Shown in pieces: positions 1 to 55,055 of a stretch of DNA of 55,055 nucleotides (position 1 is the stretch's first letter; every line of letters begins with the position of its first letter). Where the stretch lies: positions 1 to 55,055 of the forward strand of contig CALKKV010000020.1 in assembly GCA_937992195.1 (NCBI GenBank), written 5' to 3'. This DNA comes from an uncultured Gammaproteobacteria bacterium. Its GTDB lineage: Bacteria > Pseudomonadota > Gammaproteobacteria > Arenicellales > Poriferihabitantaceae. Both the position numbers and the translations under genes were made by a program. The notes under the pieces were generated by a model, which saw only the letters and a list, made by a program, of their open reading frames with translations, did not search any database and was not told where the DNA came from.

Positions 1-1
1 C

Positions 2-118
2 GCTCCATTTCTTGCTCGCATGCTACTTGCGAAAAAAGTTATCAGTATCAATCAGAGGCAGCTCTTGGAAGCAGTTGAACAGGCAAAACGATACCTGGAG
101 TGCGAAGGATTAAGATGA
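2..118 (+). CDS. C-terminal tail of an unidentified protein (cut by window edge)
   Basis: An open frame enters from the left edge and ends at a TGA at 116-118, giving 38 residues that begin APFLARMLLAKK and end YLECEGLR. The stretch looks helical and charged (LLEAVEQAKRYLE), as expected for the end of a globular cytosolic protein, but the family cannot be recognised. The true start lies outside the window. It is followed by almost 1 kb without a convincing intact gene, so it is probably the last gene of its transcription unit. Reading as a real coding tail rests only on the open frame and its composition. Confidence 0.4.
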   Translation, partial: APFLARMLLAKKVISINQRQLLEAVEQAKRYLECEGLR

Positions 119-137
119 CTAAATTCGTGGGGATATC

Positions 138-630
138 TCAGAGTCGGTTCCCTTTGTACATAAGCCTATAGAAATTAATACTTTCCGATACTTGATCCAT
201 AGTTGGAAAGATACTCAGCGTTGCAACAACTCGAAGCGTCGAATCCATTCGCATGTCATTGCCTGTGGATAAGAAACGCTGTGACAGATGAGGCATCGTT
301 TGCATCCTGCTTCGAGAGTCTGACTCTCGAATTACCAATATCTCTATAGTGGAAGAACTCACTTCAAGAATTGGATAAGTTTCCACTTTTTGCTATTAGT
401 TATAATGGCGGCTATGACGGCGTTGCCCGATTCTACGCAGACAGGGTTCGATATGGATTGAATAAATCCAGTTTGCCTGTTGATCGAATCCACCGAAACT
501 GCATCATCTCTCCATAGGCCTAATTCATACATAGCAAGCTTCTTTGCTGAATTGCGAATCACAATATATTGCCTCGTTCCACCAGAAGATTGGCAAAGTG
601 AAAGCCCCTCGATGCGACTGTCTTGTTAGG
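138..630 (-). pseudogene. possible frameshifted remnant of an unidentified gene
   Basis: Two minus-strand frames abut with a one-base phase change near 359-386. The upstream part (from about 630 down to 359) includes a stretch RNSAKKLAMYELGLWRDD and ends shortly after ITNSKK. The downstream part (386 down to 138) continues with VETYPILEVSSSTIEILVI and ends at KGNRLR. Joined by a single frameshift they would make one protein of roughly 160 residues that starts without a good ribosome-binding site. The family is not recognised. Location in a gene-poor, IS-bearing stretch fits decay, but two unrelated spurious frames are equally possible. Confidence 0.25.
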
Positions 631-961
631 CGACATGCTATTCATCTTTCCCAAGTGAGTTCCCGCGTTTTAACTAGAAATGAGGTTGCTCTGCCAGTTC
701 CTAATTTTTGTGGCACCGAAAACAGTAGCAAGGAGTTGGTTTACTGAATGGAGACGAGACAGAGGAGTGCATCTCGACACATAAGCAACTTCCATTTAAT
801 GGTTCTTCGTTTGTCCCTAAACTAATCTCCAGAAGTTGGCATCCAACCGCCACTTAAAGCGGAGCGTTATGAGTGCCCGCTTCTAAGGACTACAGCAGTA
901 CGATATTTTCGTTTAAAACGCCCGACTGGCTCTTACGAGCATGTTTTTACCTTTTTAAAAA

Positions 962-980
962 GTCAATGAGTGCTATTTGC
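962..980 (+). repeat. 19-bp direct repeat, copy 1
   Basis: GTCAATGAGTGCTATTTGC at 962-980 recurs at 2122-2140 with one mismatch (A to G at the eighth base). The two copies lie on either side of the methyltransferase gene. Outside the 19 bases the similarity drops off. Confidence 0.5.
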
Positions 981-1077
981 CTAAGCCGTCACTCACTAAA
1001 ATTCATCAAAAGATACTTCCACCAAATCACCCTAATGGATCAATTAGAAAAGCAGACATTTAAATCGGAGTCACTCG

Positions 1078-1908
1078 TTATACTTTCTGTGCGACTATTT
1101 CAATTGGTGACACGAATCCGTTGACTATGTTTTCAATCATATTCGTAATTTTGATTGGCGCCGCACTCTCCATTAGCAGATGCAGACCGAGAGGAGGTGG
1201 TCTGTTGTTGGCCTCTGCTTTCTCCTTTAGTTGTTTGAAAAATTCAAGAGCAAATTTCTGTCTGTTATTTATGCATTCAATTTTAAAACCAGCTGCCTCT
1301 AGCAGAGCAGTATATTCTTCTGCCTCTGTCAGAAAACTGAAACTTTCATCAGAGGCCCAGGGCACAGGATAGGACAATATACCTTCCGATGTGCGCATGA
1401 TGTCATAGATACCAAGTTTTGATCCCGACTTCAAAACTCTGGAAATCTGCGAAAATAATGTATCTTTATCTTCTATGTTCATACCGACATGCAACATGTA
1501 TGCGCCGTCAAATGACGCTTCGTCGAACGGCATACTGAGAGCACTGCCTTGGTGCAAGGACACTAATTCTTTAATCGCTAACCACTCAGATATCCTATTC
1601 CCAACGGTCACGTAATCATCGGTTAGATCAATACCTGTAACTGAATTCCCATATGTTTTAGCAATAAAACGACTAGCTCCACCCAACCCACAGCCTACGT
1701 CAAGCAATCGGTCTGATTGACTGAACTTTAATTGCTCCATAAGGTGCTCGGTAGCAGCCCTCCCCCCGATATGAAACTCGTCTACTGGTGCTAGATCTTC
1801 CACCGTTGCGCAATTTATAGACTTACCCATTTTTTGTAGGCCGTCCTCAATTCGCTCAAGAAGTTGACCATGCCTGTAGTGTTCTGAAACTACGCTTTCA
1901 TCCACCAT
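1078..1908 (-). CDS. class I SAM-dependent methyltransferase (sarcosine/dimethylglycine-type family)
   Basis: A 276-residue soluble protein that should transfer a methyl group from S-adenosylmethionine. The glycine-rich SAM motif LLDVGCGLGG lies at about 68-77, followed by an acidic strand-2 end in GIDLTDDY and the later motifs SALSMPFDEASFDGAY and VLKSGSKLGIYDI. The HIGGRAATEHL stretch before the SAM motif and MNIEDKD plus YPVPWA after it are typical of the family containing dimethylglycine and phosphoethanolamine N-methyltransferases, so an amine nitrogen is a plausible acceptor. The acceptor cannot be read from sequence. Start is ATG at 1908 with an A/G-rich leader GAAAAGAAA. The gene stands alone, flanked by two copies of a 19-bp repeat, which hints at mobility. 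Family call is firm and substrate is open. Confidence 0.85.
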   Translation of the reverse strand: MVDESVVSEHYRHGQLLERIEDGLQKMGKSINCATVEDLAPVDEFHIGGRAATEHLMEQLKFSQSDRLLDVGCGLGGASRFIAKTYGNSVTGIDLTDDYVTVGNRISEWLAIKELVSLHQGSALSMPFDEASFDGAYMLHVGMNIEDKDTLFSQISRVLKSGSKLGIYDIMRTSEGILSYPVPWASDESFSFLTEAEEYTALLEAAGFKIECINNRQKFALEFFKQLKEKAEANNRPPPLGLHLLMESAAPIKITNMIENIVNGFVSPIEIVAQKV

Positions 1909-2671
1909 GAATTTCTTTTCCTATGGTTCTTACTAAATTCTCACGTCAATCTGTTCGGACAAAACTATAAACTCCAATCGCTGCTTAGTTCAATTTAATG
2001 AGCATAAGAAGCTAATGGAACATGAATGATCTTCTGGTCTGAGTGATCTCTACCGGAGGTTAATCTCGATATTAGATAAATATGAATAACTCTTATGAGT
2101 ATTGTACTGCCGTTTCAGATTGTCAATGGGTGCTATTTGCGGTTTCAGTCATAAGTAATATTGGATCAAAAACTCGATTCACAAATTTAAGTACCACATG
2201 TAAAACTGGAAGCAGATATTGCTAACGCTGATTCAACTGCTGGTGTAGTCATGAGTATTCGTCGACATTATCGACACACCTTATGGTGTACAAATTGTGT
2301 TTGTCTCTTTTCATTTAATACATCCTTGGCTCTCCAAATAGATAAAATTATCGTGCGCGTTTGAGATAATCCATCACATTCGATTTGTTGTTTTATGCTA
2401 TAGTGACAAATCGAATTACTGCAGCTCAAGATGTCGTGGCGCCAATGTTGGCTGAACCAGCTTTCAGCAAAACCACCGTCATTACCCCAGTCTTAGCTTC
2501 TCCTCACTCCCCCGGTGGTAGTGGTCTTTCTTAGGCTGCTTACCAGATTTTTTTCCGGAGGCCGCTTTTTTATATTACAACAAGGCTGCGTATGCAGCGG
2601 AATAACCGTGCGTGAGACAAACCGTGTCTACCGGTGTTGTTCGCTATGTCTGTGCCTTGTGGGACCCAAGC
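1909..2671. other. intergenic stretch upstream of licD-like gene
   Basis: About 760 bases lie between the methyltransferase start and the licD-like gene. The stretch is AT-rich in its left part and carries one copy of the 19-bp direct repeat. Near 2470-2520 two short inverted segments (ACCACCG and CGGTGGT) could form a weak stem. T-runs occur near 2550 and 2570 but I cannot assign a definite terminator or promoter. Confidence 0.4.
2122..2140 (+). repeat. 19-bp direct repeat, copy 2
   Basis: GTCAATGGGTGCTATTTGC matches 962-980 at 18 of 19 bases in the same orientation. About 1.14 kb separates the copies and the methyltransferase is the only gene between them. Confidence 0.5.
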
Positions 2672-3553
2672 ATGTTATCAAACAAAGGAGCCGACGAGGC
2701 AGCCTTACAAATATCTTATACCGATGCGCCAGCCATTGATGTTGAGACTGCAGAACAGCTACTTCTCGAAGTTAAGCGAATCATGGATCAACTGGAGGTG
2801 CCTTTCTTTCTGCGACAAGGAACGTGTCTTGGGGCAATCAGAGACAACGCGCTAATTGCCTGGGACGACGATATGGACATCGGATCTATATACGATGTGA
2901 ACGGCGTTAACGACAGTAAAATAGAGTCTGTTGCTTCAGCGTTTAGAGACAATGACTACTACGTCAAGATTGAACACGGCGACCAATACATAAGTGTAAC
3001 AATGATGAAATCCTCAACGAGGATTGATTGGAGCTGCTATAAGATCATTAATGGGATAGTTTTCCACTACCCCGGAATACGCATCCCTGCCAGGGTGTTC
3101 AAGCACCCTAAGGAGATCGACTTTATTGGTACGAAGTTTTTTGTTCCCAACCCGCCGGAAGACTACTTGGAATTCAAGTACGGCGTGGAATGGATAACCC
3201 CCAAGAAAACGGGATTTGAAAAAGACGTGTTGGCATTAGTATCAGACGCGCCTACACCCGACAACATGGATAGCGAGCAACATAGTCTCGGCAAGTTAAG
3301 AGTCCTTGATCATGAAGCCAAACCAGTACCTGGCGCCGAGATCAGGATAGCTTCCGTTGGAAACTACCTCACAAATGACCTTGGCTACGCAAACGTTCAT
3401 CTCCCCAAAGAAGATTGGTATGCGCTCGTAATAAAACATGGTGCTCACGAGGAAGTTCTTTACATGGAAAGAATGACGCCCGAAAAAACCTATACTTACA
3501 AATCTGATAGGGCAGTAAATTCTGGACGTTTCGGCGTATTGTCCTCTGAATAA
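2672..3553 (+). CDS. licD: LicD-family phosphotransferase with C-terminal beta-sandwich domain
   Basis: A 293-residue protein if the ATG at 2672 is used; a GTG at 2612 would add 20 residues without homology-like features. LicD/fukutin-type enzymes move a phospho-alcohol (phosphocholine, phosphoethanolamine or similar) from a CDP carrier to a glycan or lipid. The nucleotidyltransferase signature is clear: GTCLGAIR at about 50-57 and WDDDMDIG at about 64-71 carry the metal-binding acidic residues, and YLEFKYGVEWITPKK near 165-179 is the usual closing LicD motif. After that, residues about 207-276 (LRVLDHEAKPVPGAEIRI and onward) look like a carboxypeptidase-regulatory or Cna-B-like beta sandwich, unusual in LicD proteins. 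The next gene encodes a cytidylyltransferase that could supply the CDP-activated donor. No signal peptide, so it acts in the cytosol. Confidence 0.8.
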   Translation: MLSNKGADEAALQISYTDAPAIDVETAEQLLLEVKRIMDQLEVPFFLRQGTCLGAIRDNALIAWDDDMDIGSIYDVNGVNDSKIESVASAFRDNDYYVKIEHGDQYISVTMMKSSTRIDWSCYKIINGIVFHYPGIRIPARVFKHPKEIDFIGTKFFVPNPPEDYLEFKYGVEWITPKKTGFEKDVLALVSDAPTPDNMDSEQHSLGKLRVLDHEAKPVPGAEIRIASVGNYLTNDLGYANVHLPKEDWYALVIKHGAHEEVLYMERMTPEKTYTYKSDRAVNSGRFGVLSSE

Positions 3554-3618
3554 AGTGACATGAAGAGCACTCAAAATACAAGCGACGAGTCGAAAATATT
3601 AAGTCAGGAGACTCGCTA

Positions 3619-4044
3619 ATGATTAGGATATATGCCGATATGGTGGCCGATTTATTTCACTATGGACACGTTGAGTTCCTAAGAAAGGTCAGCTGTCTTG
3701 GGGACTATGTCATGGTGGGGATCAATGCAGACGATGAAGCGGAAGCAAATAAACGCAAGCCGGTGCACTCGATGGAAGAACGTATTGCTAATGTTACAGC
3801 ATGTCAGTACGTAGACGAAGTCATTCCCAACGCTAAGTGGATTTTCGACCCCACCTGGATTGAAAAATACAACATCGATCTGGTTGCACACGGTGACGAT
3901 TACTCTATAGAAAAACAACAGTTAATTTATAAGATTCCTATAGAAATGGGCATATTTCGTACGGTGAGCTATACAGAAGGCATTTCGACAACCAAAATCA
4001 TTCAACAACGAAAAGAGGCATCAGGTAAAGGCTCCCACTCATAG
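3619..4044 (+). CDS. cytidylyltransferase of the glycerol-3-phosphate/phosphoethanolamine type
   Basis: A 141-residue enzyme of the HxGH nucleotidyltransferase superfamily, which condenses CTP with a phospho-alcohol to give a CDP-alcohol. HYGH at about 14-17 is the nucleotide-binding motif and GISTTKII at about 121-128 is the second family signature. In classical glycerol-3-phosphate and choline-phosphate enzymes the residue before TEGISTT is arginine; here it is tyrosine (SYTEGISTT), so substrate handling may differ. The start is ATG at 3619 behind a good CAGGAG ribosome site. It follows the licD-like gene by 65 bp on the same strand, suggesting a two-gene unit that makes and then transfers an activated head group. 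Glycerol-phosphate, ethanolamine-phosphate and choline-phosphate are all possible substrates. Confidence 0.82.
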   Translation: MIRIYADMVADLFHYGHVEFLRKVSCLGDYVMVGINADDEAEANKRKPVHSMEERIANVTACQYVDEVIPNAKWIFDPTWIEKYNIDLVAHGDDYSIEKQQLIYKIPIEMGIFRTVSYTEGISTTKIIQQRKEASGKGSHS

Positions 4045-4374
4045 CAAGTGATGAAGATGACAAAATACTGAGGAAAATACATCCAAAAAGAGAATGTATC
4101 TCCCCGTCTTGTTCGAAAAGTAATTTTTTAGATACTCAATTCTTGGATAACCACATTCCTATATTTGTTTGTACGCGTAGTGTGGAAGCATTATTGAAGA
4201 AACCGAAAACATACACCTGATAACTCTTTTTTGGTAAGCAGTTTTATCTTTTCTATAGCTGCATTAAGGCAGGACAAGGCTAAGAGAAATCACTTAATTT
4301 AAAATGCGAAACCAAGTTGAATGGCGCAAATGAGCAACCGCTGTGTAAAAACACTACGGCACATTATCTAACTA
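4045..4374. other. intergenic stretch between cytidylyltransferase gene and IS
   Basis: About 330 AT-rich bases lead up to the target duplication of the insertion sequence. No open frame with a ribosome site, RNA gene or strong stem-loop was recognised. Confidence 0.5.
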
Positions 4375-4381
4375 ATTAATT
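4375..4381 (+). repeat. target-site duplication, left copy
   Basis: ATTAATT directly abuts the left inverted repeat of the insertion sequence and is repeated exactly at 5606-5612 abutting the right one, as expected from staggered insertion. The surrounding sequence is AT-rich, so one or two bases of the match could be chance. Confidence 0.7.
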
Positions 4382-4406
4382 TGTAGAAGTTCCGACCCAA
4401 TCTGAC
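4382..4406 (+). repeat. IS terminal inverted repeat, left
   Basis: The left end, read inward, begins TGTAGAAGTTCCGACC and ends ATCTGACA. The right end read inward begins TGTAGAAATTCAGACT and ends ATCTGACA. Mismatches are confined to the middle. Confidence 0.75.
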
Positions 4407-4411
4407 ACACA

Positions 4412-4448
4412 GCTAAATCAACCGGAGCGTAGCGAAGGTTGATTTAGC
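4412..4448 (+). repeat. perfect 12-bp stem-loop inside IS left end
   Basis: GCTAAATCAACC (4412-4423) and GGTTGATTTAGC (4437-4448) are exact inverted copies around a 13-base loop. The stem-loop lies between the left inverted repeat and the transposase gene and has no counterpart at the right end. It could block read-through from outside promoters or be a small inserted palindromic element. Confidence 0.65.
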
Positions 4449-4507
4449 GAGAGTTACCCGTTTAGATGTAATTGCGAAATTAACTTCTAAACATATAGGT
4501 AACTCTC
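4449..4507 (+). promoter_or_regulatory. 10-bp inverted repeat ending at the transposase start codon
   Basis: GAGAGTTACC (4449-4458) pairs exactly with GGTAACTCTC (4498-4507), and the second arm ends immediately before the ATG at 4508. In a transcript covering both arms, the ribosome-binding region would be folded into the stem, a known way for IS elements to limit translation from external read-through. The role here is inferred from position. Confidence 0.5.
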
Positions 4508-5542
4508 ATGATTCATACTAATGAAAAAGTCATCAAACATAAAGTCGGTCTGCTGAATCTGGCCGAAGAACTCGGAAACGTCTCTAAAGCCTGCAAGATG
4601 ATGGGCTTGTCTAGGGATACTTTCTACCGATATAAAGCGGCAGCGGATGAAGGAGGTGTGGACGCTCTTTTTGACCAGAATAAACGTCGCCCCAATCCAA
4701 AAAACCGCGTTGATCCAGCCGTAGAAACGATTGTCCTGGAATACGCCATGGAAGAGCCTGCTCATGGTCAAACACGCACCAGCAACGAGCTGCGTAAGCG
4801 TGGCACCTTTGTTTCTCCAAGCGGTGTACGCAGTATCTGGTTACGCCACGACCTAGCCTGTTTCAAAGATCGATTGAAAGCCCTATCCGAGAAAGTCGCT
4901 GCCGAAGGGTTGATTCTGACAGAATCTCAGGTCGCTGCCATGGAACGCAAGAAAGACGATGATGTGGCCTGTGGTGAGGTAGAAACTGCCCATCCTGGCT
5001 ATCTGGGGTCGCAGGATACGTATTATGTGGGCACCTTTAAGGGCATTGGCCGTGTTTATCAGCAAACCTTCGTCGATACGTATAGCAAGATGGCCCATGC
5101 CAAGCTCTACACAACCAAAACGCCGATTACGGCTGCCGATATGTTGAATGATCGTGTGCTGCCATTCTACGAGAAACACGAACTACCGATGCTTCGTATT
5201 CTCACGGACCGAGGTACCGAGTACTGTGGTCGAGCTGATCAGCATGACTATCAGCTTTACATCGCGCTGAACGATATAGAGCACACGAAGACCAAAGTGA
5301 AATCGCCTCAGACAAACGGAATCTGCGAACGCTTTCACAAAACGATTCTGAATGAGTTTTATCAAGTCACACTTCGAAAGAAAATCTATGAATCAATCGA
5401 AGTGTTACAGACTGATCTTGACGATTGGTTGGTTAAATATAATACTCAACGAACTCACCAAGGCAAAATGTGCTGCGGGAGGACGCCGATGGAAACACTC
5501 ATCGACGGTAAAGCAATCTGGATGGAAAAGTTTGTGAACTAA
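4508..5542 (+). CDS. IS481-type DDE transposase
   Basis: A 344-residue transposase that cuts and joins the element ends. The N-terminus (about 15-60) is a helix-turn-helix unit (EELGNVSKACKMMGLSRDTFYRY) for end recognition. The integrase (rve) core spans about 170-330: the DDE triad is visible as the Asp in FVDTYSKMAHA, the Asp in ILTDRGTEYCG, and the Glu in SPQTNGICERFH. The C-terminus HQGKMCCGRTPMETL is the usual end of IS481/IS3-like integrase cores. The length is normal and no internal stop or frameshift is seen, so the protein is probably functional. It fills most of the element, with both inverted repeats present. Confidence 0.9.
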   Translation: MIHTNEKVIKHKVGLLNLAEELGNVSKACKMMGLSRDTFYRYKAAADEGGVDALFDQNKRRPNPKNRVDPAVETIVLEYAMEEPAHGQTRTSNELRKRGTFVSPSGVRSIWLRHDLACFKDRLKALSEKVAAEGLILTESQVAAMERKKDDDVACGEVETAHPGYLGSQDTYYVGTFKGIGRVYQQTFVDTYSKMAHAKLYTTKTPITAADMLNDRVLPFYEKHELPMLRILTDRGTEYCGRADQHDYQLYIALNDIEHTKTKVKSPQTNGICERFHKTILNEFYQVTLRKKIYESIEVLQTDLDDWLVKYNTQRTHQGKMCCGRTPMETLIDGKAIWMEKFVN

Positions 5543-5579
5543 ACTCAACCTGACAGTCGGTTACTGAAAAACGGGTAAT

Positions 5580-5605
5580 TGTCAGATCAAGTCTGAATTT
5601 CTACA
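5580..5605 (-). repeat. IS terminal inverted repeat, right
   Basis: The inverse complement of this segment matches the left end at most positions, with identity at the outer TGTAGAA and inner ATCTGACA blocks. It is followed directly by the target duplication ATTAATT at 5606-5612. Confidence 0.75.
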
Positions 5606-5612
5606 ATTAATT
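5606..5612 (+). repeat. target-site duplication, right copy
   Basis: Exact ATTAATT copy of 4375-4381, abutting the right inverted repeat. Confidence 0.7.
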
Positions 5613-5813
5613 CAATGGTCCGCGTAAGTCAGCACAGTTGACTCCTTCACCATTTACTCGTAGATGTAGAATTAGCAAAAGCAGAAACTAGTTCTCACAT
5701 AAGAGGCGAGCGGTTGCGAGCAAAGTCCACGTTTTTTGAGAGTTAATTTCAATGTGCTTATTGTACACTTAGTGATTCTTTATCCCTCCGTCACAATTTA
5801 CTCAGTGTACGTT

Positions 5814-6557
5814 TCATCTTCTTCGAGCTGTATACGCATCCGTGGGTTTCAGAAAAGCACTTGCCAATGCAAAACCAGTAATTCTCCCAGTATTGTTATC
5901 GTACTTTGCAATCCACGCTGCAGCACATCTCATATTAATATCCGTTTCTAATCTAGAAAAGCCATCTTGCTTTAGTTCAAAAGAAATAATTCTCCCGTCA
6001 CAACTTATAAGTTCGACACCATTCGTTGAAGAGAATATTTGAACGTTACGAAGATTAATAGAACCATCAGAGTTTATTCTGATACTGAAGCTCGGGCGGG
6101 CAACCGAAGGGTCAGCGTCAACCACATCGAAAGTTGCTTCCCAGTCGCCGACCAAAATCATAAAATCTTCAGCTGGCACAACAACAACTGACCCAACAAC
6201 CACTCTTTCTCCCCCATCTGGCTGGATCGCAATCCTGTAGGTTCCAGGCTCTCGATATATATGATTTATTGAACCGGTTCCTCGTATTCTAGAGGACGTG
6301 TTGTCATTCCAGAATAGTGTGCCTGGTTGATCTAGCCCTGCAGCATCTCTTAATATGTACCGTAAGTTGATAGTGCTGCCGGCTGTCGCCTGATCTTCAA
6401 CCTCAACCAGTAGAAGACCACCCTCATTTGTAATGATGGCACCTCCATTTTCTGTAACGTCAGCGCTGTCTCCCCCTGTGGACGTATCACTATCATCACT
6501 GCATCCAGCTAAGATCAGGATGATTGAAACCAGCAATACATATGAAAACTTTTTCAT
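5814..6557 (-). CDS. lipoprotein with a PKD-like domain, function unknown
   Basis: A 247-residue exported lipoprotein. The N-terminus has a basic start, a hydrophobic stretch and a lipobox ILAGC with the acylated Cys at about 19, followed by an Asp/Ser/Gly-rich linker. The +2 and +3 residues are Ser and Asp; in Gram-negatives Asp at +2 favours inner-membrane retention, so outer-membrane targeting is possible here. Residues about 48-120 (ATAGSTINLRYILRDAAG to HIYREPGTYRIAI) resemble a PKD/Ig-like beta sandwich with the characteristic HxYxxPGTYxI strand. The C-terminal half (GDWEATFDVVDADPS onward) is a second beta-rich region of unknown family. Start is ATG at 6557 preceded by AGGAGAGTAAGCG. 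It stands alone between the IS and the Lrp/Rieske operon. Confidence 0.75.
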   Translation of the reverse strand: MKKFSYVLLVSIILILAGCSDDSDTSTGGDSADVTENGGAIITNEGGLLLVEVEDQATAGSTINLRYILRDAAGLDQPGTLFWNDNTSSRIRGTGSINHIYREPGTYRIAIQPDGGERVVVGSVVVVPAEDFMILVGDWEATFDVVDADPSVARPSFSIRINSDGSINLRNVQIFSSTNGVELISCDGRIISFELKQDGFSRLETDINMRCAAAWIAKYDNNTGRITGFALASAFLKPTDAYTARRR

Positions 6558-6825
6558 CGCTTACTCTCCTTTTTCCGTATTATTTTTACTTATTACTTTG
6601 AAACTCGAATTTCACACAAATCAAGTTACAAGTATCTGCCTCTCCTTTGATCATACAATGGTTCTCCTGAAATTCCTAAAAGGTAGTTTTAGAAAGAGTT
6701 TTTCTCTTTGTACAACCTCCAAAAGAGAACTCTACCGATGTTTTCCATTTCTATTTAGCCCTGATTCTCGAATCACCAAACCCTGCTCGAAGGCTTCCAA
6801 GTTAACCAACTCCGATCCGAATAAA

Positions 6826-7836
6826 CTAATACCCCCTCTCGGGATCAATTGGATTAAGCAACGCTTTAGCTTGTTTAAACCGATTCAAATTCTCGAAAAA
6901 CAAGTTCAAGGTTAACGGAATATAAGCATCACCATCATCGGCTGATATATGCGGTGTTATTACTAAATTTTTGGTATTCCACAATCTGGAGTCTTGTTCA
7001 ACAGGCTCGGGACTAAATACATCGAGAATAGCACCGGCTAAGCTCCCCTCCTCTAATTTATTGCAGAGGGCTTCATAATCCATTACCGCTTCGCGTCCAA
7101 TATTGATAATTCCGGCGCTCGGCTTCATCAGATCCAAACGCGACTTATTGAGTAGCCCCCGAGTCTCGGGCGTATCGGGCGTTGCTGCGACCAGATAATC
7201 TGCTTTCGGTAAAACCGACTCAAGCTTTGACGATGGAATCACCTGATTGCATCCGTCAACCGCTTGGCCACTTCGATTCACACCGATCACATTCACACCC
7301 AAAGGCTGGAGCTGCATTGCTATCGCACCACCCAGACTGCCGGTGCCAAGAATGACGGCGGTTTTTCCTTTTATCGGTGTTGCGTAAAGAGAATCATAAA
7401 TTTTGTTTCTCTGATTAGTCATTACTGCCGGCATATGCGAATGCAACATTAGTACCGCCATCAAACCAAACTCGCCGGCTTTTGCCGCATGTACGCCTTT
7501 GTTGTTAGTAATAGTCACACCCGGTGGAATCCAATCCATCGGCAGCATATGTTCAACCCCGGCACCAATACAGTGTATCCACTTTAAATTTGGCGCAATC
7601 TCGGCAAGATTTTCCGTTGGTAAATCCCAAGTTAACAAAACATCGGCGTCAGACATTGAAGACTTCCAATTGTCAGTGTCCCAATCAATCGCCACCTCCA
7701 CGCCATCTCCTAAGTCGTCGAATTGCTGCAATGCATTACTAAAGCGTTCTTCAGTAATAGTAAACACTTCTTCTCCCTCAGGTGTATTTGGAAAAGAACC
7801 GGGTGCCCAACGATTATTTTTTACGTGAATTTTCAA
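6826..7836 (-). CDS. D-2-hydroxyacid dehydrogenase, NAD(P)-dependent
   Basis: A 336-residue dehydrogenase of the D-isomer 2-hydroxyacid family, interconverting a 2-oxo acid and a D-2-hydroxy acid. The nucleotide-binding loop GTGSLGG is at about 164-170. The catalytic Arg (about 248, in NIGREAV), Glu (about 277, in VFSPEPVE) and His (about 296, in ITPHIS) are all present. The start appears to be TTG at 7836 (MKIHVKNN); no better start is available, and the gene follows the Rieske gene by only 5 bp, consistent with translational coupling. As last gene of the Lrp/GS-like/Rieske operon it may handle a 2-oxo or hydroxy acid released late in the pathway. Glyoxylate/hydroxypyruvate-reductase-like activity is an alternative. 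Confidence 0.85.
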   Translation of the reverse strand: MKIHVKNNRWAPGSFPNTPEGEEVFTITEERFSNALQQFDDLGDGVEVAIDWDTDNWKSSMSDADVLLTWDLPTENLAEIAPNLKWIHCIGAGVEHMLPMDWIPPGVTITNNKGVHAAKAGEFGLMAVLMLHSHMPAVMTNQRNKIYDSLYATPIKGKTAVILGTGSLGGAIAMQLQPLGVNVIGVNRSGQAVDGCNQVIPSSKLESVLPKADYLVAATPDTPETRGLLNKSRLDLMKPSAGIINIGREAVMDYEALCNKLEEGSLAGAILDVFSPEPVEQDSRLWNTKNLVITPHISADDGDAYIPLTLNLFFENLNRFKQAKALLNPIDPERGY

Positions 7837-7841
7837 GAGCG

Positions 7842-9191
7842 TTATTTAGATTGAGTGATTGACTGGATAGCCTGGATAATTTTGTTATCTCTGACATCTC
7901 CAACGTCGTTGTCATTTGCAAACAGAATATCCATAACCTGATCATTGGTTTGTATTAATACTTTTGCATCACTTTCCGCATCCTGCTGCGGAATATGTAA
8001 AACTGTATCGCTACCGTAGGTTGGAATAGACCCAGACGCGAGATCACTTGGCTGCGGTGGACGAATACCTTTTTGCAGATCGAGGCAATACTTGCGAATT
8101 CGATTGCGATACATGCCAACACCGCGATCTCCTGGCACAAAACATTCTTTTTCATGATCGGATATCGTACCCATACCCTCAACTGCTTCGATATCGCCCG
8201 GACTCAGCTGTTTCTCTTCATAGCTGCGATTGACAATTTCCCCTTGCTCGATTATCTCCATACCTTCCTGGTTATTGTATTCATGGGGATCGCCTCGCTC
8301 TCCAAAATTGCCCCAGGCATAAGCAACACAGTTTTCATCATCAATCGGAACGACCCAACGAGTAAAAGCACTCCGACCAAAGTAGCGCACTTCAGAACCA
8401 TCACAGGCAAACGCCGCCCCTGCCTGAGTGAAGTTAGGTAGAATAAGTTCATTCACGCGAACCCATATATTCTCGCCGACTCGTCGCGAAGCTGTTCCGA
8501 GAAAGCGTAATTTATCTCGATGATAAAACTGAATTTCTCCTAACTTCCCGAAGCCGTCAGAGAACTGAGACTGGTGTAAAAACGCGGTATGTACCGGGTC
8601 AACAATTGCATCCAGAACCTGAATCCAGTTGCACTTAAAATGCACCGCATACGGCGTCATCGTCATCCCAGAAATATCAAAGCTGTCATATATAGGAAAT
8701 TTTGGGCGCTCTTCCATTGGACCAAGATAAGCAAATAACAAGCCCTTGAATTCAATTACCGGGTAGGCCCCCAGCCGCAGGTTTGCCTTGGTACGTATTA
8801 CCGCTTGTTCGTCAGACTCTCCAGGTATCTCTAAAATACTGCCGTCAACGTCAAAGCGCCATCCGTGATAACAACAGCGAATCCCACGTTGCTGACAGTT
8901 ACCGTATTCCATAGATGCTCGACGGTGAGGGCATTTTTTGTGCACCAGGCCAAACTGGCCTTCGCCGTCGCGGAACACCACCAGCTCTTCGCCCAAAATG
9001 CGAATCAGCTTTGGGCGAGTTTGTATTTCACCGGTAATAGCAATCGGATGCCAATAGCGACGTAAAAGTTCTCCGCAGGGTGTGTGCGGATTGGTTTGGG
9101 TCAATATCGCGTTTGGCGAACCTTGCCAATTCTGGTGATATCCACAATAGGCATCAAAGTTATGCTTGTCTGGGGAAACTGTTTCACTCAT
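7842..9191 (-). CDS. Rieske-type aromatic-ring or N/O-dealkylating oxygenase, alpha subunit
   Basis: A 449-residue terminal oxygenase. The Rieske [2Fe-2S] site is Cys87-x-His89 ... Cys106-x2-His109 within KKCPHRRAS and RCCYHGW. The mononuclear iron site follows as Asp198, His201 and His206 in VDPVHTAFLH. The size and layout match the phthalate-dioxygenase/vanillate-demethylase group, whose alpha subunits work without a beta subunit. A cognate ferredoxin/reductase gene is not in the operon, so electrons must come from elsewhere. The gene lies 25 bp downstream of the glutamine-synthetase-like gene, an association known from aniline oxidation (GS-like ligase plus Rieske oxygenase). Demethylation or ring hydroxylation of an amine-derived substrate is inferred, not shown. 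ATG start at 9191. Confidence 0.88.
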   Translation of the reverse strand: MSETVSPDKHNFDAYCGYHQNWQGSPNAILTQTNPHTPCGELLRRYWHPIAITGEIQTRPKLIRILGEELVVFRDGEGQFGLVHKKCPHRRASMEYGNCQQRGIRCCYHGWRFDVDGSILEIPGESDEQAVIRTKANLRLGAYPVIEFKGLLFAYLGPMEERPKFPIYDSFDISGMTMTPYAVHFKCNWIQVLDAIVDPVHTAFLHQSQFSDGFGKLGEIQFYHRDKLRFLGTASRRVGENIWVRVNELILPNFTQAGAAFACDGSEVRYFGRSAFTRWVVPIDDENCVAYAWGNFGERGDPHEYNNQEGMEIIEQGEIVNRSYEEKQLSPGDIEAVEGMGTISDHEKECFVPGDRGVGMYRNRIRKYCLDLQKGIRPPQPSDLASGSIPTYGSDTVLHIPQQDAESDAKVLIQTNDQVMDILFANDNDVGDVRDNKIIQAIQSITQSK

Positions 9192-9216
9192 TGCTGTTCG
9201 AAATTAAAATTTACTT

Positions 9217-10641
9217 TTAATATAGTCGTAAATATTCCTGAACTTCCCAGTCGGTGACTGTTTGATGATACCGCTCCCATTCGTCAACTTTATAGTTGAG
9301 AAATGAATTCAGTAACACCGGGCCCATCACCGTTTTAGCGAGATCGCTCTGCGACAGCATCTCTGTTGCTTCAAGAAGATTGCGCGGTAACGGCGTCAAA
9401 TTACGTTCTTTCTTTTCGTTGTCATCCATGACGTATAAATCTTCATCCAGTGATTTTCCGGGAGAGATCTTGTTAACGATGCCATCTACCGATGCCGCCA
9501 GCATCATACCCAGTCCAAGGTAAGGGTTCATACACATATCCGCGGCACGGTTTTCAATGGCGTAGCGGCTCTGCGGTAAGCGCAGCATCGCCGATCGGTT
9601 ATTTTTACCATAGGCCATATGGGTCGGTGCCCAGGTATAAGTTCCTCCTTCAAAACCACCGACCTTTGGTACCAAGCCGTTATAAGAATTCACCGTGCAG
9701 CAGGCAACTGCGGTAATCGCACCACCATGTTTCAGGATTCCACCTACAGCGTTTAACGCAGCTTCACTCCAGGCGCCACCTTTACCCTCATAAATGTTGA
9801 CCCCGGGTTTATCGATCTTTTGCATAGAGGTGTTCATATGCGCGCCTGAACGCCAATCGCCGGTGGTGGGCTTTGGCATAAACGTCACAAATTGATTGTG
9901 CTTCTTTGCTACTTCTTTCAACAAGACACGCAGAAACACCATGCGGTCCGCCATGTTCAATACATCGGTATAGTGAAAATCGAGCTCAAATTGTGAATAC
10001 GCGCCTTCTGCCACAACGTCGTGCACATTCCATCCAAGCTCTTCGAGAATATCAATCATCTCACCGAGAAAACCCATGGAATCCAATGTGTATTCAACAT
10101 CATAACCAAACGCCTGACGTCTCGGTCGCAGCCCGTGATTGGGTTGCGGGTCATCATCATAGGCTTTGACCGGCATGCCATCTTGATCCCACTTCATCAC
10201 AATGAACTCAGGCTCTATTCCTGCATACATTGCATACCCTTGCTCGGCTGCATCACGAACCTGTTTCTTCAATGCCTGCCGTGGGCAAAGGTTATAAGGC
10301 TTGTTTTCCCACCATAGATCGGAAAACACCCAGGCAATGGTGTTATCCCATGGACAAATCTGTATGGTATCCAGGTCAGGTAACGGCACCTGATCAGAAT
10401 CAGCAGGCCCAAGCTCGGGCACAAAAGAAATTGAGTGCACAGCAAACTGCGGCCCTTTCCCCATCGCCAGTAATTCAAAATCACTCATAGGGACCGGTTT
10501 TGTTTTTGGCTGACCAAACATATCTATCCAACAAGACAGAAGATACTTAACACCGGCATCTTCCAGTTCTTTCTTATGCTTTGCTACGGTTTTTTTGTCA
10601 GGTAAAGCATCTTTAAAATTTTCAAAATACTGATTACTCAT
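9217..10641 (-). CDS. glutamine-synthetase-family gamma-glutamyl ligase (type III/GlnT-like)
   Basis: A 474-residue ATP-grasping ligase of the glutamine synthetase superfamily, joining glutamate to ammonia or to an organic amine. Metal and glutamate sites are visible: AGIEPEFIVMK (E-x-E), VVAEGAYSQFELD, SGAHMNTSMQ (H-x-N), and IENRAADMCMNPYL, which replaces the usual arginine-rich R-x-E-x-R motif region. The sequence layout fits GlnT and gamma-glutamylmethylamide/gamma-glutamylanilide-type enzymes rather than housekeeping GlnA; the adenylylation loop of GlnA is not seen. It follows the Lrp gene by 46 bp and precedes a Rieske oxygenase by 25 bp, so an amine-activating role in catabolism is more likely than nitrogen assimilation. 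The amine is unknown. Start ATG at 10641 has GAGGCAAAAA upstream. Confidence 0.85.
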   Translation of the reverse strand: MSNQYFENFKDALPDKKTVAKHKKELEDAGVKYLLSCWIDMFGQPKTKPVPMSDFELLAMGKGPQFAVHSISFVPELGPADSDQVPLPDLDTIQICPWDNTIAWVFSDLWWENKPYNLCPRQALKKQVRDAAEQGYAMYAGIEPEFIVMKWDQDGMPVKAYDDDPQPNHGLRPRRQAFGYDVEYTLDSMGFLGEMIDILEELGWNVHDVVAEGAYSQFELDFHYTDVLNMADRMVFLRVLLKEVAKKHNQFVTFMPKPTTGDWRSGAHMNTSMQKIDKPGVNIYEGKGGAWSEAALNAVGGILKHGGAITAVACCTVNSYNGLVPKVGGFEGGTYTWAPTHMAYGKNNRSAMLRLPQSRYAIENRAADMCMNPYLGLGMMLAASVDGIVNKISPGKSLDEDLYVMDDNEKKERNLTPLPRNLLEATEMLSQSDLAKTVMGPVLLNSFLNYKVDEWERYHQTVTDWEVQEYLRLY

Positions 10642-10687
10642 TTTTTGCCTCTTGTTGGTGACCCTCTGTTTATTGAGTCTGTTTGAT

Positions 10688-11209
10688 TTATAGTGGTTGT
10701 CGTTTTAGAAAGAACTGGTTTTTAAACATATCGATTGCCGTCATGACTTCAAATGCATTGATATCTTTTTGGGCATAACAGTGTTCCTGCAAAAATTGCT
10801 GAAACAACTCCCCTGATTCGCAGACAACCTCTATCAACAGATCAAATCGACCGGATACCCAGACCACATAGATGACTTCATTGCACGCTGACAAACGTTC
10901 TGCAACTTCCGCGGGAGTGGACTGATTCGATATTTTGATGCCAATCATGGCATCAGACTGATAACGAATTTCCATCGGATCGGCGAGCGCCACGATCTTT
11001 AAAACACCCGCTTCTTTCATTCGGTTGACCCGGTTTCGAACCGTGCCCTCAGACACCGATAGCTCCGCCGCGATATCCTTGTAGGGCATTCGACCATCGT
11101 TCTGCAGCTTGGAAATGATTTGGCTGTTTAACTCGTCGGCCGTAGAGGACCGCCCAGAGGACGCAGAATTCCCGTCTTCCTCCAACGGCACCGATGATAA
11201 GTTCGTCAT
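10688..11209 (-). CDS. Lrp/AsnC-family transcriptional regulator
   Basis: A 173-residue regulator with an N-terminal winged helix-turn-helix at about 33-72 (LQNDGRMPYKDIAAELSVS then TVRNRVNRMKEAGVL) and a C-terminal RAM effector-binding domain (IGIKISNQSTPAEVAERLS ... VVWVSGRFDLLIEV). About 20 extra residues rich in Ser/Glu precede the usual start of the family. It is the first gene of the operon with the GS-like ligase, Rieske oxygenase and D-2-hydroxyacid dehydrogenase. Lrp/AsnC proteins often sense an amino acid or amine and control the adjacent catabolic genes, so it is probably the local switch and autoregulated. Start ATG at 11209. Confidence 0.9.
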   Translation of the reverse strand: MTNLSSVPLEEDGNSASSGRSSTADELNSQIISKLQNDGRMPYKDIAAELSVSEGTVRNRVNRMKEAGVLKIVALADPMEIRYQSDAMIGIKISNQSTPAEVAERLSACNEVIYVVWVSGRFDLLIEVVCESGELFQQFLQEHCYAQKDINAFEVMTAIDMFKNQFFLKRQPL

Positions 11210-11275
11210 AGATCAACACTCAATTCGTCTTAACAGCCAAATACTACATCAACTATTACGAAATAGTGAAAATAT

Positions 11276-11509
11276 TCAGAGAATTTTACGTTTTGCGTAT
11301 TTGTACGACTTATTATCTACAGATAGACAGCCGCTGGAAATCCGGACGATTTGATCCAACACGCTCTGGTGTGCAGGAAAAGACCTGTTTCTTTGTTCGC
11401 AGGCTTTTTCCACCGACGCGGATGCAAGTCCGAAGACATAGCCGACTAATGGCATCGCCCATAACGCATGAAAGCCACTGCTCTCATGTATCTGCTCGTT
11501 GAATATCAC
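11276..11509 (-). CDS. possible small last cistron of the secretion operon
   Basis: A 77-residue open frame begins with GTG whose bases overlap the TGA stop of the SecA-like gene (GTGA), the arrangement of a translationally coupled gene. The product has a moderately hydrophobic patch (ALWAMPLVGYVFGLAS) and a basic tail KSYKYAKRKIL. I recognise no family. The coupling geometry is the only positive evidence; the frame could be fortuitous, and the region would otherwise simply be the gap between this operon and the Lrp operon. Confidence 0.25.
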   Translation of the reverse strand: MIFNEQIHESSGFHALWAMPLVGYVFGLASASVEKACEQRNRSFPAHQSVLDQIVRISSGCLSVDNKSYKYAKRKIL

Positions 11510-13431
11510 TCAACCACAACCTTCCCAGATATCTTAGAAATCAGGCCCTCCCTCCATTGCGAGTGCGACATCATATTGAGCCTCTTTTCAAAGTCCTTGG
11601 TATCATTGCGCTGTTGAATTGCAATGACATATTCAGCGATTGCATCAACGTCCCATCCACCATCTTTTCTTAAGGTTGGCCACTTTAGCTGGTTGGTATC
11701 TTCGAAAATCGTATCTTCTTTACAGCAGAAGATTCTCGCAATTCCCGGATCACCCTGTCTGGCGCAACGCCCAATCAACTGGTGATCGACTCTTCTTGAT
11801 CTATTGGGTTCAGTAACAATTACATACAAACCGCCAAGTTGTTTCACTTGAGGACTGAGAGGAATATCTGTACCTCTTCCCGCCATATTGGTGGCGACGG
11901 TTACCGCTTTTCTCTTACCTGCTTCGGCAACCAGCTCGGCTTCCGCTGCATCGTGTCTTGCGTTCAAAACATTATTCGCTATGCCATTTGCTTCGAGACG
12001 CTTGGCTAACTCTTCACTTTCGTGAACAGATTGCGTGCCTACGAGAACCGGCGCACCCTGTCTGTTAATTGTTTTAACCTGCTCGACCACACCATCCCAT
12101 TTTTCTTCGGTGGTATTGAAAAAAACAAGCGGATCATATTTTCTCTTCGACTCTTTGTGTAACGGAATACGCTTCACACCCATTCCAAAAATTTGATCCA
12201 GCTCATCCTCACAACCAACTGCGGTTCCCGTCATACCACAGCGATGCTGATAAAGACGAAAGAAATGATGCCGGGAAATACTCAACATAGACTGACTTTC
12301 TTCGGTGACAGTTACGCCTTCTTTACTTTCCACGGCTTGATGTAAGCCTGCACTCCAGGTTCGGTCTTCAAAACGTCTACCGGTAAAGGCATCAACAATC
12401 TGAATGGAACCATCAATTACAAGATAATCGACGTCGAGCAAGAAAAAATGTTTGGCACTGAGTGCGTTAGCGATATAGGTCTCCCATGGTCGGACCAAAC
12501 TGTTCTTTGTTGTACGATCTAAATAGCCAAGCATCTCCTGAACACCTTTCGCACTAAACTGGATACTTCTTGTCTTGATATCGACCAGATAGTGTTCACT
12601 CTCTATGAGCTGATTCGACACTTTTGATGCGAGAATATACGGCTCAGGTCTCGGATGCGCCTGGCCCGAAGACCCGCTTAAAATAAGCGCTGAACTCGCT
12701 TCATCAATCATCACGCTATCCGCTTCATCAATTACCGCAAAAGCATGACCGCGTTGTGTAGAGCTGTATTTTGGCGCCGATGCGCCTCGCAGTCGCGTCT
12801 GAAAGGTTGATCCGATTTTACGTTGAGGCCGGCTTTGCAACCTCATTTGATCTCTCAAATAGTCAAACCCGAAATCATTGCCCACACCATAGGTAATGTC
12901 CGCGCGATACGCTTTTGCTTTCTCTGCATCTGGCATACGTGTGGCAATAAAATTTGCCGAGAGACCTAGCAGCTCGTAGACAGGAGCCATGGTTTCAAAG
13001 TCGCGTTGTGCCAGATAGGCATTCACGGTCATAACATGTACTCCTTGCCCCCAAAGAGCAAGCAAACTTGCCGGCAACGTTGCGACCAGAGTTTTCCCTT
13101 CCCCTGTTGCCATTTCCGCAATATTTCCACGCACCATAGAAATGCCGGCTAATAGTTGTACATCATGATGAGCCATCTTAACCGTCCGCCAAGAGGCTTG
13201 TTTGATATTGGCAAAACCCTGAATAATCAAATCATCCGAGGGCGCGGTTTTTTCATCCAAAACCATACTCTGCGCCTTTTGCTTTAGCGCATCGAAGTTT
13301 TCTGCAATCGCTGAATCTGGTACCGACTTGAGAGAATCAAATCGTTGATTGATTTTCTTTACCAAAGCGAGGTCTGCTTCCGAAATCGCCGTATTCTTAC
13401 TTCGGAATCTTTTCCAGACCTTCCAGTCCAC
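11506..13431 (-). CDS. truncated SecA-like preprotein translocase ATPase
   Basis: A 641-residue DEAD-type motor related to SecA. Walker A is MATGEGKT at about 107-114, Walker B is VIDEAD at about 223-228, and the second RecA domain carries TNMAGRGTDI at about 504-513 and GRCARQGDPG at about 544-553. The preprotein cross-linking region lies between the two (about 240-375). Housekeeping SecA is about 900 residues; this one ends soon after nucleotide-binding domain 2, so the helical scaffold, helical wing and C-terminal zinc tail are missing or vestigial. It is therefore a paralogue, not the essential SecA. Start is GTG at 13431 with GAGGA seven bases upstream. As the last large gene of the giant-protein/TolC/HlyD operon, 15 bp after the M50 fusion gene, it is the only ATPase in the locus and so the probable motor for export. 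Confidence 0.88.
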   Translation of the reverse strand: MDWKVWKRFRSKNTAISEADLALVKKINQRFDSLKSVPDSAIAENFDALKQKAQSMVLDEKTAPSDDLIIQGFANIKQASWRTVKMAHHDVQLLAGISMVRGNIAEMATGEGKTLVATLPASLLALWGQGVHVMTVNAYLAQRDFETMAPVYELLGLSANFIATRMPDAEKAKAYRADITYGVGNDFGFDYLRDQMRLQSRPQRKIGSTFQTRLRGASAPKYSSTQRGHAFAVIDEADSVMIDEASSALILSGSSGQAHPRPEPYILASKVSNQLIESEHYLVDIKTRSIQFSAKGVQEMLGYLDRTTKNSLVRPWETYIANALSAKHFFLLDVDYLVIDGSIQIVDAFTGRRFEDRTWSAGLHQAVESKEGVTVTEESQSMLSISRHHFFRLYQHRCGMTGTAVGCEDELDQIFGMGVKRIPLHKESKRKYDPLVFFNTTEEKWDGVVEQVKTINRQGAPVLVGTQSVHESEELAKRLEANGIANNVLNARHDAAEAELVAEAGKRKAVTVATNMAGRGTDIPLSPQVKQLGGLYVIVTEPNRSRRVDHQLIGRCARQGDPGIARIFCCKEDTIFEDTNQLKWPTLRKDGGWDVDAIAEYVIAIQQRNDTKDFEKRLNMMSHSQWREGLISKISGKVVVE

Positions 13432-13446
13432 AACAGGTCCTCGCGG

Positions 13447-15594
13447 CTAGCTCGCTATCTGAGCGGTAATACTGGTCGCCCAGTCGCGAACCGAACGGAT
13501 CCAGAGAAAACCAAGAGAAGTGGCTGAACCTTGAAGACTGGACATACCCCGCTCACCCGCGCCAAGATTTTGATCGCTTGTACCCTCTAGTCTGCCCGTC
13601 ATCCAGAAATAGGGCTCTGTCATTTTGTAATCGCCATTCTCTGCGCTGATGACCGGCAGTGCGCCGCCGCCTAATGCGGTAAGAAACGGATTGGAAACCG
13701 TATCATCGGCAACCGGAGAAATAGCTTTTACCGTGGCGGTTAAGCTTTTTCTGCCTGGAAGATAGAACTCAATCTTATCCTCGACATCCACAGTGATACG
13801 ATTGATTTCGCGTTGCGGTATCGCAAGCCTTAGCTCGCGATCGTCTGAGCTCGCCACAGAAAGCAAAATATCAGAATTGGTCACATGGCGATCATACAAA
13901 TTACCCGCAGGCGGCATGATCACCTCGCCTTGATTTGTCGCAACAATCAATAACCCTTGTAGAAGTTTTTCACTATCCAGTATCTGGCTTTTCGCGGCAG
14001 TTTCTTGTTCTAAAAGCGCCTGATATTCCCCCAACTTCTTTTCGCTTAGAAGTTTTTTGCGTTCAATTTGTATCCTCGTCAGATTATTTCTTTGCTGTTC
14101 TACCGCCAACACTAATTCATCATTTTCCAGTCTTATTAGTGGATCACCGACCTCTACAATATCTCCGTCTTGCACCAAAATCTCAGCAATCTTTGCAGGG
14201 TATAACGTACGGTATTCTTTAACTTCTTCGAATTCAACCAGTCCATGAACGCTGATCGACTGCCTCCACTCAAACTGAAACAGACTAAAGTAAAGCACAC
14301 CAGCAAGCAGAGACATAACAGACACAAACCGGAGCACCTTTGGCTTCTCGTGGTCATTGCCAAAAAACAGATAGCGCAAAAATTTAAGTGCTGGATAAAT
14401 AACGATCACACCCACCGCGAGCATTGCAAATAAAATCCCGAAACCATGGAATAATGTGCTGGCAATAATAATCAATGTCGTGATCACCAGCATGCGCCAA
14501 ATAAAAGACAACACGCCATATATCTTGATAACAGTATCGTCTTTTCGACCTCTTTGCGGGAATTGGGTTGGCACACCCAGTAGGTATCTTCGACCCAGAT
14601 ACTTTACATAAGCACCGCCTTCCAAATACAGATTAGGTATATTGACCAGGTCAGAAAAAATATAATAGCCGTCAAATTTCATTAACGGATTTGCATTGAA
14701 TATCAGGGTATTAATACTGGCGATCAAAATGATGTTATAGCAAATATCTCGCAGCTGCCCGGGTTCTGAATCGGCCCAAATAAAAGCAGCAATTCCAGCG
14801 ATAAAGAACTCAATATAAATACCGGCAGCGGCCGTAAACATCCGGCGCCATCTGGAGTCAAATTTCCAGGAGCTCGTCGCATCGACATAACCAATCGGCG
14901 CCAGCAATATCATGATCACACCTGCTTCAGTGACGCGACCACCATAGTGTTTGCAAGCAATGCCGTGAAATAACTCGTGAATAAACTTCAGTACAACCCA
15001 TACAACAAGCAAAGATATCCAGTTCGACGTTGCCAGAACGCCGGATGCCTGTGTACTGAAACGTCCCAGATTACTTAAAATTTGAAACAGTCCACCCACC
15101 ACTACGACTCCCCAGATCAATACCAGGAGCGGAGAAAAGAAATAGCGCGTTAATGGTCGAATAAAACTTAAGAATTGGTCAGGGTTGCAGAGCGGAAAGC
15201 GCAAAAACATTGGATTCATTTTGCGCAAAAACTTTTGGTCTTCCTTTTTTAACCGCGCCTCAATAATCTGCTCAGGATCCATTTTTGACTCTGACTCCAA
15301 CAGATTCGATTCCATTGCCCAGTTCAACACAACGGCTGCCTCGCTTTCAGTCAGAGCGTCCTGGCCCAAACCTTGCGCAATCTGAATCAATGCCTCACCA
15401 ACTGTTGTTTTGCCATCGAGTAAACCCAACAAGCGATATTCAGGCTCTCCGATTCTGAAAAACTTATTCCTGACCGGATCTTCAACGATAAAGACCCTTT
15501 CTTTTCCTTCCTGATTAATCGTAATCGAAATATCGCCACGCATTCGCGGTCGCAAATGCACCAACTCCTTTACGTTGGTATCGAACTCTGTCAT
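13447..15594 (-). CDS. PqqD-like / M50 zinc metalloprotease / HlyD adaptor fusion
   Basis: A 715-residue inner-membrane protein with three parts. Residues about 25-97 resemble a PqqD-like peptide-binding domain (FFRIGEPEYRLLGLLDGKT ... LNWAMESNLLE). A multi-span membrane segment, about 148-445, is a site-2-protease (M50) domain with zinc motif HELFH at 206-210 and NANPLMKFDGYY at about 300-311. A periplasmic HlyD-like part follows (about 446-650): barrel-sandwich half AKIAEILVQDGDIVEVGDP, a short coiled coil around 495-545, and a beta-barrel region. Similar fusions occur next to export systems for peptides and are annotated as efflux adaptors. ATG at 15594 overlaps the preceding stop by 4 bp (ATGA). 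Possible role: bind the cargo leader, perhaps cut it, and form part of the conduit. Protease activity is supported by intact zinc ligands but untested. Confidence 0.85.
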   Translation of the reverse strand: MTEFDTNVKELVHLRPRMRGDISITINQEGKERVFIVEDPVRNKFFRIGEPEYRLLGLLDGKTTVGEALIQIAQGLGQDALTESEAAVVLNWAMESNLLESESKMDPEQIIEARLKKEDQKFLRKMNPMFLRFPLCNPDQFLSFIRPLTRYFFSPLLVLIWGVVVVGGLFQILSNLGRFSTQASGVLATSNWISLLVVWVVLKFIHELFHGIACKHYGGRVTEAGVIMILLAPIGYVDATSSWKFDSRWRRMFTAAAGIYIEFFIAGIAAFIWADSEPGQLRDICYNIILIASINTLIFNANPLMKFDGYYIFSDLVNIPNLYLEGGAYVKYLGRRYLLGVPTQFPQRGRKDDTVIKIYGVLSFIWRMLVITTLIIIASTLFHGFGILFAMLAVGVIVIYPALKFLRYLFFGNDHEKPKVLRFVSVMSLLAGVLYFSLFQFEWRQSISVHGLVEFEEVKEYRTLYPAKIAEILVQDGDIVEVGDPLIRLENDELVLAVEQQRNNLTRIQIERKKLLSEKKLGEYQALLEQETAAKSQILDSEKLLQGLLIVATNQGEVIMPPAGNLYDRHVTNSDILLSVASSDDRELRLAIPQREINRITVDVEDKIEFYLPGRKSLTATVKAISPVADDTVSNPFLTALGGGALPVISAENGDYKMTEPYFWMTGRLEGTSDQNLGAGERGMSSLQGSATSLGFLWIRSVRDWATSITAQIAS

Positions 15595-17507
15595 TTAATA
15601 GACCATCCAAACATCGCCCGAAGCCGGACATTGAGTTGTTCGTAGGCTTTATGAAACAGAATCCAGCCCAGTGGCTGGTCTTCTTTGACGATCGACGCTT
15701 CCCCTTTCATACCGGGACGAAGCAATTTGTTGCTGTTATCCAGATTGACGCGCGAAATGAAAACTGTGTCGGCGTCAGCAACGACGGCCCTCGGCTGTAT
15801 TTTCCCTAGATTGCTTTCCCAGGATATATCGGGCAGTGCGTCAATAAAGATTTCTATTGGCAGCTCGGCATCCACATGCCGAAAGTCATCAACTGAAATG
15901 GCTATTTCAGCATTTACCTGGTCCAGGGGCGCGACTTCAAAAATCGCATTGCCTTTTTGAATTAAGCTACCCTGCTGCCGTTCGATATCTCCGCTAATTA
16001 CGATTCCGCTGATCGGCGAGACCACCTGCAGGTTATTAATCCGACTTTCAAGAAGGTCAATTTCCAATCCGATACGATCCATTTCCAGGCGAGAGAGCTG
16101 GGCACCTTGGGTATCTCTTTCCGCGACTTTGAGGTCTTTCTCTTTCTTCGCTCTCGCCTCATCGGCGCGTAACGCATCAAGCTGCCACTGCAGTTCTCTG
16201 CCGTCGAACTCGGCCATCAGATCGCCTTTATTTACAACGTCACCCGGGTCAACAACAACGTGATTTAATACTGCATCAAATGATGCGGATACAATACGTT
16301 GCTCTACCGGCTGTATTAATAAACTACTGGTAATGCGATGTGGAACCGGAATAAACATGGCCGCAAAAAGCGCAACAGCCAAAAATAATGCGAACAGCTT
16401 TCCAGAACCCGGTTTTTTTCTTTGAAGCAATCCGCCGTAATCACGACCCCGAGAAAGTGCGTGGACTGCATTGGTAAGCGGCAGCCCCGCCGCCATAATT
16501 TGATTTTTAAAAATCGGTGCAGGCAATGACTCTACCCACCAAAAGGTAATAACCCCGAGACATTCTTCCTCGTCCAAATTCAACGGTAGTGAAAGAATGG
16601 TACGTGCTTTACAAAAATTGAAAAATTGCTGATGACCGCCGAACAAGTTTCGCTCCCAATCTACTTCCGTATCAGGCAGCTGAATCACATCGCCATAGCT
16701 GCCAGATTCATCAAAGCAAAGCTGAAGTAGTCGATGAAATTCACCGCGTTTATTCACTTCATCCGTACCCGACAGCTGTACTAACTCAAAACTTGACTTG
16801 CCTTTATTTTTCAATCCTATTGCGACGTGGTCTGCGCCACTTAGTTCGCTAAGCTCAGCAACCAAATCAACATAGGCACGATCTTTTTCGGTAGCTGCAT
16901 TTAAATTGCTCACCACTTCAATTAGGCCACCGGTGAAATTTGATTCCTGCATCAAATACCGATTCGCGTTGTTTTGCTCCCAAAGATTGACGTATCCGGA
17001 AAGCAACTGGGTGAACAAACTCCACTGGCCGGAAGCTAACGATCTATTATTAAATATCAAGCAAATCACTTCTTTCTGGCTGTCGCTGCGGCTGACTGGT
17101 GAAAGAACAATATCAACGGTCTTATCTTTGTCTAACGGAGTTTGAACGCTATATCCTTTTTGGCGACACTCGTTTGCTAAAGCATCGACTTTCTGCATCA
17201 TGTCCGGGATTTTATGCACCAAACCACGGGAGATTAACCGCGGTCCTAATCTCAGTCCGCCATCGTTATTGGCAACAAAAAATAGTGCACCTTCTGCATG
17301 TGACACACTGACAGCGTGTTGCAGAAGAGATAATAAGTAATCGTTTCGCGACTGATTGGATTCACTCAAGCGAAGCAGTTGACCATAGGTGGTCTGTGGA
17401 TCGAAAAGAGGAAGTTGGGTTTTTGCTAGTTGCTCGGTTAATGCACTTGTCTTGCCGGGCACAGTTTCAACACTGACGGTTTTTAATGGTGCTCCAATTT
17501 GTTCCAT
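15591..17507 (-). CDS. GAF-domain / HlyD-type membrane-fusion adaptor hybrid
   Basis: A 638-residue protein with a cytosolic N-terminal half and a periplasmic C-terminal half. Residues about 50-180 and 205-350 look like two GAF-type sensor folds (AEGALFFVANNDG ... EVICLIFNNR; DHVAIGLKNKG ... CLGVITFWW). One transmembrane helix (about 371-388, LFALFLAVALFAAMFIPV) is followed by a membrane-fusion-protein domain: lipoyl-like halves at about 405-435 (VLNHVVVDPGDVVNKGDLMAEFDG) and 490-530 (VVSPISGIVISGDIE), with a coiled coil of about 50 residues between them. A normal HlyD protein has only a short cytosolic tail, so the fused sensor half is unusual and may gate export. The stop codon overlaps the start of the M50 fusion. 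ATG start at 17507; a 131-bp gap separates it from the upstream adaptor gene. Confidence 0.82.
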   Translation of the reverse strand: MEQIGAPLKTVSVETVPGKTSALTEQLAKTQLPLFDPQTTYGQLLRLSESNQSRNDYLLSLLQHAVSVSHAEGALFFVANNDGGLRLGPRLISRGLVHKIPDMMQKVDALANECRQKGYSVQTPLDKDKTVDIVLSPVSRSDSQKEVICLIFNNRSLASGQWSLFTQLLSGYVNLWEQNNANRYLMQESNFTGGLIEVVSNLNAATEKDRAYVDLVAELSELSGADHVAIGLKNKGKSSFELVQLSGTDEVNKRGEFHRLLQLCFDESGSYGDVIQLPDTEVDWERNLFGGHQQFFNFCKARTILSLPLNLDEEECLGVITFWWVESLPAPIFKNQIMAAGLPLTNAVHALSRGRDYGGLLQRKKPGSGKLFALFLAVALFAAMFIPVPHRITSSLLIQPVEQRIVSASFDAVLNHVVVDPGDVVNKGDLMAEFDGRELQWQLDALRADEARAKKEKDLKVAERDTQGAQLSRLEMDRIGLEIDLLESRINNLQVVSPISGIVISGDIERQQGSLIQKGNAIFEVAPLDQVNAEIAISVDDFRHVDAELPIEIFIDALPDISWESNLGKIQPRAVVADADTVFISRVNLDNSNKLLRPGMKGEASIVKEDQPLGWILFHKAYEQLNVRLRAMFGWSIK

Positions 17508-17638
17508 TGGTCAGTGTTACCTCACATTTACGGTTGGTTAGCATCTTCAGAAGAACAAGCCAAGTTGACTACAGGGTTTTGCTGTTCTCAGTACTATTAG
17601 AAAGTATTATTTCGATGCCTTGCTGTTCTTAGGTCCAA

Positions 17639-18451
17639 TCACTCTAGCACCATTTTACCCGCTAGTCCGCTTCTCGCATCATTGGGTTGGTCTATAACCA
17701 AGGTTACCTTGGCGGTACCGCTGGTGGGATCGATTACCTCGGAAAGATACTCAACAACTGCTTCCAGCTCTTGATTGCCCTCGTCAACCACAAGCTTAAC
17801 CGATGCTCCCTCAGATAAATTTGAAGCTTCAGCGCTTGGAATATTCGTGACGAACTTTAATTTCTCAATATTCACCACCCGAATAAACGGACCCTGCGAA
17901 GCAGATACCAGCTCACCACTATCGCGGTTCACCGTCACGATTTCTCCATCTATCGGGGAACGAATATGATTTTGATTAATCTGGGCCTGAATTCTTTTGT
18001 ATTCAAGTTCCGCAACCAGCTGCTGCTCTTGCGCCCGAGTGACTTGTGTACTGGCAACACTTTCTTCCAACTCGGCTTTATTAAGCTCGTCTCTGCGGGC
18101 GTTTCCTGCCGCATGCAGTCTCTTGAATTCAGCCAGTTTTTGTTTCGCACTTTCCCATTCTGCCTTGGCGGCGAGAATAGAAGCTTGTGAGTCCTTCTTG
18201 GCTTTCGCAACTTTCAGGGATGCGCCAATCAAGCGAAAGTCAATCACCGCCACGACATCACCCTTGGCAACCTGATCGCCTTCTTTTACTTTCACAGACT
18301 GCAGAATGCCAGTCTCTGATGACGCGATATCTACGGTTTCGATTGGCTCAAGAAAACCTTCATAGCCAAAGCTCGGCAACGGCATCGTCAAAATAATAAC
18401 GAGCGTTCCAGTTCCGAACATCTTGGTATTTACACTTTTCATACGAGCCAA
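17639..18451 (-). CDS. periplasmic HlyD/RND-type membrane-fusion adaptor
   Basis: A 270-residue exported adaptor. A signal peptide (about 1-29, hydrophobic TGTLVIILTMPLPSFG) leads into a short family protein: first lipoyl half IASSETGILQSVKVKEGDQVAKGDVVAVID, coiled-coil hairpin about 75-160, second lipoyl half HIRSPIDGEIVTVNRDSGELV, then a beta-barrel domain. It lacks a lipobox and a transmembrane anchor other than the signal segment. Adaptors of this kind bridge an inner-membrane pump and TolC. Start appears to be TTG at 18451 with AAGG seven bases upstream; an ATG at 18442 is the alternative and makes little difference. It follows the TolC-like gene by 27 bp. No RND or ABC pump is adjacent, so the partner is probably the SecA/M50/GAF machine of the same operon. 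Confidence 0.85.
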   Translation of the reverse strand: MARMKSVNTKMFGTGTLVIILTMPLPSFGYEGFLEPIETVDIASSETGILQSVKVKEGDQVAKGDVVAVIDFRLIGASLKVAKAKKDSQASILAAKAEWESAKQKLAEFKRLHAAGNARRDELNKAELEESVASTQVTRAQEQQLVAELEYKRIQAQINQNHIRSPIDGEIVTVNRDSGELVSASQGPFIRVVNIEKLKFVTNIPSAEASNLSEGASVKLVVDEGNQELEAVVEYLSEVIDPTSGTAKVTLVIDQPNDARSGLAGKMVLE

Positions 18452-18478
18452 TCTCTCACCTTAGATCGCTATTTTACT

Positions 18479-20431
18479 CTATTGCTTAAGACTTACCGGC
18501 TCCAGTTGATACGTAGGCAGATCTTCAACATGGGGATCGCTATCCTTAAAGTATCGCGGCTTGATATCCTGCGTTTCCATCAACATTCCGGTTGCACGGT
18601 CAATATTTGCAAGGGCGATGTTGTAAGTAGTCATGCTGTTGATGAAGTCATACTCGCTCTCTATCAATCGATCATGGGCATCCAACAGTCTTTCAAGGTA
18701 CGCACTGCTATTATTACCGCCACCAAGCTCTACCGATTGTCGTTGTTCCAGACTTTCAACTTCTGATTTCACTGCCTCCATCGTCGTGTATTTAGTTTGC
18801 ATTTCCCGATAAGACGTTTCAACTTCACGCACGGAAACCTGGACTTCAACTAACACAGTGTCGACAGTGGTCTTTAGCTGATTCGCTAACTGACGTGCTT
18901 CCGCTTGTCGACGCTGATGTCGCGCCTTGCCAGCTCGATTGCCAAGGGTCCACTCTAGAACCAGACCAGCAGTCCAACTGCCATCACCTTCATCGAACTG
19001 ATTGTCAAATGCATCGCCAGTATCGCTCTCGCCTGCCAGACCATCGCGATAATATCCAAGCACAAAGTTAAGCACAGGGCGTAGTTCAGACTTAGTCATA
19101 TTCACCCTGATTGCACTTGCTTTTAGCTGCTTCAGCGCCTGAGAAATTTCTGGACGCTTTGCCAGGGCCAAAGACACCGCAAGGTCTTGAGTGACCGTAC
19201 TCTTTCTTGTCAACGGTGCAAGTTGCGGCACTATTTCAAAGGTATCGCTGATTCGGAAAGTTGGGTCATTGATCAGTGAAACAATTCTCGCTTCTGCATT
19301 CCGTACCGCAGACTCAGCTCTTACCACATTTGATTTCCGATCCAAGACTTCGGATCGTAATCTTTGTAGCTGCACTTGCGACACGTCAACACCAGATCGG
19401 GCTTCCAATTGGTCCACTATTTTTTGGGTACGGTCTACAAGAGCTCTTCGCTGAACCAATACCGCTCTTTCAAGATAGAGACCCCAATAGGAGCGAACCA
19501 ATTCCAGCATGTGTGATTCGATCTGACGCTTGAATTCATCTCGCGCTACACTACCATCAAGCTTTGCTACTTCAATCAAACTCTTGTTGTATCTGACACC
19601 AGCACCGTTCAACAGCGGCTGCGTCAATGTGATAGCCAAGCGGGTATTTGCCTGATCACCCGGCTCAAGAAACTCGGAGTTATTATCCAGGACACCCCAG
19701 CGTTGCGAGATATCAAGCTCGGTGCCGGAAACAAACTTCTTTCTAATGCCCGCCTTAAATACCCATTCATCTTCGAGAAAGCGCTCGGGACCACCCGTTT
19801 TCAAAGTGCTGCCGACAGGTTCGTCCAGATCAGTTAACTGATAATCCGCGTAAGCGACCGGGTCAAATGCACCGCGTGCTTCAAGCTCCGCAGTCTCTCT
19901 AATCACAGGCACATCGGCAAACACCTTGATCTGGCTTGAGTTTTGCACCGCCCGTAATATTAGCGATTCAGGCGTCACACTTTCCGCCGCAGTTTCACGT
20001 CCCAGCGGCTTTAAGATTTGCTGATCCCACCATGGCGATACTTCGCTTGGCATTGCGGATACATCATCGTAAGTTTTGTAAGGATTTTTGCCATTTCCAA
20101 TCTTCTGCGCCTGCTCTTTGGCCTCTTCAATAATTGGTGGCACACGTTTGAAGGTATCTATCTCACCCCACGTAATTAAATCTTCTTCAATATCCGCGTC
20201 TTTGTCTCGCCAGTTAACCGGTTCGCCATCAGAGGAATATTGTTGATTAGATTCTTCCGACGAACCCACAATAACAATATCTAACCCCCCTTCTCCTAAC
20301 TGTTGCTTCGCCACTTCGGGGGAATATTTCCAGCTGTCATCGGCGGACGCACCCAATGAAAGCGTGAAGACAGCAGCCGCTGTTATCCCAGCGGTCAGGT
20401 AGTTTCTATTTTTCATAGTGATTATCTTCAT
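18479..20431 (-). CDS. TolC-family outer-membrane channel protein
   Basis: A 650-residue outer-membrane efflux protein. It starts with a signal peptide (MKNRNYLTAGITAAAVFTLSL-type, cleavage near GASA-DD; initiation at 20431 or the internal ATG at 20416). An unusual acidic stretch of about 140 residues precedes the TolC domain. From about 170 on, two helical hairpin repeats with strand segments are visible: LILRAVQNSSQIKVFADVP, ITLTQPLLNGAGVRYN, ALVDRTQKIVDQLEARSGVD, and in the second half LALAKRPEISQALKQLKASA and LEWTLGNRAGKARHQRRQAEA. Length exceeds TolC (about 490) because of the N-terminal extension and C-terminal tail. It lies 8 bp after the giant surface-protein gene and 27 bp before the adaptor gene, so it probably supplies the outer-membrane exit for that protein. 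Confidence 0.88.
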   Translation of the reverse strand: MKIITMKNRNYLTAGITAAAVFTLSLGASADDSWKYSPEVAKQQLGEGGLDIVIVGSSEESNQQYSSDGEPVNWRDKDADIEEDLITWGEIDTFKRVPPIIEEAKEQAQKIGNGKNPYKTYDDVSAMPSEVSPWWDQQILKPLGRETAAESVTPESLILRAVQNSSQIKVFADVPVIRETAELEARGAFDPVAYADYQLTDLDEPVGSTLKTGGPERFLEDEWVFKAGIRKKFVSGTELDISQRWGVLDNNSEFLEPGDQANTRLAITLTQPLLNGAGVRYNKSLIEVAKLDGSVARDEFKRQIESHMLELVRSYWGLYLERAVLVQRRALVDRTQKIVDQLEARSGVDVSQVQLQRLRSEVLDRKSNVVRAESAVRNAEARIVSLINDPTFRISDTFEIVPQLAPLTRKSTVTQDLAVSLALAKRPEISQALKQLKASAIRVNMTKSELRPVLNFVLGYYRDGLAGESDTGDAFDNQFDEGDGSWTAGLVLEWTLGNRAGKARHQRRQAEARQLANQLKTTVDTVLVEVQVSVREVETSYREMQTKYTTMEAVKSEVESLEQRQSVELGGGNNSSAYLERLLDAHDRLIESEYDFINSMTTYNIALANIDRATGMLMETQDIKPRYFKDSDPHVEDLPTYQLEPVSLKQ

Positions 20432-20439
20432 TCTCTCGA

Positions 20440-23400
20440 TTAAATATTTTCAACATTTGCAGTTCCAAGGAACTCGTATGGATGGTTCCAGTCTTCTCCC
20501 GGCTTTCCAAACGGCGTCTGATTTCCCTGATGAATGCTTTCCATTATAGAGTCAGCCTTTTCAGCAATCACATCTCCAACCTGCAGCCCCTTATAGTGCA
20601 CAGCGCGGGCGTCGGTTGCAGGCGTGAAATAGACGCGAGTATTAAACTCTCCACTTGAGCTCTCGTTATGACTCGCAGGAGTAATTTGTACTTCGATATG
20701 ATGCGGAGATTTATCCAGCACAACTTGCGGCAGGCTAAATACCCAGTTACCTGCTGTGTCAGCAAGGGTTGAGGTGTATCCTAATATCGCACCGCTTTCA
20801 TCGTAAACAATCATAGTGACGTTCGAGCCGTGCTCAGTGATACCTGTTGCCATGTAATGGACAGGAGTCTTTGGCAACTCGGTTTGAATATCATCACGAA
20901 TACGCTGGAACAGCTCATCGAATTCATCCCGAAGCAAGTCGAACACGTCGTAGACAAATATAAACGGTTCTGGAGCTTCTACTGCAGCGGGAATCGGAGC
21001 AATCGGATCTTCAATATTGATGATCACCTCCGGAGGATCGGGCACGGGCCTGATATTTAATTCATCTGTAGCTTCCTGAGTAGGCTCATCTCGGTCAAAC
21101 GGATTGTCACCCGGTGCCGAATCGCCATCAACCGTTGCGGTGTTAACCGCTGTTTCAGGACCGATATCCTGGGTCACCTGCACCGTAAAAGACAAAACAA
21201 CTGTCTGACCTGGCAAGACCACCAGAGTCGGATCACCTGGAACACCTGCACTCGAATCAAGAGTAAAAGTAACAACATTATCTGTCACACTAAATGTGAA
21301 ACCTGGCGGCACTGAAGCTGGAGAAATCGTCCCTATATTGAACTGCGACGCATCCAGTGGATCACTCACCACTACATCATAAGCTGGTCCAGTTCCTGAG
21401 TTAGTTATCTCCAGCTGAACCGTTACCGTATCTCCGGAAGTCACAGTTTCTACATCTGCTGTACCCGAGGCATTCAAAAACACCTTGGCGATTTCCAGCT
21501 CAGGTTCAACAATCTCTACATCCGCACTATCTTCAATCACGATCGGTGTCGTAGTATCAAATGGATTGGCAGGATCACCAGTTGGTGTTCCGAAAAACTC
21601 GAGTGTTGCATCGTTGGTCTGCACCGCACCGTCTGTGTTCTCTGGCTCAAGATCCATTACCACAGCAGTAACCTGAATGGTGATTGTCTGTAGCGACAGG
21701 TCGTCGACATCGGCAACGGTAACGCCACCAAAACTAAACACAACCTGGTCATCAAAGCCGTCCGGCAAGTTAATATCGGACGAGCTAATGTCACTGTCGT
21801 CAGTCGCAGCAGGTGTAGCTGCTCCGAGGGTTGTTGGATCCAATACCGACAGAGTATCACCCACAGCTAAATCGGACGCTGAAACCGCGCTACCAATATT
21901 TATTATCTCTGCGCCGACAAGAGCAAAGCCATCTGGCAGATCGTCGATTAAATTGACGTCAACCGGAATCGGCTGTCCCGCCGCATCCAGAAGAGATTCG
22001 GGTAGCGTTACAGTCAGCTCGTAGACCACCTGTTCTCCAACACTTAAGTCAACAAGCGTTGGATCATGCTGATCTGAACCGGTATCCGGATTCAGCCCCT
22101 GCAGAACAACTTTCTCAAGGCCTGGATCTTCGTAAACAAAATCCGAGTCATCATCACTCGTGTCTCTCTCGGTATCTAACCCAGGAATATCGACAACCTC
22201 ATCATCTGGGATAGAGTCAGCAGTTGCTTCCGCTGTGTTATCAATTTGCCCGCCGGCATCAGCAGCGCCGGTATATTCAAGGACAAATTCGATTCGGACG
22301 GTCTCTCCTGGTTCAATAAAGAAGTCAGGGTCAGTAGCATTACCAGAAGAGGTCATGGTGAACGTAACCGTATCGGTTGGCACAGGGTTAGCGCCATCTT
22401 CGACCGAATAGACAAACCCTGGTGGTGTCAGCTGCGGGCCAACAATTGTCCAATTAGTTAAATCGATTTCGTCAGTCACCAATGTGTCATAAGCGTTTGA
22501 TGTACCACTATTGGTGACTTCGAGAACCACAACAACCTGATCACCTGTACCCACCGTATAAACGTCGGCGCCAGTTACTGGATCAATAAAGGTTTTTGCA
22601 ATTTCAATTTCAGGCTCTACGATCTCAACAACCGCAGTGTCATCAAGGATAATTGGCTCATCTGGAGTTTCTTCCCACGTCAGGGTCGCACCATTTGTCT
22701 GCTGCACACCAGCGAAGTTAATCGGATCATCCAGCACAACCGCATCAACTTGCACCACGATTGTCTGCTCTTCGCCTGCAAGCGTATCCATATCGTTGAC
22801 CGCAAGTCCACCAAAGTCGAAGAGCACACTGCCGCCGCCAATGGTGCCAGTGATGTTGGCACTGCCAGCCACAAGAGAATCGCCAATCGCCAAGCCGCTG
22901 CTTGCAGGTCCACCTGTTACCGAAGCATTTCCACTGTCGAAAAACTCACCGCCGCTAATATCTCCAGCGGTGGTATTACCGCCAATGGCAACCACCCTCG
23001 CGTCAACCAATGCCATACCTGCTGGCAACACATCATTAATGGACGTCCCTACCGTAGTCAGGTCTGGATCGTCAAATGTCGTCGGTATCGTAATGGTGAT
23101 TTCATAGGTCACCACTTCGCCAATGGTTAAGTCCGGCAAAGTTGGGTCAAACTGACCATTGCCCGTTCCAGCATTGCTGGTTGCCTCAAGATCAGCATCC
23201 CCCGGAGGGACACCGACAAAACTATCTGCAACTTCTTTAACGATTGCTGGTAGCGCAAACAGCACATCGGTATCGTCATCTTCTGTACCACGCTGCTGAT
23301 CTTCGTTTGGATCACCCGGTGGCAATGAGTCTCCCTCTACATCTGCCGTGTTCTCGATTGTGTCATTTGGACCTAATGCCAAATCACCGGCAAGGGTAAT

Positions 23401-26400
23401 ATTAAATCGAAGTATTACCGTCTCACCGGGTGGAATCGTTCCGCCGGTGAATTCAATCAAATCACCCGTTGCTGAGTAGATAAATGCTGCAGCCGTGCCC
23501 GTTGGAGTTGGGACATTTACCGCGGATCCTGTATCGATAAATCCTGAAGCAACATTTGCAGTAAGGTCATCGGTAACCAAAACATCATAGGCGTGGGCTG
23601 ATCCAGTATTTTCAACCTCTAGTTCAACCTGAATCGTCTCGCCTGCAACCGCAGTAAAGATTGGTGTTCCTGTAACCGGATCAACAAAGTTCTTGGTAAT
23701 TTCAAGTACAGGCTCTACAACTTCAACCGTAGCGCTATCTTCGAAATCTTCACCACCATAAGTCAGTGTCGCAACGTTCTCTTTATCATTCGATGTTGGA
23801 ACCCCAGGAACCTCCTGGGCATTCACAGGGTCATTCACCACAATCGCGGTAACGTTCACCACGATTTGCTGCTCACTCAGATCACCGTCGTCATCCAGAT
23901 CAATGACTGAGATGGTACCGATATTGAATGTTATGGCTGCATCTCCCGGAACACCGATAATTCCCGTAGCACTAAGTGTATCGCCAACCATTAAGTCACT
24001 ATTGAAGATCTCACTACCAATACTAATTACTTCAGCCGAAACCAAATCAAAATTAGTTGGCAAAGTATCTGTTAACTGCGCCAGAACCGCCTCACCCGCA
24101 TCATCCAAACCATCATTGTTGATATCGGTTTCAGGTAATGTAACAACCAGTTGATAGGTTACTGTTTCACCGATCGTGACATCGATCAATGGATCAAACT
24201 GGCCGCTACCTGTATCAGCTACGCTGGTATCAATAATGGTTTTTTCTAAGCCTGGATCACCAACAATAATGTCAGTATCCTCGTCCTCAACGTCGCGTTC
24301 TTCCGGATTATCGCCGGGCAAACTATCGCCGATCACCGTGGCGGTATTTTCCGTAGTGAGGCCGTCAAAGCCGTCTACTGCCAGCTCCACGTCGGTAACG
24401 GTAACGTCAAACTCGAAGATAAGTATCTCATCAGGTGCAATAAAATCGTCGGGAGCTGCGTTAAAACTCGCCGCATCATCACCAAGTCCAGCCGCACCTG
24501 GCGCAGGATTAAAAGTGAAGCCCGCTGGAACTGGTAGCACAGGAGTCGGACTAACAAAAACCGGCTGATCGATATTATATGGATCAGACACAACCACATC
24601 GTAAGCGTTTGCAGTTCCGGTATTTTCAACAACCAGTCTGATGCGAACCGTATCTCCCACGGTTATCGGATCAGTAATCGGATCACCCGTCGCTGGATCA
24701 ACAAACTCCTTATCAATAGTGAGTTCCGGCACAATGACATCGATCGTTTCTTCGTCTTCAATCACTTCACCAGCCCCGGGATTATCCGGATCCGCGGCGA
24801 AGTTAAGGCTTGCCGTGTTAGTCAGTTCGTCGCCATCGGCGTTATCAGGCAGATTTTTAACCACTGCCGTGATCTGTACACGGATAATGTTATTTGCAGG
24901 GTCATTGTCACCAGGTACGGTAACCACCCCAAAATCAAACACTACCTGATCATCAAAACCGTCGCCACTTTCATCCGTAACGATGACATTCGAATCGGTT
25001 TCAGTTGCTCCCTGAAGCAGACCATTTGTACTAGTGATACCGGCACCAACAAATGAAACTTCTGCACCTGTCACTTCCAGCACCCCATCCGGGTCTGACA
25101 ATGGAGGCAGGGTATCTGTCACCAATACAGGCGTTGTACCTTCCTGCAGGGTAACAACGAGTTCATAAGTCACTGTTTCGCCAATGGTCAGATCAGGTTC
25201 ACCGTCGCCGCCATCGCCGTGAATCGAGGTGCTGACGATGTTTTTCTCGAACTCAGGTACGCCAGTGAAAAACTCGGCGGGATCATCGTCGCTGTAAACG
25301 TCATCTGGATCAGAAGGATCACCACGCTCATTTCCTTCTCCATCATTTTCATGACCAGGCGGCAAGCTGCTGTATTCTATTTCTCCAGTGTTTTCTACAA
25401 GCGCGTTTGGCGTAATCGCGTCAGCAATCTGGGCAGTAACCGTAATGGTTACAATTTCATTAAAATTAATCGTAAATGGATTGACGGTTTCAATCGCATC
25501 GCCGGCGGCATTCACAGCGATATCGCCGGGCTGCACACCGTTAGGCCCCGACGCAGCGCCAGAGGAAACAGCACTCACAAACGCAACGTTAATTAACTCG
25601 GGCGGGATCGCGTCGCTGAAGTTGACGTCATGTGCATCAGTGGAGCTGTCACCGGTATGGCTAATCACAAATGTGTAGGTTACCGTATCGCCTGCGTTCA
25701 GTGGTCCTGCGGCAACGCCATCTGCTAATCCGTTTATTGTTTTCACAATCTCCAGATCTGGCTCAATAACTTCGATGTCTTCTGCATCCACCGTATCCGT
25801 CATCTGCTCAACTGTGTTGCCCTCTTCGTCGGTGGTTTCAAAAGTAAACAACGCAGAGTTATCCAACACTTCGCCATCGACATTAGAAGGAATATCGACC
25901 ACAACAACTCTGTATTCAATAATAATCTGGTCGAGTCCTTGATCCACCCCAGTTACAGGCGCCGCTCCGGCATTATCACCTGTGGCAAGAATATCGCCAA
26001 AACTAAATGTGATGCCCTGACCAACAGTCGAATCACCTGTAAGCGCTGTGGGGATCGCTGTTTCATCTTCTAAATCAACAGGAGATGCTCCTGAGCCGAC
26101 AACATTTGAGCCATTGGCAGTTCCGGTTATCGAAACAATATCGACGAACTCCAAACCGGGAGTTAAGCTATCAACAATTTCAGCGTTATCGAATGAGCCT
26201 TCTGGCACATCAATCGTAATGCGGTAAGTCACAATCTCACCAATGGTCGCCTGATTTTCAGCATTGGAATCAGAGTCAACGTCAGACCCGACTAGCTCTT
26301 TCGCTATTTCTGGACCTGGAACCGTAATATCCTCAGCAGGATCAGAGTCTGAATAATCCCGCTCGCCCTGATCTTCGACAAAATCAGAGCGGTCGTCTTC

Positions 26401-29400
26401 ATCGCCAGGGTCAGCCTGTTCATCTAGCGAGCTGTAGTTAATCTCAGCTTCGTTGGAAATCACATCCCCTGGCTCTACTGAATCTTCTAGAACACCGGTA
26501 ATCGTGATCGTAATCACCCTTCCCGGGTCAGGCAAAATTGGTAGATCGATTGTGTTGACCGGTAGTCCAGCGGAATCTGTATCAGCATCGGTATTTCCTC
26601 CGGTGGCAGAAAATTGCAATGCACCGTTAGTCCCGGCACCTGCATCTATCTCTAGATCAGCAGTCGTCAAAACACCAAGACTATCTACGACAGTGACATT
26701 GGTACCCGCTCCACCGAATACAACACCAGAGAAATCCACCTGATCAGGAAGCTCATCATAAAGGCTTACATCAAATGCATCGGACTCACTATCACCTGTA
26801 TGCTGAATCGTAATGGTATAGGTGACTTCGTCTCCAGCATCACCTGGGCCATCAACACTAACATCCTTCAAAACTTCAAGATCAGGTTCAATTACCTGTA
26901 TTTCACCGGCGCCATCAACACCACTGGTTTGGTCTTCACCGGCGCCATTTTGCCAGGTGAGCTCGGCGGCATTTGTTAAACTAGTACCGTCCAAGCCAGG
27001 TCCTTCTCCGACATTGCTGCCTTCGTTCGTGACCATCACGGTGTACTGCAACACGATCTGTTCAAGAATCGTGTTGTCATTATTCATATTATCGATATCA
27101 CCAAGGTCAATAGTAATCAAATCACCACCACCGGTTCCACCATCAACGGTGTAGCTCACTATCCCACCAGGCGTGGTAACCGGAGCCCCCAACGCTTGGG
27201 TTGGCAGATTTGCTATGGTGAGATTAGGAACCGCGGAAGTGTTGACTACTGCACCAGTGGTTGTGTCGAGTTGCTGGGTGAACAGATTGTCAATGCTCAC
27301 AAGTGCCAGCCCTGGCGCAAGCGAATCTTGTATCGCCGCACCTGCAGTCATACTTTCCGCTAAGGTTATCACTACCTGATAAGTAACCAGTTCTCCAATG
27401 GTCGCCTCTGCGCCGCTGTTAATACCGTCGGTATCATCTGGTGCTGCAAGTTGGCCATCTGCTGTCGCATCTGGCTCATTGGTCAACTCGGTGTTAACCA
27501 AAAACTTCTCAATTTCGTTGGAACCAACAATCACTCGCGCTGGATCTTCGTCTTCATAAGGATTTAGCTCGCCCCCCGCCGGCGCATTATCGCCACCACC
27601 GCGCTCTACATCCTCTTGATCAGGTTCAAGAAAGTCGGTTCCAGCTGGCGTATCGGGGTAGCTTGACCAATCAATCTCCGCGTTGTTATCAAAAACATCT
27701 CCTGCGGTAACACCCGGCGCAATTACGCCGGTAACAACGATTTCAATCTGGTCATTTAAATCTAGGGTAAAGGGCTGGATGGTTGAAAGCGTATTGCCAG
27801 CTAAGTCAAAAATCACCCCGATCAGATCAGCACCTGCCAAATTGGTGGCACTTACAAGATTAAGACTAGCGAGATCCAGTTGGGGCGGGAGCACGTCAAG
27901 AAAATTCACATCGCTGGCATCGGTCGTACTAGTAGTAGTGTGATCAATGACAATGGTATAAGTAACTAAATCACCGACATCACCAGCAACGGTATCTGGA
28001 TCAGTTTGACTATTATCCGTTCCAGTCGAGGTAGCACCGGCAATGTCTACCGTTTTTACTACCTCAAGCAAAGGCTCAAGAATGACAACCTCTTCTGCGC
28101 TGTCTGGATCAGACTCTTGGGTATCGCCGTTTGAGTCTTCAAACTCCAGGGATGCAGAGTTATTTCTCATCGCTCCCTGAACATTTGACACATCATTGGT
28201 AACCATTACCGTGTAGCTAATGGTGATCTGTTCAGGTGTCGTATTGTCGGTGTCGGTGTTGGTAATTGTGCCAAGACTCAAGCCAAAACTACTCGACCCC
28301 GTATCGACAAAATTGTAAGTGAGACCTGCACCCGGACTGGTTAACGGTGCATCAAATCCAGCAAAGTCTGCCCCCCAAAGATCACTCGTTAGAGCACCAG
28401 GATTGCTTACAGTAATCGAATCGATTGATGACAACTCCAGTCCACCATCAAGGCTGTCATTCAAAACAGCATTGAGCGTTTGACCTTCTGGGATAGTGAC
28501 AGTGACTTGGTAAGTCAGCCTTTCACCAATTACTACCTCATTGGCTCCACCATTATTCGGCTCGTCTAATTCGGTTCCGATCAGCTCTTTTTCAACAGAC
28601 GGTGCAGTGGTTGTCACAGTTGCATCATCGGTTAAATCAGCCGGGTCATCTAAATCTGCCCGGTTATTGTCGTCATTTCTGGCGGGATCATCTTCGGCAG
28701 TTTGAAAATACTCTTCGATTGTTGCGGTATTGGTGAAAACGTCTCCAGCGACAACCTCATCGCCACCTGCAGCCGGATCGTTGTCAAGCTGCAAATCGTA
28801 GGTGATAATAAGCAGCTCATCACCATCGACAACTTCCTGAACCTCACTGGGATCGTCGTTGCCGGGATTTGGATCAGTTAGGATTTCATCCGAGTCCGCA
28901 ATCTCGTTGCCGGCCGCATCCAGAGTCCGGCCATCTATCTCGGCGGCTATTTCAACCATCAAAACGCCGCCCACTACACTGACATCCAAATCACTGTCAG
29001 CAACTCTGTCGCCGTTTCCGTAATAAACCTGAATATTTAGTCCGGCAATCAGCGCTGCACTATCTGTAGAGTCGGCCGGCAATATAAAACCGTCTGTCCC
29101 AGCCGCCTGCGCTGGTAGAGAGTCAGAAATCAGAATATCCTGGGCGTCGCCCTGGCCGGTATTTTGCACCGTGAGCGCATAGCGCACCCAATCCGCACCG
29201 TCGACATCGGTTGCATTGGCATCGAGAACCCCGAGGCCACCGGCAAGATCATCTAAGGTTACGCCGTCGGCATCAAATGCAACTGAATCCCCTGCGGCAG
29301 GACCTGCACCAGGATCGGTATTGTCGTAAGTGACGCCATAATCCGGCCCGGCAGGACTCACAGAACCATTCGAAGCATTGGCGCCACCAGAGAGCGCGAC

Positions 29401-32400
29401 GACCCCTTTGGTCAGAGTTAACGCTGGCGCAACATAGGCGATTTGAACAATGGCTTCTTCAGTAAAAGTTTCACCTTCGGAGTTATCGAATGACAGCTGG
29501 GTCTGGTTGGTTAAGAACAATCCATCTGCAAATGCTTCGTCCTGTACCGTTGCATTAAGCAGCAAATCCAGAACCACAGGCTCAGAACCATCACCGCCCA
29601 GATCGGTTTCTTCGAAGGTACCGAAATTAAAAAACAGGGCATTCGCCGCCGTATTTAGCGTTACTCCAGGATAAGAACCGTCTGTCGGATGCGGTGACCC
29701 TATCGGCGGCGTGACGATATTGAGATCTGCGCCAACCGTGTGCAGACTGTAATCTTCGCCGTAGAATATTTGGCCGCCAGTTGAGCCTGCCAACGCAGCT
29801 TGAACGGCAGCTTCTCCAGGCGGGGTGCCGGCCGGCAGGGTATTACTGAAGGTCATGCCTGTAAACTCTGTCGCGTCATAGACTGGTAACGGCAGAAAGT
29901 CTGAAACAACGAAATTCTCACCGTTGGCACTCGGCACTTCTACGCGCAGTCGATAGGTAATGACATCTCCCGGCTGAATTCCGGCGATAATCGCTTCGTC
30001 GGATTCATTTACGTCCTCATCACCGTTCGGGCTTTGAACCTCTACTCCATTTACCGCAAAGATGAATTTCTCGATAGTGGGCAATCCAATCTCAAGCTCA
30101 ACGGCAGTATCATCGACTAACGTATTGCCGCTTCCGGTAAACGTGCCATCACCGTCGGTAATATCTCCTGATTCACCGCTGATTTCCGCATCATTTGAAA
30201 TGTCATCTCCAGAGTTAACCGCATTATCACCGGGTGCATCGGTAAAATCTTCTAGCACCTGAGAATAATAGGTTAAGGTGACTGTCGTAGCGCCCGGACC
30301 CAATCTTGGAGGCACCGGCACCGTTACTTCTGTTTCGCTGGGATCTTCACTGACGCCATTGAGTGAGGCATTTAAATCTCCCACTAAAACACCATCTCCT
30401 CCGAGATCAACCAGCTGATCAGAAATATTAAAGTCAATGGTTGTTTCACCAGTTGCTCCATTGAAGACAGGCGTATAGAAAGCGCCGGTAAAATCGTTTA
30501 ACCCGAGTGCGCTATCGTCCGTGTTGCCGCCAAAATTGGTGTCATTATTTACCACTAAAGTGGGGTTGGTATTGGGAACGGTACCTGCATCGACGAACGC
30601 CTGACCGTCGCTCAAGACATCATTAAAGACAAGATCATCAAACGCATGATAATCAGATACCTGGATTTCCACCGTCCATAGTAAAAGATCGCCGGGGGTA
30701 AGCTCAGTAGCGGGGCCGAGAATCGGATTGCCTGCTCCGTCAAAACCGGTAACAACCTGTGCCGTTTTTTGCGTGGTAAGGTTTTGCACATCGGTCAGTA
30801 CATCACCATCATCCAACCCGCCGTCAGGGCCACCCACATCACTATCGTCTATATCCTGAACGGTGCTGGTATTGCCATTGCCATCGGTATAGTCGCCGCT
30901 TACTGTTGATTCATTTTGCGACGGCACATTGTTGCTGGTTTCCGGCACAATATCTTCGAACCAAACAAAGTAGGTAATCTCTACTTCACCGGACCCAGCA
31001 GCTGGACCGGTAACACCGGCGCCACCTGTCACGCTCCCAAGATCCACTTCCAGGAGGTTACCGGTCAAAGTCACCGTCGGGGCTCCGGTAAAAGAACCGC
31101 CATTGATAGTGCTTACTGAGACATCCGCAGCAGTACCAATAAAATTAGCATTTGCAGGTAAAAAGTCCTGCACAACCACATTGTCAACGGTTTCAAATTC
31201 CGCAACATTCACCGTGACCGTAAATTCAACAGGATAATTCGGGCCGGTTGGTGTTTCTGATTCAGGCAGATCATTTCGCTTGTCGATTTGAATAACCGAA
31301 GGCGTAGTTGAATTCTCAACAGTTGTACCGATATGCGGGTCATCGTCTCCATTCTCGTCACAACCCAGCAGAAAGCCTGGGGTAGATGACATATTAATCT
31401 GTTGCCCAACCACCGCATCGTCATTAAAACTGGCGTCTAAATCGATGGTCGCTGTTGGCTGATCCGCCACAAAACTGCCAAACGGCAGTTTGAAGGAATA
31501 CCATGTGGCGCCATCCGCAAAACCAGTGCCATCTGGCAAAGGTAGATCAGTGGTACCCCCAGCATCACCCTCGAAGGGGTGCGTGGTAATAGCGGTACCG
31601 GGAGGAGATTCCCATTGTCCAGCAGCAGCATTCCAGGTTGCCGCTACGGTAAAATCAACAACAGGTGTGCCCAAATAACTGCCGCCGCTTATATCGATAC
31701 CCGGGTCAACTACAAAATCTATAAATGGCGCAAAGCCAGTGTCTGCGCCAGTATTATCGAAGGTCACCGAAATCTCTGGTTCTTCATCGATCATCACATC
31801 CGGGGCAGTATCGATCGTGCTAGTGGCTTCGGCATCTGGCAGTGTGCCGCTCCAGTTGCCGTCGACCTGCACTGCGGATTGGGCTGTGATTTCTCCAACT
31901 GCGAATTCAAACTCCCAGTTTGCATTGTGATCCGCTGTGCCGGTGTCATCGGTTGACGCGGCAACATCAGCACCCGTAATTTCCGCTAACTGCTCGACAA
32001 AAGCCTGACCTTCTGAGGTTTCAGCGACGTTACAGCCATAAAGCAGAATATCAGCATCCCCGGTAAGGAATTCACTCCATGTTCCGAGCAAGTCGGCGTG
32101 ACTGGCAAGGTTATCTGACTCAAGCGTATCGTCACCGAGATACAGCTTTCCATCATCACCGTGAGAGATGATATGCAAAGATTCGACTTCCCCTGCAAAG
32201 CGCAGAATATCGGTGATCTGTTCGAGACCACTGCTGTCATCATCCAGAAAAACGATTTGTGGTGGAGTTGTGCCTTCTGCTCTTTGAGAAAGGATGTCAG
32301 AAACCAGTAAATCGGGGTCATCAACTTTGGAATCAATAATAATCAATTCCCTTGGTGCGCTGTCTTCAGAATCGGTAGCACTTTCCAGATTATCCAGCTC

Positions 32401-32913
32401 CGATGAAACGGAGACATCGACTGCATCCGGATCTGTTTCGTCAGTATTTGTCGAACCAACGCTAAGTAAATCTTCACCATCTACCAGGTCTGATGACAGA
32501 TCTTCCAGATTTGCTGCGGCAACTTGATCCGCAACGTCACCCGCCGCATCAACCTGTGAAATGGTCTCCACAGAGCCTGCATCGGTTTGTTCATTTGCCT
32601 CAGCAGCACTGATTGTTTCATCGACTACTTCGCCATCTGCAACCTGCGCATCGCTTTCACCGCTCTCCTCAACGGCCAGATCATCCTCTGATGCTGCAGC
32701 TATTTCTTCCTGCTCCTCAGCAGCGCCCTGGGCATCATCCTGCTGGGGTTGTTCTTCGACAGCGACCGCCTCTTCTTCGGCAACCTGCGCTTCGGCATCG
32801 ACCTCGGCACTTTCTGGCTCTGGAGCAAGGGTGGCGTCCCAAAGTATCCTCTCTTCGAGGGATTGGAGAATTAACGAACGTCGGCGTTTAATATTCTTTC
32901 CCTTAATCAACAT
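20440..32913 (-). CDS. giant LEPR-XLL/DUF4347/DUF11-repeat surface protein
   Basis: About 4157 residues using the ATG at 32913, which has GGAAG and AAAGG upstream; an in-frame start at 32961 would add 16 residues. The N-terminus is basic (KNIKRRRSL) and then carries LEERILWDATLAPEP at about 19-33, a variant of the LEPR-XLL motif found at the start of giant exported proteins; no classical hydrophobic signal peptide is seen. An acidic low-complexity region follows, then DUF4347 at about 187-357 with a His (SHG, about 251) and Cys (LYGCN, about 294) placed like a caspase-type dyad. From about 500 to 3950 come roughly 18 DUF11-like beta domains of two alternating kinds, linked by Asp-rich loops suggestive of calcium binding. 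The C-terminus contains an Ig-like domain. Probably a secreted adhesin or matrix protein exported by the downstream gene products. Confidence 0.88.
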   Translation of the reverse strand: MLIKGKNIKRRRSLILQSLEERILWDATLAPEPESAEVDAEAQVAEEEAVAVEEQPQQDDAQGAAEEQEEIAAASEDDLAVEESGESDAQVADGEVVDETISAAEANEQTDAGSVETISQVDAAGDVADQVAAANLEDLSSDLVDGEDLLSVGSTNTDETDPDAVDVSVSSELDNLESATDSEDSAPRELIIIDSKVDDPDLLVSDILSQRAEGTTPPQIVFLDDDSSGLEQITDILRFAGEVESLHIISHGDDGKLYLGDDTLESDNLASHADLLGTWSEFLTGDADILLYGCNVAETSEGQAFVEQLAEITGADVAASTDDTGTADHNANWEFEFAVGEITAQSAVQVDGNWSGTLPDAEATSTIDTAPDVMIDEEPEISVTFDNTGADTGFAPFIDFVVDPGIDISGGSYLGTPVVDFTVAATWNAAAGQWESPPGTAITTHPFEGDAGGTTDLPLPDGTGFADGATWYSFKLPFGSFVADQPTATIDLDASFNDDAVVGQQINMSSTPGFLLGCDENGDDDPHIGTTVENSTTPSVIQIDKRNDLPESETPTGPNYPVEFTVTVNVAEFETVDNVVVQDFLPANANFIGTAADVSVSTINGGSFTGAPTVTLTGNLLEVDLGSVTGGAGVTGPAAGSGEVEITYFVWFEDIVPETSNNVPSQNESTVSGDYTDGNGNTSTVQDIDDSDVGGPDGGLDDGDVLTDVQNLTTQKTAQVVTGFDGAGNPILGPATELTPGDLLLWTVEIQVSDYHAFDDLVFNDVLSDGQAFVDAGTVPNTNPTLVVNNDTNFGGNTDDSALGLNDFTGAFYTPVFNGATGETTIDFNISDQLVDLGGDGVLVGDLNASLNGVSEDPSETEVTVPVPPRLGPGATTVTLTYYSQVLEDFTDAPGDNAVNSGDDISNDAEISGESGDITDGDGTFTGSGNTLVDDTAVELEIGLPTIEKFIFAVNGVEVQSPNGDEDVNESDEAIIAGIQPGDVITYRLRVEVPSANGENFVVSDFLPLPVYDATEFTGMTFSNTLPAGTPPGEAAVQAALAGSTGGQIFYGEDYSLHTVGADLNIVTPPIGSPHPTDGSYPGVTLNTAANALFFNFGTFEETDLGGDGSEPVVLDLLLNATVQDEAFADGLFLTNQTQLSFDNSEGETFTEEAIVQIAYVAPALTLTKGVVALSGGANASNGSVSPAGPDYGVTYDNTDPGAGPAAGDSVAFDADGVTLDDLAGGLGVLDANATDVDGADWVRYALTVQNTGQGDAQDILISDSLPAQAAGTDGFILPADSTDSAALIAGLNIQVYYGNGDRVADSDLDVSVVGGVLMVEIAAEIDGRTLDAAGNEIADSDEILTDPNPGNDDPSEVQEVVDGDELLIITYDLQLDNDPAAGGDEVVAGDVFTNTATIEEYFQTAEDDPARNDDNNRADLDDPADLTDDATVTTTAPSVEKELIGTELDEPNNGGANEVVIGERLTYQVTVTIPEGQTLNAVLNDSLDGGLELSSIDSITVSNPGALTSDLWGADFAGFDAPLTSPGAGLTYNFVDTGSSSFGLSLGTITNTDTDNTTPEQITISYTVMVTNDVSNVQGAMRNNSASLEFEDSNGDTQESDPDSAEEVVILEPLLEVVKTVDIAGATSTGTDNSQTDPDTVAGDVGDLVTYTIVIDHTTTSTTDASDVNFLDVLPPQLDLASLNLVSATNLAGADLIGVIFDLAGNTLSTIQPFTLDLNDQIEIVVTGVIAPGVTAGDVFDNNAEIDWSSYPDTPAGTDFLEPDQEDVERGGGDNAPAGGELNPYEDEDPARVIVGSNEIEKFLVNTELTNEPDATADGQLAAPDDTDGINSGAEATIGELVTYQVVITLAESMTAGAAIQDSLAPGLALVSIDNLFTQQLDTTTGAVVNTSAVPNLTIANLPTQALGAPVTTPGGIVSYTVDGGTGGGDLITIDLGDIDNMNNDNTILEQIVLQYTVMVTNEGSNVGEGPGLDGTSLTNAAELTWQNGAGEDQTSGVDGAGEIQVIEPDLEVLKDVSVDGPGDAGDEVTYTITIQHTGDSESDAFDVSLYDELPDQVDFSGVVFGGAGTNVTVVDSLGVLTTADLEIDAGAGTNGALQFSATGGNTDADTDSAGLPVNTIDLPILPDPGRVITITITGVLEDSVEPGDVISNEAEINYSSLDEQADPGDEDDRSDFVEDQGERDYSDSDPAEDITVPGPEIAKELVGSDVDSDSNAENQATIGEIVTYRITIDVPEGSFDNAEIVDSLTPGLEFVDIVSITGTANGSNVVGSGASPVDLEDETAIPTALTGDSTVGQGITFSFGDILATGDNAGAAPVTGVDQGLDQIIIEYRVVVVDIPSNVDGEVLDNSALFTFETTDEEGNTVEQMTDTVDAEDIEVIEPDLEIVKTINGLADGVAAGPLNAGDTVTYTFVISHTGDSSTDAHDVNFSDAIPPELINVAFVSAVSSGAASGPNGVQPGDIAVNAAGDAIETVNPFTINFNEIVTITVTAQIADAITPNALVENTGEIEYSSLPPGHENDGEGNERGDPSDPDDVYSDDDPAEFFTGVPEFEKNIVSTSIHGDGGDGEPDLTIGETVTYELVVTLQEGTTPVLVTDTLPPLSDPDGVLEVTGAEVSFVGAGITSTNGLLQGATETDSNVIVTDESGDGFDDQVVFDFGVVTVPGDNDPANNIIRVQITAVVKNLPDNADGDELTNTASLNFAADPDNPGAGEVIEDEETIDVIVPELTIDKEFVDPATGDPITDPITVGDTVRIRLVVENTGTANAYDVVVSDPYNIDQPVFVSPTPVLPVPAGFTFNPAPGAAGLGDDAASFNAAPDDFIAPDEILIFEFDVTVTDVELAVDGFDGLTTENTATVIGDSLPGDNPEERDVEDEDTDIIVGDPGLEKTIIDTSVADTGSGQFDPLIDVTIGETVTYQLVVTLPETDINNDGLDDAGEAVLAQLTDTLPTNFDLVSAEVISIGSEIFNSDLMVGDTLSATGIIGVPGDAAITFNIGTISVIDLDDDGDLSEQQIVVNVTAIVVNDPVNAQEVPGVPTSNDKENVATLTYGGEDFEDSATVEVVEPVLEITKNFVDPVTGTPIFTAVAGETIQVELEVENTGSAHAYDVLVTDDLTANVASGFIDTGSAVNVPTPTGTAAAFIYSATGDLIEFTGGTIPPGETVILRFNITLAGDLALGPNDTIENTADVEGDSLPPGDPNEDQQRGTEDDDTDVLFALPAIVKEVADSFVGVPPGDADLEATSNAGTGNGQFDPTLPDLTIGEVVTYEITITIPTTFDDPDLTTVGTSINDVLPAGMALVDARVVAIGGNTTAGDISGGEFFDSGNASVTGGPASSGLAIGDSLVAGSANITGTIGGGSVLFDFGGLAVNDMDTLAGEEQTIVVQVDAVVLDDPINFAGVQQTNGATLTWEETPDEPIILDDTAVVEIVEPEIEIAKTFIDPVTGADVYTVGTGDQVVVVLEVTNSGTSNAYDTLVTDEIDLTNWTIVGPQLTPPGFVYSVEDGANPVPTDTVTFTMTSSGNATDPDFFIEPGETVRIEFVLEYTGAADAGGQIDNTAEATADSIPDDEVVDIPGLDTERDTSDDDSDFVYEDPGLEKVVLQGLNPDTGSDQHDPTLVDLSVGEQVVYELTVTLPESLLDAAGQPIPVDVNLIDDLPDGFALVGAEIINIGSAVSASDLAVGDTLSVLDPTTLGAATPAATDDSDISSSDINLPDGFDDQVVFSFGGVTVADVDDLSLQTITIQVTAVVMDLEPENTDGAVQTNDATLEFFGTPTGDPANPFDTTTPIVIEDSADVEIVEPELEIAKVFLNASGTADVETVTSGDTVTVQLEITNSGTGPAYDVVVSDPLDASQFNIGTISPASVPPGFTFSVTDNVVTFTLDSSAGVPGDPTLVVLPGQTVVLSFTVQVTQDIGPETAVNTATVDGDSAPGDNPFDRDEPTQEATDELNIRPVPDPPEVIINIEDPIAPIPAAVEAPEPFIFVYDVFDLLRDEFDELFQRIRDDIQTELPKTPVHYMATGITEHGSNVTMIVYDESGAILGYTSTLADTAGNWVFSLPQVVLDKSPHHIEVQITPASHNESSSGEFNTRVYFTPATDARAVHYKGLQVGDVIAEKADSIMESIHQGNQTPFGKPGEDWNHPYEFLGTANVENI

Positions 32914-33018
32914 GCCTTTACTTCCCCGATATGTAGTTTCAGCATAACTGTCTTGCAGCAATTAGCGTGCCATTAGAATGCTGTATTCACCGCAAATAAG
33001 CAGTCTCATTTAAATTAG

Positions 33019-33038
33019 AACAGATCAACTTGTCTGTT
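33019..33038. promoter_or_regulatory. inverted repeat, possible operator
   Basis: AACAGA (33019-33024) and TCTGTT (33033-33038) are exact inverted copies with an 8-base spacer, about 105 bases upstream of the giant-protein start codon. Such short dyads are common by chance, so this is only a candidate operator. Confidence 0.25.
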
Positions 33039-33102
33039 TTCTGTCTTAAAATAGTTATCCTCTCGTGCCAAATCGCGAACTCAATGTCGTCTCTTCAGCT
33101 AG

Positions 33103-33126
33103 TTTTCGAGTATAAGTGCTCGAAAA
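33103..33126. promoter_or_regulatory. 8-8-8 dyad, possible operator
   Basis: TTTTCGAG (33103-33110) and CTCGAAAA (33119-33126) form a perfect inverted repeat with an 8-base spacer, about 190 bases upstream of the giant-protein start codon. The symmetry and size are what a dimeric helix-turn-helix repressor or activator would bind. No cognate regulator is evident in the window. Confidence 0.35.
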
Positions 33127-33548
33127 TGAATGCCATTTGAAATTTAACTGAACTTCAGCAATCCAGAACAGGATTGATATTGTCGCGAGAGGGATCTGAT
33201 CAAAAAAAATTGAAGTATGTTCGCCCCAGATTAATGCATCGATCTATACCAGCCGCTGTTTAAGTCAAAGCTGTTCTTCCATTGGCAGTCAATCCCCACA
33301 ATTCACTGCACGCAATGCTCAATGTGTTCCAACTCTTTGGCTGGCGACTAGAAAAAATCGTTTTCAAATTAAGGGGTTCTTATTAACCCAATGTTATACA
33401 AATATCCACTATTTAAATGAATTATCAACCATAAACAATTGATTTAAAACTCCCATCTCTTAGTCCGATTGTATTTACGACATTCATTGGAGATTCAGAG
33501 TGCTTCTATCAAACTGCTCCTATAAAAACGAGTAATCCAAGTAGTCCA

Positions 33549-34043
33549 ATGAAAGACGTAAAGACAACAGGCGATAGCCCAGGCCTGCCTGGCATTGAAA
33601 TTCCGCCTGGCCCGGTGATGCTGGAATTTCTAGATGCTTCTATGTCCACCGTAATCACGCGCTGCAGCGTATTAACACGCCATATAAAACACTCCAGTGC
33701 CCTTGACAGTAGCGTGAACAATCACTTTGAGTTGTTTAGCACGTCGTTACGCAATTATCTCAAAATACTTGGGCTTTATCTTTACGTGCCATTACGTCGC
33801 GAATGTGAGCAAGGAAAATGCAATATAGACTTTAATCAATTCGAACGTGACACTGTCAGCTTAATAGAGCGCATCGCAGTTTCGGTATACGAAGAGAAAC
33901 AAAAAGAACCGTTTGACCCGATACAACTTGCAAAAACCTTACACGAATCTTCAAAATTGCTGAGCGAGCGACACGAGGAACAAAAGAGCATTCTCTATCC
34001 TGTTTATCTTGAAATCTGGAAGGATCAAGACAACTCAGAATAA
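33549..34043 (+). CDS. unidentified helical protein, possibly Rsd/AlgQ- or hemerythrin-like
   Basis: A 164-residue cytosolic protein predicted to be mostly helical after a Gly/Pro-rich N-terminus (DSPGLPGIEIPPGPVM). The helical portion (FELFSTSLRNYLKILGLYL ... FERDTVSLIERIAVSVYE ... TLHESSKLLSERHEEQKSIL) resembles in size and layout the four-helix Rsd/AlgQ anti-sigma-70 family, where one helix bundle ends with an (E/Q)-rich segment before KLIxPV; a hemerythrin-like bundle is another option but I do not see the full set of iron-binding His. No good Shine-Dalgarno sequence precedes the ATG at 33549. It is transcribed away from the secretion operon and shares its upstream region, so a regulatory link is conceivable but unproven. 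Confidence 0.55.
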   Translation: MKDVKTTGDSPGLPGIEIPPGPVMLEFLDASMSTVITRCSVLTRHIKHSSALDSSVNNHFELFSTSLRNYLKILGLYLYVPLRRECEQGKCNIDFNQFERDTVSLIERIAVSVYEEKQKEPFDPIQLAKTLHESSKLLSERHEEQKSILYPVYLEIWKDQDNSE

Positions 34044-34179
34044 AACTACCGAACTAAGCAACACACTATTCAAAGAGCCAATAAGGCCGCAGACCGCGAT
34101 AAAGTTTAACCTGCACAACTGTATAGGCTGTCTCGCATAAAAATCCCTTATTATGCTTGATGCGATAGAAACCTTAACC

Positions 34180-36108
34180 CTAACCTTTACCCCTCCAGGG
34201 TATAGTCTTGTCGATCACCCAACGCATTATCATATCGAGCATCAATCCGAGTAATCCCATAATTAAAATGGTGACCCAGATTAATTCATAGTCGGAAACC
34301 GTTCGCGCGATATTTTCGATAAAGCCAACACCGGTAGTTCCCGCTAACATTTCAGCAGCAACCAGCGTGCCCCAGCATACGCCTACCGCAATCCGAATTC
34401 CCGTCAAGATTTCAGGTAACGCATTAGGAAGAATAACGTTGCGTAGTATCTGAGCATCGGTAGAACCCAATGAATGAGCGGCACGAATTTTTGATAGCTG
34501 TGTACCAACGGCACCAGTGCGCGCAGAGATAACCATAATCGCAAACGCAACCATAAATAACAAGAATATTTTTCCATCATCCTGAATACCAAAAATGGTC
34601 AAGATCAATGGCGCCCAAGCGAGGGGGGGAACCGGGCGATATAACTCTATGATTGGATCGAAAAACGATTTAAAGAATTTCGAAATACCCATCAATAAAC
34701 CCAAGGGTACACCAAGCAAAATACCCAAGGACAACGCCATCAACACGCGGAACATCGAATCCCAGATATGGCCTTCAAACCACGGGATATAACCTAAGGA
34801 AACCTCCCCTTGGGCAAATGCCAGCAGTTTGTCTTTAAACTTCGGCGAGATCGTTCCATCAGAATCGTGACTCGCATATTCACCGGGCCAGGCATCAGCA
34901 ATCCAGTCAGGAAAGAGAAACCCGACTACTTCGGCAACCGGTAACCATTTCCACCACAACAGCGTGACACCTCTGTATCCGCCGCCGTTTTCCAGATCAG
35001 GATTGGCCAGCTGCATAAAGGTAGCCACGACATCTGTCGGTTTCGGCAACCACCTTGCAGAACCTTGTTCAGTGCACTGAGTACGTGATTTAACAACACC
35101 GGGCCCAGGCAACAGCAGCGCTTCAACAATCCGCAGACTACCCCGCGCTTCTCCATTGGCTTCGTCCAGGTTTTCTACCGCAGTGTTTACACTTTCAAGA
35201 GAGGCGGCAGGAAAAATAGTGCCGTCATCAAGTCGCTTAAAAATTCGTTCGACCGATTTAATATAGGCTTCACGCTCCGCCAAAGCCACTTCATCAAAAC
35301 CGCCGGACTCGCTATTGCCTTGTAGCGTTGCAATGCGCTCTTTAATCTCGGCAATCAGTGCATCATTTGCCGGAATATGATTCCGGATTTTGAGGAAGCG
35401 GTCTGCAACCTCTTTAGCTTCAACAGAGACGTTGTCAAACAGCATCCCTTTTGGTGTCATCGGCAAAACTGGGATCTCGGTGTGCTCGGTACCCCATTTT
35501 GGCTGCGCCAACGCTTCTTCTGTTGGCTGGAGCCCGCCAGGACCCGCTCTCAACTTCTCACTCAAACTATCCAGATCTGCTGACAGCGCGCTTAACTGTC
35601 CATCTAAAGCCGGATCAAGATTCTTTGGATCAGAAGAGTTCACAATCAGCTGCCCTATCTGATCGATCAGAGAAACCAGCTCAGTCTGTTCGTCACTGCT
35701 AAATGCCGATGCCGGCACGTTCGCTCTCAGTATTTCCAGCTGGTCTGCATTCCTTGATACCAATAGTGTCGACTTATAGTAACGCGAGCCAATAGGTAGC
35801 GCCGCTTTGATCGGCGAAACTGCTTCTTCCAGTTTCGCCACCTGACACAGTTCATTGGCCGCGGAGGGCACATACGCCCGGCCCACTCCCCATGAGAAGT
35901 AAAACCAGATCAACATTAATGCGGACACGCCACAAACCGCCCAATACCAACCGCCCTTGGTGCGCTCAGGGTCACCGAATACTTCGCGATTTGCGGTAGC
36001 CGCATCGCGTTTGCGGCCGGTCACTAAAGAAACGACAAAAGCAGCCAGCAGCGCAAGAATAATGACCGCGGCAATCGACGCACGATTATCTGATAGAAAC
36101 TCAAACAC
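34180..36108 (-). CDS. tauC: TauC-like ABC permease with long N-terminal extension
   Basis: A 642-residue inner-membrane permease, more than twice the usual ~275. The C-terminal ~220 residues are a normal TauC/SsuC-type core: LALSLGILLGVPLGLLMGI, PPLAWAPLILTIFG, the coupling-helix EAA-type segment (AAHSLGSTDAQILRNVILP), and VCWGTLVAAEML. Ahead of it are two extra helices (about 13-31 and 54-71) and then roughly 300 mostly periplasmic residues rich in helices and coiled-coil character, ending near QLANPDLENGG. The start is GTG at 36108, whose bases overlap the stop of the ATPase gene, so the two are coupled. The transported compound is likely a sulfonate or related small organic anion, from family membership. 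The extension is the odd feature; it may act as a docking domain for the binding protein. Confidence 0.85.
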   Translation of the reverse strand: MFEFLSDNRASIAAVIILALLAAFVVSLVTGRKRDAATANREVFGDPERTKGGWYWAVCGVSALMLIWFYFSWGVGRAYVPSAANELCQVAKLEEAVSPIKAALPIGSRYYKSTLLVSRNADQLEILRANVPASAFSSDEQTELVSLIDQIGQLIVNSSDPKNLDPALDGQLSALSADLDSLSEKLRAGPGGLQPTEEALAQPKWGTEHTEIPVLPMTPKGMLFDNVSVEAKEVADRFLKIRNHIPANDALIAEIKERIATLQGNSESGGFDEVALAEREAYIKSVERIFKRLDDGTIFPAASLESVNTAVENLDEANGEARGSLRIVEALLLPGPGVVKSRTQCTEQGSARWLPKPTDVVATFMQLANPDLENGGGYRGVTLLWWKWLPVAEVVGFLFPDWIADAWPGEYASHDSDGTISPKFKDKLLAFAQGEVSLGYIPWFEGHIWDSMFRVLMALSLGILLGVPLGLLMGISKFFKSFFDPIIELYRPVPPLAWAPLILTIFGIQDDGKIFLLFMVAFAIMVISARTGAVGTQLSKIRAAHSLGSTDAQILRNVILPNALPEILTGIRIAVGVCWGTLVAAEMLAGTTGVGFIENIARTVSDYELIWVTILIMGLLGLMLDMIMRWVIDKTIPWRGKG

Positions 36109-36898
36109 GGCCCATGATCTCCTCTTCCATGTTCCAGATCATCGTCAGGATTTCCTCACGCACTTCGGCAAAATGACTGTCTTGTTTAATATCGCGCAAC
36201 GACTCATTTAACCCGCGCTCGGCAAAAGGCAGATTGTACTCTTTGTGAATACGTCCTGGTCTCGGTGCCATCACGAACAAACGTTCTCCCAAAAGCAGCG
36301 CTTCCTCAACTGAGTGGGTGATAATCAAAATAGTCTTTCCTGTCTCTTTCCACAATTCCAGAACCAGAGACTGCATCTTCTCCCTTGTCAGTGCGTCAAG
36401 CGCACCCAAAGGCTCATCCATTAAGATAACGTCAGGATCGTTCACTAAACAACGGGCCAGCGCCACACGCTGCTGCATACCCCCGGACAGTTGATAAGTC
36501 GGTGTATCGCCAAAGCCTTGAAGACCGACGATATCCAGCCACTTCTCAACCAATTTTTTCGATTCGGCAGGCGGTGTTTTCTTCATCCGCAAACCATAAT
36601 CCACATTTTTTGAAACCGGCAACCACTCAAAAAGTGCGCCCTGCTGAAACACCATTCCCCGTTCAACACCGGGGCCATTGATGGTATTTCCTCCTAATGT
36701 AGCGACGCCTGCTGTGGGATTGATAAACCCGGCGATCATATTGAGCAGGGTTGTTTTTCCACAACCTGACGGGCCCAAAACGGATAAAAGCTCGCCCTTT
36801 TTGAGCGTGAAATTAATATCTTTCAACGCTTCTACCGCATCCCCGGTCTGGGGATTGGTGAAGGTCATGCTCATATCTTCACAAACAAGATCTGCCAT
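36101..36898 (-). CDS. tauB: TauB-like ABC transporter ATPase
   Basis: A 265-residue ATP-binding subunit. Walker A GPSGCGKTT is at about 42-50, the Q-loop in VFQQGALFEWLPV, the ABC signature LSGGMQQR at about 137-144, Walker B ILMDEP at about 158-163, and the switch His in IITHSVEEA. This is the nitrate/taurine/sulfonate importer subfamily. It powers the permease encoded by the next gene, which overlaps its stop by 8 bp. It lies about 208 bp after the binding-protein gene, and that gap holds two stem-loops that may set expression ratios. ATG start at 36898. Confidence 0.92.
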   Translation of the reverse strand: MADLVCEDMSMTFTNPQTGDAVEALKDINFTLKKGELLSVLGPSGCGKTTLLNMIAGFINPTAGVATLGGNTINGPGVERGMVFQQGALFEWLPVSKNVDYGLRMKKTPPAESKKLVEKWLDIVGLQGFGDTPTYQLSGGMQQRVALARCLVNDPDVILMDEPLGALDALTREKMQSLVLELWKETGKTILIITHSVEEALLLGERLFVMAPRPGRIHKEYNLPFAERGLNESLRDIKQDSHFAEVREEILTMIWNMEEEIMGRV

Positions 36899-37020
36899 AT
36901 TACTTCTAGTTTTAATTAGCGGGGTGTTTCACTATCCAGGCACAAGATGATCTACCAATCCAGGACATCCGCCGGTCTACGTATTAAACGACGACATCTT
37001 GAGCCAGGTTTAAGGCGTAT

Positions 37021-37038
37021 TCCTGAATCCATTCAGGA
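37021..37038. repeat. 18-bp palindrome in tauA-tauB gap
   Basis: TCCTGAAT and ATTCAGGA are inverted copies separated by two bases. In the minus-strand transcript this is the stem-loop nearest tauB. It may act as an RNA stability or attenuation element with the second hairpin at 37059-37083. Confidence 0.4.
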
Positions 37039-37058
37039 GCGTTATTAAGTGTTAGTCA

Positions 37059-37083
37059 GTGGGCCGCAAAGATTGCGGCCCAC
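37059..37083 (-). terminator. strong GC-rich stem-loop just after tauA (attenuator or mRNA-stabilising hairpin)
   Basis: GTGGGCCGCAA (37059-37069) and TTGCGGCCCAC (37073-37083) form an 11-bp stem with a 3-base loop about 24 bases after the tauA stop in the transcript direction. No U-run follows in that direction, so full termination is unlikely. Such hairpins after binding-protein genes usually protect the upstream message and lower expression of the ATPase and permease. Confidence 0.5.
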
Positions 37084-37106
37084 GTCTATTGAGCTGCTAA
37101 CGCTAT

Positions 37107-38078
37107 TTACTCAAGGAAAGAACCGTCGATGGTCTTGGCAATTTGCGCGCCATCTGAAGAATCAGAGAAAACCAATCCCAAAGATGCAGCGGCAGATTCT
37201 GCAATGCCACCCTTGGCAAAATATTTCTCAAGCTGCTCTTTAGCAGAAGGCAGAATAAAGCCGGCCATCTGGGTCTTAGTAGTTTCGACGTCCATACCCG
37301 CAGCATTCGCTATCTTGTCGAATTCAGCGTCTGAACCGCCGAATGCGCCATTGGCTTCTTCAGTCGCTTCAAGAAATGCCTTCAATAACTCAGGCTCTTC
37401 AGTTGCGAACTTCTCGGTAACTGAAATCACGTCAAAAGAACCGATTCCAGCCTCTACTTTTTGCTCTGAACTCATGATCGCTGTGCCAACTTCCGCAGCA
37501 TCTTTTGAAGCAACACCACCAAATACACAGGCCATATCTACAGCACCGTCAGCCAAAGACTTCGCACCATCTGGTGGCGCCTGGTCAACGATCTGCATCT
37601 TGGAAATATCAACGTTCAGGTGACTCATGTACTCACGGAATGCATAGTCAGCCATAGTGTTGAGCGGCACAGCAACGGTTTTACCTTCCAGCTCTGACGC
37701 GTTGGAAGAGTCAATGCCAAGATCGCTTTTTACAAAACAGTCATTCGCTTCGTATACCACTGCAATGCCAACCATTTTTAGTGGCGCACCCTGCTGGATC
37801 GCGGTAACAAATGGCGCAAGACCTTGTGAATAAGAGATATCAATATCCCCCGCTAGCATCGCTTCAGTCATCGCAGTACCGGTAGTAAAATCTACCCAGT
37901 TAACGTCTACACCCATGGCTTTGTCATACGCCTTGTCAACTTTAGCGATCATGTTAGGGGTCGCCCATTCTAGGAAGAATGCAGCGTTGACTTGATCAGC
38001 TGCATAGGTCACAGGTGCAGCAGATAACAAAGTGGTTACGCTAGCCGCGAGCAAGGTCGACTTAAATACTTTTTTCAT
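37107..38078 (-). CDS. tauA: TauA-like periplasmic substrate-binding protein
   Basis: About 323 residues from the ATG at 38078, preferred because GAGGAA lies at a proper distance upstream; a start at 38120 adds 14 residues with no ribosome site. A signal peptide (MKKVFKSTLLAASVTTLLS, cleavage near VTYA-AD) precedes a type-II periplasmic binding fold of the taurine/sulfonate family: FFLEWATPNMIAKVDKAYD, TAMTEAMLAGDIDISYSQG, VKSDLGIDSSNASELEG, and VDMACVFGGVASKDAAEVG. It delivers the ligand to the tauBC products that follow. No taurine dioxygenase or taurine:pyruvate aminotransferase gene is nearby, so the ligand may not be taurine itself. Other sulfonates, nitrate-like anions or amides are alternatives within the family. 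Confidence 0.88.
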   Translation of the reverse strand: MKKVFKSTLLAASVTTLLSAAPVTYAADQVNAAFFLEWATPNMIAKVDKAYDKAMGVDVNWVDFTTGTAMTEAMLAGDIDISYSQGLAPFVTAIQQGAPLKMVGIAVVYEANDCFVKSDLGIDSSNASELEGKTVAVPLNTMADYAFREYMSHLNVDISKMQIVDQAPPDGAKSLADGAVDMACVFGGVASKDAAEVGTAIMSSEQKVEAGIGSFDVISVTEKFATEEPELLKAFLEATEEANGAFGGSDAEFDKIANAAGMDVETTKTQMAGFILPSAKEQLEKYFAKGGIAESAAASLGLVFSDSSDGAQIAKTIDGSFLE

Positions 38079-38439
38079 TTCGGATAATTCCTCGTTTACG
38101 AATTTATTAGGTTTTCTCAATAGCCCGTAGAGTGATCTCGGGCTTTATTTATGTCTAGACATCAGAAGCGGTAATAGAATGGAGTTTCTTCAGGCTTCTA
38201 AAGTCCTCGTGATCCTAGCGATCACTCTCTGACAGCCGGCATTATAGAGGAAAAAAAATTGCGGAAGATATGGAAATTAGACGTTTTTAACGACAGATGT
38301 CGTCTTTGCGACGACTTCTTCGTTACCGGCAACAACAACTCACCGATTTAGCTCATTCAGGTCGTTTTATCGTTTTTCCGCTTACCACACCCGGATTGGG
38401 CTGTATCTACAACTCTCGCTACGTGACTATGTGGTTTAT
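38079..38439. other. control region upstream of tauA, downstream of HMG-CoA lyase gene
   Basis: About 360 bases carry the tauA promoter and the 3' end of the adjacent catabolic unit. The notable element is a compound inverted repeat at 38288-38325. No open frame with a ribosome site is convincing. Confidence 0.45.
38288..38325. promoter_or_regulatory. compound inverted repeat upstream of tauA
   Basis: Outer arms TAACGA (38288-38293) and TCGTTA (38320-38325) flank inner arms GTCGTC (38299-38304) and GACGAC (38310-38315) around a 5-base centre. It sits 210-250 bases upstream of the tauA start and 115 bases beyond the HMG-CoA lyase stop. It could be an operator for a dimeric regulator or a transcript-end hairpin; no T-run follows on the minus strand. 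Confidence 0.35.
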
Positions 38440-39363
38440 TCAGTTCCCACGAAAGTTTGTCGCCGCCCCGGCCCTGAGTAACTTTCCCTCAAGCGGCTCG
38501 TTTGGCAACCATTGGTCCATTTTCGCTCTAACCGCCAGCATGCCACCTAGATCTACGCCGGTAGTCAGGCCTAAGTTTTCCATCAGATAAACACAGTCTT
38601 CCGTCGCAATATTTCCCGAAGCGCCGGTTGCAAACGGACAACCTCCGAGCCCACCCAAGGAACTATCAAAACGCCTAACCCCGGCTTCCACTGCCGCCAC
38701 CGCATTGGCTAAGCCCATGCCGCGGGTATCATGAAAATGTGCGGCCACCGGTATTTCTCCCGCTTGTTTTAATATCTCGGAAAGCATTCGCTTAACCTGA
38801 ACAGGATTGCCAAACCCTACTGTGTCGCACATATTCAACTCATCACAACCTGCTTTGAGAACTTCTTCAACGACCTGATACACCCGACTCTCCGCAACAT
38901 CACCTTCGAAACAGCAACCAAAAGTTGTCGCCATCGCAGCTGACAGAGCAACCGAGGATTTCGAACCACGGGAGTCGCGCTCTTTAACCAGTTGCGCAAA
39001 CTCGCTAATGGACTGGTCTGTGCTGCGTCTCACGTTCGCCTGGTTATGTCGTTCGCTAACCGATAAGACAAAAGTAATTTTTTCCGCCCCATGATCCAGC
39101 GCTCGCAATCCCCATTTCAAATTCGGCACCAGCACTGCTGCGCGCATGTCTTTAATAGTCCTAGCACCCGCCAGCACCTCGGCAGAGTCCGCAAATTGCG
39201 GAATCACAGACGGCGGCACAAAAGACGTCACCTCCATCTCTCGAAAATTACAGTCGGCTTGTAGGCGACACCACTCTAATTTAACTTCAGTTGCCAAGAC
39301 TTCTTTTACCAGCTGCAGTCCATCTCGCAAACCGACTTCTCGAATTTCGACCAGATCGGTCAT
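38440..39363 (-). CDS. hydroxymethylglutaryl-CoA lyase family enzyme
   Basis: A 307-residue TIM-barrel aldolase that cleaves a 3-hydroxy-3-methylglutaryl-CoA type substrate to acetyl-CoA and a ketone body or analogue. REVGLRDGLQ at about 8-17 carries the catalytic Asp. HFHDTRGMGLANA holds the metal-binding His pair, and GGLGGCPFATGASGNIATED contains the signature active-site Cys loop. It is the last gene of a minus-strand unit with the enoyl-CoA hydratase 29 bp upstream. Such a pair would fit leucine/isovalerate or acyclic branched-acid breakdown, but the biotin-dependent methylcrotonyl-CoA carboxylase is missing from the window. ATG start at 39363. Confidence 0.9.
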   Translation of the reverse strand: MTDLVEIREVGLRDGLQLVKEVLATEVKLEWCRLQADCNFREMEVTSFVPPSVIPQFADSAEVLAGARTIKDMRAAVLVPNLKWGLRALDHGAEKITFVLSVSERHNQANVRRSTDQSISEFAQLVKERDSRGSKSSVALSAAMATTFGCCFEGDVAESRVYQVVEEVLKAGCDELNMCDTVGFGNPVQVKRMLSEILKQAGEIPVAAHFHDTRGMGLANAVAAVEAGVRRFDSSLGGLGGCPFATGASGNIATEDCVYLMENLGLTTGVDLGGMLAVRAKMDQWLPNEPLEGKLLRAGAATNFRGN

Positions 39364-39392
39364 TGCCCTTTCTCCTATAGCCGTAAAGACAT

Positions 39393-40184
39393 TTATCTAC
39401 CCCGAAAATCCGGCTTTCTTTTCTCGTTAAAAGCGCGCACGCCTTCCAATCGATCTTCTGTAGGCACGGTTCGGTTATAGGCTTCAATTTCAAAAGCCAG
39501 GCCATCCGATAGTGACATTTGCATTCCGCGATGGATCGCCTGTTTTGCCTGCCGCACCGCTATGGGAGCATTCCCGGCAATGGTCTTCGCCATGCTTAAA
39601 GCTTCAGACAACAGCTTTTCCTGAGGAAATATCGCATTTACCAAACCCCAACTATGGGCTTCTGAAGCATCAAACGTTTTACCAGAAAGAATCAGTTCTT
39701 TCGCTCTCCGTTCCCCCATAGCGCGACTTAAGTTTTGCGTGCCTCCTGCCCCTGGGATAATACCTAGAGTCACTTCAGTCATGGCAAATCGCGCATTCGG
39801 TGCACAATAGGCAAAATCCAAAGCCGCGCACAGCTCGCATCCACCTGCAAATGCGGCACCATTAATTGCGCCAATCGTAGGAATGGGGCAGCCAACCACC
39901 GCGCGTATCATGCGCTCGTAGATCAAATGTTGCTTTACCCAAGCATCGTCGGTCATGCCGTTGCGTTCCTTTAAATCACCGCCCGCACAAAAGGCGCGCG
40001 CTCCTGCACCGGTCACAACTATGCACCGTGTATCATCTCCGCTTATTGCTATCTCTTCGAAAAAAGCCACCAGCTCACTAGCCATCTCGGTATTAAAAGC
40101 ATTCGCCACTTCGGGACGGTTCAACGTCACCAGAGTGACATGCGTTTCTGGTGTTGCAATCAACAGCATTTTGTAATTAGACAT
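39393..40184 (-). CDS. enoyl-CoA hydratase/isomerase family protein (crotonase)
   Basis: About 263 residues from the ATG at 40184; a TTG at 40226 would add 14 residues. Crotonases hydrate or rearrange 2-enoyl-CoA thioesters. The oxyanion-hole segments GARAFCAGGDLKE and GAINGAAFAGGCEL are present, and both hydratase glutamates appear conserved (GGCEL and MTEVTLGIIPGAGGTQ), favouring a true hydratase, for example of methylglutaconyl-CoA or another short-chain enoyl-CoA. It is divergent from the acyl-CoA dehydrogenase gene and precedes the HMG-CoA lyase family gene by 29 bp. Together they suggest the chain acyl-CoA to enoyl-CoA to hydroxyacyl-CoA to cleavage products. Confidence 0.88.
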   Translation of the reverse strand: MSNYKMLLIATPETHVTLVTLNRPEVANAFNTEMASELVAFFEEIAISGDDTRCIVVTGAGARAFCAGGDLKERNGMTDDAWVKQHLIYERMIRAVVGCPIPTIGAINGAAFAGGCELCAALDFAYCAPNARFAMTEVTLGIIPGAGGTQNLSRAMGERRAKELILSGKTFDASEAHSWGLVNAIFPQEKLLSEALSMAKTIAGNAPIAVRQAKQAIHRGMQMSLSDGLAFEIEAYNRTVPTEDRLEGVRAFNEKRKPDFRGR

Positions 40185-40313
40185 TTTGAGAAAATCTTTA
40201 GGTGCAGCAATACAGATCAACCGCAATTAAAAAAACAACAATTTTAGAATCGTAACCCTACAGCGCGACAACAACAATTAGAATATTGATAAAGTTAATG
40301 GCGTATCGACATA

Positions 40314-41474
40314 ATGAACTATCCGCATAGTCACACCGAAATCCGTGATGGCGTTAAGAAACTCTGTCAGGACTTCCCGGGAAGCTACTGGCGACAGTGT
40401 GACCGCGATCAAACTTACCCAGCTGAGTTCGTCCAGGCATTGACTGCAGCGGGATACCTGGGTGCATTAATTCCGGAAGAGTTCGGCGGCGCTGCATTAA
40501 GTATGTCTGAGGCCACCGCGATATTGGAAGAAATCCATCGTAACGGCTGCAATGCCGCCGCCTGTCATGCCCAGATGTACACCATGGGTACCGTATTACG
40601 ACATGGAAATGCAGCGCAGAAAGAACAATACTTACCAGGCATTGCAGAGGGCAGCATCCGTCTGCAGGCATTTGGTGTAACCGAGCCAACCAGTGGCACA
40701 GACACTTCGGCATTGCGCACTACCGCAAAGCCTGACGGCGATGACTATATTGTAAACGGCCAAAAAATCTGGACATCTCGCGCCGAACATTCTGACCTGA
40801 TGCTATTGCTCTGTCGCACCACACCCAAAGAACAGGTAGAAAAGAAAACCCAGGGTTTATCCGTATTGCTGGTGGATATGCAAGCGGCGCTTGCCGCCGG
40901 GAGCTTGAGCATTCGTCCTATCCGCACAATGATGAATCATGCCACCACGGAAGTGTTTTTCGACAATATGCGCGTGCCAAAAGCAAACCTGATTGGCGAG
41001 GAAGGTCGCGGCTTTCGATACATTCTTTCTGGTATGAATGCGGAACGAATCTTGATCGCATCAGAATGTATTGGTGACGCCAAATGGTTTATCGAAAAGT
41101 CTGCCGCTTATGCAAGTGATCGTTCTGTCTTCGGCCGACCAATAGGCCAGAATCAAGGCGTGCAATTTCCAATTGCCCGCGCCTATTCTCAAATGCGCGG
41201 CGCGGAACTGATGCTCAAAGAAGCGATTCGTTTATATGACGCCGGTGAAAACCCGGGAGAGGAAGCCAATCTTGCCAAGCTGCAGGCCGCTGACGCATCC
41301 TGGGCGGCGGCCGAAGCCTGCGTGCAAACCCATGGTGGGTTTGGTTTTGCTGAAGAATATGATGTCGAACGCAAGTTTCGCGAAGCGCGTCTTTATCAAG
41401 TGGCGCCGATTTCAACTAACCTGATTTTGAGTTATCTCTCGGAGCATGTATTGAGAATGCCGCGGTCATATTAA
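40314..41474 (+). CDS. acyl-CoA dehydrogenase
   Basis: A 386-residue FAD flavoenzyme that should desaturate an acyl-CoA. Typical motifs are AFGVTEPTSGTDTSAL (FAD and substrate contact), KIWTSRAEHSDLMLLL, MMNHATTEVFFDNMRVP, and QTHGGFGFAEEYDVERKFREARLYQ. The usual C-terminal YEGTSE motif with the catalytic Glu is replaced by VAPISTN, a pattern seen in a subgroup ending LPRSY, so the base must lie elsewhere, as in isovaleryl-CoA dehydrogenase. It is divergent from the enoyl-CoA hydratase gene across about 130 bp that should hold both promoters. The next gene, an SDR, runs toward it. No clear Shine-Dalgarno precedes the ATG. Substrate unknown. Confidence 0.9.
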   Translation: MNYPHSHTEIRDGVKKLCQDFPGSYWRQCDRDQTYPAEFVQALTAAGYLGALIPEEFGGAALSMSEATAILEEIHRNGCNAAACHAQMYTMGTVLRHGNAAQKEQYLPGIAEGSIRLQAFGVTEPTSGTDTSALRTTAKPDGDDYIVNGQKIWTSRAEHSDLMLLLCRTTPKEQVEKKTQGLSVLLVDMQAALAAGSLSIRPIRTMMNHATTEVFFDNMRVPKANLIGEEGRGFRYILSGMNAERILIASECIGDAKWFIEKSAAYASDRSVFGRPIGQNQGVQFPIARAYSQMRGAELMLKEAIRLYDAGENPGEEANLAKLQAADASWAAAEACVQTHGGFGFAEEYDVERKFREARLYQVAPISTNLILSYLSEHVLRMPRSY

Positions 41475-41488
41475 GCAGCGTTTTCTTG

Positions 41489-42241
41489 CTAACAGGTGTA
41501 GTTCATTGCCAGGCGTCCGCCGTCGATATAGATGGTTTCTCCCGAGATATAGCTGGCTTTCTCACTGGCAAGAAAAGCGACAACGTTGGCAACTTCTGCC
41601 GGTGTACCAATACGCTGCAGCGGTGTTCTCGACATCACTTTTTTCATCGCCTCAGGATCGGCATTCACTCCAGACAGCATTGCCGTGTCGATTGAACCTG
41701 GGCCCACCGCGTTGACCCGTATGCCATGGGGCGCTAACGACAGGGCGGCGGATTTAGTGAGCTGCATGACGCCGCCTTTGGAAGCGCAATAAGCGGGAAT
41801 CGAAGGAATCGCAACCTGTGCATTGATCGACGACATATTAACAATGCTGCCCTCGATATTATTTTTCACCATTCCCTGCGCTGCGCGCTGCAACGCCACA
41901 AACGTACCGGTTAAATTGATATCAATGACCTTTTGAAAATCATCGAGGGAGACGTTTAGCAGGTCATCGGATAACGCGACGCCGGCGCAGTTGACCAGAA
42001 TAGAGACACAACCAGTTTGCGATTCAATTTGGTCGAACATTTCCAGCACCTGTTCCGGGTTTCCAATATCGCAACTCATTGCCAAAGTATCGCTACTCAA
42101 TTTCTTTGCCGCGGCTTCAACGGCTTCGGTGTTGATATCAGCTAAGACGATACGCGCACCTTCTTCTATCAATGCCTCTGCGCAGGCATAGCCGATTCCT
42201 TGTGCACCGCCGGTAATCAACGCTATTTTTTTATCGCTCAT
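41489..42241 (-). CDS. short-chain dehydrogenase/reductase (SDR)
   Basis: A 250-residue classical SDR. The NAD(P)-binding TGGAQGIGYA is near the N-terminus (about 10-19) and NCAGVA follows; the Asp in LADIN at the end of the second strand favours NAD. The catalytic set is Ser in NMSSINAQVA, and Tyr and Lys in YCASKGG, with GPGSIDTAM and GETIYIDGG completing the fold. It could oxidise the 3-hydroxyacyl-CoA or a hydroxy side chain from the neighbouring acyl-CoA genes. It converges with the acyl-CoA dehydrogenase gene, 14 bp apart at the tails, so it is a separate unit. ATG at 42241. Confidence 0.9.
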   Translation of the reverse strand: MSDKKIALITGGAQGIGYACAEALIEEGARIVLADINTEAVEAAAKKLSSDTLAMSCDIGNPEQVLEMFDQIESQTGCVSILVNCAGVALSDDLLNVSLDDFQKVIDINLTGTFVALQRAAQGMVKNNIEGSIVNMSSINAQVAIPSIPAYCASKGGVMQLTKSAALSLAPHGIRVNAVGPGSIDTAMLSGVNADPEAMKKVMSRTPLQRIGTPAEVANVVAFLASEKASYISGETIYIDGGRLAMNYTC

Positions 42242-42381
42242 AGTATTTTCATTTCACTCAATTTTCATCAGTATACCTAACCTTTTCCAAAAAGTTGTCG
42301 GGGTATTCCAAATTCAGCTAACCGCCTGGCTGACATTGCAGGCATACTCTTGTAAATATTCTGACATCCGATCTCATCAAC

Positions 42382-42867
42382 ATGTCGATCACACTTCCCA
42401 AAATACAATCTTTTCTTGATCAATGCGGAAAATCGTTTGAAGTCTTCGCCTGCGATCCCGAACTGGCTGATACAGAAGTGTTTTGCAAACACTATGGTAT
42501 TGCGCCTGAAATTTCTGCCAATACGATCCTTGTAAAATCAAAGACAGGGGAAAAAAAATTTGCGGTATGTGTATTGCTTGCGACTAACCGCTTGAACGTA
42601 AATCACACGGTGAGAAAAAAACTGGGTGCAAGAAAAGTTTCGTTTGCCTCTGCAGAAGAAACCCAAGAACTAACCCGCATGGAAATCGGTGGCGTGACAC
42701 CAATTGGTTTATCTGAAGATTTACCCATCTGGGTTGATGAAAAAGTTATGCAATGCGAAGAAGTGATTCTTGGTGGCGGTAACCGCAGCTCGAAACTGCG
42801 AGTGGAAACTGCGCTGTTCCATTCTCTCCCTAATGTTGAAATCGTATCCGGTCTCACAATCGACTAA
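42382..42867 (+). CDS. YbaK/EbsC-type aminoacyl-tRNA deacylase-like protein
   Basis: A 161-residue protein of the YbaK/ProX family, whose members hydrolyse mischarged aminoacyl-tRNA in trans (Cys- or Ala-tRNAPro) or remove related adducts. Visible family features are TILVKSKTGEKKFAVCVL (with the conserved Lys), RKKLGARKVSFASAEETQELT, and IGGVTPIGLSEDLPIWVDE, matching the substrate pocket loop GGVTPFGL of the family. Length is normal. It precedes an MFS gene by 6 bp on the same strand, so the two are probably co-transcribed. The exact amino-acid specificity cannot be read. ATG at 42382. Confidence 0.88.
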   Translation: MSITLPKIQSFLDQCGKSFEVFACDPELADTEVFCKHYGIAPEISANTILVKSKTGEKKFAVCVLLATNRLNVNHTVRKKLGARKVSFASAEETQELTRMEIGGVTPIGLSEDLPIWVDEKVMQCEEVILGGGNRSSKLRVETALFHSLPNVEIVSGLTID

Positions 42868-42873
42868 TTTGAA

Positions 42874-44112
42874 ATGCGACTGCTAATTACCTTTGCTGCG
42901 CTATTTCTTTCCATTGCGCTGCTGCAGCTAAGCTCGGGTGCAATCGGTCCGCTAGATGTGTTGTCCGGACGGCAGGAAGGATTTACCAACCCGCAGCTAG
43001 GACTACTGGGTTCCGCGCAGTTTCTTGGTTTCTTTATTGGCTGCTGGTGGGCGCCCAGACTCATGGGAACGGTAGGGCATTCCCGTACATTTGCAGTATT
43101 CGCAGCGAGCGGTGCTATTGGCACAATCGCCCACCCGTTGTTTGTTGACCCTCATGCCTGGGCGGCAATGCGCATTATGACCGGACTGTGTGTTGCCGGT
43201 TGCTATACCGTTATCGAAGCTTGGATGCAGGCGAAGGTTACCAATAAAAACCGTGGGCGCGTAATGGGTGTCTATCGTGTTGTAGACATCGTTGCCTCTT
43301 CTTCCGCGCAATTGATGATCGGTGTTTTAGAACCCGCCTCCTACATCTCTTATAACCTTCTGGCGATTATTTGTTGCGCCTGTTTATTTCCCTTAACGTT
43401 ATCTACATCGCGCCAACCTGACACTCCGCCCGCACCCAGACTCAAACCAATTAAAACTGCCTTACTTTCTCCTCTCGGTGCTGCAGGTGTAGTCGTTGCA
43501 GGCACGACTTCTTCTTCGTTTCGCATGGTCGGTCCTATCTATGGTCAGGAGGTTGGATTAACCGCAACGCAAACCGGTTACTTTCTTGCAACAGTTTTAC
43601 TCGGTGGAGCAATCGCGCAATTTCCAACCGGCTGGCTTGCTGATAAGTTTGATCGTCGCTGGGTGTTAATCGCTTTGTCCGCTTTTAGTATCGCAGTATG
43701 CGGTGCAATCGGTTTCTACAGTCCAACCTCGCTCTTGCCTATTTTTGTTGGCGCTGCTTTATTTGGCGCAGCAACTTTTCCAATTTTCTCGGTATCCACC
43801 GCACACGCAAATGATTTCGTAACGCAGGAAAAGATTGTCGAAGTAAACGCTTCACTCATGTTCTTGTATGGCGTTGGCGCTATTTTTAGCCCGCTTATTT
43901 CTTCTAATCTGATCGAACATTTCGGCCCTGCTGCCTTGTTTTCTTTTATTGCTTTTGTGCATACTGGTTTAGTATTGTTCAGCCTAAGTCGTATGCGCGT
44001 TAGGCCAACAAATGTTGATCGAACCCGTTATACCTACATACCTAGAACCTCCTATATTCTTGGTAAGCTAATGAAACGGTCCAAGAAAGACCGACTGCTT
44101 TCTGAAAAATAG
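42874..44112 (+). CDS. major facilitator superfamily transporter
   Basis: A 412-residue inner-membrane transporter with about 12 hydrophobic segments. Half-1 features include FLGFFIGCWWAPRLMGTVGHSR and MRIMTGLCVAGCYTVIEAWM. The central cytosolic loop holds TSRQPDTPPAPRLKP. Half-2 includes WLADKFDRRWVLI, the conserved MFS loop GRxxDxxxRR-like motif. The family resembles YcaD/YfkF-type transporters with unknown substrates. The C-terminus is long and basic (RTRYTYIPRTSYILGKLMKRSKKDR). ATG at 42874, six bases after the deacylase gene, suggesting co-transcription. Confidence 0.88.
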   Translation: MRLLITFAALFLSIALLQLSSGAIGPLDVLSGRQEGFTNPQLGLLGSAQFLGFFIGCWWAPRLMGTVGHSRTFAVFAASGAIGTIAHPLFVDPHAWAAMRIMTGLCVAGCYTVIEAWMQAKVTNKNRGRVMGVYRVVDIVASSSAQLMIGVLEPASYISYNLLAIICCACLFPLTLSTSRQPDTPPAPRLKPIKTALLSPLGAAGVVVAGTTSSSFRMVGPIYGQEVGLTATQTGYFLATVLLGGAIAQFPTGWLADKFDRRWVLIALSAFSIAVCGAIGFYSPTSLLPIFVGAALFGAATFPIFSVSTAHANDFVTQEKIVEVNASLMFLYGVGAIFSPLISSNLIEHFGPAALFSFIAFVHTGLVLFSLSRMRVRPTNVDRTRYTYIPRTSYILGKLMKRSKKDRLLSEK

Positions 44113-44222
44113 TTAATGTTGTTTGTCTCTTTTAAGCGACACAATTTACATCCAAAATTCAGTCTTGATTCAGAGGTCTGAAAAGATACTGGCGTCTCTT
44201 CAAATATCGAAGGGACAAAATC

Positions 44223-44795
44223 ATGTACAAAAAATTTCTATCCATCGGTTTGATCACGGGACTGATGTTTACAAGCAATCCCTCCTTTGCAGATCAAGGT
44301 TACGGTAACAGTTTATTCACTAACCAAAATATTGGTCGAGTTTTAGGCACTGGTCTGGGCGCATACCTTGGGTCAAAAGTTGGTAAAGGTCGCGGCAATG
44401 ACGCTGCGATTGCAGCCGGTGCAGTTGGCGGTTTTGTAGTCGGTGGAAAAGTGGGTCGAGACTGGCGTTCGAAAAAACACCACCATTATCATGGTAGCAG
44501 CAAACACGTGCAGTCCAAATCAAATCGGGGTTATCTTGAACCTGTTCAAGCGATGCCAGATCTGGAACATATCGATGCAACCTATCTCGCAAACCGAACC
44601 AGCAATGTACGTGGCGGCCCGAGCACCAAATATAAAATTGTCGAAGGTCTGCAGCCTGGAGAGAGAGTACAAGTTTTGGGACGTGTGGTAGAGAAAAACT
44701 GGTTTATGATCGCGCAGAACGACATTATCCAAGGCTTCGTGCACATGTCGCTTCTGGACCCGGCAGCTGAGCAATATAGTTATTACAAGAATTAA
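44223..44795 (+). CDS. exported glycine-zipper / SH3-domain protein
   Basis: A 190-residue envelope protein. A signal peptide (about 1-23, cleavage near SFA-DQ) is followed by a glycine-zipper segment at about 37-80 (RVLGTGLGAYLGSKVGKG ... GAVGGFVVGGKVG), which may insert in or oligomerise at a membrane. A short His/Lys/Ser-rich linker leads to a bacterial SH3 domain at about 118-180 (TSNVRGGPSTKYKIVEGLQ, WFMIAQNDIIQGFVHMSLL), which commonly binds peptidoglycan. Role in cell-envelope integrity is an inference from domain content. ATG has GAAGGGAC upstream, and a strong terminator hairpin follows within 10 bases of the stop. Confidence 0.85.
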   Translation: MYKKFLSIGLITGLMFTSNPSFADQGYGNSLFTNQNIGRVLGTGLGAYLGSKVGKGRGNDAAIAAGAVGGFVVGGKVGRDWRSKKHHHYHGSSKHVQSKSNRGYLEPVQAMPDLEHIDATYLANRTSNVRGGPSTKYKIVEGLQPGERVQVLGRVVEKNWFMIAQNDIIQGFVHMSLLDPAAEQYSYYKN

Positions 44796-44801
44796 AACGA
44801 A

Positions 44802-44839
44802 AAAAGAGAAGCGGCAACCCCAGCTACCGCTTCTCTTTT
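44802..44839 (+). terminator. rho-independent terminator after SH3-domain gene
   Basis: AAAAGAGAAGCGG (44802-44814) pairs with CCGCTTCTCTTTT (44827-44839) across a 12-base loop. The T-run on one side and A-run on the other allow termination in either direction. Confidence 0.8.
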
Positions 44840-44994
44840 ATACTCCATACGCTGTTTCGGAATGAATTCCTTTATGTTGTGCCTTGTGTTGCCAAGGACA
44901 CCCTCATTCGCCTACCTCGTATCTTCGCCCCCAAGTAGCTAGAACGCTACCTTTAGAACTACTCCTGTCTGAGCCTGATAGCTCGTTGAATCAA

Positions 44995-45156
44995 TCAAAA
45001 AAATGCGAAGTTAACCGCTGTCAATAAAGCAGCAACACTACAAAGTAAGCATGTCCATGCGGCGATAGTTGCCCGATTATCCTGAACCGCCTCTACCATC
45101 TGATCTTTTGATGGAAGATCTGCACCCCCAACCAGAATTGAATTTGAATGATTCAT
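44995..45156 (-). CDS. small single-span membrane protein with Gly-Gly near N-terminus
   Basis: A 53-residue product from the ATG at 45156, which has AAAGG about eight bases upstream; a longer start at 45231 lacks a ribosome site. The sequence begins MNHSNSILVGGADLP and ends with a hydrophobic span (IAAWTCLLCSVAALLTAV). The LVGG pair resembles a double-glycine leader cut site, but the leader would be only 11 residues, shorter than those of class II bacteriocins, and no peptide exporter is adjacent. A generic small membrane protein is the safer reading. Confidence 0.45.
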   Translation of the reverse strand: MNHSNSILVGGADLPSKDQMVEAVQDNRATIAAWTCLLCSVAALLTAVNFAFF

Positions 45157-45524
45157 GTTTTGTACCTTTATATAAGTTTTACCCTTATTTGGTAGAAGCA
45201 ATCGCCGTGCCAACTTTGCGAAAGTGTGCAATTTCTCACACTTTTTTATAAACTTTCAGTATGTTACAGCCTACTTTTAAAGCAATAATCTGGCTGACAG
45301 AAAATTTTGGCATATCCGAAAATTGTCAGCGAATTGCCGATTTTTAGAACTTTTAATCGTTCAATGGCACTTTTTTACCGCTGAATGGTAATTTTTAGTC
45401 AGTTCAAACAATAGTTGGTTCAATATGAACGAGCCAAATACCTGAACTCAAAGGAGGTAAAACCTTGTTTTGCGCATCGATACGATATTTCTCGACCGCA
45501 GGCTGACTGTATAGAGACTGATAT
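45157..45524. other. AT-rich intergenic stretch with one strong ribosome site
   Basis: About 370 AT-rich bases upstream of the small membrane protein and downstream of the HIT gene. The only unusual item is AAAGGAGGT near 45450-45458, a near-perfect Shine-Dalgarno ahead of a 13-codon frame at 45465-45506. No other gene-like feature was seen. Confidence 0.4.
45465..45506 (+). CDS. possible leader-peptide mini-ORF with perfect Shine-Dalgarno
   Basis: TTG at 45465 begins a 13-codon frame ending TGA, seven bases after AAAGGAGGT, a stronger match than any annotated gene here. The peptide would be MFCASIRYFSTAG. It could be a chance match, a leader peptide, or the remnant start of a lost gene; nothing follows it on the plus strand until the amidase gene. 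Confidence 0.15.
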   Translation: MFCASIRYFSTAG

Positions 45525-45905
45525 TTAATAATTCTTTCTCTCCGGAATGACACCTCTTACCCCACCTTTCGGATTTTCCACATCACCCTGATACCGCGGG
45601 ATGACATGAATATGCAGATGGTGAATCGACTGCCCCGCCCAATGCCCGACATTAATTCCGATGTTGTAGCCGTCTGGCTGGTGTTTTTGCTCGGCCACTT
45701 TCTTACCAGCATCGACCAACGCCCATAATTCCGCGCGCTCTTCATCAGTAATGTCGAAATAATCTGCACAATGTCTTTTAGGAATCACCAAAAAGTGACC
45801 GGGGTTCGCCGGATGCCGGTCCCAGGCGACAAAACCTAACTCCCCTTCGATCATTAAACGATCGGAACTCGGTGAACAAAAGCGGCATTCATTTTCAGTT
45901 GTCAT
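45525..45905 (-). CDS. HIT-family nucleotide hydrolase
   Basis: A 126-residue histidine-triad protein that hydrolyses small nucleotide conjugates. The HIT motif HHLHIHVIPR is near about 96-105. An N-terminal CRFCSPSSDR stretch resembles the zinc-contacting Cys pair of some members. The middle GHFLVIPKRHCADYFDITDEE is typical of bacterial HIT hydrolases of the FHIT/GalT side. ATG at 45905, standing alone. Exact substrate unknown. Confidence 0.9.
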   Translation of the reverse strand: MTTENECRFCSPSSDRLMIEGELGFVAWDRHPANPGHFLVIPKRHCADYFDITDEERAELWALVDAGKKVAEQKHQPDGYNIGINVGHWAGQSIHHLHIHVIPRYQGDVENPKGGVRGVIPERKNY

Positions 45906-46070
45906 TTTTTTAGTTACACACTTTATCTGTTAATAATCGGAGAGAAGAATTTTACAACAAGCAGATCAGATGATTTTTCATGGCATCGCTACTAGCACCT
46001 AGCATGTTCTTTGCGTATCGCCTCTTTAAACCACTGGCATTCTCCTGGTAAAACGAGAGAGAATTCTGGG

Positions 46071-47456
46071 ATGACTGATCCTAAACACCTATGGCAACGT
46101 TCGGCATCGGACATCGTCTCCGACCTCAAGGCAGACCAAATCTCGATTTTGGAAGCGCTAGACAGTATCGAGTCTCGAATACAGAACGTAAACAGCGCTA
46201 TCAACGCATTACCAACCCATTGCTTTGAACGCGCTCGCAAAAATGCACAAAGACTCCAATCCTTGCCGGCAGATCAGCGTGGTCCGCTTGCGGGATTACC
46301 TGTCACTATAAAAGATCTCACCTGCGTCGAAGGCGTGCGCACAACCTTTGGATGTGTAATTTACAAAGAGAATGTACCCTCCTCATCCTGCCAGATGGTG
46401 CAGCGGATAGAGAACAATGGCGGGGTAGTTTATGCTAAATCCAACACGCCGGAATTTGGCACAGGGGGGATCACATTTAATGATGTCTTCGGGATAACCC
46501 GTTCTCCTTACAATCTGAAATTTGCTTCCGGCGGCTCGTCAGGTGGTGCGGCAGCGGCACTGGCTTCTGGATGTGCATGGTTGTCCCACGGCTCCGATAT
46601 GGCTGGTTCGTTGCGCACCCCCGCAAGTTTTTGTGGCGTAACTAGTCTGCGACCTTCTCCCGGCGTTATACCCAGTGATTCTGAATATGGTCCTTATTCG
46701 ATCCTTGGTCAAGAAGGCCCAATGGCCAGAAACATTGCTGATCTCTCTTTATTTTTTGAGGCAATGCAAGGCAATAGTTTGGGCATCAAACAAAAAATAA
46801 AACCGCAAGAGACAATGCGTGTTGCACTGTCGGAAAATTTGGGGATCGCCACAATAGACGAAGAAATTCGAGAAGCGTTTAAAGCGTTTTCGTCTTTGCT
46901 CGCTAATAGCAAACACCAAATAGAACATGCCGCCCCTGACTTAACAGATGTGCATCAAACGTTTGATGTTTTGCGCGCCCATGAATATGCAATTGGTCTC
47001 GAACAAACCTACAAGGATTATCCGGACGTGATGAAACCGGAAGTAGAGTGGAATATTCGCTCCGGTCAATCCCTCTCAAGCGAGCAGTTAAGAGAAGCCA
47101 CTCGCAATCAAGGTCAAATCATCAACAACGCCGCACGATTTATGCAGGATTACGACGTCTTGATCTGTCCTGCGACCAGCGTCACCTCTGTTCCCGCAGA
47201 GCATAGATATCCGGGTAGTGAAAGCGGTGTGCCTTATGCGGATTACTATCGTTGGCTAGCAATCGCTTACGCAACGACAGTAACCGCTCTGCCGATCATA
47301 ACCCTTCCTTTTGCAATCTCTTCCAGTGGCATACCGATGGGAATTCAGCTGCTTGGAAAACCCTATAGTGAAAATGCACTACTCGCGATTGCTAGAGAAA
47401 TTGAGAAACTGATTGACTGGAATACCGACCCGATTGACCCAATCGGTGTTAGTTAG
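46071..47456 (+). CDS. amidase signature family hydrolase
   Basis: A 461-residue amidase from the ATG at 46071; a TTG at 46011 would add 20 residues. The Ser-Ser-Lys triad is visible: Lys81 in VTIKDLTC, the cis-Ser in FASGGSSGGAAAAL (about 156), and the nucleophile Ser in GSDMAGSLRTPA (about 180). The CAW-HGSDMAGS segment and SPGVIPSDSEYGP are standard. Such enzymes hydrolyse linear amides or aryl/acyl amides. The gene converges with the solute-binding-like gene, overlapping it by four bases at their tails. Substrate unknown; the GatA-type tRNA role is unlikely because no GatB/GatC is near. Confidence 0.9.
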   Translation: MTDPKHLWQRSASDIVSDLKADQISILEALDSIESRIQNVNSAINALPTHCFERARKNAQRLQSLPADQRGPLAGLPVTIKDLTCVEGVRTTFGCVIYKENVPSSSCQMVQRIENNGGVVYAKSNTPEFGTGGITFNDVFGITRSPYNLKFASGGSSGGAAAALASGCAWLSHGSDMAGSLRTPASFCGVTSLRPSPGVIPSDSEYGPYSILGQEGPMARNIADLSLFFEAMQGNSLGIKQKIKPQETMRVALSENLGIATIDEEIREAFKAFSSLLANSKHQIEHAAPDLTDVHQTFDVLRAHEYAIGLEQTYKDYPDVMKPEVEWNIRSGQSLSSEQLREATRNQGQIINNAARFMQDYDVLICPATSVTSVPAEHRYPGSESGVPYADYYRWLAIAYATTVTALPIITLPFAISSSGIPMGIQLLGKPYSENALLAIAREIEKLIDWNTDPIDPIGVS

Positions 47457-48514
47457 TTTTTTCGTCGACGCCGATTTTGTGACGCACTTTCTAGTCGCTG
47501 GAGTAGTGAAGAAAATTGTGGCGGAATGTCGTACATAGCGCAACGACCGATATCTTCTTCTAGTGACTCCCATTGAATTGCTTCAAGGTACGGTTTAGAA
47601 AGTCGAGGAAAAATATCTCGCTGTTGCATTTGTAAAACAGGATTACAAACTTCGGCATTCATCGCAATTCGGGCTGCACTCTCAGGTTGCAATATCTGAT
47701 TAAGGAATCGGTGTCCCGCGTCTAGATCATCGCAACATTTTGTGAGGGAGTTCACTTCTACAAAAGAAATCGCCCCCTTGCCATCAATCGGCCCAGATGC
47801 AGGAGTAATACATTCAATCTGTTGATGCCCCTGCAGTCGCGCAGCGCCAGCAACAAATACGCCGCCAGAGAGATAAAAAGCGATATCACCTCGAGACAAT
47901 GCACGATTTAATTGGATATTGTCTTCAGTCACCATCGTAGCGTTCTGAAACCAGCTCTCAGCCTTTTTTGAAAATGCATCCAGTTGCACTTCACTTAAAT
48001 CAGAAAAAGGGTTGAGTCCGGCGGCAATACAAATATGAAAAATATTAAATTCCGGAAACTGCAGAATCCCATATGGCATTTTATATTGCGTCTCGTCAGG
48101 CAGATTAAAGCCTATATTTGTCGCTGTCTGCCGCGATAGCTTTTTATTATTAATCACAAGATTGAACGAACCAAAGCGCTGGCAAATGCCAATTAAGCTG
48201 CCATCATCTGCATAACCCCATTCCTCAAAGTTCTGCTTCCATTTTTCTTCAACGGGGTGATAATTAGGCAGTCGAGATTCCTGCAGCCGATGAATTCTTT
48301 TTGCCGGGTATAAGGTTTGTTTTGGATAAGGATTATTGATATTCAACGCATCCACTTCACCCTGTTGGCGTAATATCTGCTGTGCCGCTGCGTGATCCGA
48401 TACGAGATTTTGTGTAACAAGATCAATTCCTGCGCCCTGCCTTAATTGTTCTAAGAATGCCGGCTCATCATATCCCTCCCAGCAAAGAATTTTAATTCGT
48501 TGATCTTGTGTCAT
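47453..48514 (-). CDS. solute-binding-protein-like protein without signal peptide
   Basis: About 353 residues from the ATG at 48514; a TTG at 48559 would add 15. The fold resembles PotD-type extracellular binding proteins (KILCWEGYDEPAFLEQ, DALNINNPYP, SFVEVNSLTKCCDDLDAGHRF), but the N-terminus is MTQDQRIKI with no hydrophobic signal, so it should stay in the cytosol unless translation starts differently. Cytosolic members of this superfamily can serve as sensors or enzymes. The LCWEGYDEP start is typical of polyamine-binding relatives. It stands alone, tail to tail with the amidase gene. Confidence 0.6.
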   Translation of the reverse strand: MTQDQRIKILCWEGYDEPAFLEQLRQGAGIDLVTQNLVSDHAAAQQILRQQGEVDALNINNPYPKQTLYPAKRIHRLQESRLPNYHPVEEKWKQNFEEWGYADDGSLIGICQRFGSFNLVINNKKLSRQTATNIGFNLPDETQYKMPYGILQFPEFNIFHICIAAGLNPFSDLSEVQLDAFSKKAESWFQNATMVTEDNIQLNRALSRGDIAFYLSGGVFVAGAARLQGHQQIECITPASGPIDGKGAISFVEVNSLTKCCDDLDAGHRFLNQILQPESAARIAMNAEVCNPVLQMQQRDIFPRLSKPYLEAIQWESLEEDIGRCAMYDIPPQFSSLLQRLESASQNRRRRKN

Positions 48515-48836
48515 TGCGGCTGGCTCTTGTGAAATACCGTATATTAAATTTGATGACAAGCAGCTAATTTACACGAATAAAGTCGTTATCTGGATATAGA
48601 CAGATGTGCGGTAGCGAGATTAGTATCTCCCTGACTTCATCCAGATACATCAATGTAAACTAGGCACTCATTTCGGCCGCCATACAATAACAACACTAAT
48701 TATGAGCAAGAACTGGAACTTTGCGTGCAATGGCGGCGAAACCGATGAGAAAAGCCTCCTTCGTTTTGGTATCGCCACTGGTAGAGCGTTGGGCGCAAGC
48801 GTTGATTGATCCAATCTGCCCATATCCCTGATATTT
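48515..48836. other. divergent promoter region, solute-binding-like gene and EamA gene
   Basis: About 320 bases hold both promoters. A 35-codon frame (MSKNWNFACNGGE, 48702-48809) has no ribosome site and is probably spurious. No clear operator dyad was identified. Confidence 0.4.
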
Positions 48837-49757
48837 ATGATAGGCGATAAGAAGATATCTCAGGGCATGACGATGATGATCATCGCTATGCTGATGCTTC
48901 CTGGATTAGACGCAATCGCCAAATGGTTAGCTGGTTCGATTTCCTCTGGCCAGGTCGCCTTTAGTCGATTTTTATTTCAAGTTATTTTTATGTCGCCACT
49001 TTTACTACGTACCAGTGGCCCATGGCTTTCTCCCACGTTAGTTTTGCACGCGCTTCGAGGATGTTTTATCGCAGTCGCCACAGTATTGTTTTTTACTGGT
49101 CTTTCTTATCTGCCAATTGCAGATGCTATCGCGATATTTTTTATTGAGCCGTTGATAGTAACTTTGCTGTCAGTCTTGTTTCTTAAAGAACATGTGGGAT
49201 GGCGCAGGTTATCCGCAATCATGGTTGGCTTTATTGGCGCTTTAATTATTATTCGTCCAACATTCGCGAACGTAGGATGGCCGGTATTGTATCCGGTTGG
49301 CACTGCATTCTGCTTCGCGATCTATTTTCTTCTGACGCGTAAGCTGGTCGAAAAAGAAGACCCGATTCGCCTACAGTTCTTCGCCGGGGTTTTTGGTTTT
49401 TTAGTAATGAGCGTTGCGCTCTTCTTCGGCACAACCTATGAGTTCGATATCCTGACGGCAGTGTTTCCCAGTTCTTCGGAATGGGCGCTACTCGGTTTGT
49501 TAGGAATCATTGCGACAGTCGGACACTTACTCGTTGTGCTTGCATGCCAAAGAGCGCCGGTTGGTGTGTTGGCTCCCTTTCAGTATATTGAGATTATCGG
49601 TGCTACCGCACTCGGCTGGATATTCTTTAAGGATTTTCCGGATCCGCTGACATGGCTTGGAATCAGCATTATAGTCGGGTCAGGTATTTTTATTTTCTAT
49701 CGAGAATCCCAACTTAGCAAGGCAACCGCCTCTGCATTGGATACAACGCGCGGATAG
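48837..49757 (+). CDS. EamA/DMT-family transporter
   Basis: A 306-residue inner-membrane protein with two repeats of five spans each. The halves begin MMIIAMLMLPGLDAIAKWLAG and VLYPVGTAFCFAIYFLLTR. Motifs include RFLFQVIFMSPLL, FIEPLIVTLLSVLFLKEHVGWRR, and APFQYIEIIGATALGWIFFKD, all characteristic of the drug/metabolite exporter superfamily. Likely role: export or uptake of a small metabolite, substrate unknown. ATG at 48837 with a weak upstream ribosome site. Confidence 0.9.
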   Translation: MIGDKKISQGMTMMIIAMLMLPGLDAIAKWLAGSISSGQVAFSRFLFQVIFMSPLLLRTSGPWLSPTLVLHALRGCFIAVATVLFFTGLSYLPIADAIAIFFIEPLIVTLLSVLFLKEHVGWRRLSAIMVGFIGALIIIRPTFANVGWPVLYPVGTAFCFAIYFLLTRKLVEKEDPIRLQFFAGVFGFLVMSVALFFGTTYEFDILTAVFPSSSEWALLGLLGIIATVGHLLVVLACQRAPVGVLAPFQYIEIIGATALGWIFFKDFPDPLTWLGISIIVGSGIFIFYRESQLSKATASALDTTRG

Positions 49758-49835
49758 CGACCGAAAGTGTTCAAAAACCCTCGAATAAGAAAGCCAACCG
49801 TTTTGAGAAGCGATGCTGAAAATCAAAACCGCTCA

Positions 49836-50522
49836 CTATCCAGCAAACTCAGCCGGTTTATCTGCAAAGTCACCAATTCTCGACGTCCAATGTCCATCCA
49901 TACAAATGGCCAAGCGTCTCTGCTTTCCAATACTTGGCGTTGCCGAAGGACGATGATTGAGAAAGGAAGGGAAAATCAGCATATGTCCTTCAGTCGGCGC
50001 GACTTCAGCAAATTTAGGCTGAAACATATTTGGCATGATTGGGTTACTGAATTGCAGATTTCCTTCTTCCGAAGATGGGGAAGTCGAGATGTAGTAACAA
50101 CCGCTCAATACTGCTGGTAAATGGGTATGCCACGGAATTTCGGTGGGCCATGTTTCATTAGTCTGCACCACACCCCACCCGGTATTAAAGGTGTTGAACC
50201 AGGAATGATTCAAATCGGGAGAGAAATCTGTGACCGTTCCAGAGAGAATCTGTAAACAGGCTTGTCGGAATGCCGCTAGCAGAATCTCCCTAAAATAAGG
50301 TTGAGGAAACGAATTTGGATCAAAAAGGTTGGTCTTGGTTTGATACCCGTAACCATTAGTATGTGGCCCAAGCTCTCCCTTCGCGAGTAGATCATCAAAT
50401 AAGGCGATAATTTCTTTATGGAAAGGAGCCATTTCCGGGACAGGCACCTGAAAAACTGGAATTGGAAAAAAATCACCCTGGGTTATTTCCCGTACCCCGA
50501 CCCCTGTTACTGGTTTATTCAT
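49836..50522 (-). CDS. 2-oxoglutarate/Fe(II) oxygenase family protein
   Basis: A 228-residue protein that resembles the 2OG-Fe(II) oxygenase family described by TIGR02466. Key strands are EIPWHTHLPAVLSGCYYIS, carrying the first iron-binding His pair, and GHMLIFPSFLNHRPSA, carrying the last His with an Arg nearby for 2-oxoglutarate. No clear HxD is present, so one ligand may come from the paired His in HTH. Members hydroxylate amino-acid side chains or small molecules. It stands alone between an EamA gene and the BisC-like gene. ATG start at 50522 without a clear ribosome site. Confidence 0.8.
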   Translation of the reverse strand: MNKPVTGVGVREITQGDFFPIPVFQVPVPEMAPFHKEIIALFDDLLAKGELGPHTNGYGYQTKTNLFDPNSFPQPYFREILLAAFRQACLQILSGTVTDFSPDLNHSWFNTFNTGWGVVQTNETWPTEIPWHTHLPAVLSGCYYISTSPSSEEGNLQFSNPIMPNMFQPKFAEVAPTEGHMLIFPSFLNHRPSATPSIGKQRRLAICMDGHWTSRIGDFADKPAEFAG

Positions 50523-51035
50523 TCAAATTTTTAAAAAACAATTAATACAAACGAACCCAAACAAATACAGCAAGATGGGTTATTAAAAATCGACGATCAA
50601 TATTGTCTAAGCTTCACGCTTACTTCTTTGGACATGAGGCGTCCCGCTTAGTTCAAGCTGTACAGAGATAAAACGGGGCCAGGCTGATCTCCTGATAGCT
50701 CCGAGAGATAATCCGATATTATGTAAAATAGCCAAGTAATGATTCGTTAGAAAAAGGTGCATAAATAACTATTTCCTCGGGCTATCGATTAGTTGAAAAT
50801 GCACCGTGGCAGGCGTAAGCGATGGCAAATCCAAAATTGAATTTGCCGCACTCGCGGGAGGATAATCCGGCTCTGGCCGGATTCGACAATTCCAGATAGG
50901 CTTAGACTTGGTACCTACTGACACCATTCGTAAATTACAGATTGTTCGCCGAGGTCGTCCTCAAGCTGATATCAACAAGCTAGACGCCGACCTGCAGCTA
51001 CTACTAAATTCTAATTCGCCTTAACATAAACCGAG
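50523..51035. other. intergenic stretch with a hairpin and a possible gene remnant
   Basis: About 510 bases upstream of the reductase gene. A plus-strand frame from about 50861 to the TAA at 51022-51024 encodes GLDLVPTDTIRKLQIVRR near its middle but has no usable start; it follows a TAA directly and could be a remnant. A compact hairpin lies at 50864-50883. The family is not recognised. The reductase start at 51036 lies 11 bases after that TAA. Confidence 0.35.
50864..50883. repeat. compact 8-bp hairpin
   Basis: AATCCGGC (50864-50871) and GCCGGATT (50876-50883) form an exact stem with a four-base loop. It lies about 150 bases before the reductase start and is not followed by a T-run on either strand, so it is unlikely to be a terminator. 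Confidence 0.4.
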
Positions 51036-53294
51036 ATGAGTGAAACAGTAACAAAGACAACGTCGAGTCATTGGGGTGCTTTTAACGTAACCACCCAGGG
51101 AGATCGAATCGTCTCGGTATCTGAGTTCTCGCTTGATCCCAACCCTTCTTCTATCCCGCGTCATGTTCCCGCGGCGGTTCATCATTCTTCACGGGTAAGT
51201 CGACCTTCCATACGAAAGAGCTGGCTCGAACACGGTCCGTTAGACGAATCCTCGCGCAAGCTGCGAGGTAAGGAAAAGTTTGTCGAATTACCCTGGGATG
51301 AGGCGATAGAAATCGCTGCCAATGAGCTTGATCGGGTAAGGATAAAACATGGCAATCAATCCATTTACGGCGGTTCATACGGATGGGCAAGCGCTGGCCG
51401 ATTTCACCACGCACTCAGTCAGGTGCATCGGTTTTTAAACTGTGCCGGCGGATACGTTTCTTCCGTTGCGAGTTACAGTACCGCGGCGGCGCAGGCGATT
51501 ATCCCCCATGTATTCGGTGTGCATTTTCTGAAATTTATGTGGAGTGAGTTAAACACCTGGCCAGTGATCGCCGAACACACCCAGACGCTCATTATGTTTG
51601 GCGGGATCAACCCTAAAAACTCACAAGTCAGCATGGGCGGTATCACGCACCATGAAACCAACCCGTGGTTTGAGAAATTTGCCAAGCGCGGAATACGGCG
51701 CGTCAACATCAGTCCACAACGTACTGATACACCCGACGGCGCAGAATGGCTGGCGGTTCGTCCCGGCACGGACACCGCATTCATGCTCGGCTTAGCTTGG
51801 GTGATTCAATCAGAAGGCTGGGAAGATCGGAGTTTTCTTGAAAAATATTGCACCGGCTACGACCAGTTTCTGCCATACCTTGTCGGTGATTCCGATGGCC
51901 AACCCAAGACACCGGTATGGGCAGCTGGGATCTGCGGAATCGATGCCGATACGATTCGCCAACTTGCGGCATCAATGGTGAAGACCAGAACATTGATCAC
52001 CGTTGCCTGGTCTTTGCAACGGGCCGAGCATGGAGAACAACCATATTGGATGGCGGCAACCCTTGCAGCAATGATCGGCCAGATCGGTTTACCCGGTGGC
52101 GGCATTGGCTACGGTTATGGCGCGATTGGCGGTATTGGTATATCGGTGAAGCGCTTGGGCGCACTAACGCTGCCGCAAGGCGAAAACCCGGTTAAAGCAT
52201 CGATTCCCGTAGCAAGGATTGCAGATATGTTGCTGCAGCCTGGTGAGCAGTTTGATTTTAATGGCCAGAAACTGACCTATCCTGATATCAAGCTGGTGTA
52301 TTGGTGTGGCGGCAATCCTTTTCATCACCATCAAAATTTAAGTCGGCTCGAACTAGCATGGCAGCAGCCAGAAACGATCATCGTCAATGAGCCCTGGTGG
52401 ACGGCAACTGCGTGCAGAGCTGATATTGTTTTTCCGGCGACGACTTCATACGAACGAAATGATATTGGGCGAGCCCAAGGCGATTCTTATCTCTTTCATA
52501 TGCCCGCGTTGATACCTGCCGTTGGAGAAGCCAAAGACGACTATATGATTTTCTCTGCGTTGTCTGAAAAAATGGGATTTGGCGAGGTGTTTACCGAAAA
52601 TCGTTCCTCTGAAGAATGGTTAAGGCATTTATATGATGAATTTGTTACCGAATCCAAACACGAAAAAATCGATGTGCCCAGCTTTGAATCACTGATTGAA
52701 AATAACTGGGTCGATTTACCGATTCGGAGCGCTGAATATTCGACAAGGCCTTTCTCGGCATTTTTTGATGACCCTAAAAAATCGCCGTTAAATACACCGT
52801 CCGGAAAAATAGAAATTTTCTCGGAAACGATCGCCGGATTTTCTTATTCTGATTGCCCGGGTCACGCAACCTGGTTGCCACCATCAGAATGGCTGGGAGC
52901 AGACCAGGCACAAAAATTTCCACTGCATTTGGTATCGCCACAGCCAGGGGATAAATTACACAGCCAGTTGGAGTGCGCAATCGCTGATATCCCGGGAGAA
53001 CGACCCACGCCAGTGGTGATACATCCAAAAAATGCGAAAGATCGAAGAATTACAGACGGATCGTTAGTTCGCATATACAACGACCGCGGAGCATGTATCG
53101 CCAAGGCACGAATTAGTGAAGATATTGCGCGGAACGTGATCGCACTGCCAACCGGCGCCTGGTTTACCCCAGACAAAAATGGTGTCGACAGTCAGGGTAA
53201 TCCCAATGTGTTAACGCAGGATATCGGTACATCTAGACTGGGACAAGGTAGCTCTGCACATAGTTGCTTGGTTGAAGTAAAACCCGAGCTGTAA
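51036..53294 (+). CDS. cytosolic Mo-bisMGD reductase, BisC/DMSO-reductase family
   Basis: A 752-residue molybdenum enzyme. The Mo-ligating Ser is in SYGWASAGRFHHA (about position 119), which marks the DMSO/TMAO/biotin-sulfoxide reductase group. Other motifs are GGYVSSVASYSTAAAQAI, MFGGINPKNSQVSMGG, NPFHHHQNLSRLELAW, and C-terminal LHLVSPQPGDKLHSQL. No N-terminal Fe-S Cys cluster and no twin-arginine signal are seen (MSETVTKTTSSHW), so it should be cytosolic, as BisC is. Likely work: reduction of S-oxides or N-oxides, perhaps of methionine sulfoxide or biotin sulfoxide; the substrate is unknown. It precedes a secreted PLA2-like gene by about 70 bp. Confidence 0.9.
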   Translation: MSETVTKTTSSHWGAFNVTTQGDRIVSVSEFSLDPNPSSIPRHVPAAVHHSSRVSRPSIRKSWLEHGPLDESSRKLRGKEKFVELPWDEAIEIAANELDRVRIKHGNQSIYGGSYGWASAGRFHHALSQVHRFLNCAGGYVSSVASYSTAAAQAIIPHVFGVHFLKFMWSELNTWPVIAEHTQTLIMFGGINPKNSQVSMGGITHHETNPWFEKFAKRGIRRVNISPQRTDTPDGAEWLAVRPGTDTAFMLGLAWVIQSEGWEDRSFLEKYCTGYDQFLPYLVGDSDGQPKTPVWAAGICGIDADTIRQLAASMVKTRTLITVAWSLQRAEHGEQPYWMAATLAAMIGQIGLPGGGIGYGYGAIGGIGISVKRLGALTLPQGENPVKASIPVARIADMLLQPGEQFDFNGQKLTYPDIKLVYWCGGNPFHHHQNLSRLELAWQQPETIIVNEPWWTATACRADIVFPATTSYERNDIGRAQGDSYLFHMPALIPAVGEAKDDYMIFSALSEKMGFGEVFTENRSSEEWLRHLYDEFVTESKHEKIDVPSFESLIENNWVDLPIRSAEYSTRPFSAFFDDPKKSPLNTPSGKIEIFSETIAGFSYSDCPGHATWLPPSEWLGADQAQKFPLHLVSPQPGDKLHSQLECAIADIPGERPTPVVIHPKNAKDRRITDGSLVRIYNDRGACIAKARISEDIARNVIALPTGAWFTPDKNGVDSQGNPNVLTQDIGTSRLGQGSSAHSCLVEVKPEL

Positions 53295-53363
53295 ACAGAA
53301 TCCGAGCGACGATTGCACCTACTTTGCCAAAAATCGCACCACTCAATAAACATAGTTAGTTAA

Positions 53364-53786
53364 ATGTCCCATCCGTTCAATACAATAATCACTGTATTCT
53401 GTTTGCTCATTTCGTTTCAAGCTCTGGCTTCTGAAATCCAACCTTTTAAGTCAGACGGATGCAGCTCTTTTCCGGATGGCACGCTTTCACAACAAGACCT
53501 CTGGCTTGACTGCTGCCGAGTTCACGATTTTGCTTATTGGCGTGGCGGTACTTACCAGGAACGTCAAGACGCCGACCAGGCGCTGCATCAATGCGTGGCA
53601 GCGGTGGGCGAGCCAGAGATCGCAGCGCTAATGCTTGCCGGAGTACGCGTCGGCGGCACGCCATATCTCCCCACCAAATTTCGCTGGGGTTATGGGTGGC
53701 CCTATACCAGGGGTTATCAACCACTCACCGCTGAAGATCTCAAGGAAATCGAAGCCGCTGAAAAAACTGATCCGCTTTCTGATTAG
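53364..53786 (+). CDS. small secreted phospholipase-A2-like protein
   Basis: A 140-residue exported protein. The signal peptide (about 1-22, hydrophobic TIITVFCLLISFQALA, cleavage near ALA-SE) is followed by a Cys-rich segment KSDGCSSFPDGT and DCCRVHDFAYWRGG. The CCxxHDxxY pattern is the catalytic motif of secreted phospholipase A2 folds, with His-Asp at about 54-55, while DQALHQCV supplies a further helix with Cys. The rest is short and lacks the full calcium loop of animal enzymes. It could be a bacterial PLA2-type lipase or a catalytically altered relative. It lies about 70 bp after the reductase gene on the same strand. ATG at 53364. Confidence 0.7.
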   Translation: MSHPFNTIITVFCLLISFQALASEIQPFKSDGCSSFPDGTLSQQDLWLDCCRVHDFAYWRGGTYQERQDADQALHQCVAAVGEPEIAALMLAGVRVGGTPYLPTKFRWGYGWPYTRGYQPLTAEDLKEIEAAEKTDPLSD

Positions 53787-53846
53787 TCGCCGATCCTTCT
53801 TGTAAAACTTTGCTTCTTTATTGGTTTTTAGGAATCTCAAAGCACT

Positions 53847-54737
53847 TTAGTTTTCTGCCGAACGATTCAGACTAACTTCCACCACTCCTGCTAGGAGAAT
53901 CAAGGTCGCACCCGCCGCTTCACGCCAACCAAAAGTTTCATCGGTTAACAAAGCGGCACTAACTACCCCAACAACAAGTTCTGAAAGAATCAGGATACCA
54001 AAAACACCTGTACCAATTTTCGAAGGAGACCAAAATATAATGGCGGTTGTTGGAATAACAAACAAAAGAGCAATCCCGATTAGAAATGGCAAGCTTGATA
54101 TCACAACATCAAAGGAGGGTATTGTTCCAAGCGAGCTAGCAAGCAATGGATATTGCGCAATCGATGCGATAAGACAAAAAATCATAACGATGAATAACAA
54201 CGGAAAGACTCCTTCCGGTTGCTCTATTTCCGTTCGCGCCGCTCCTGCAGCAATAAGTAAACCCCCGATCAGACCGAACCAGTCTCCAAGATAGACGGGT
54301 ATGGGTACACCAACGTCAAGCCCAACTGCAATCCATACGCCACCCAATGCCAAAACAATACTAGCTACTCGCGGCCACCTCGGCATACGTTTCAAAAATA
54401 CCACTTCAACAAGCGTCGCCCACAGCGGTGTCAAATAGAAAAAGATCAAGGCACGAATCACTTCGGTAACGAGAAACGAATTCGCATAAAAGATGGCACC
54501 AAAACCGAGCAGCAAACCACAAGCCCAGTACTGCAATCCAATACTCTTGCCGTTTAAAACACGCCAAACCGCAATCGGAGTCAAGATCGTCAGAGAGATC
54601 ACGTACTGGCCAACTGTACCCCAACCTCCACTCAAGCCCGCTTCCAGCAGTAACCGCTGCGGTAGCCAATAAAGCCCCCATGTTCCAGCAACAATAAAGA
54701 CAACAACACTGATTAAGACAAAATTTGGATGCCGCAC
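53847..54737 (-). CDS. EamA/DMT-family transporter
   Basis: A 296-residue inner-membrane protein with about ten hydrophobic spans in two repeats (VLISVVVFIVAGTWGLYW ... IRALIFFYLTPLWATLVEVVFLKRMPRWPR; then GGLLIAAGAARTEIEQ ... ILSELVVGVVSAALLTDETFGWREA). The PLWATLVEVVFLKR and LTDETFGWRE loops are typical family signatures. Start is GTG at 54737 behind a strong GGAGG. Substrate unknown. It converges with the PLA2-like gene, 60 bp apart. Confidence 0.9.
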   Translation of the reverse strand: MRHPNFVLISVVVFIVAGTWGLYWLPQRLLLEAGLSGGWGTVGQYVISLTILTPIAVWRVLNGKSIGLQYWACGLLLGFGAIFYANSFLVTEVIRALIFFYLTPLWATLVEVVFLKRMPRWPRVASIVLALGGVWIAVGLDVGVPIPVYLGDWFGLIGGLLIAAGAARTEIEQPEGVFPLLFIVMIFCLIASIAQYPLLASSLGTIPSFDVVISSLPFLIGIALLFVIPTTAIIFWSPSKIGTGVFGILILSELVVGVVSAALLTDETFGWREAAGATLILLAGVVEVSLNRSAEN

Positions 54738-55055
54738 ATCAACCTCCAGAAGACCAACAACCTATTATTACATCACCACTTGTTTTACCTATATACCTTA
54801 GAAGTGTAGCTGAGACTATTGCCAGCAAACGATATTTGTCACGGTTTGATTTCTTTTAAAGATCACTGCTTGGCACTGAATTTCAAAATCAGCTTGGTAG
54901 TGTCTATCGTGTCTAATCCTTGATTTCGTTTTTTCAAGTTACGTCTTTCCAGGCTTATCGCAATTTCTGAATTATCAGTCAAAAGTATTGTAACAATAAG
55001 GAATACTCGATCCCTCAGTTCCATACAGAAGCATTAAAAACTGAGGCAGAGTGAA
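54738..55055. other. right-edge intergenic stretch
   Basis: About 320 AT-rich bases up to the window end. An inverted repeat CCTCAGTT (55013-55020) and AACTGAGG (55039-55046) with an 18-base loop lies at the very edge. No gene was recognised. Confidence 0.4.

Follow-up and report, generated by a model that had tools for sequence, protein, structure and literature searches.

A candidate leader-guided exporter encoded beside a giant adhesin-like protein in an uncultured gammaproteobacterium

Introduction

The window, the whole 55,055-nucleotide stretch of gammaproteobacterial DNA analysed here, contains a locus that probably encodes a giant adhesin-like protein together with its own predicted exporter, which would be guided by a leader and assisted optionally by SecA (we put the probability of this reading at roughly 0.6). 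Directly observed are the gene set and how it recurs, the association of leader and M50-HlyD protein in presence, gene order and residue flavour, the intact protease residues and the intact SecA motor core. In the proposed route, an LExLEPR-type leader would act as the secretion signal of the giant protein, with the RRE (PqqD)-like part of the M50-HlyD fusion binding the leader and the M50 site presumably cutting it. The unfolded chain may get across the inner membrane either next to the membrane bundle of M50 or via SecYEG. From there, three HlyD adaptors and a TolC channel would conduct it to the cell surface. The truncated SecA is likely an ATP-driven booster that would push the chain.

The module itself is not newly seen, because Kamneva, Poudel and Ward (2015, PMC4452313) described a conserved module, its role unknown, made up of a SecA paralogue lacking the C-terminal third, M50-HlyD, GAF-HlyD, HlyD and sometimes TolC. 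According to the same paper, four of the genes occur in Methylobacterium extorquens AM1. They proposed secretion with SecA as the ATPase and M50 as a possible pore, and called the broader biological role of the module completely unknown. The distinct route put forward for this locus from its sequence (the sequence-only reading) is consequently not new in its machine half, the idea of SecA-ATPase secretion included. The excerpts of PMC4452313 available to us name no cargo, leader, SecA-less sister type or RRE-like recognition. Moreover, neither a cargo of the M50-HlyD module nor an exporter tied to the LEPR motif was found in the excerpted literature searched. The machine of 2015 without a substrate and the orphan motif on giant proteins are apparently two halves of one system, and the pairing supplies a cargo together with candidates for its signal and for the reader of that signal, and it sets S- against D-type leaders as a matched contrast. 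With a short N-terminal tag and a predicted intramembrane protease that likely reads it, a poorly understood export route becomes testable. If the reading is true, the recognition of leader peptides, familiar from small peptide natural products, would also apply to proteins thousands of residues long, and the question arises what powers export in loci without a second SecA.

Organization of the locus

The locus is composed of six ORFs on the minus strand, all of which were confirmed where the sequence-only reading had placed them. The tight spacing with 4-bp overlaps described there holds in part, as a single such overlap is present (15591-15594) and the remaining gaps measure 15, 131, 27 and 8 bp. 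The window contains 53 ORFs of at least 100 aa, many of them overlapping, and 23 were covered by a Pfam scan. Among these 23 ORFs, no match to TpsB or BamA and no ABC exporter of a type I secretion system were found, in agreement with the absence of all three claimed earlier for the locus. The sole ABC pair (34180-36898) includes a BPD_transp_1 permease and is of the importer type. Type I secretion (HlyB/HlyD/TolC) shares HlyD adaptors and a TolC channel with the locus, whereas the window locus has no ABC exporter, its candidate signal is N-terminal instead of C-terminal, and RTX repeats are absent.

The giant protein and its leader

The giant predicted cargo is an adhesin-like protein of 4,157 aa (20440..32913, minus strand), starting with ATG at 32913; an alternative TTG-started ORF reaches 32961. 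It is acidic, has two Cys, and contains a DUF4347 domain, isopeptide-forming RrgB_K2N_iso_D2 domains, DUF11 repeats and DUF7619. The DUF4347 domain (PF14252; 31867..32346, minus strand) scores 162.7 bits in one search and 170 bits in another, passing the cut-off of 24.6 bits. An N-terminal LEPR-XLL-like leader, LILQSLEERILWDATLAPEPES, occupies residues 14-35 (32809..32874, minus strand), with a KRRRS stretch N-terminal of it. The leader matches the NF012209 profile at 12.7 bits (E 0.67 genome-wide), which is under the cut-off of 17 and alone not significant, and is the better of two NF012209 matches across the whole genome. The earlier description of a LEPR-XLL/DUF4347/DUF11 protein stands for DUF4347 and DUF11, with LEPR-XLL remaining below cut-off. 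Like the giant, members of the LEPR-8K/LEPR-XLL family (NF012209) are very long and bear a short motif at the N-terminus, but the window copy falls short of the family score.

No hydrophobic signal was detected in residues 1-80 (maximum 15-residue hydropathy 0.34), which is in line with the proposed lack of a classical signal peptide, and a search of the giant for GGxGxD repeats gave 0 matches. Three further DUF4347 proteins, with N-terminal LEKRQMFDA or FDG, are encoded outside the locus in the same genome.

The M50-HlyD fusion, adaptors and channel

The M50-HlyD protein (13447..15594, minus strand, 715 aa) joins a PqqD-like/RRE part, an M50 intramembrane protease and an HlyD adaptor. Sequence comparison places the HExxH zinc motif at residues 206-210 (14965..14979, minus strand), and H206, E207, H210 and D308 are intact in all 56 M50-HlyD sequences compared. 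The M50 and HlyD parts of the label given by the sequence-only reading hold for the window protein, whereas PqqD (PF05402) matches in relatives only (8 of 12 aligned N-termini, E<=0.1). A fold comparison of the M50-HlyD model was confined to the HlyD part, the RRE and M50 parts lying outside it. The window's genome holds another M50-HlyD of the sister type (contig C74). In most readable loci the M50-HlyD gene adjoins further HlyD genes, and in several OEP genes.

Residues 25-399 of the window protein match NF041824, the daptide leader peptidase, at 169.6 bits (cut-off 300). The excerpted report (PMC10036551) describes MpaP as an intramembrane peptidase that depends on an RRE and cleaves off a daptide leader bearing the motif ELExMEAP. 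Both proteins combine an RRE-like part with an M50 intramembrane peptidase, and by eye the daptide motif resembles the LExLEPR of the giant proteins. Unlike MpaP, the window protein is fused to an HlyD adaptor, has a candidate cargo of thousands of residues and stays below the NF041824 cut-off.

The second fusion (15591..17507, minus strand, 638 aa) is an HlyD adaptor (PF16576, 65 bits) whose N-terminal part is GAF-like and which has a single stretch resembling a membrane span. Its GAF-HlyD label is confirmed for HlyD, and GAF scores in 7 of 9 aligned relatives (E<=0.1) with no match in the window copy. It is the putative counterpart of the GAF-HlyD in the excerpted description of Kamneva et al., with which the window locus also shares a SecA_DEAD protein without SecA_SW, a neighbouring M50-HlyD, a further HlyD and an OEP. 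The latter two are a periplasmic adaptor of the HlyD/RND MFP type (17639..18451, minus strand, 270 aa; TIGR01730, 115 bits, over cut-off) and an OEP/TolC-like outer-membrane channel (18479..20431, minus strand, 650 aa; PF02321, 94.9 bits), both with signal-like N-termini by hydropathy.

Co-occurrence and linkage of LEPR proteins with M50-HlyD

Among 249 Pseudomonadota genomes, LEPR (NF012209) was found in 44 and M50-HlyD in 80, with both in 43 (Fisher 8e-25). The comparison of gene-set co-occurrence with background proposed in the sequence-only reading thus gives M50-HlyD in 43/44 LEPR genomes versus 37/205 others, well above background. At the genus level, all 26 LEPR genera are among the 42 M50-HlyD genera, out of 132 (p 7e-17). 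In 274 Gammaproteobacteria, a class sample sharing some genomes with the phylum sample, M50-HlyD is present in 16/18 LEPR genomes (E<=1e-3) versus 24/256 others. NF012209 has no match at E<=0.01 in 37 of the 80 M50-HlyD genomes, some of which, including that of the window, hold cargos missed by the model.

The two genes are also physically linked. At least 33 of 71 LEPR ORFs, a count resting on 70 typed M50-HlyD rows, lie no more than 10 kb from an M50-HlyD gene; at an assumed 2.5 copies in a genome of 4.2 Mb, about 1.6 would be expected. One genome (G284) encodes four LEPR ORFs of 11,649-15,434 aa, each located within 6 kb of its own M50-HlyD gene, which is itself flanked by a SecA-like gene; here and in G278, an M50-HlyD gene lies beside every LEPR ORF found.

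DUF4347 proteins served as a control, with M50-HlyD present in 18/20 motif-bearing genomes (three of them, G206, G258 and G264, missed by the regular expression and judged motif-bearing by eye) versus 0/6 motif-less ones. The control left out G193 and G265, which are cut off, and G077, where the fusion and a LEPR protein occur alongside a DUF4347 protein that has no motif. In three of the six fusion-less genomes with only motif-less DUF4347 proteins, the N-termini appear signal-peptide-like by eye. Our data support the locus as a conserved gene set to which giant LEPR-type proteins belong. For LEPR ORFs and the M50-HlyD gene, both co-occurrence and frequent adjacency bear out the earlier grouping into one set.

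One leader residue follows the M50-HlyD tree

The exporters fall into a SecA-type and a sister type, assigned by M50-HlyD score. Next to SecA-type genes, the cargos have S, A or N at motif residue R+4 in 28 of 29 cases, and next to sister-type genes they have D in 16 of 16. These 45 motifs derive from cargos beside an M50-HlyD gene, one of them (G404) at 10.5 kb. Two same-contig matches at 609 kb and 36 kb were left out, as was G056, in which a split sister-type gene is close to a DUF4347 protein with LENRIVLDAAA (D).

On a 34-row M50-HlyD tree, a single change suffices for D versus S/A/N, a result seen in 98% of bootstraps, against a mean of 7.4 changes after shuffling. The rows are a subset of 56, from which 22 were dropped for lack of an inspected adjacent cargo, for mixed types or as extra copies; in 13 of the 34 (G009, G052, G071, G077, G090, G106, G163, G177, G179, G273, G116, G119 and the window genome's own C74) the cargo lies more than 10 kb off or in another part of the genome. 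In the 56-row tree, the branch of G060 is very long, and two changes instead of one are required for the two types. The window M50-HlyD branches between the two main exporter types; the locus retains its SecA gene, yet its leader has the D residue typical of the SecA-less type. The window M50-HlyD shares a branch with its nearest tree relative, G177, whose genome has no second SecA and whose leader residue is likewise D. The leader and the M50-HlyD protein are the constant parts of the system.

The SecA-like protein and its occurrence

The SecA paralogue (11506..13431, minus strand, 641 aa; PF07517 301 bits, PF21090, PF01043) retains the motor core, the preprotein cross-linking domain and part of the scaffold helix. 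Its alignments to B. subtilis SecA stop at residues 609-616, a point which we take, from SecA domain borders, to lie ahead of the helical wing and two-helix finger. With the C-terminal third absent and no SecA_SW match in Pfam, the earlier description as a truncated SecA-like ATPase is accurate. SecA2 accessory translocases differ in these C-terminal elements, and no second SecY was found among the 23 scanned window ORFs.

Profile scores failed to split secondary from canonical SecA because they overlap, and ORF length, neighbourhood and tree were therefore used. The profile search of genome contigs had many canonical SecAs among the matches listed and served for examples, alignments and the SecA tree only. 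In the first class check, up to four candidates were scored per genome and absences were re-tested with PF07517. Only one SecA_DEAD gene is present in 5/22 SecA-type gammaproteobacteria and in 2/29 further SecA-type genomes. The latter come from a test set made up of 29 of the 30 further SecA-type genomes scoring above 480 bits, with G426 omitted, together with 17 of the 48 others, chosen among the matches listed. Overall, a second SecA is absent from 7/51 SecA-type genomes and present in just 2/31 sister-type genomes. The sister-type class cases comprise 14 tested genomes, omitting G153 (contig-edge fragment) and the weak partial matches in G004, G025 and G216. Two SecA_DEAD pieces at contig ends of G100 were counted as one gene, and a weak partial second match in G482 (30.8 bits) was not counted. 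No SecA_DEAD at all was found in G235 and G464, and the missing SecA is less sure in G052 and G094 because contig breaks fall inside the module. LEPR-type cargos occur in all seven SecA-type genomes without a second SecA and are kept in those sister-type loci that were inspected. SecA was consequently rejected as the defining part of the system, since its cargos persist in genomes without the second SecA.

These observations bear on a SecA-centred route, as favoured by the sequence-only reading and by Kamneva et al., in which export depends on the SecA paralogue as motor, the M50 bundle takes the place of the ABC pore and the leader does no more than engage SecA. We consider this route unlikely. 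It is at odds with the 7/51 SecA-type and 29/31 sister-type genomes without a second SecA, with a leader flavour that tracks M50-HlyD and not SecA (as for G177 and the window), and with the missing two-helix finger and wing. The leader-guided exporter may further represent a separate secretion class, a tentative extension against which we lean slightly. Here, an RRE-guided intramembrane protease-HlyD fusion would read and cut the LEPR leader and feed giants, with ORFs of up to 19,427 aa, through a TolC conduit without an ABC exporter. One branch would have acquired SecA as a replaceable booster, and co-evolution of leader with protease would have produced two or more matching codes.

Alternative readings and exceptions to the pairing

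An unlikely alternative, somewhat less probable than the SecA-centred route, takes LEPR as a sorting or anchoring tag, similar to LPXTG/PEP-CTERM but N-terminal, that is processed by M50 after export through SecYEG or another exporter, with the adaptors serving elsewhere. The intact protease, short conserved motif and RRE-like domain fit such processing, and the fusion-less LEPR proteins of G213, G076 and G472 would need an alternative exit. However, the N-terminus of the window cargo has no signal peptide, and an HlyD adaptor is a covalent part of the fusion, with other HlyD genes mostly adjoining it and OEP genes in several loci. Moreover, the fusion is missing from the six genomes whose DUF4347 proteins all lack the motif, three of them having the signal-peptide-like N-termini. 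Shared lifestyle or joint transfer, with the giant leaving through a type I ABC exporter encoded beyond the 23 window ORFs scanned, is very improbable: one published LEPR-XLL giant bears C-terminal RTX domains according to its excerpted description, but the window giant is devoid of GGxGxD repeats, G284 and G278 keep an M50-HlyD gene beside each LEPR ORF found, and the residue-level match of leader flavour to M50-HlyD branch is hard to explain by hitchhiking.

The M50-HlyD fusion was not detected in the genomes G472 (phylum sample; from one fusion search), G076 and G213 (class sample), all of which encode clear LEPR proteins. G213, rated 100% complete, has the motif LEQRLLLSTS and matches to the HlyD part only, with a CusBA-type pump near its LEPR protein. 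Likewise, no fusion was detected in G120 and G237, with LEPR at E<=0.01 in short frames, or in G123 and G245, with motif-bearing DUF4347 proteins. Contig ends or unrelated genes surround the LEPR or motif proteins of G076, G472, G245 and G123. In addition, G077 carries the fusion and encodes a DUF4347 protein without the motif.

The six-gene locus and its neighbourhood

Open reading frames and domain matches bear out the six minus-strand genes (11506-32913) named in the sequence-only reading. In transcription order, they encode a giant protein (32913-20440, an ORF of 4,157 aa on the minus strand), a TolC-like channel, two HlyD adaptors (first a short one, then a longer one), the M50-HlyD fusion (13447-15594) and a SecA paralogue, separated by 8, 27, 131, -4 and 15 bp from the giant towards the SecA paralogue. 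The giant, the predicted cargo, contains DUF4347, DUF11 repeats and the isopeptide-forming TIGR04226 in five stretches; it is acidic (18.9% Asp+Glu) with two Cys, and a sequence scan found no RTX repeat. Its N-terminus shows no hydrophobic stretch, which agrees with the earlier view that the cargo lacks a classical signal peptide. Of the parts proposed at the same time, the PqqD-like one is recovered in 8 of 12 aligned sequences and the GAF one in 7 of 9, in both cases in relatives, but the window's own copies have no Pfam match to them.

Downstream of the module, the same strand carries AsnC-type regulator, glutamine-synthetase-like, Rieske-domain and 2-hydroxyacid dehydrogenase genes (6826-11209), and a transposase-like gene (HTH_29, rve_3) is located at 4508-5542. 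The ABC permease, ATPase and NMT1-like binding protein encoded upstream of the giant gene (34180-38120) are probably a nutrient importer.

Both the motor domain and the cross-linking domain are preserved in the SecA paralogue, as are the motor motifs. Its predicted structure (pLDDT 88) aligns with B. subtilis SecA only as far as residues 609-616, so the helical wing and two-helix finger, at the borders we assume for them on that protein, are missing. In the SecA tree, a single branch (100/99) splits 39 secondary from 16 canonical sequences, the window genome's own included.

The module itself was published by Kamneva, Poudel and Ward in 2015 (PMC4452313); its authors proposed SecA as the ATPase and M50 as the pore, and regarded the broader biological role as completely unknown. 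Elsewhere in the literature searched, which excluded most subscription papers, 'secondary SecA_DEAD domain' occurs only in a passing citation of that work, 'LEPR-XLL' appears in two papers, the name 'LEPR-8K' has no match, and no link of the LEPR motif to the SecA_DEAD/HlyD module was found.

The LEPR leader co-occurs with the M50-HlyD fusion

Co-occurrence, proposed earlier as a check on the gene set, exceeds chance for the leader (model NF012209, cut-off 17 bits) and the fusion: of 249 Pseudomonadota genomes, 44 carry LEPR, 80 carry M50-HlyD and 43 carry both (Fisher 8e-25), and all 26 LEPR genera contain M50-HlyD (p 7e-17). In the partly overlapping sample of 274 Gammaproteobacteria, the fusion is present in 16 of 18 LEPR genomes versus 24 of 256 others. 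LEPR ORFs, measured as open frames that contig ends truncate in some cases, have a median length of 3,741 aa and a maximum of 19,427 aa (52 of 71 exceed 1,500 aa), and at least 33 of the 71 lie within 10 kb of a fusion gene. In one genome (G284), four giants each have a fusion gene of their own within 6 kb, and a SecA-like gene adjoins that fusion gene; these parallel copies (contigs C1, C17, C25 and C29) encode giants of 11,649-15,434 aa. Contig C1 of G278 likewise carries giants of 14,920 and 15,251 aa, both with a nearby M50-HlyD gene and SecA-like gene of their own.

DUF4347 proteins, which exist with and without the motif, provide a control. The fusion is present in 18 of 20 genomes with motif-bearing copies and in none of the six with motif-less copies only; G077 is excluded, as this genome combines the fusion with a LEPR protein and a DUF4347 protein lacking the motif. 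In three of these six, the protein starts with a hydrophobic, signal-peptide-like stretch, as judged by eye (G034 L142, G128 L136 and G186 L148).

Several observations count against a leader-guided exporter. The N-terminus of the window giant is the top NF012209 match in its genome, yet at 12.7 bits it falls under the cut-off. Moreover, genome profile searches did not detect the fusion in G213, G076 and G472 despite clear LEPR proteins, in G123 and G245 despite motif-bearing DUF4347 proteins, or in G120 and G237, both with weaker LEPR matches. Single absences weigh little because some genomes are fragmented assemblies. G213 is rated 100% complete; its LEPR giant (locus L330, 2-3121) has the motif LEQRLLLSTS and, in the genome, an open frame of 7,373 aa, and a CusBA-type pump is encoded nearby.

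SecA is a frequent partner of one exporter type

M50-HlyD profile scores are bimodal, and a score above 480 bits defines the SecA type. Of 22 gammaproteobacteria with this type, 17 have a second SecA, as do 27 of 29 additional genomes; the corresponding counts for the sister type are 1 of 14 and 1 of 17 (Fisher 8e-5 and 2e-9, respectively). The readable sister-type loci contain HlyD genes, and several of them also encode a LEPR-type protein and have an OEP gene. This type shows no visible motor, a further point against the proposed exporter. The SecA motor, placed at the centre of the system by the sequence-only reading, is thus a common companion of one exporter type rather than the core. Genome G060 encodes a divergent 573-aa SecA-like protein (L223, 5113-10446; SecA_DEAD 99 bits) beside a very-long-branch M50-HlyD gene, with a tyrosinase-domain gene adjoining the pair.

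The leader follows the M50-HlyD branch

Cargos adjoining SecA-type genes mostly carry E-x-LEPR-x-LLSAD or a near variant, whereas those adjoining sister-type genes mostly carry ALEPR-xxx-DAA. The fourth residue after R is S, A or N in 28 of 29 SecA-type cargos and D in all 16 sister-type cargos. The sole exception is the window giant (LEERILWDAT). In the M50-HlyD tree, the window pairs (100/99) with G177, a genome whose cargo, on a different contig, has the leader LEDRILLDAN and in which a SecA_DEAD search found no second SecA. On the 34-row tree, the D label requires one change (99/96; 98% of bootstraps), whereas shuffled labels require 7.4 on average, with none of 500 as low as one. The single change and the window/G177 pair indicate that the leader tracks M50-HlyD and not SecA.

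Outside the window, the same genome encodes three more DUF4347 proteins on contigs C77, C43 and C13 (L093 3909-14402, L094 1-3042 and L095 1-4812), with a longest ORF of 3,498 aa and the sister-type leader, N-terminal NLLLTLEKRQMFDA or FDG. Its contig C74 (L210 1534-7675) holds another M50-HlyD gene, which belongs to the SecA-less type and adjoins genes for a further glycosyltransferase and a Glyco_transf_41/Glyco_tranf_2_5 fusion; the trans cargos may therefore be glycosylated.

Proposed mechanism

All 56 sequences compared carry the same M50 zinc residues, so catalysis, beyond a pore alone, is likely kept. The window fusion also matches the daptide peptidase family, at 169.6 bits, below that family's cut-off of 300. 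The RRE-dependent intramembrane peptidase MpaP cuts off the daptide leader, with its conserved motif ELExMEAP (PMC10036551), which by eye resembles LExLEPR of the giants. Another M50 protein, EpeP, is thought to cut and export its own peptide, and its deletion does not fully abolish peptide production, according to a review. On the basis of the M50 invariance, the daptide score and these precedents, we propose that the RRE-like part of M50-HlyD would bind the leader and the M50 part, a candidate protease, would cut it; the cargo is predicted to pass on through the adaptors and then TolC, with an optional push from the SecA paralogue.
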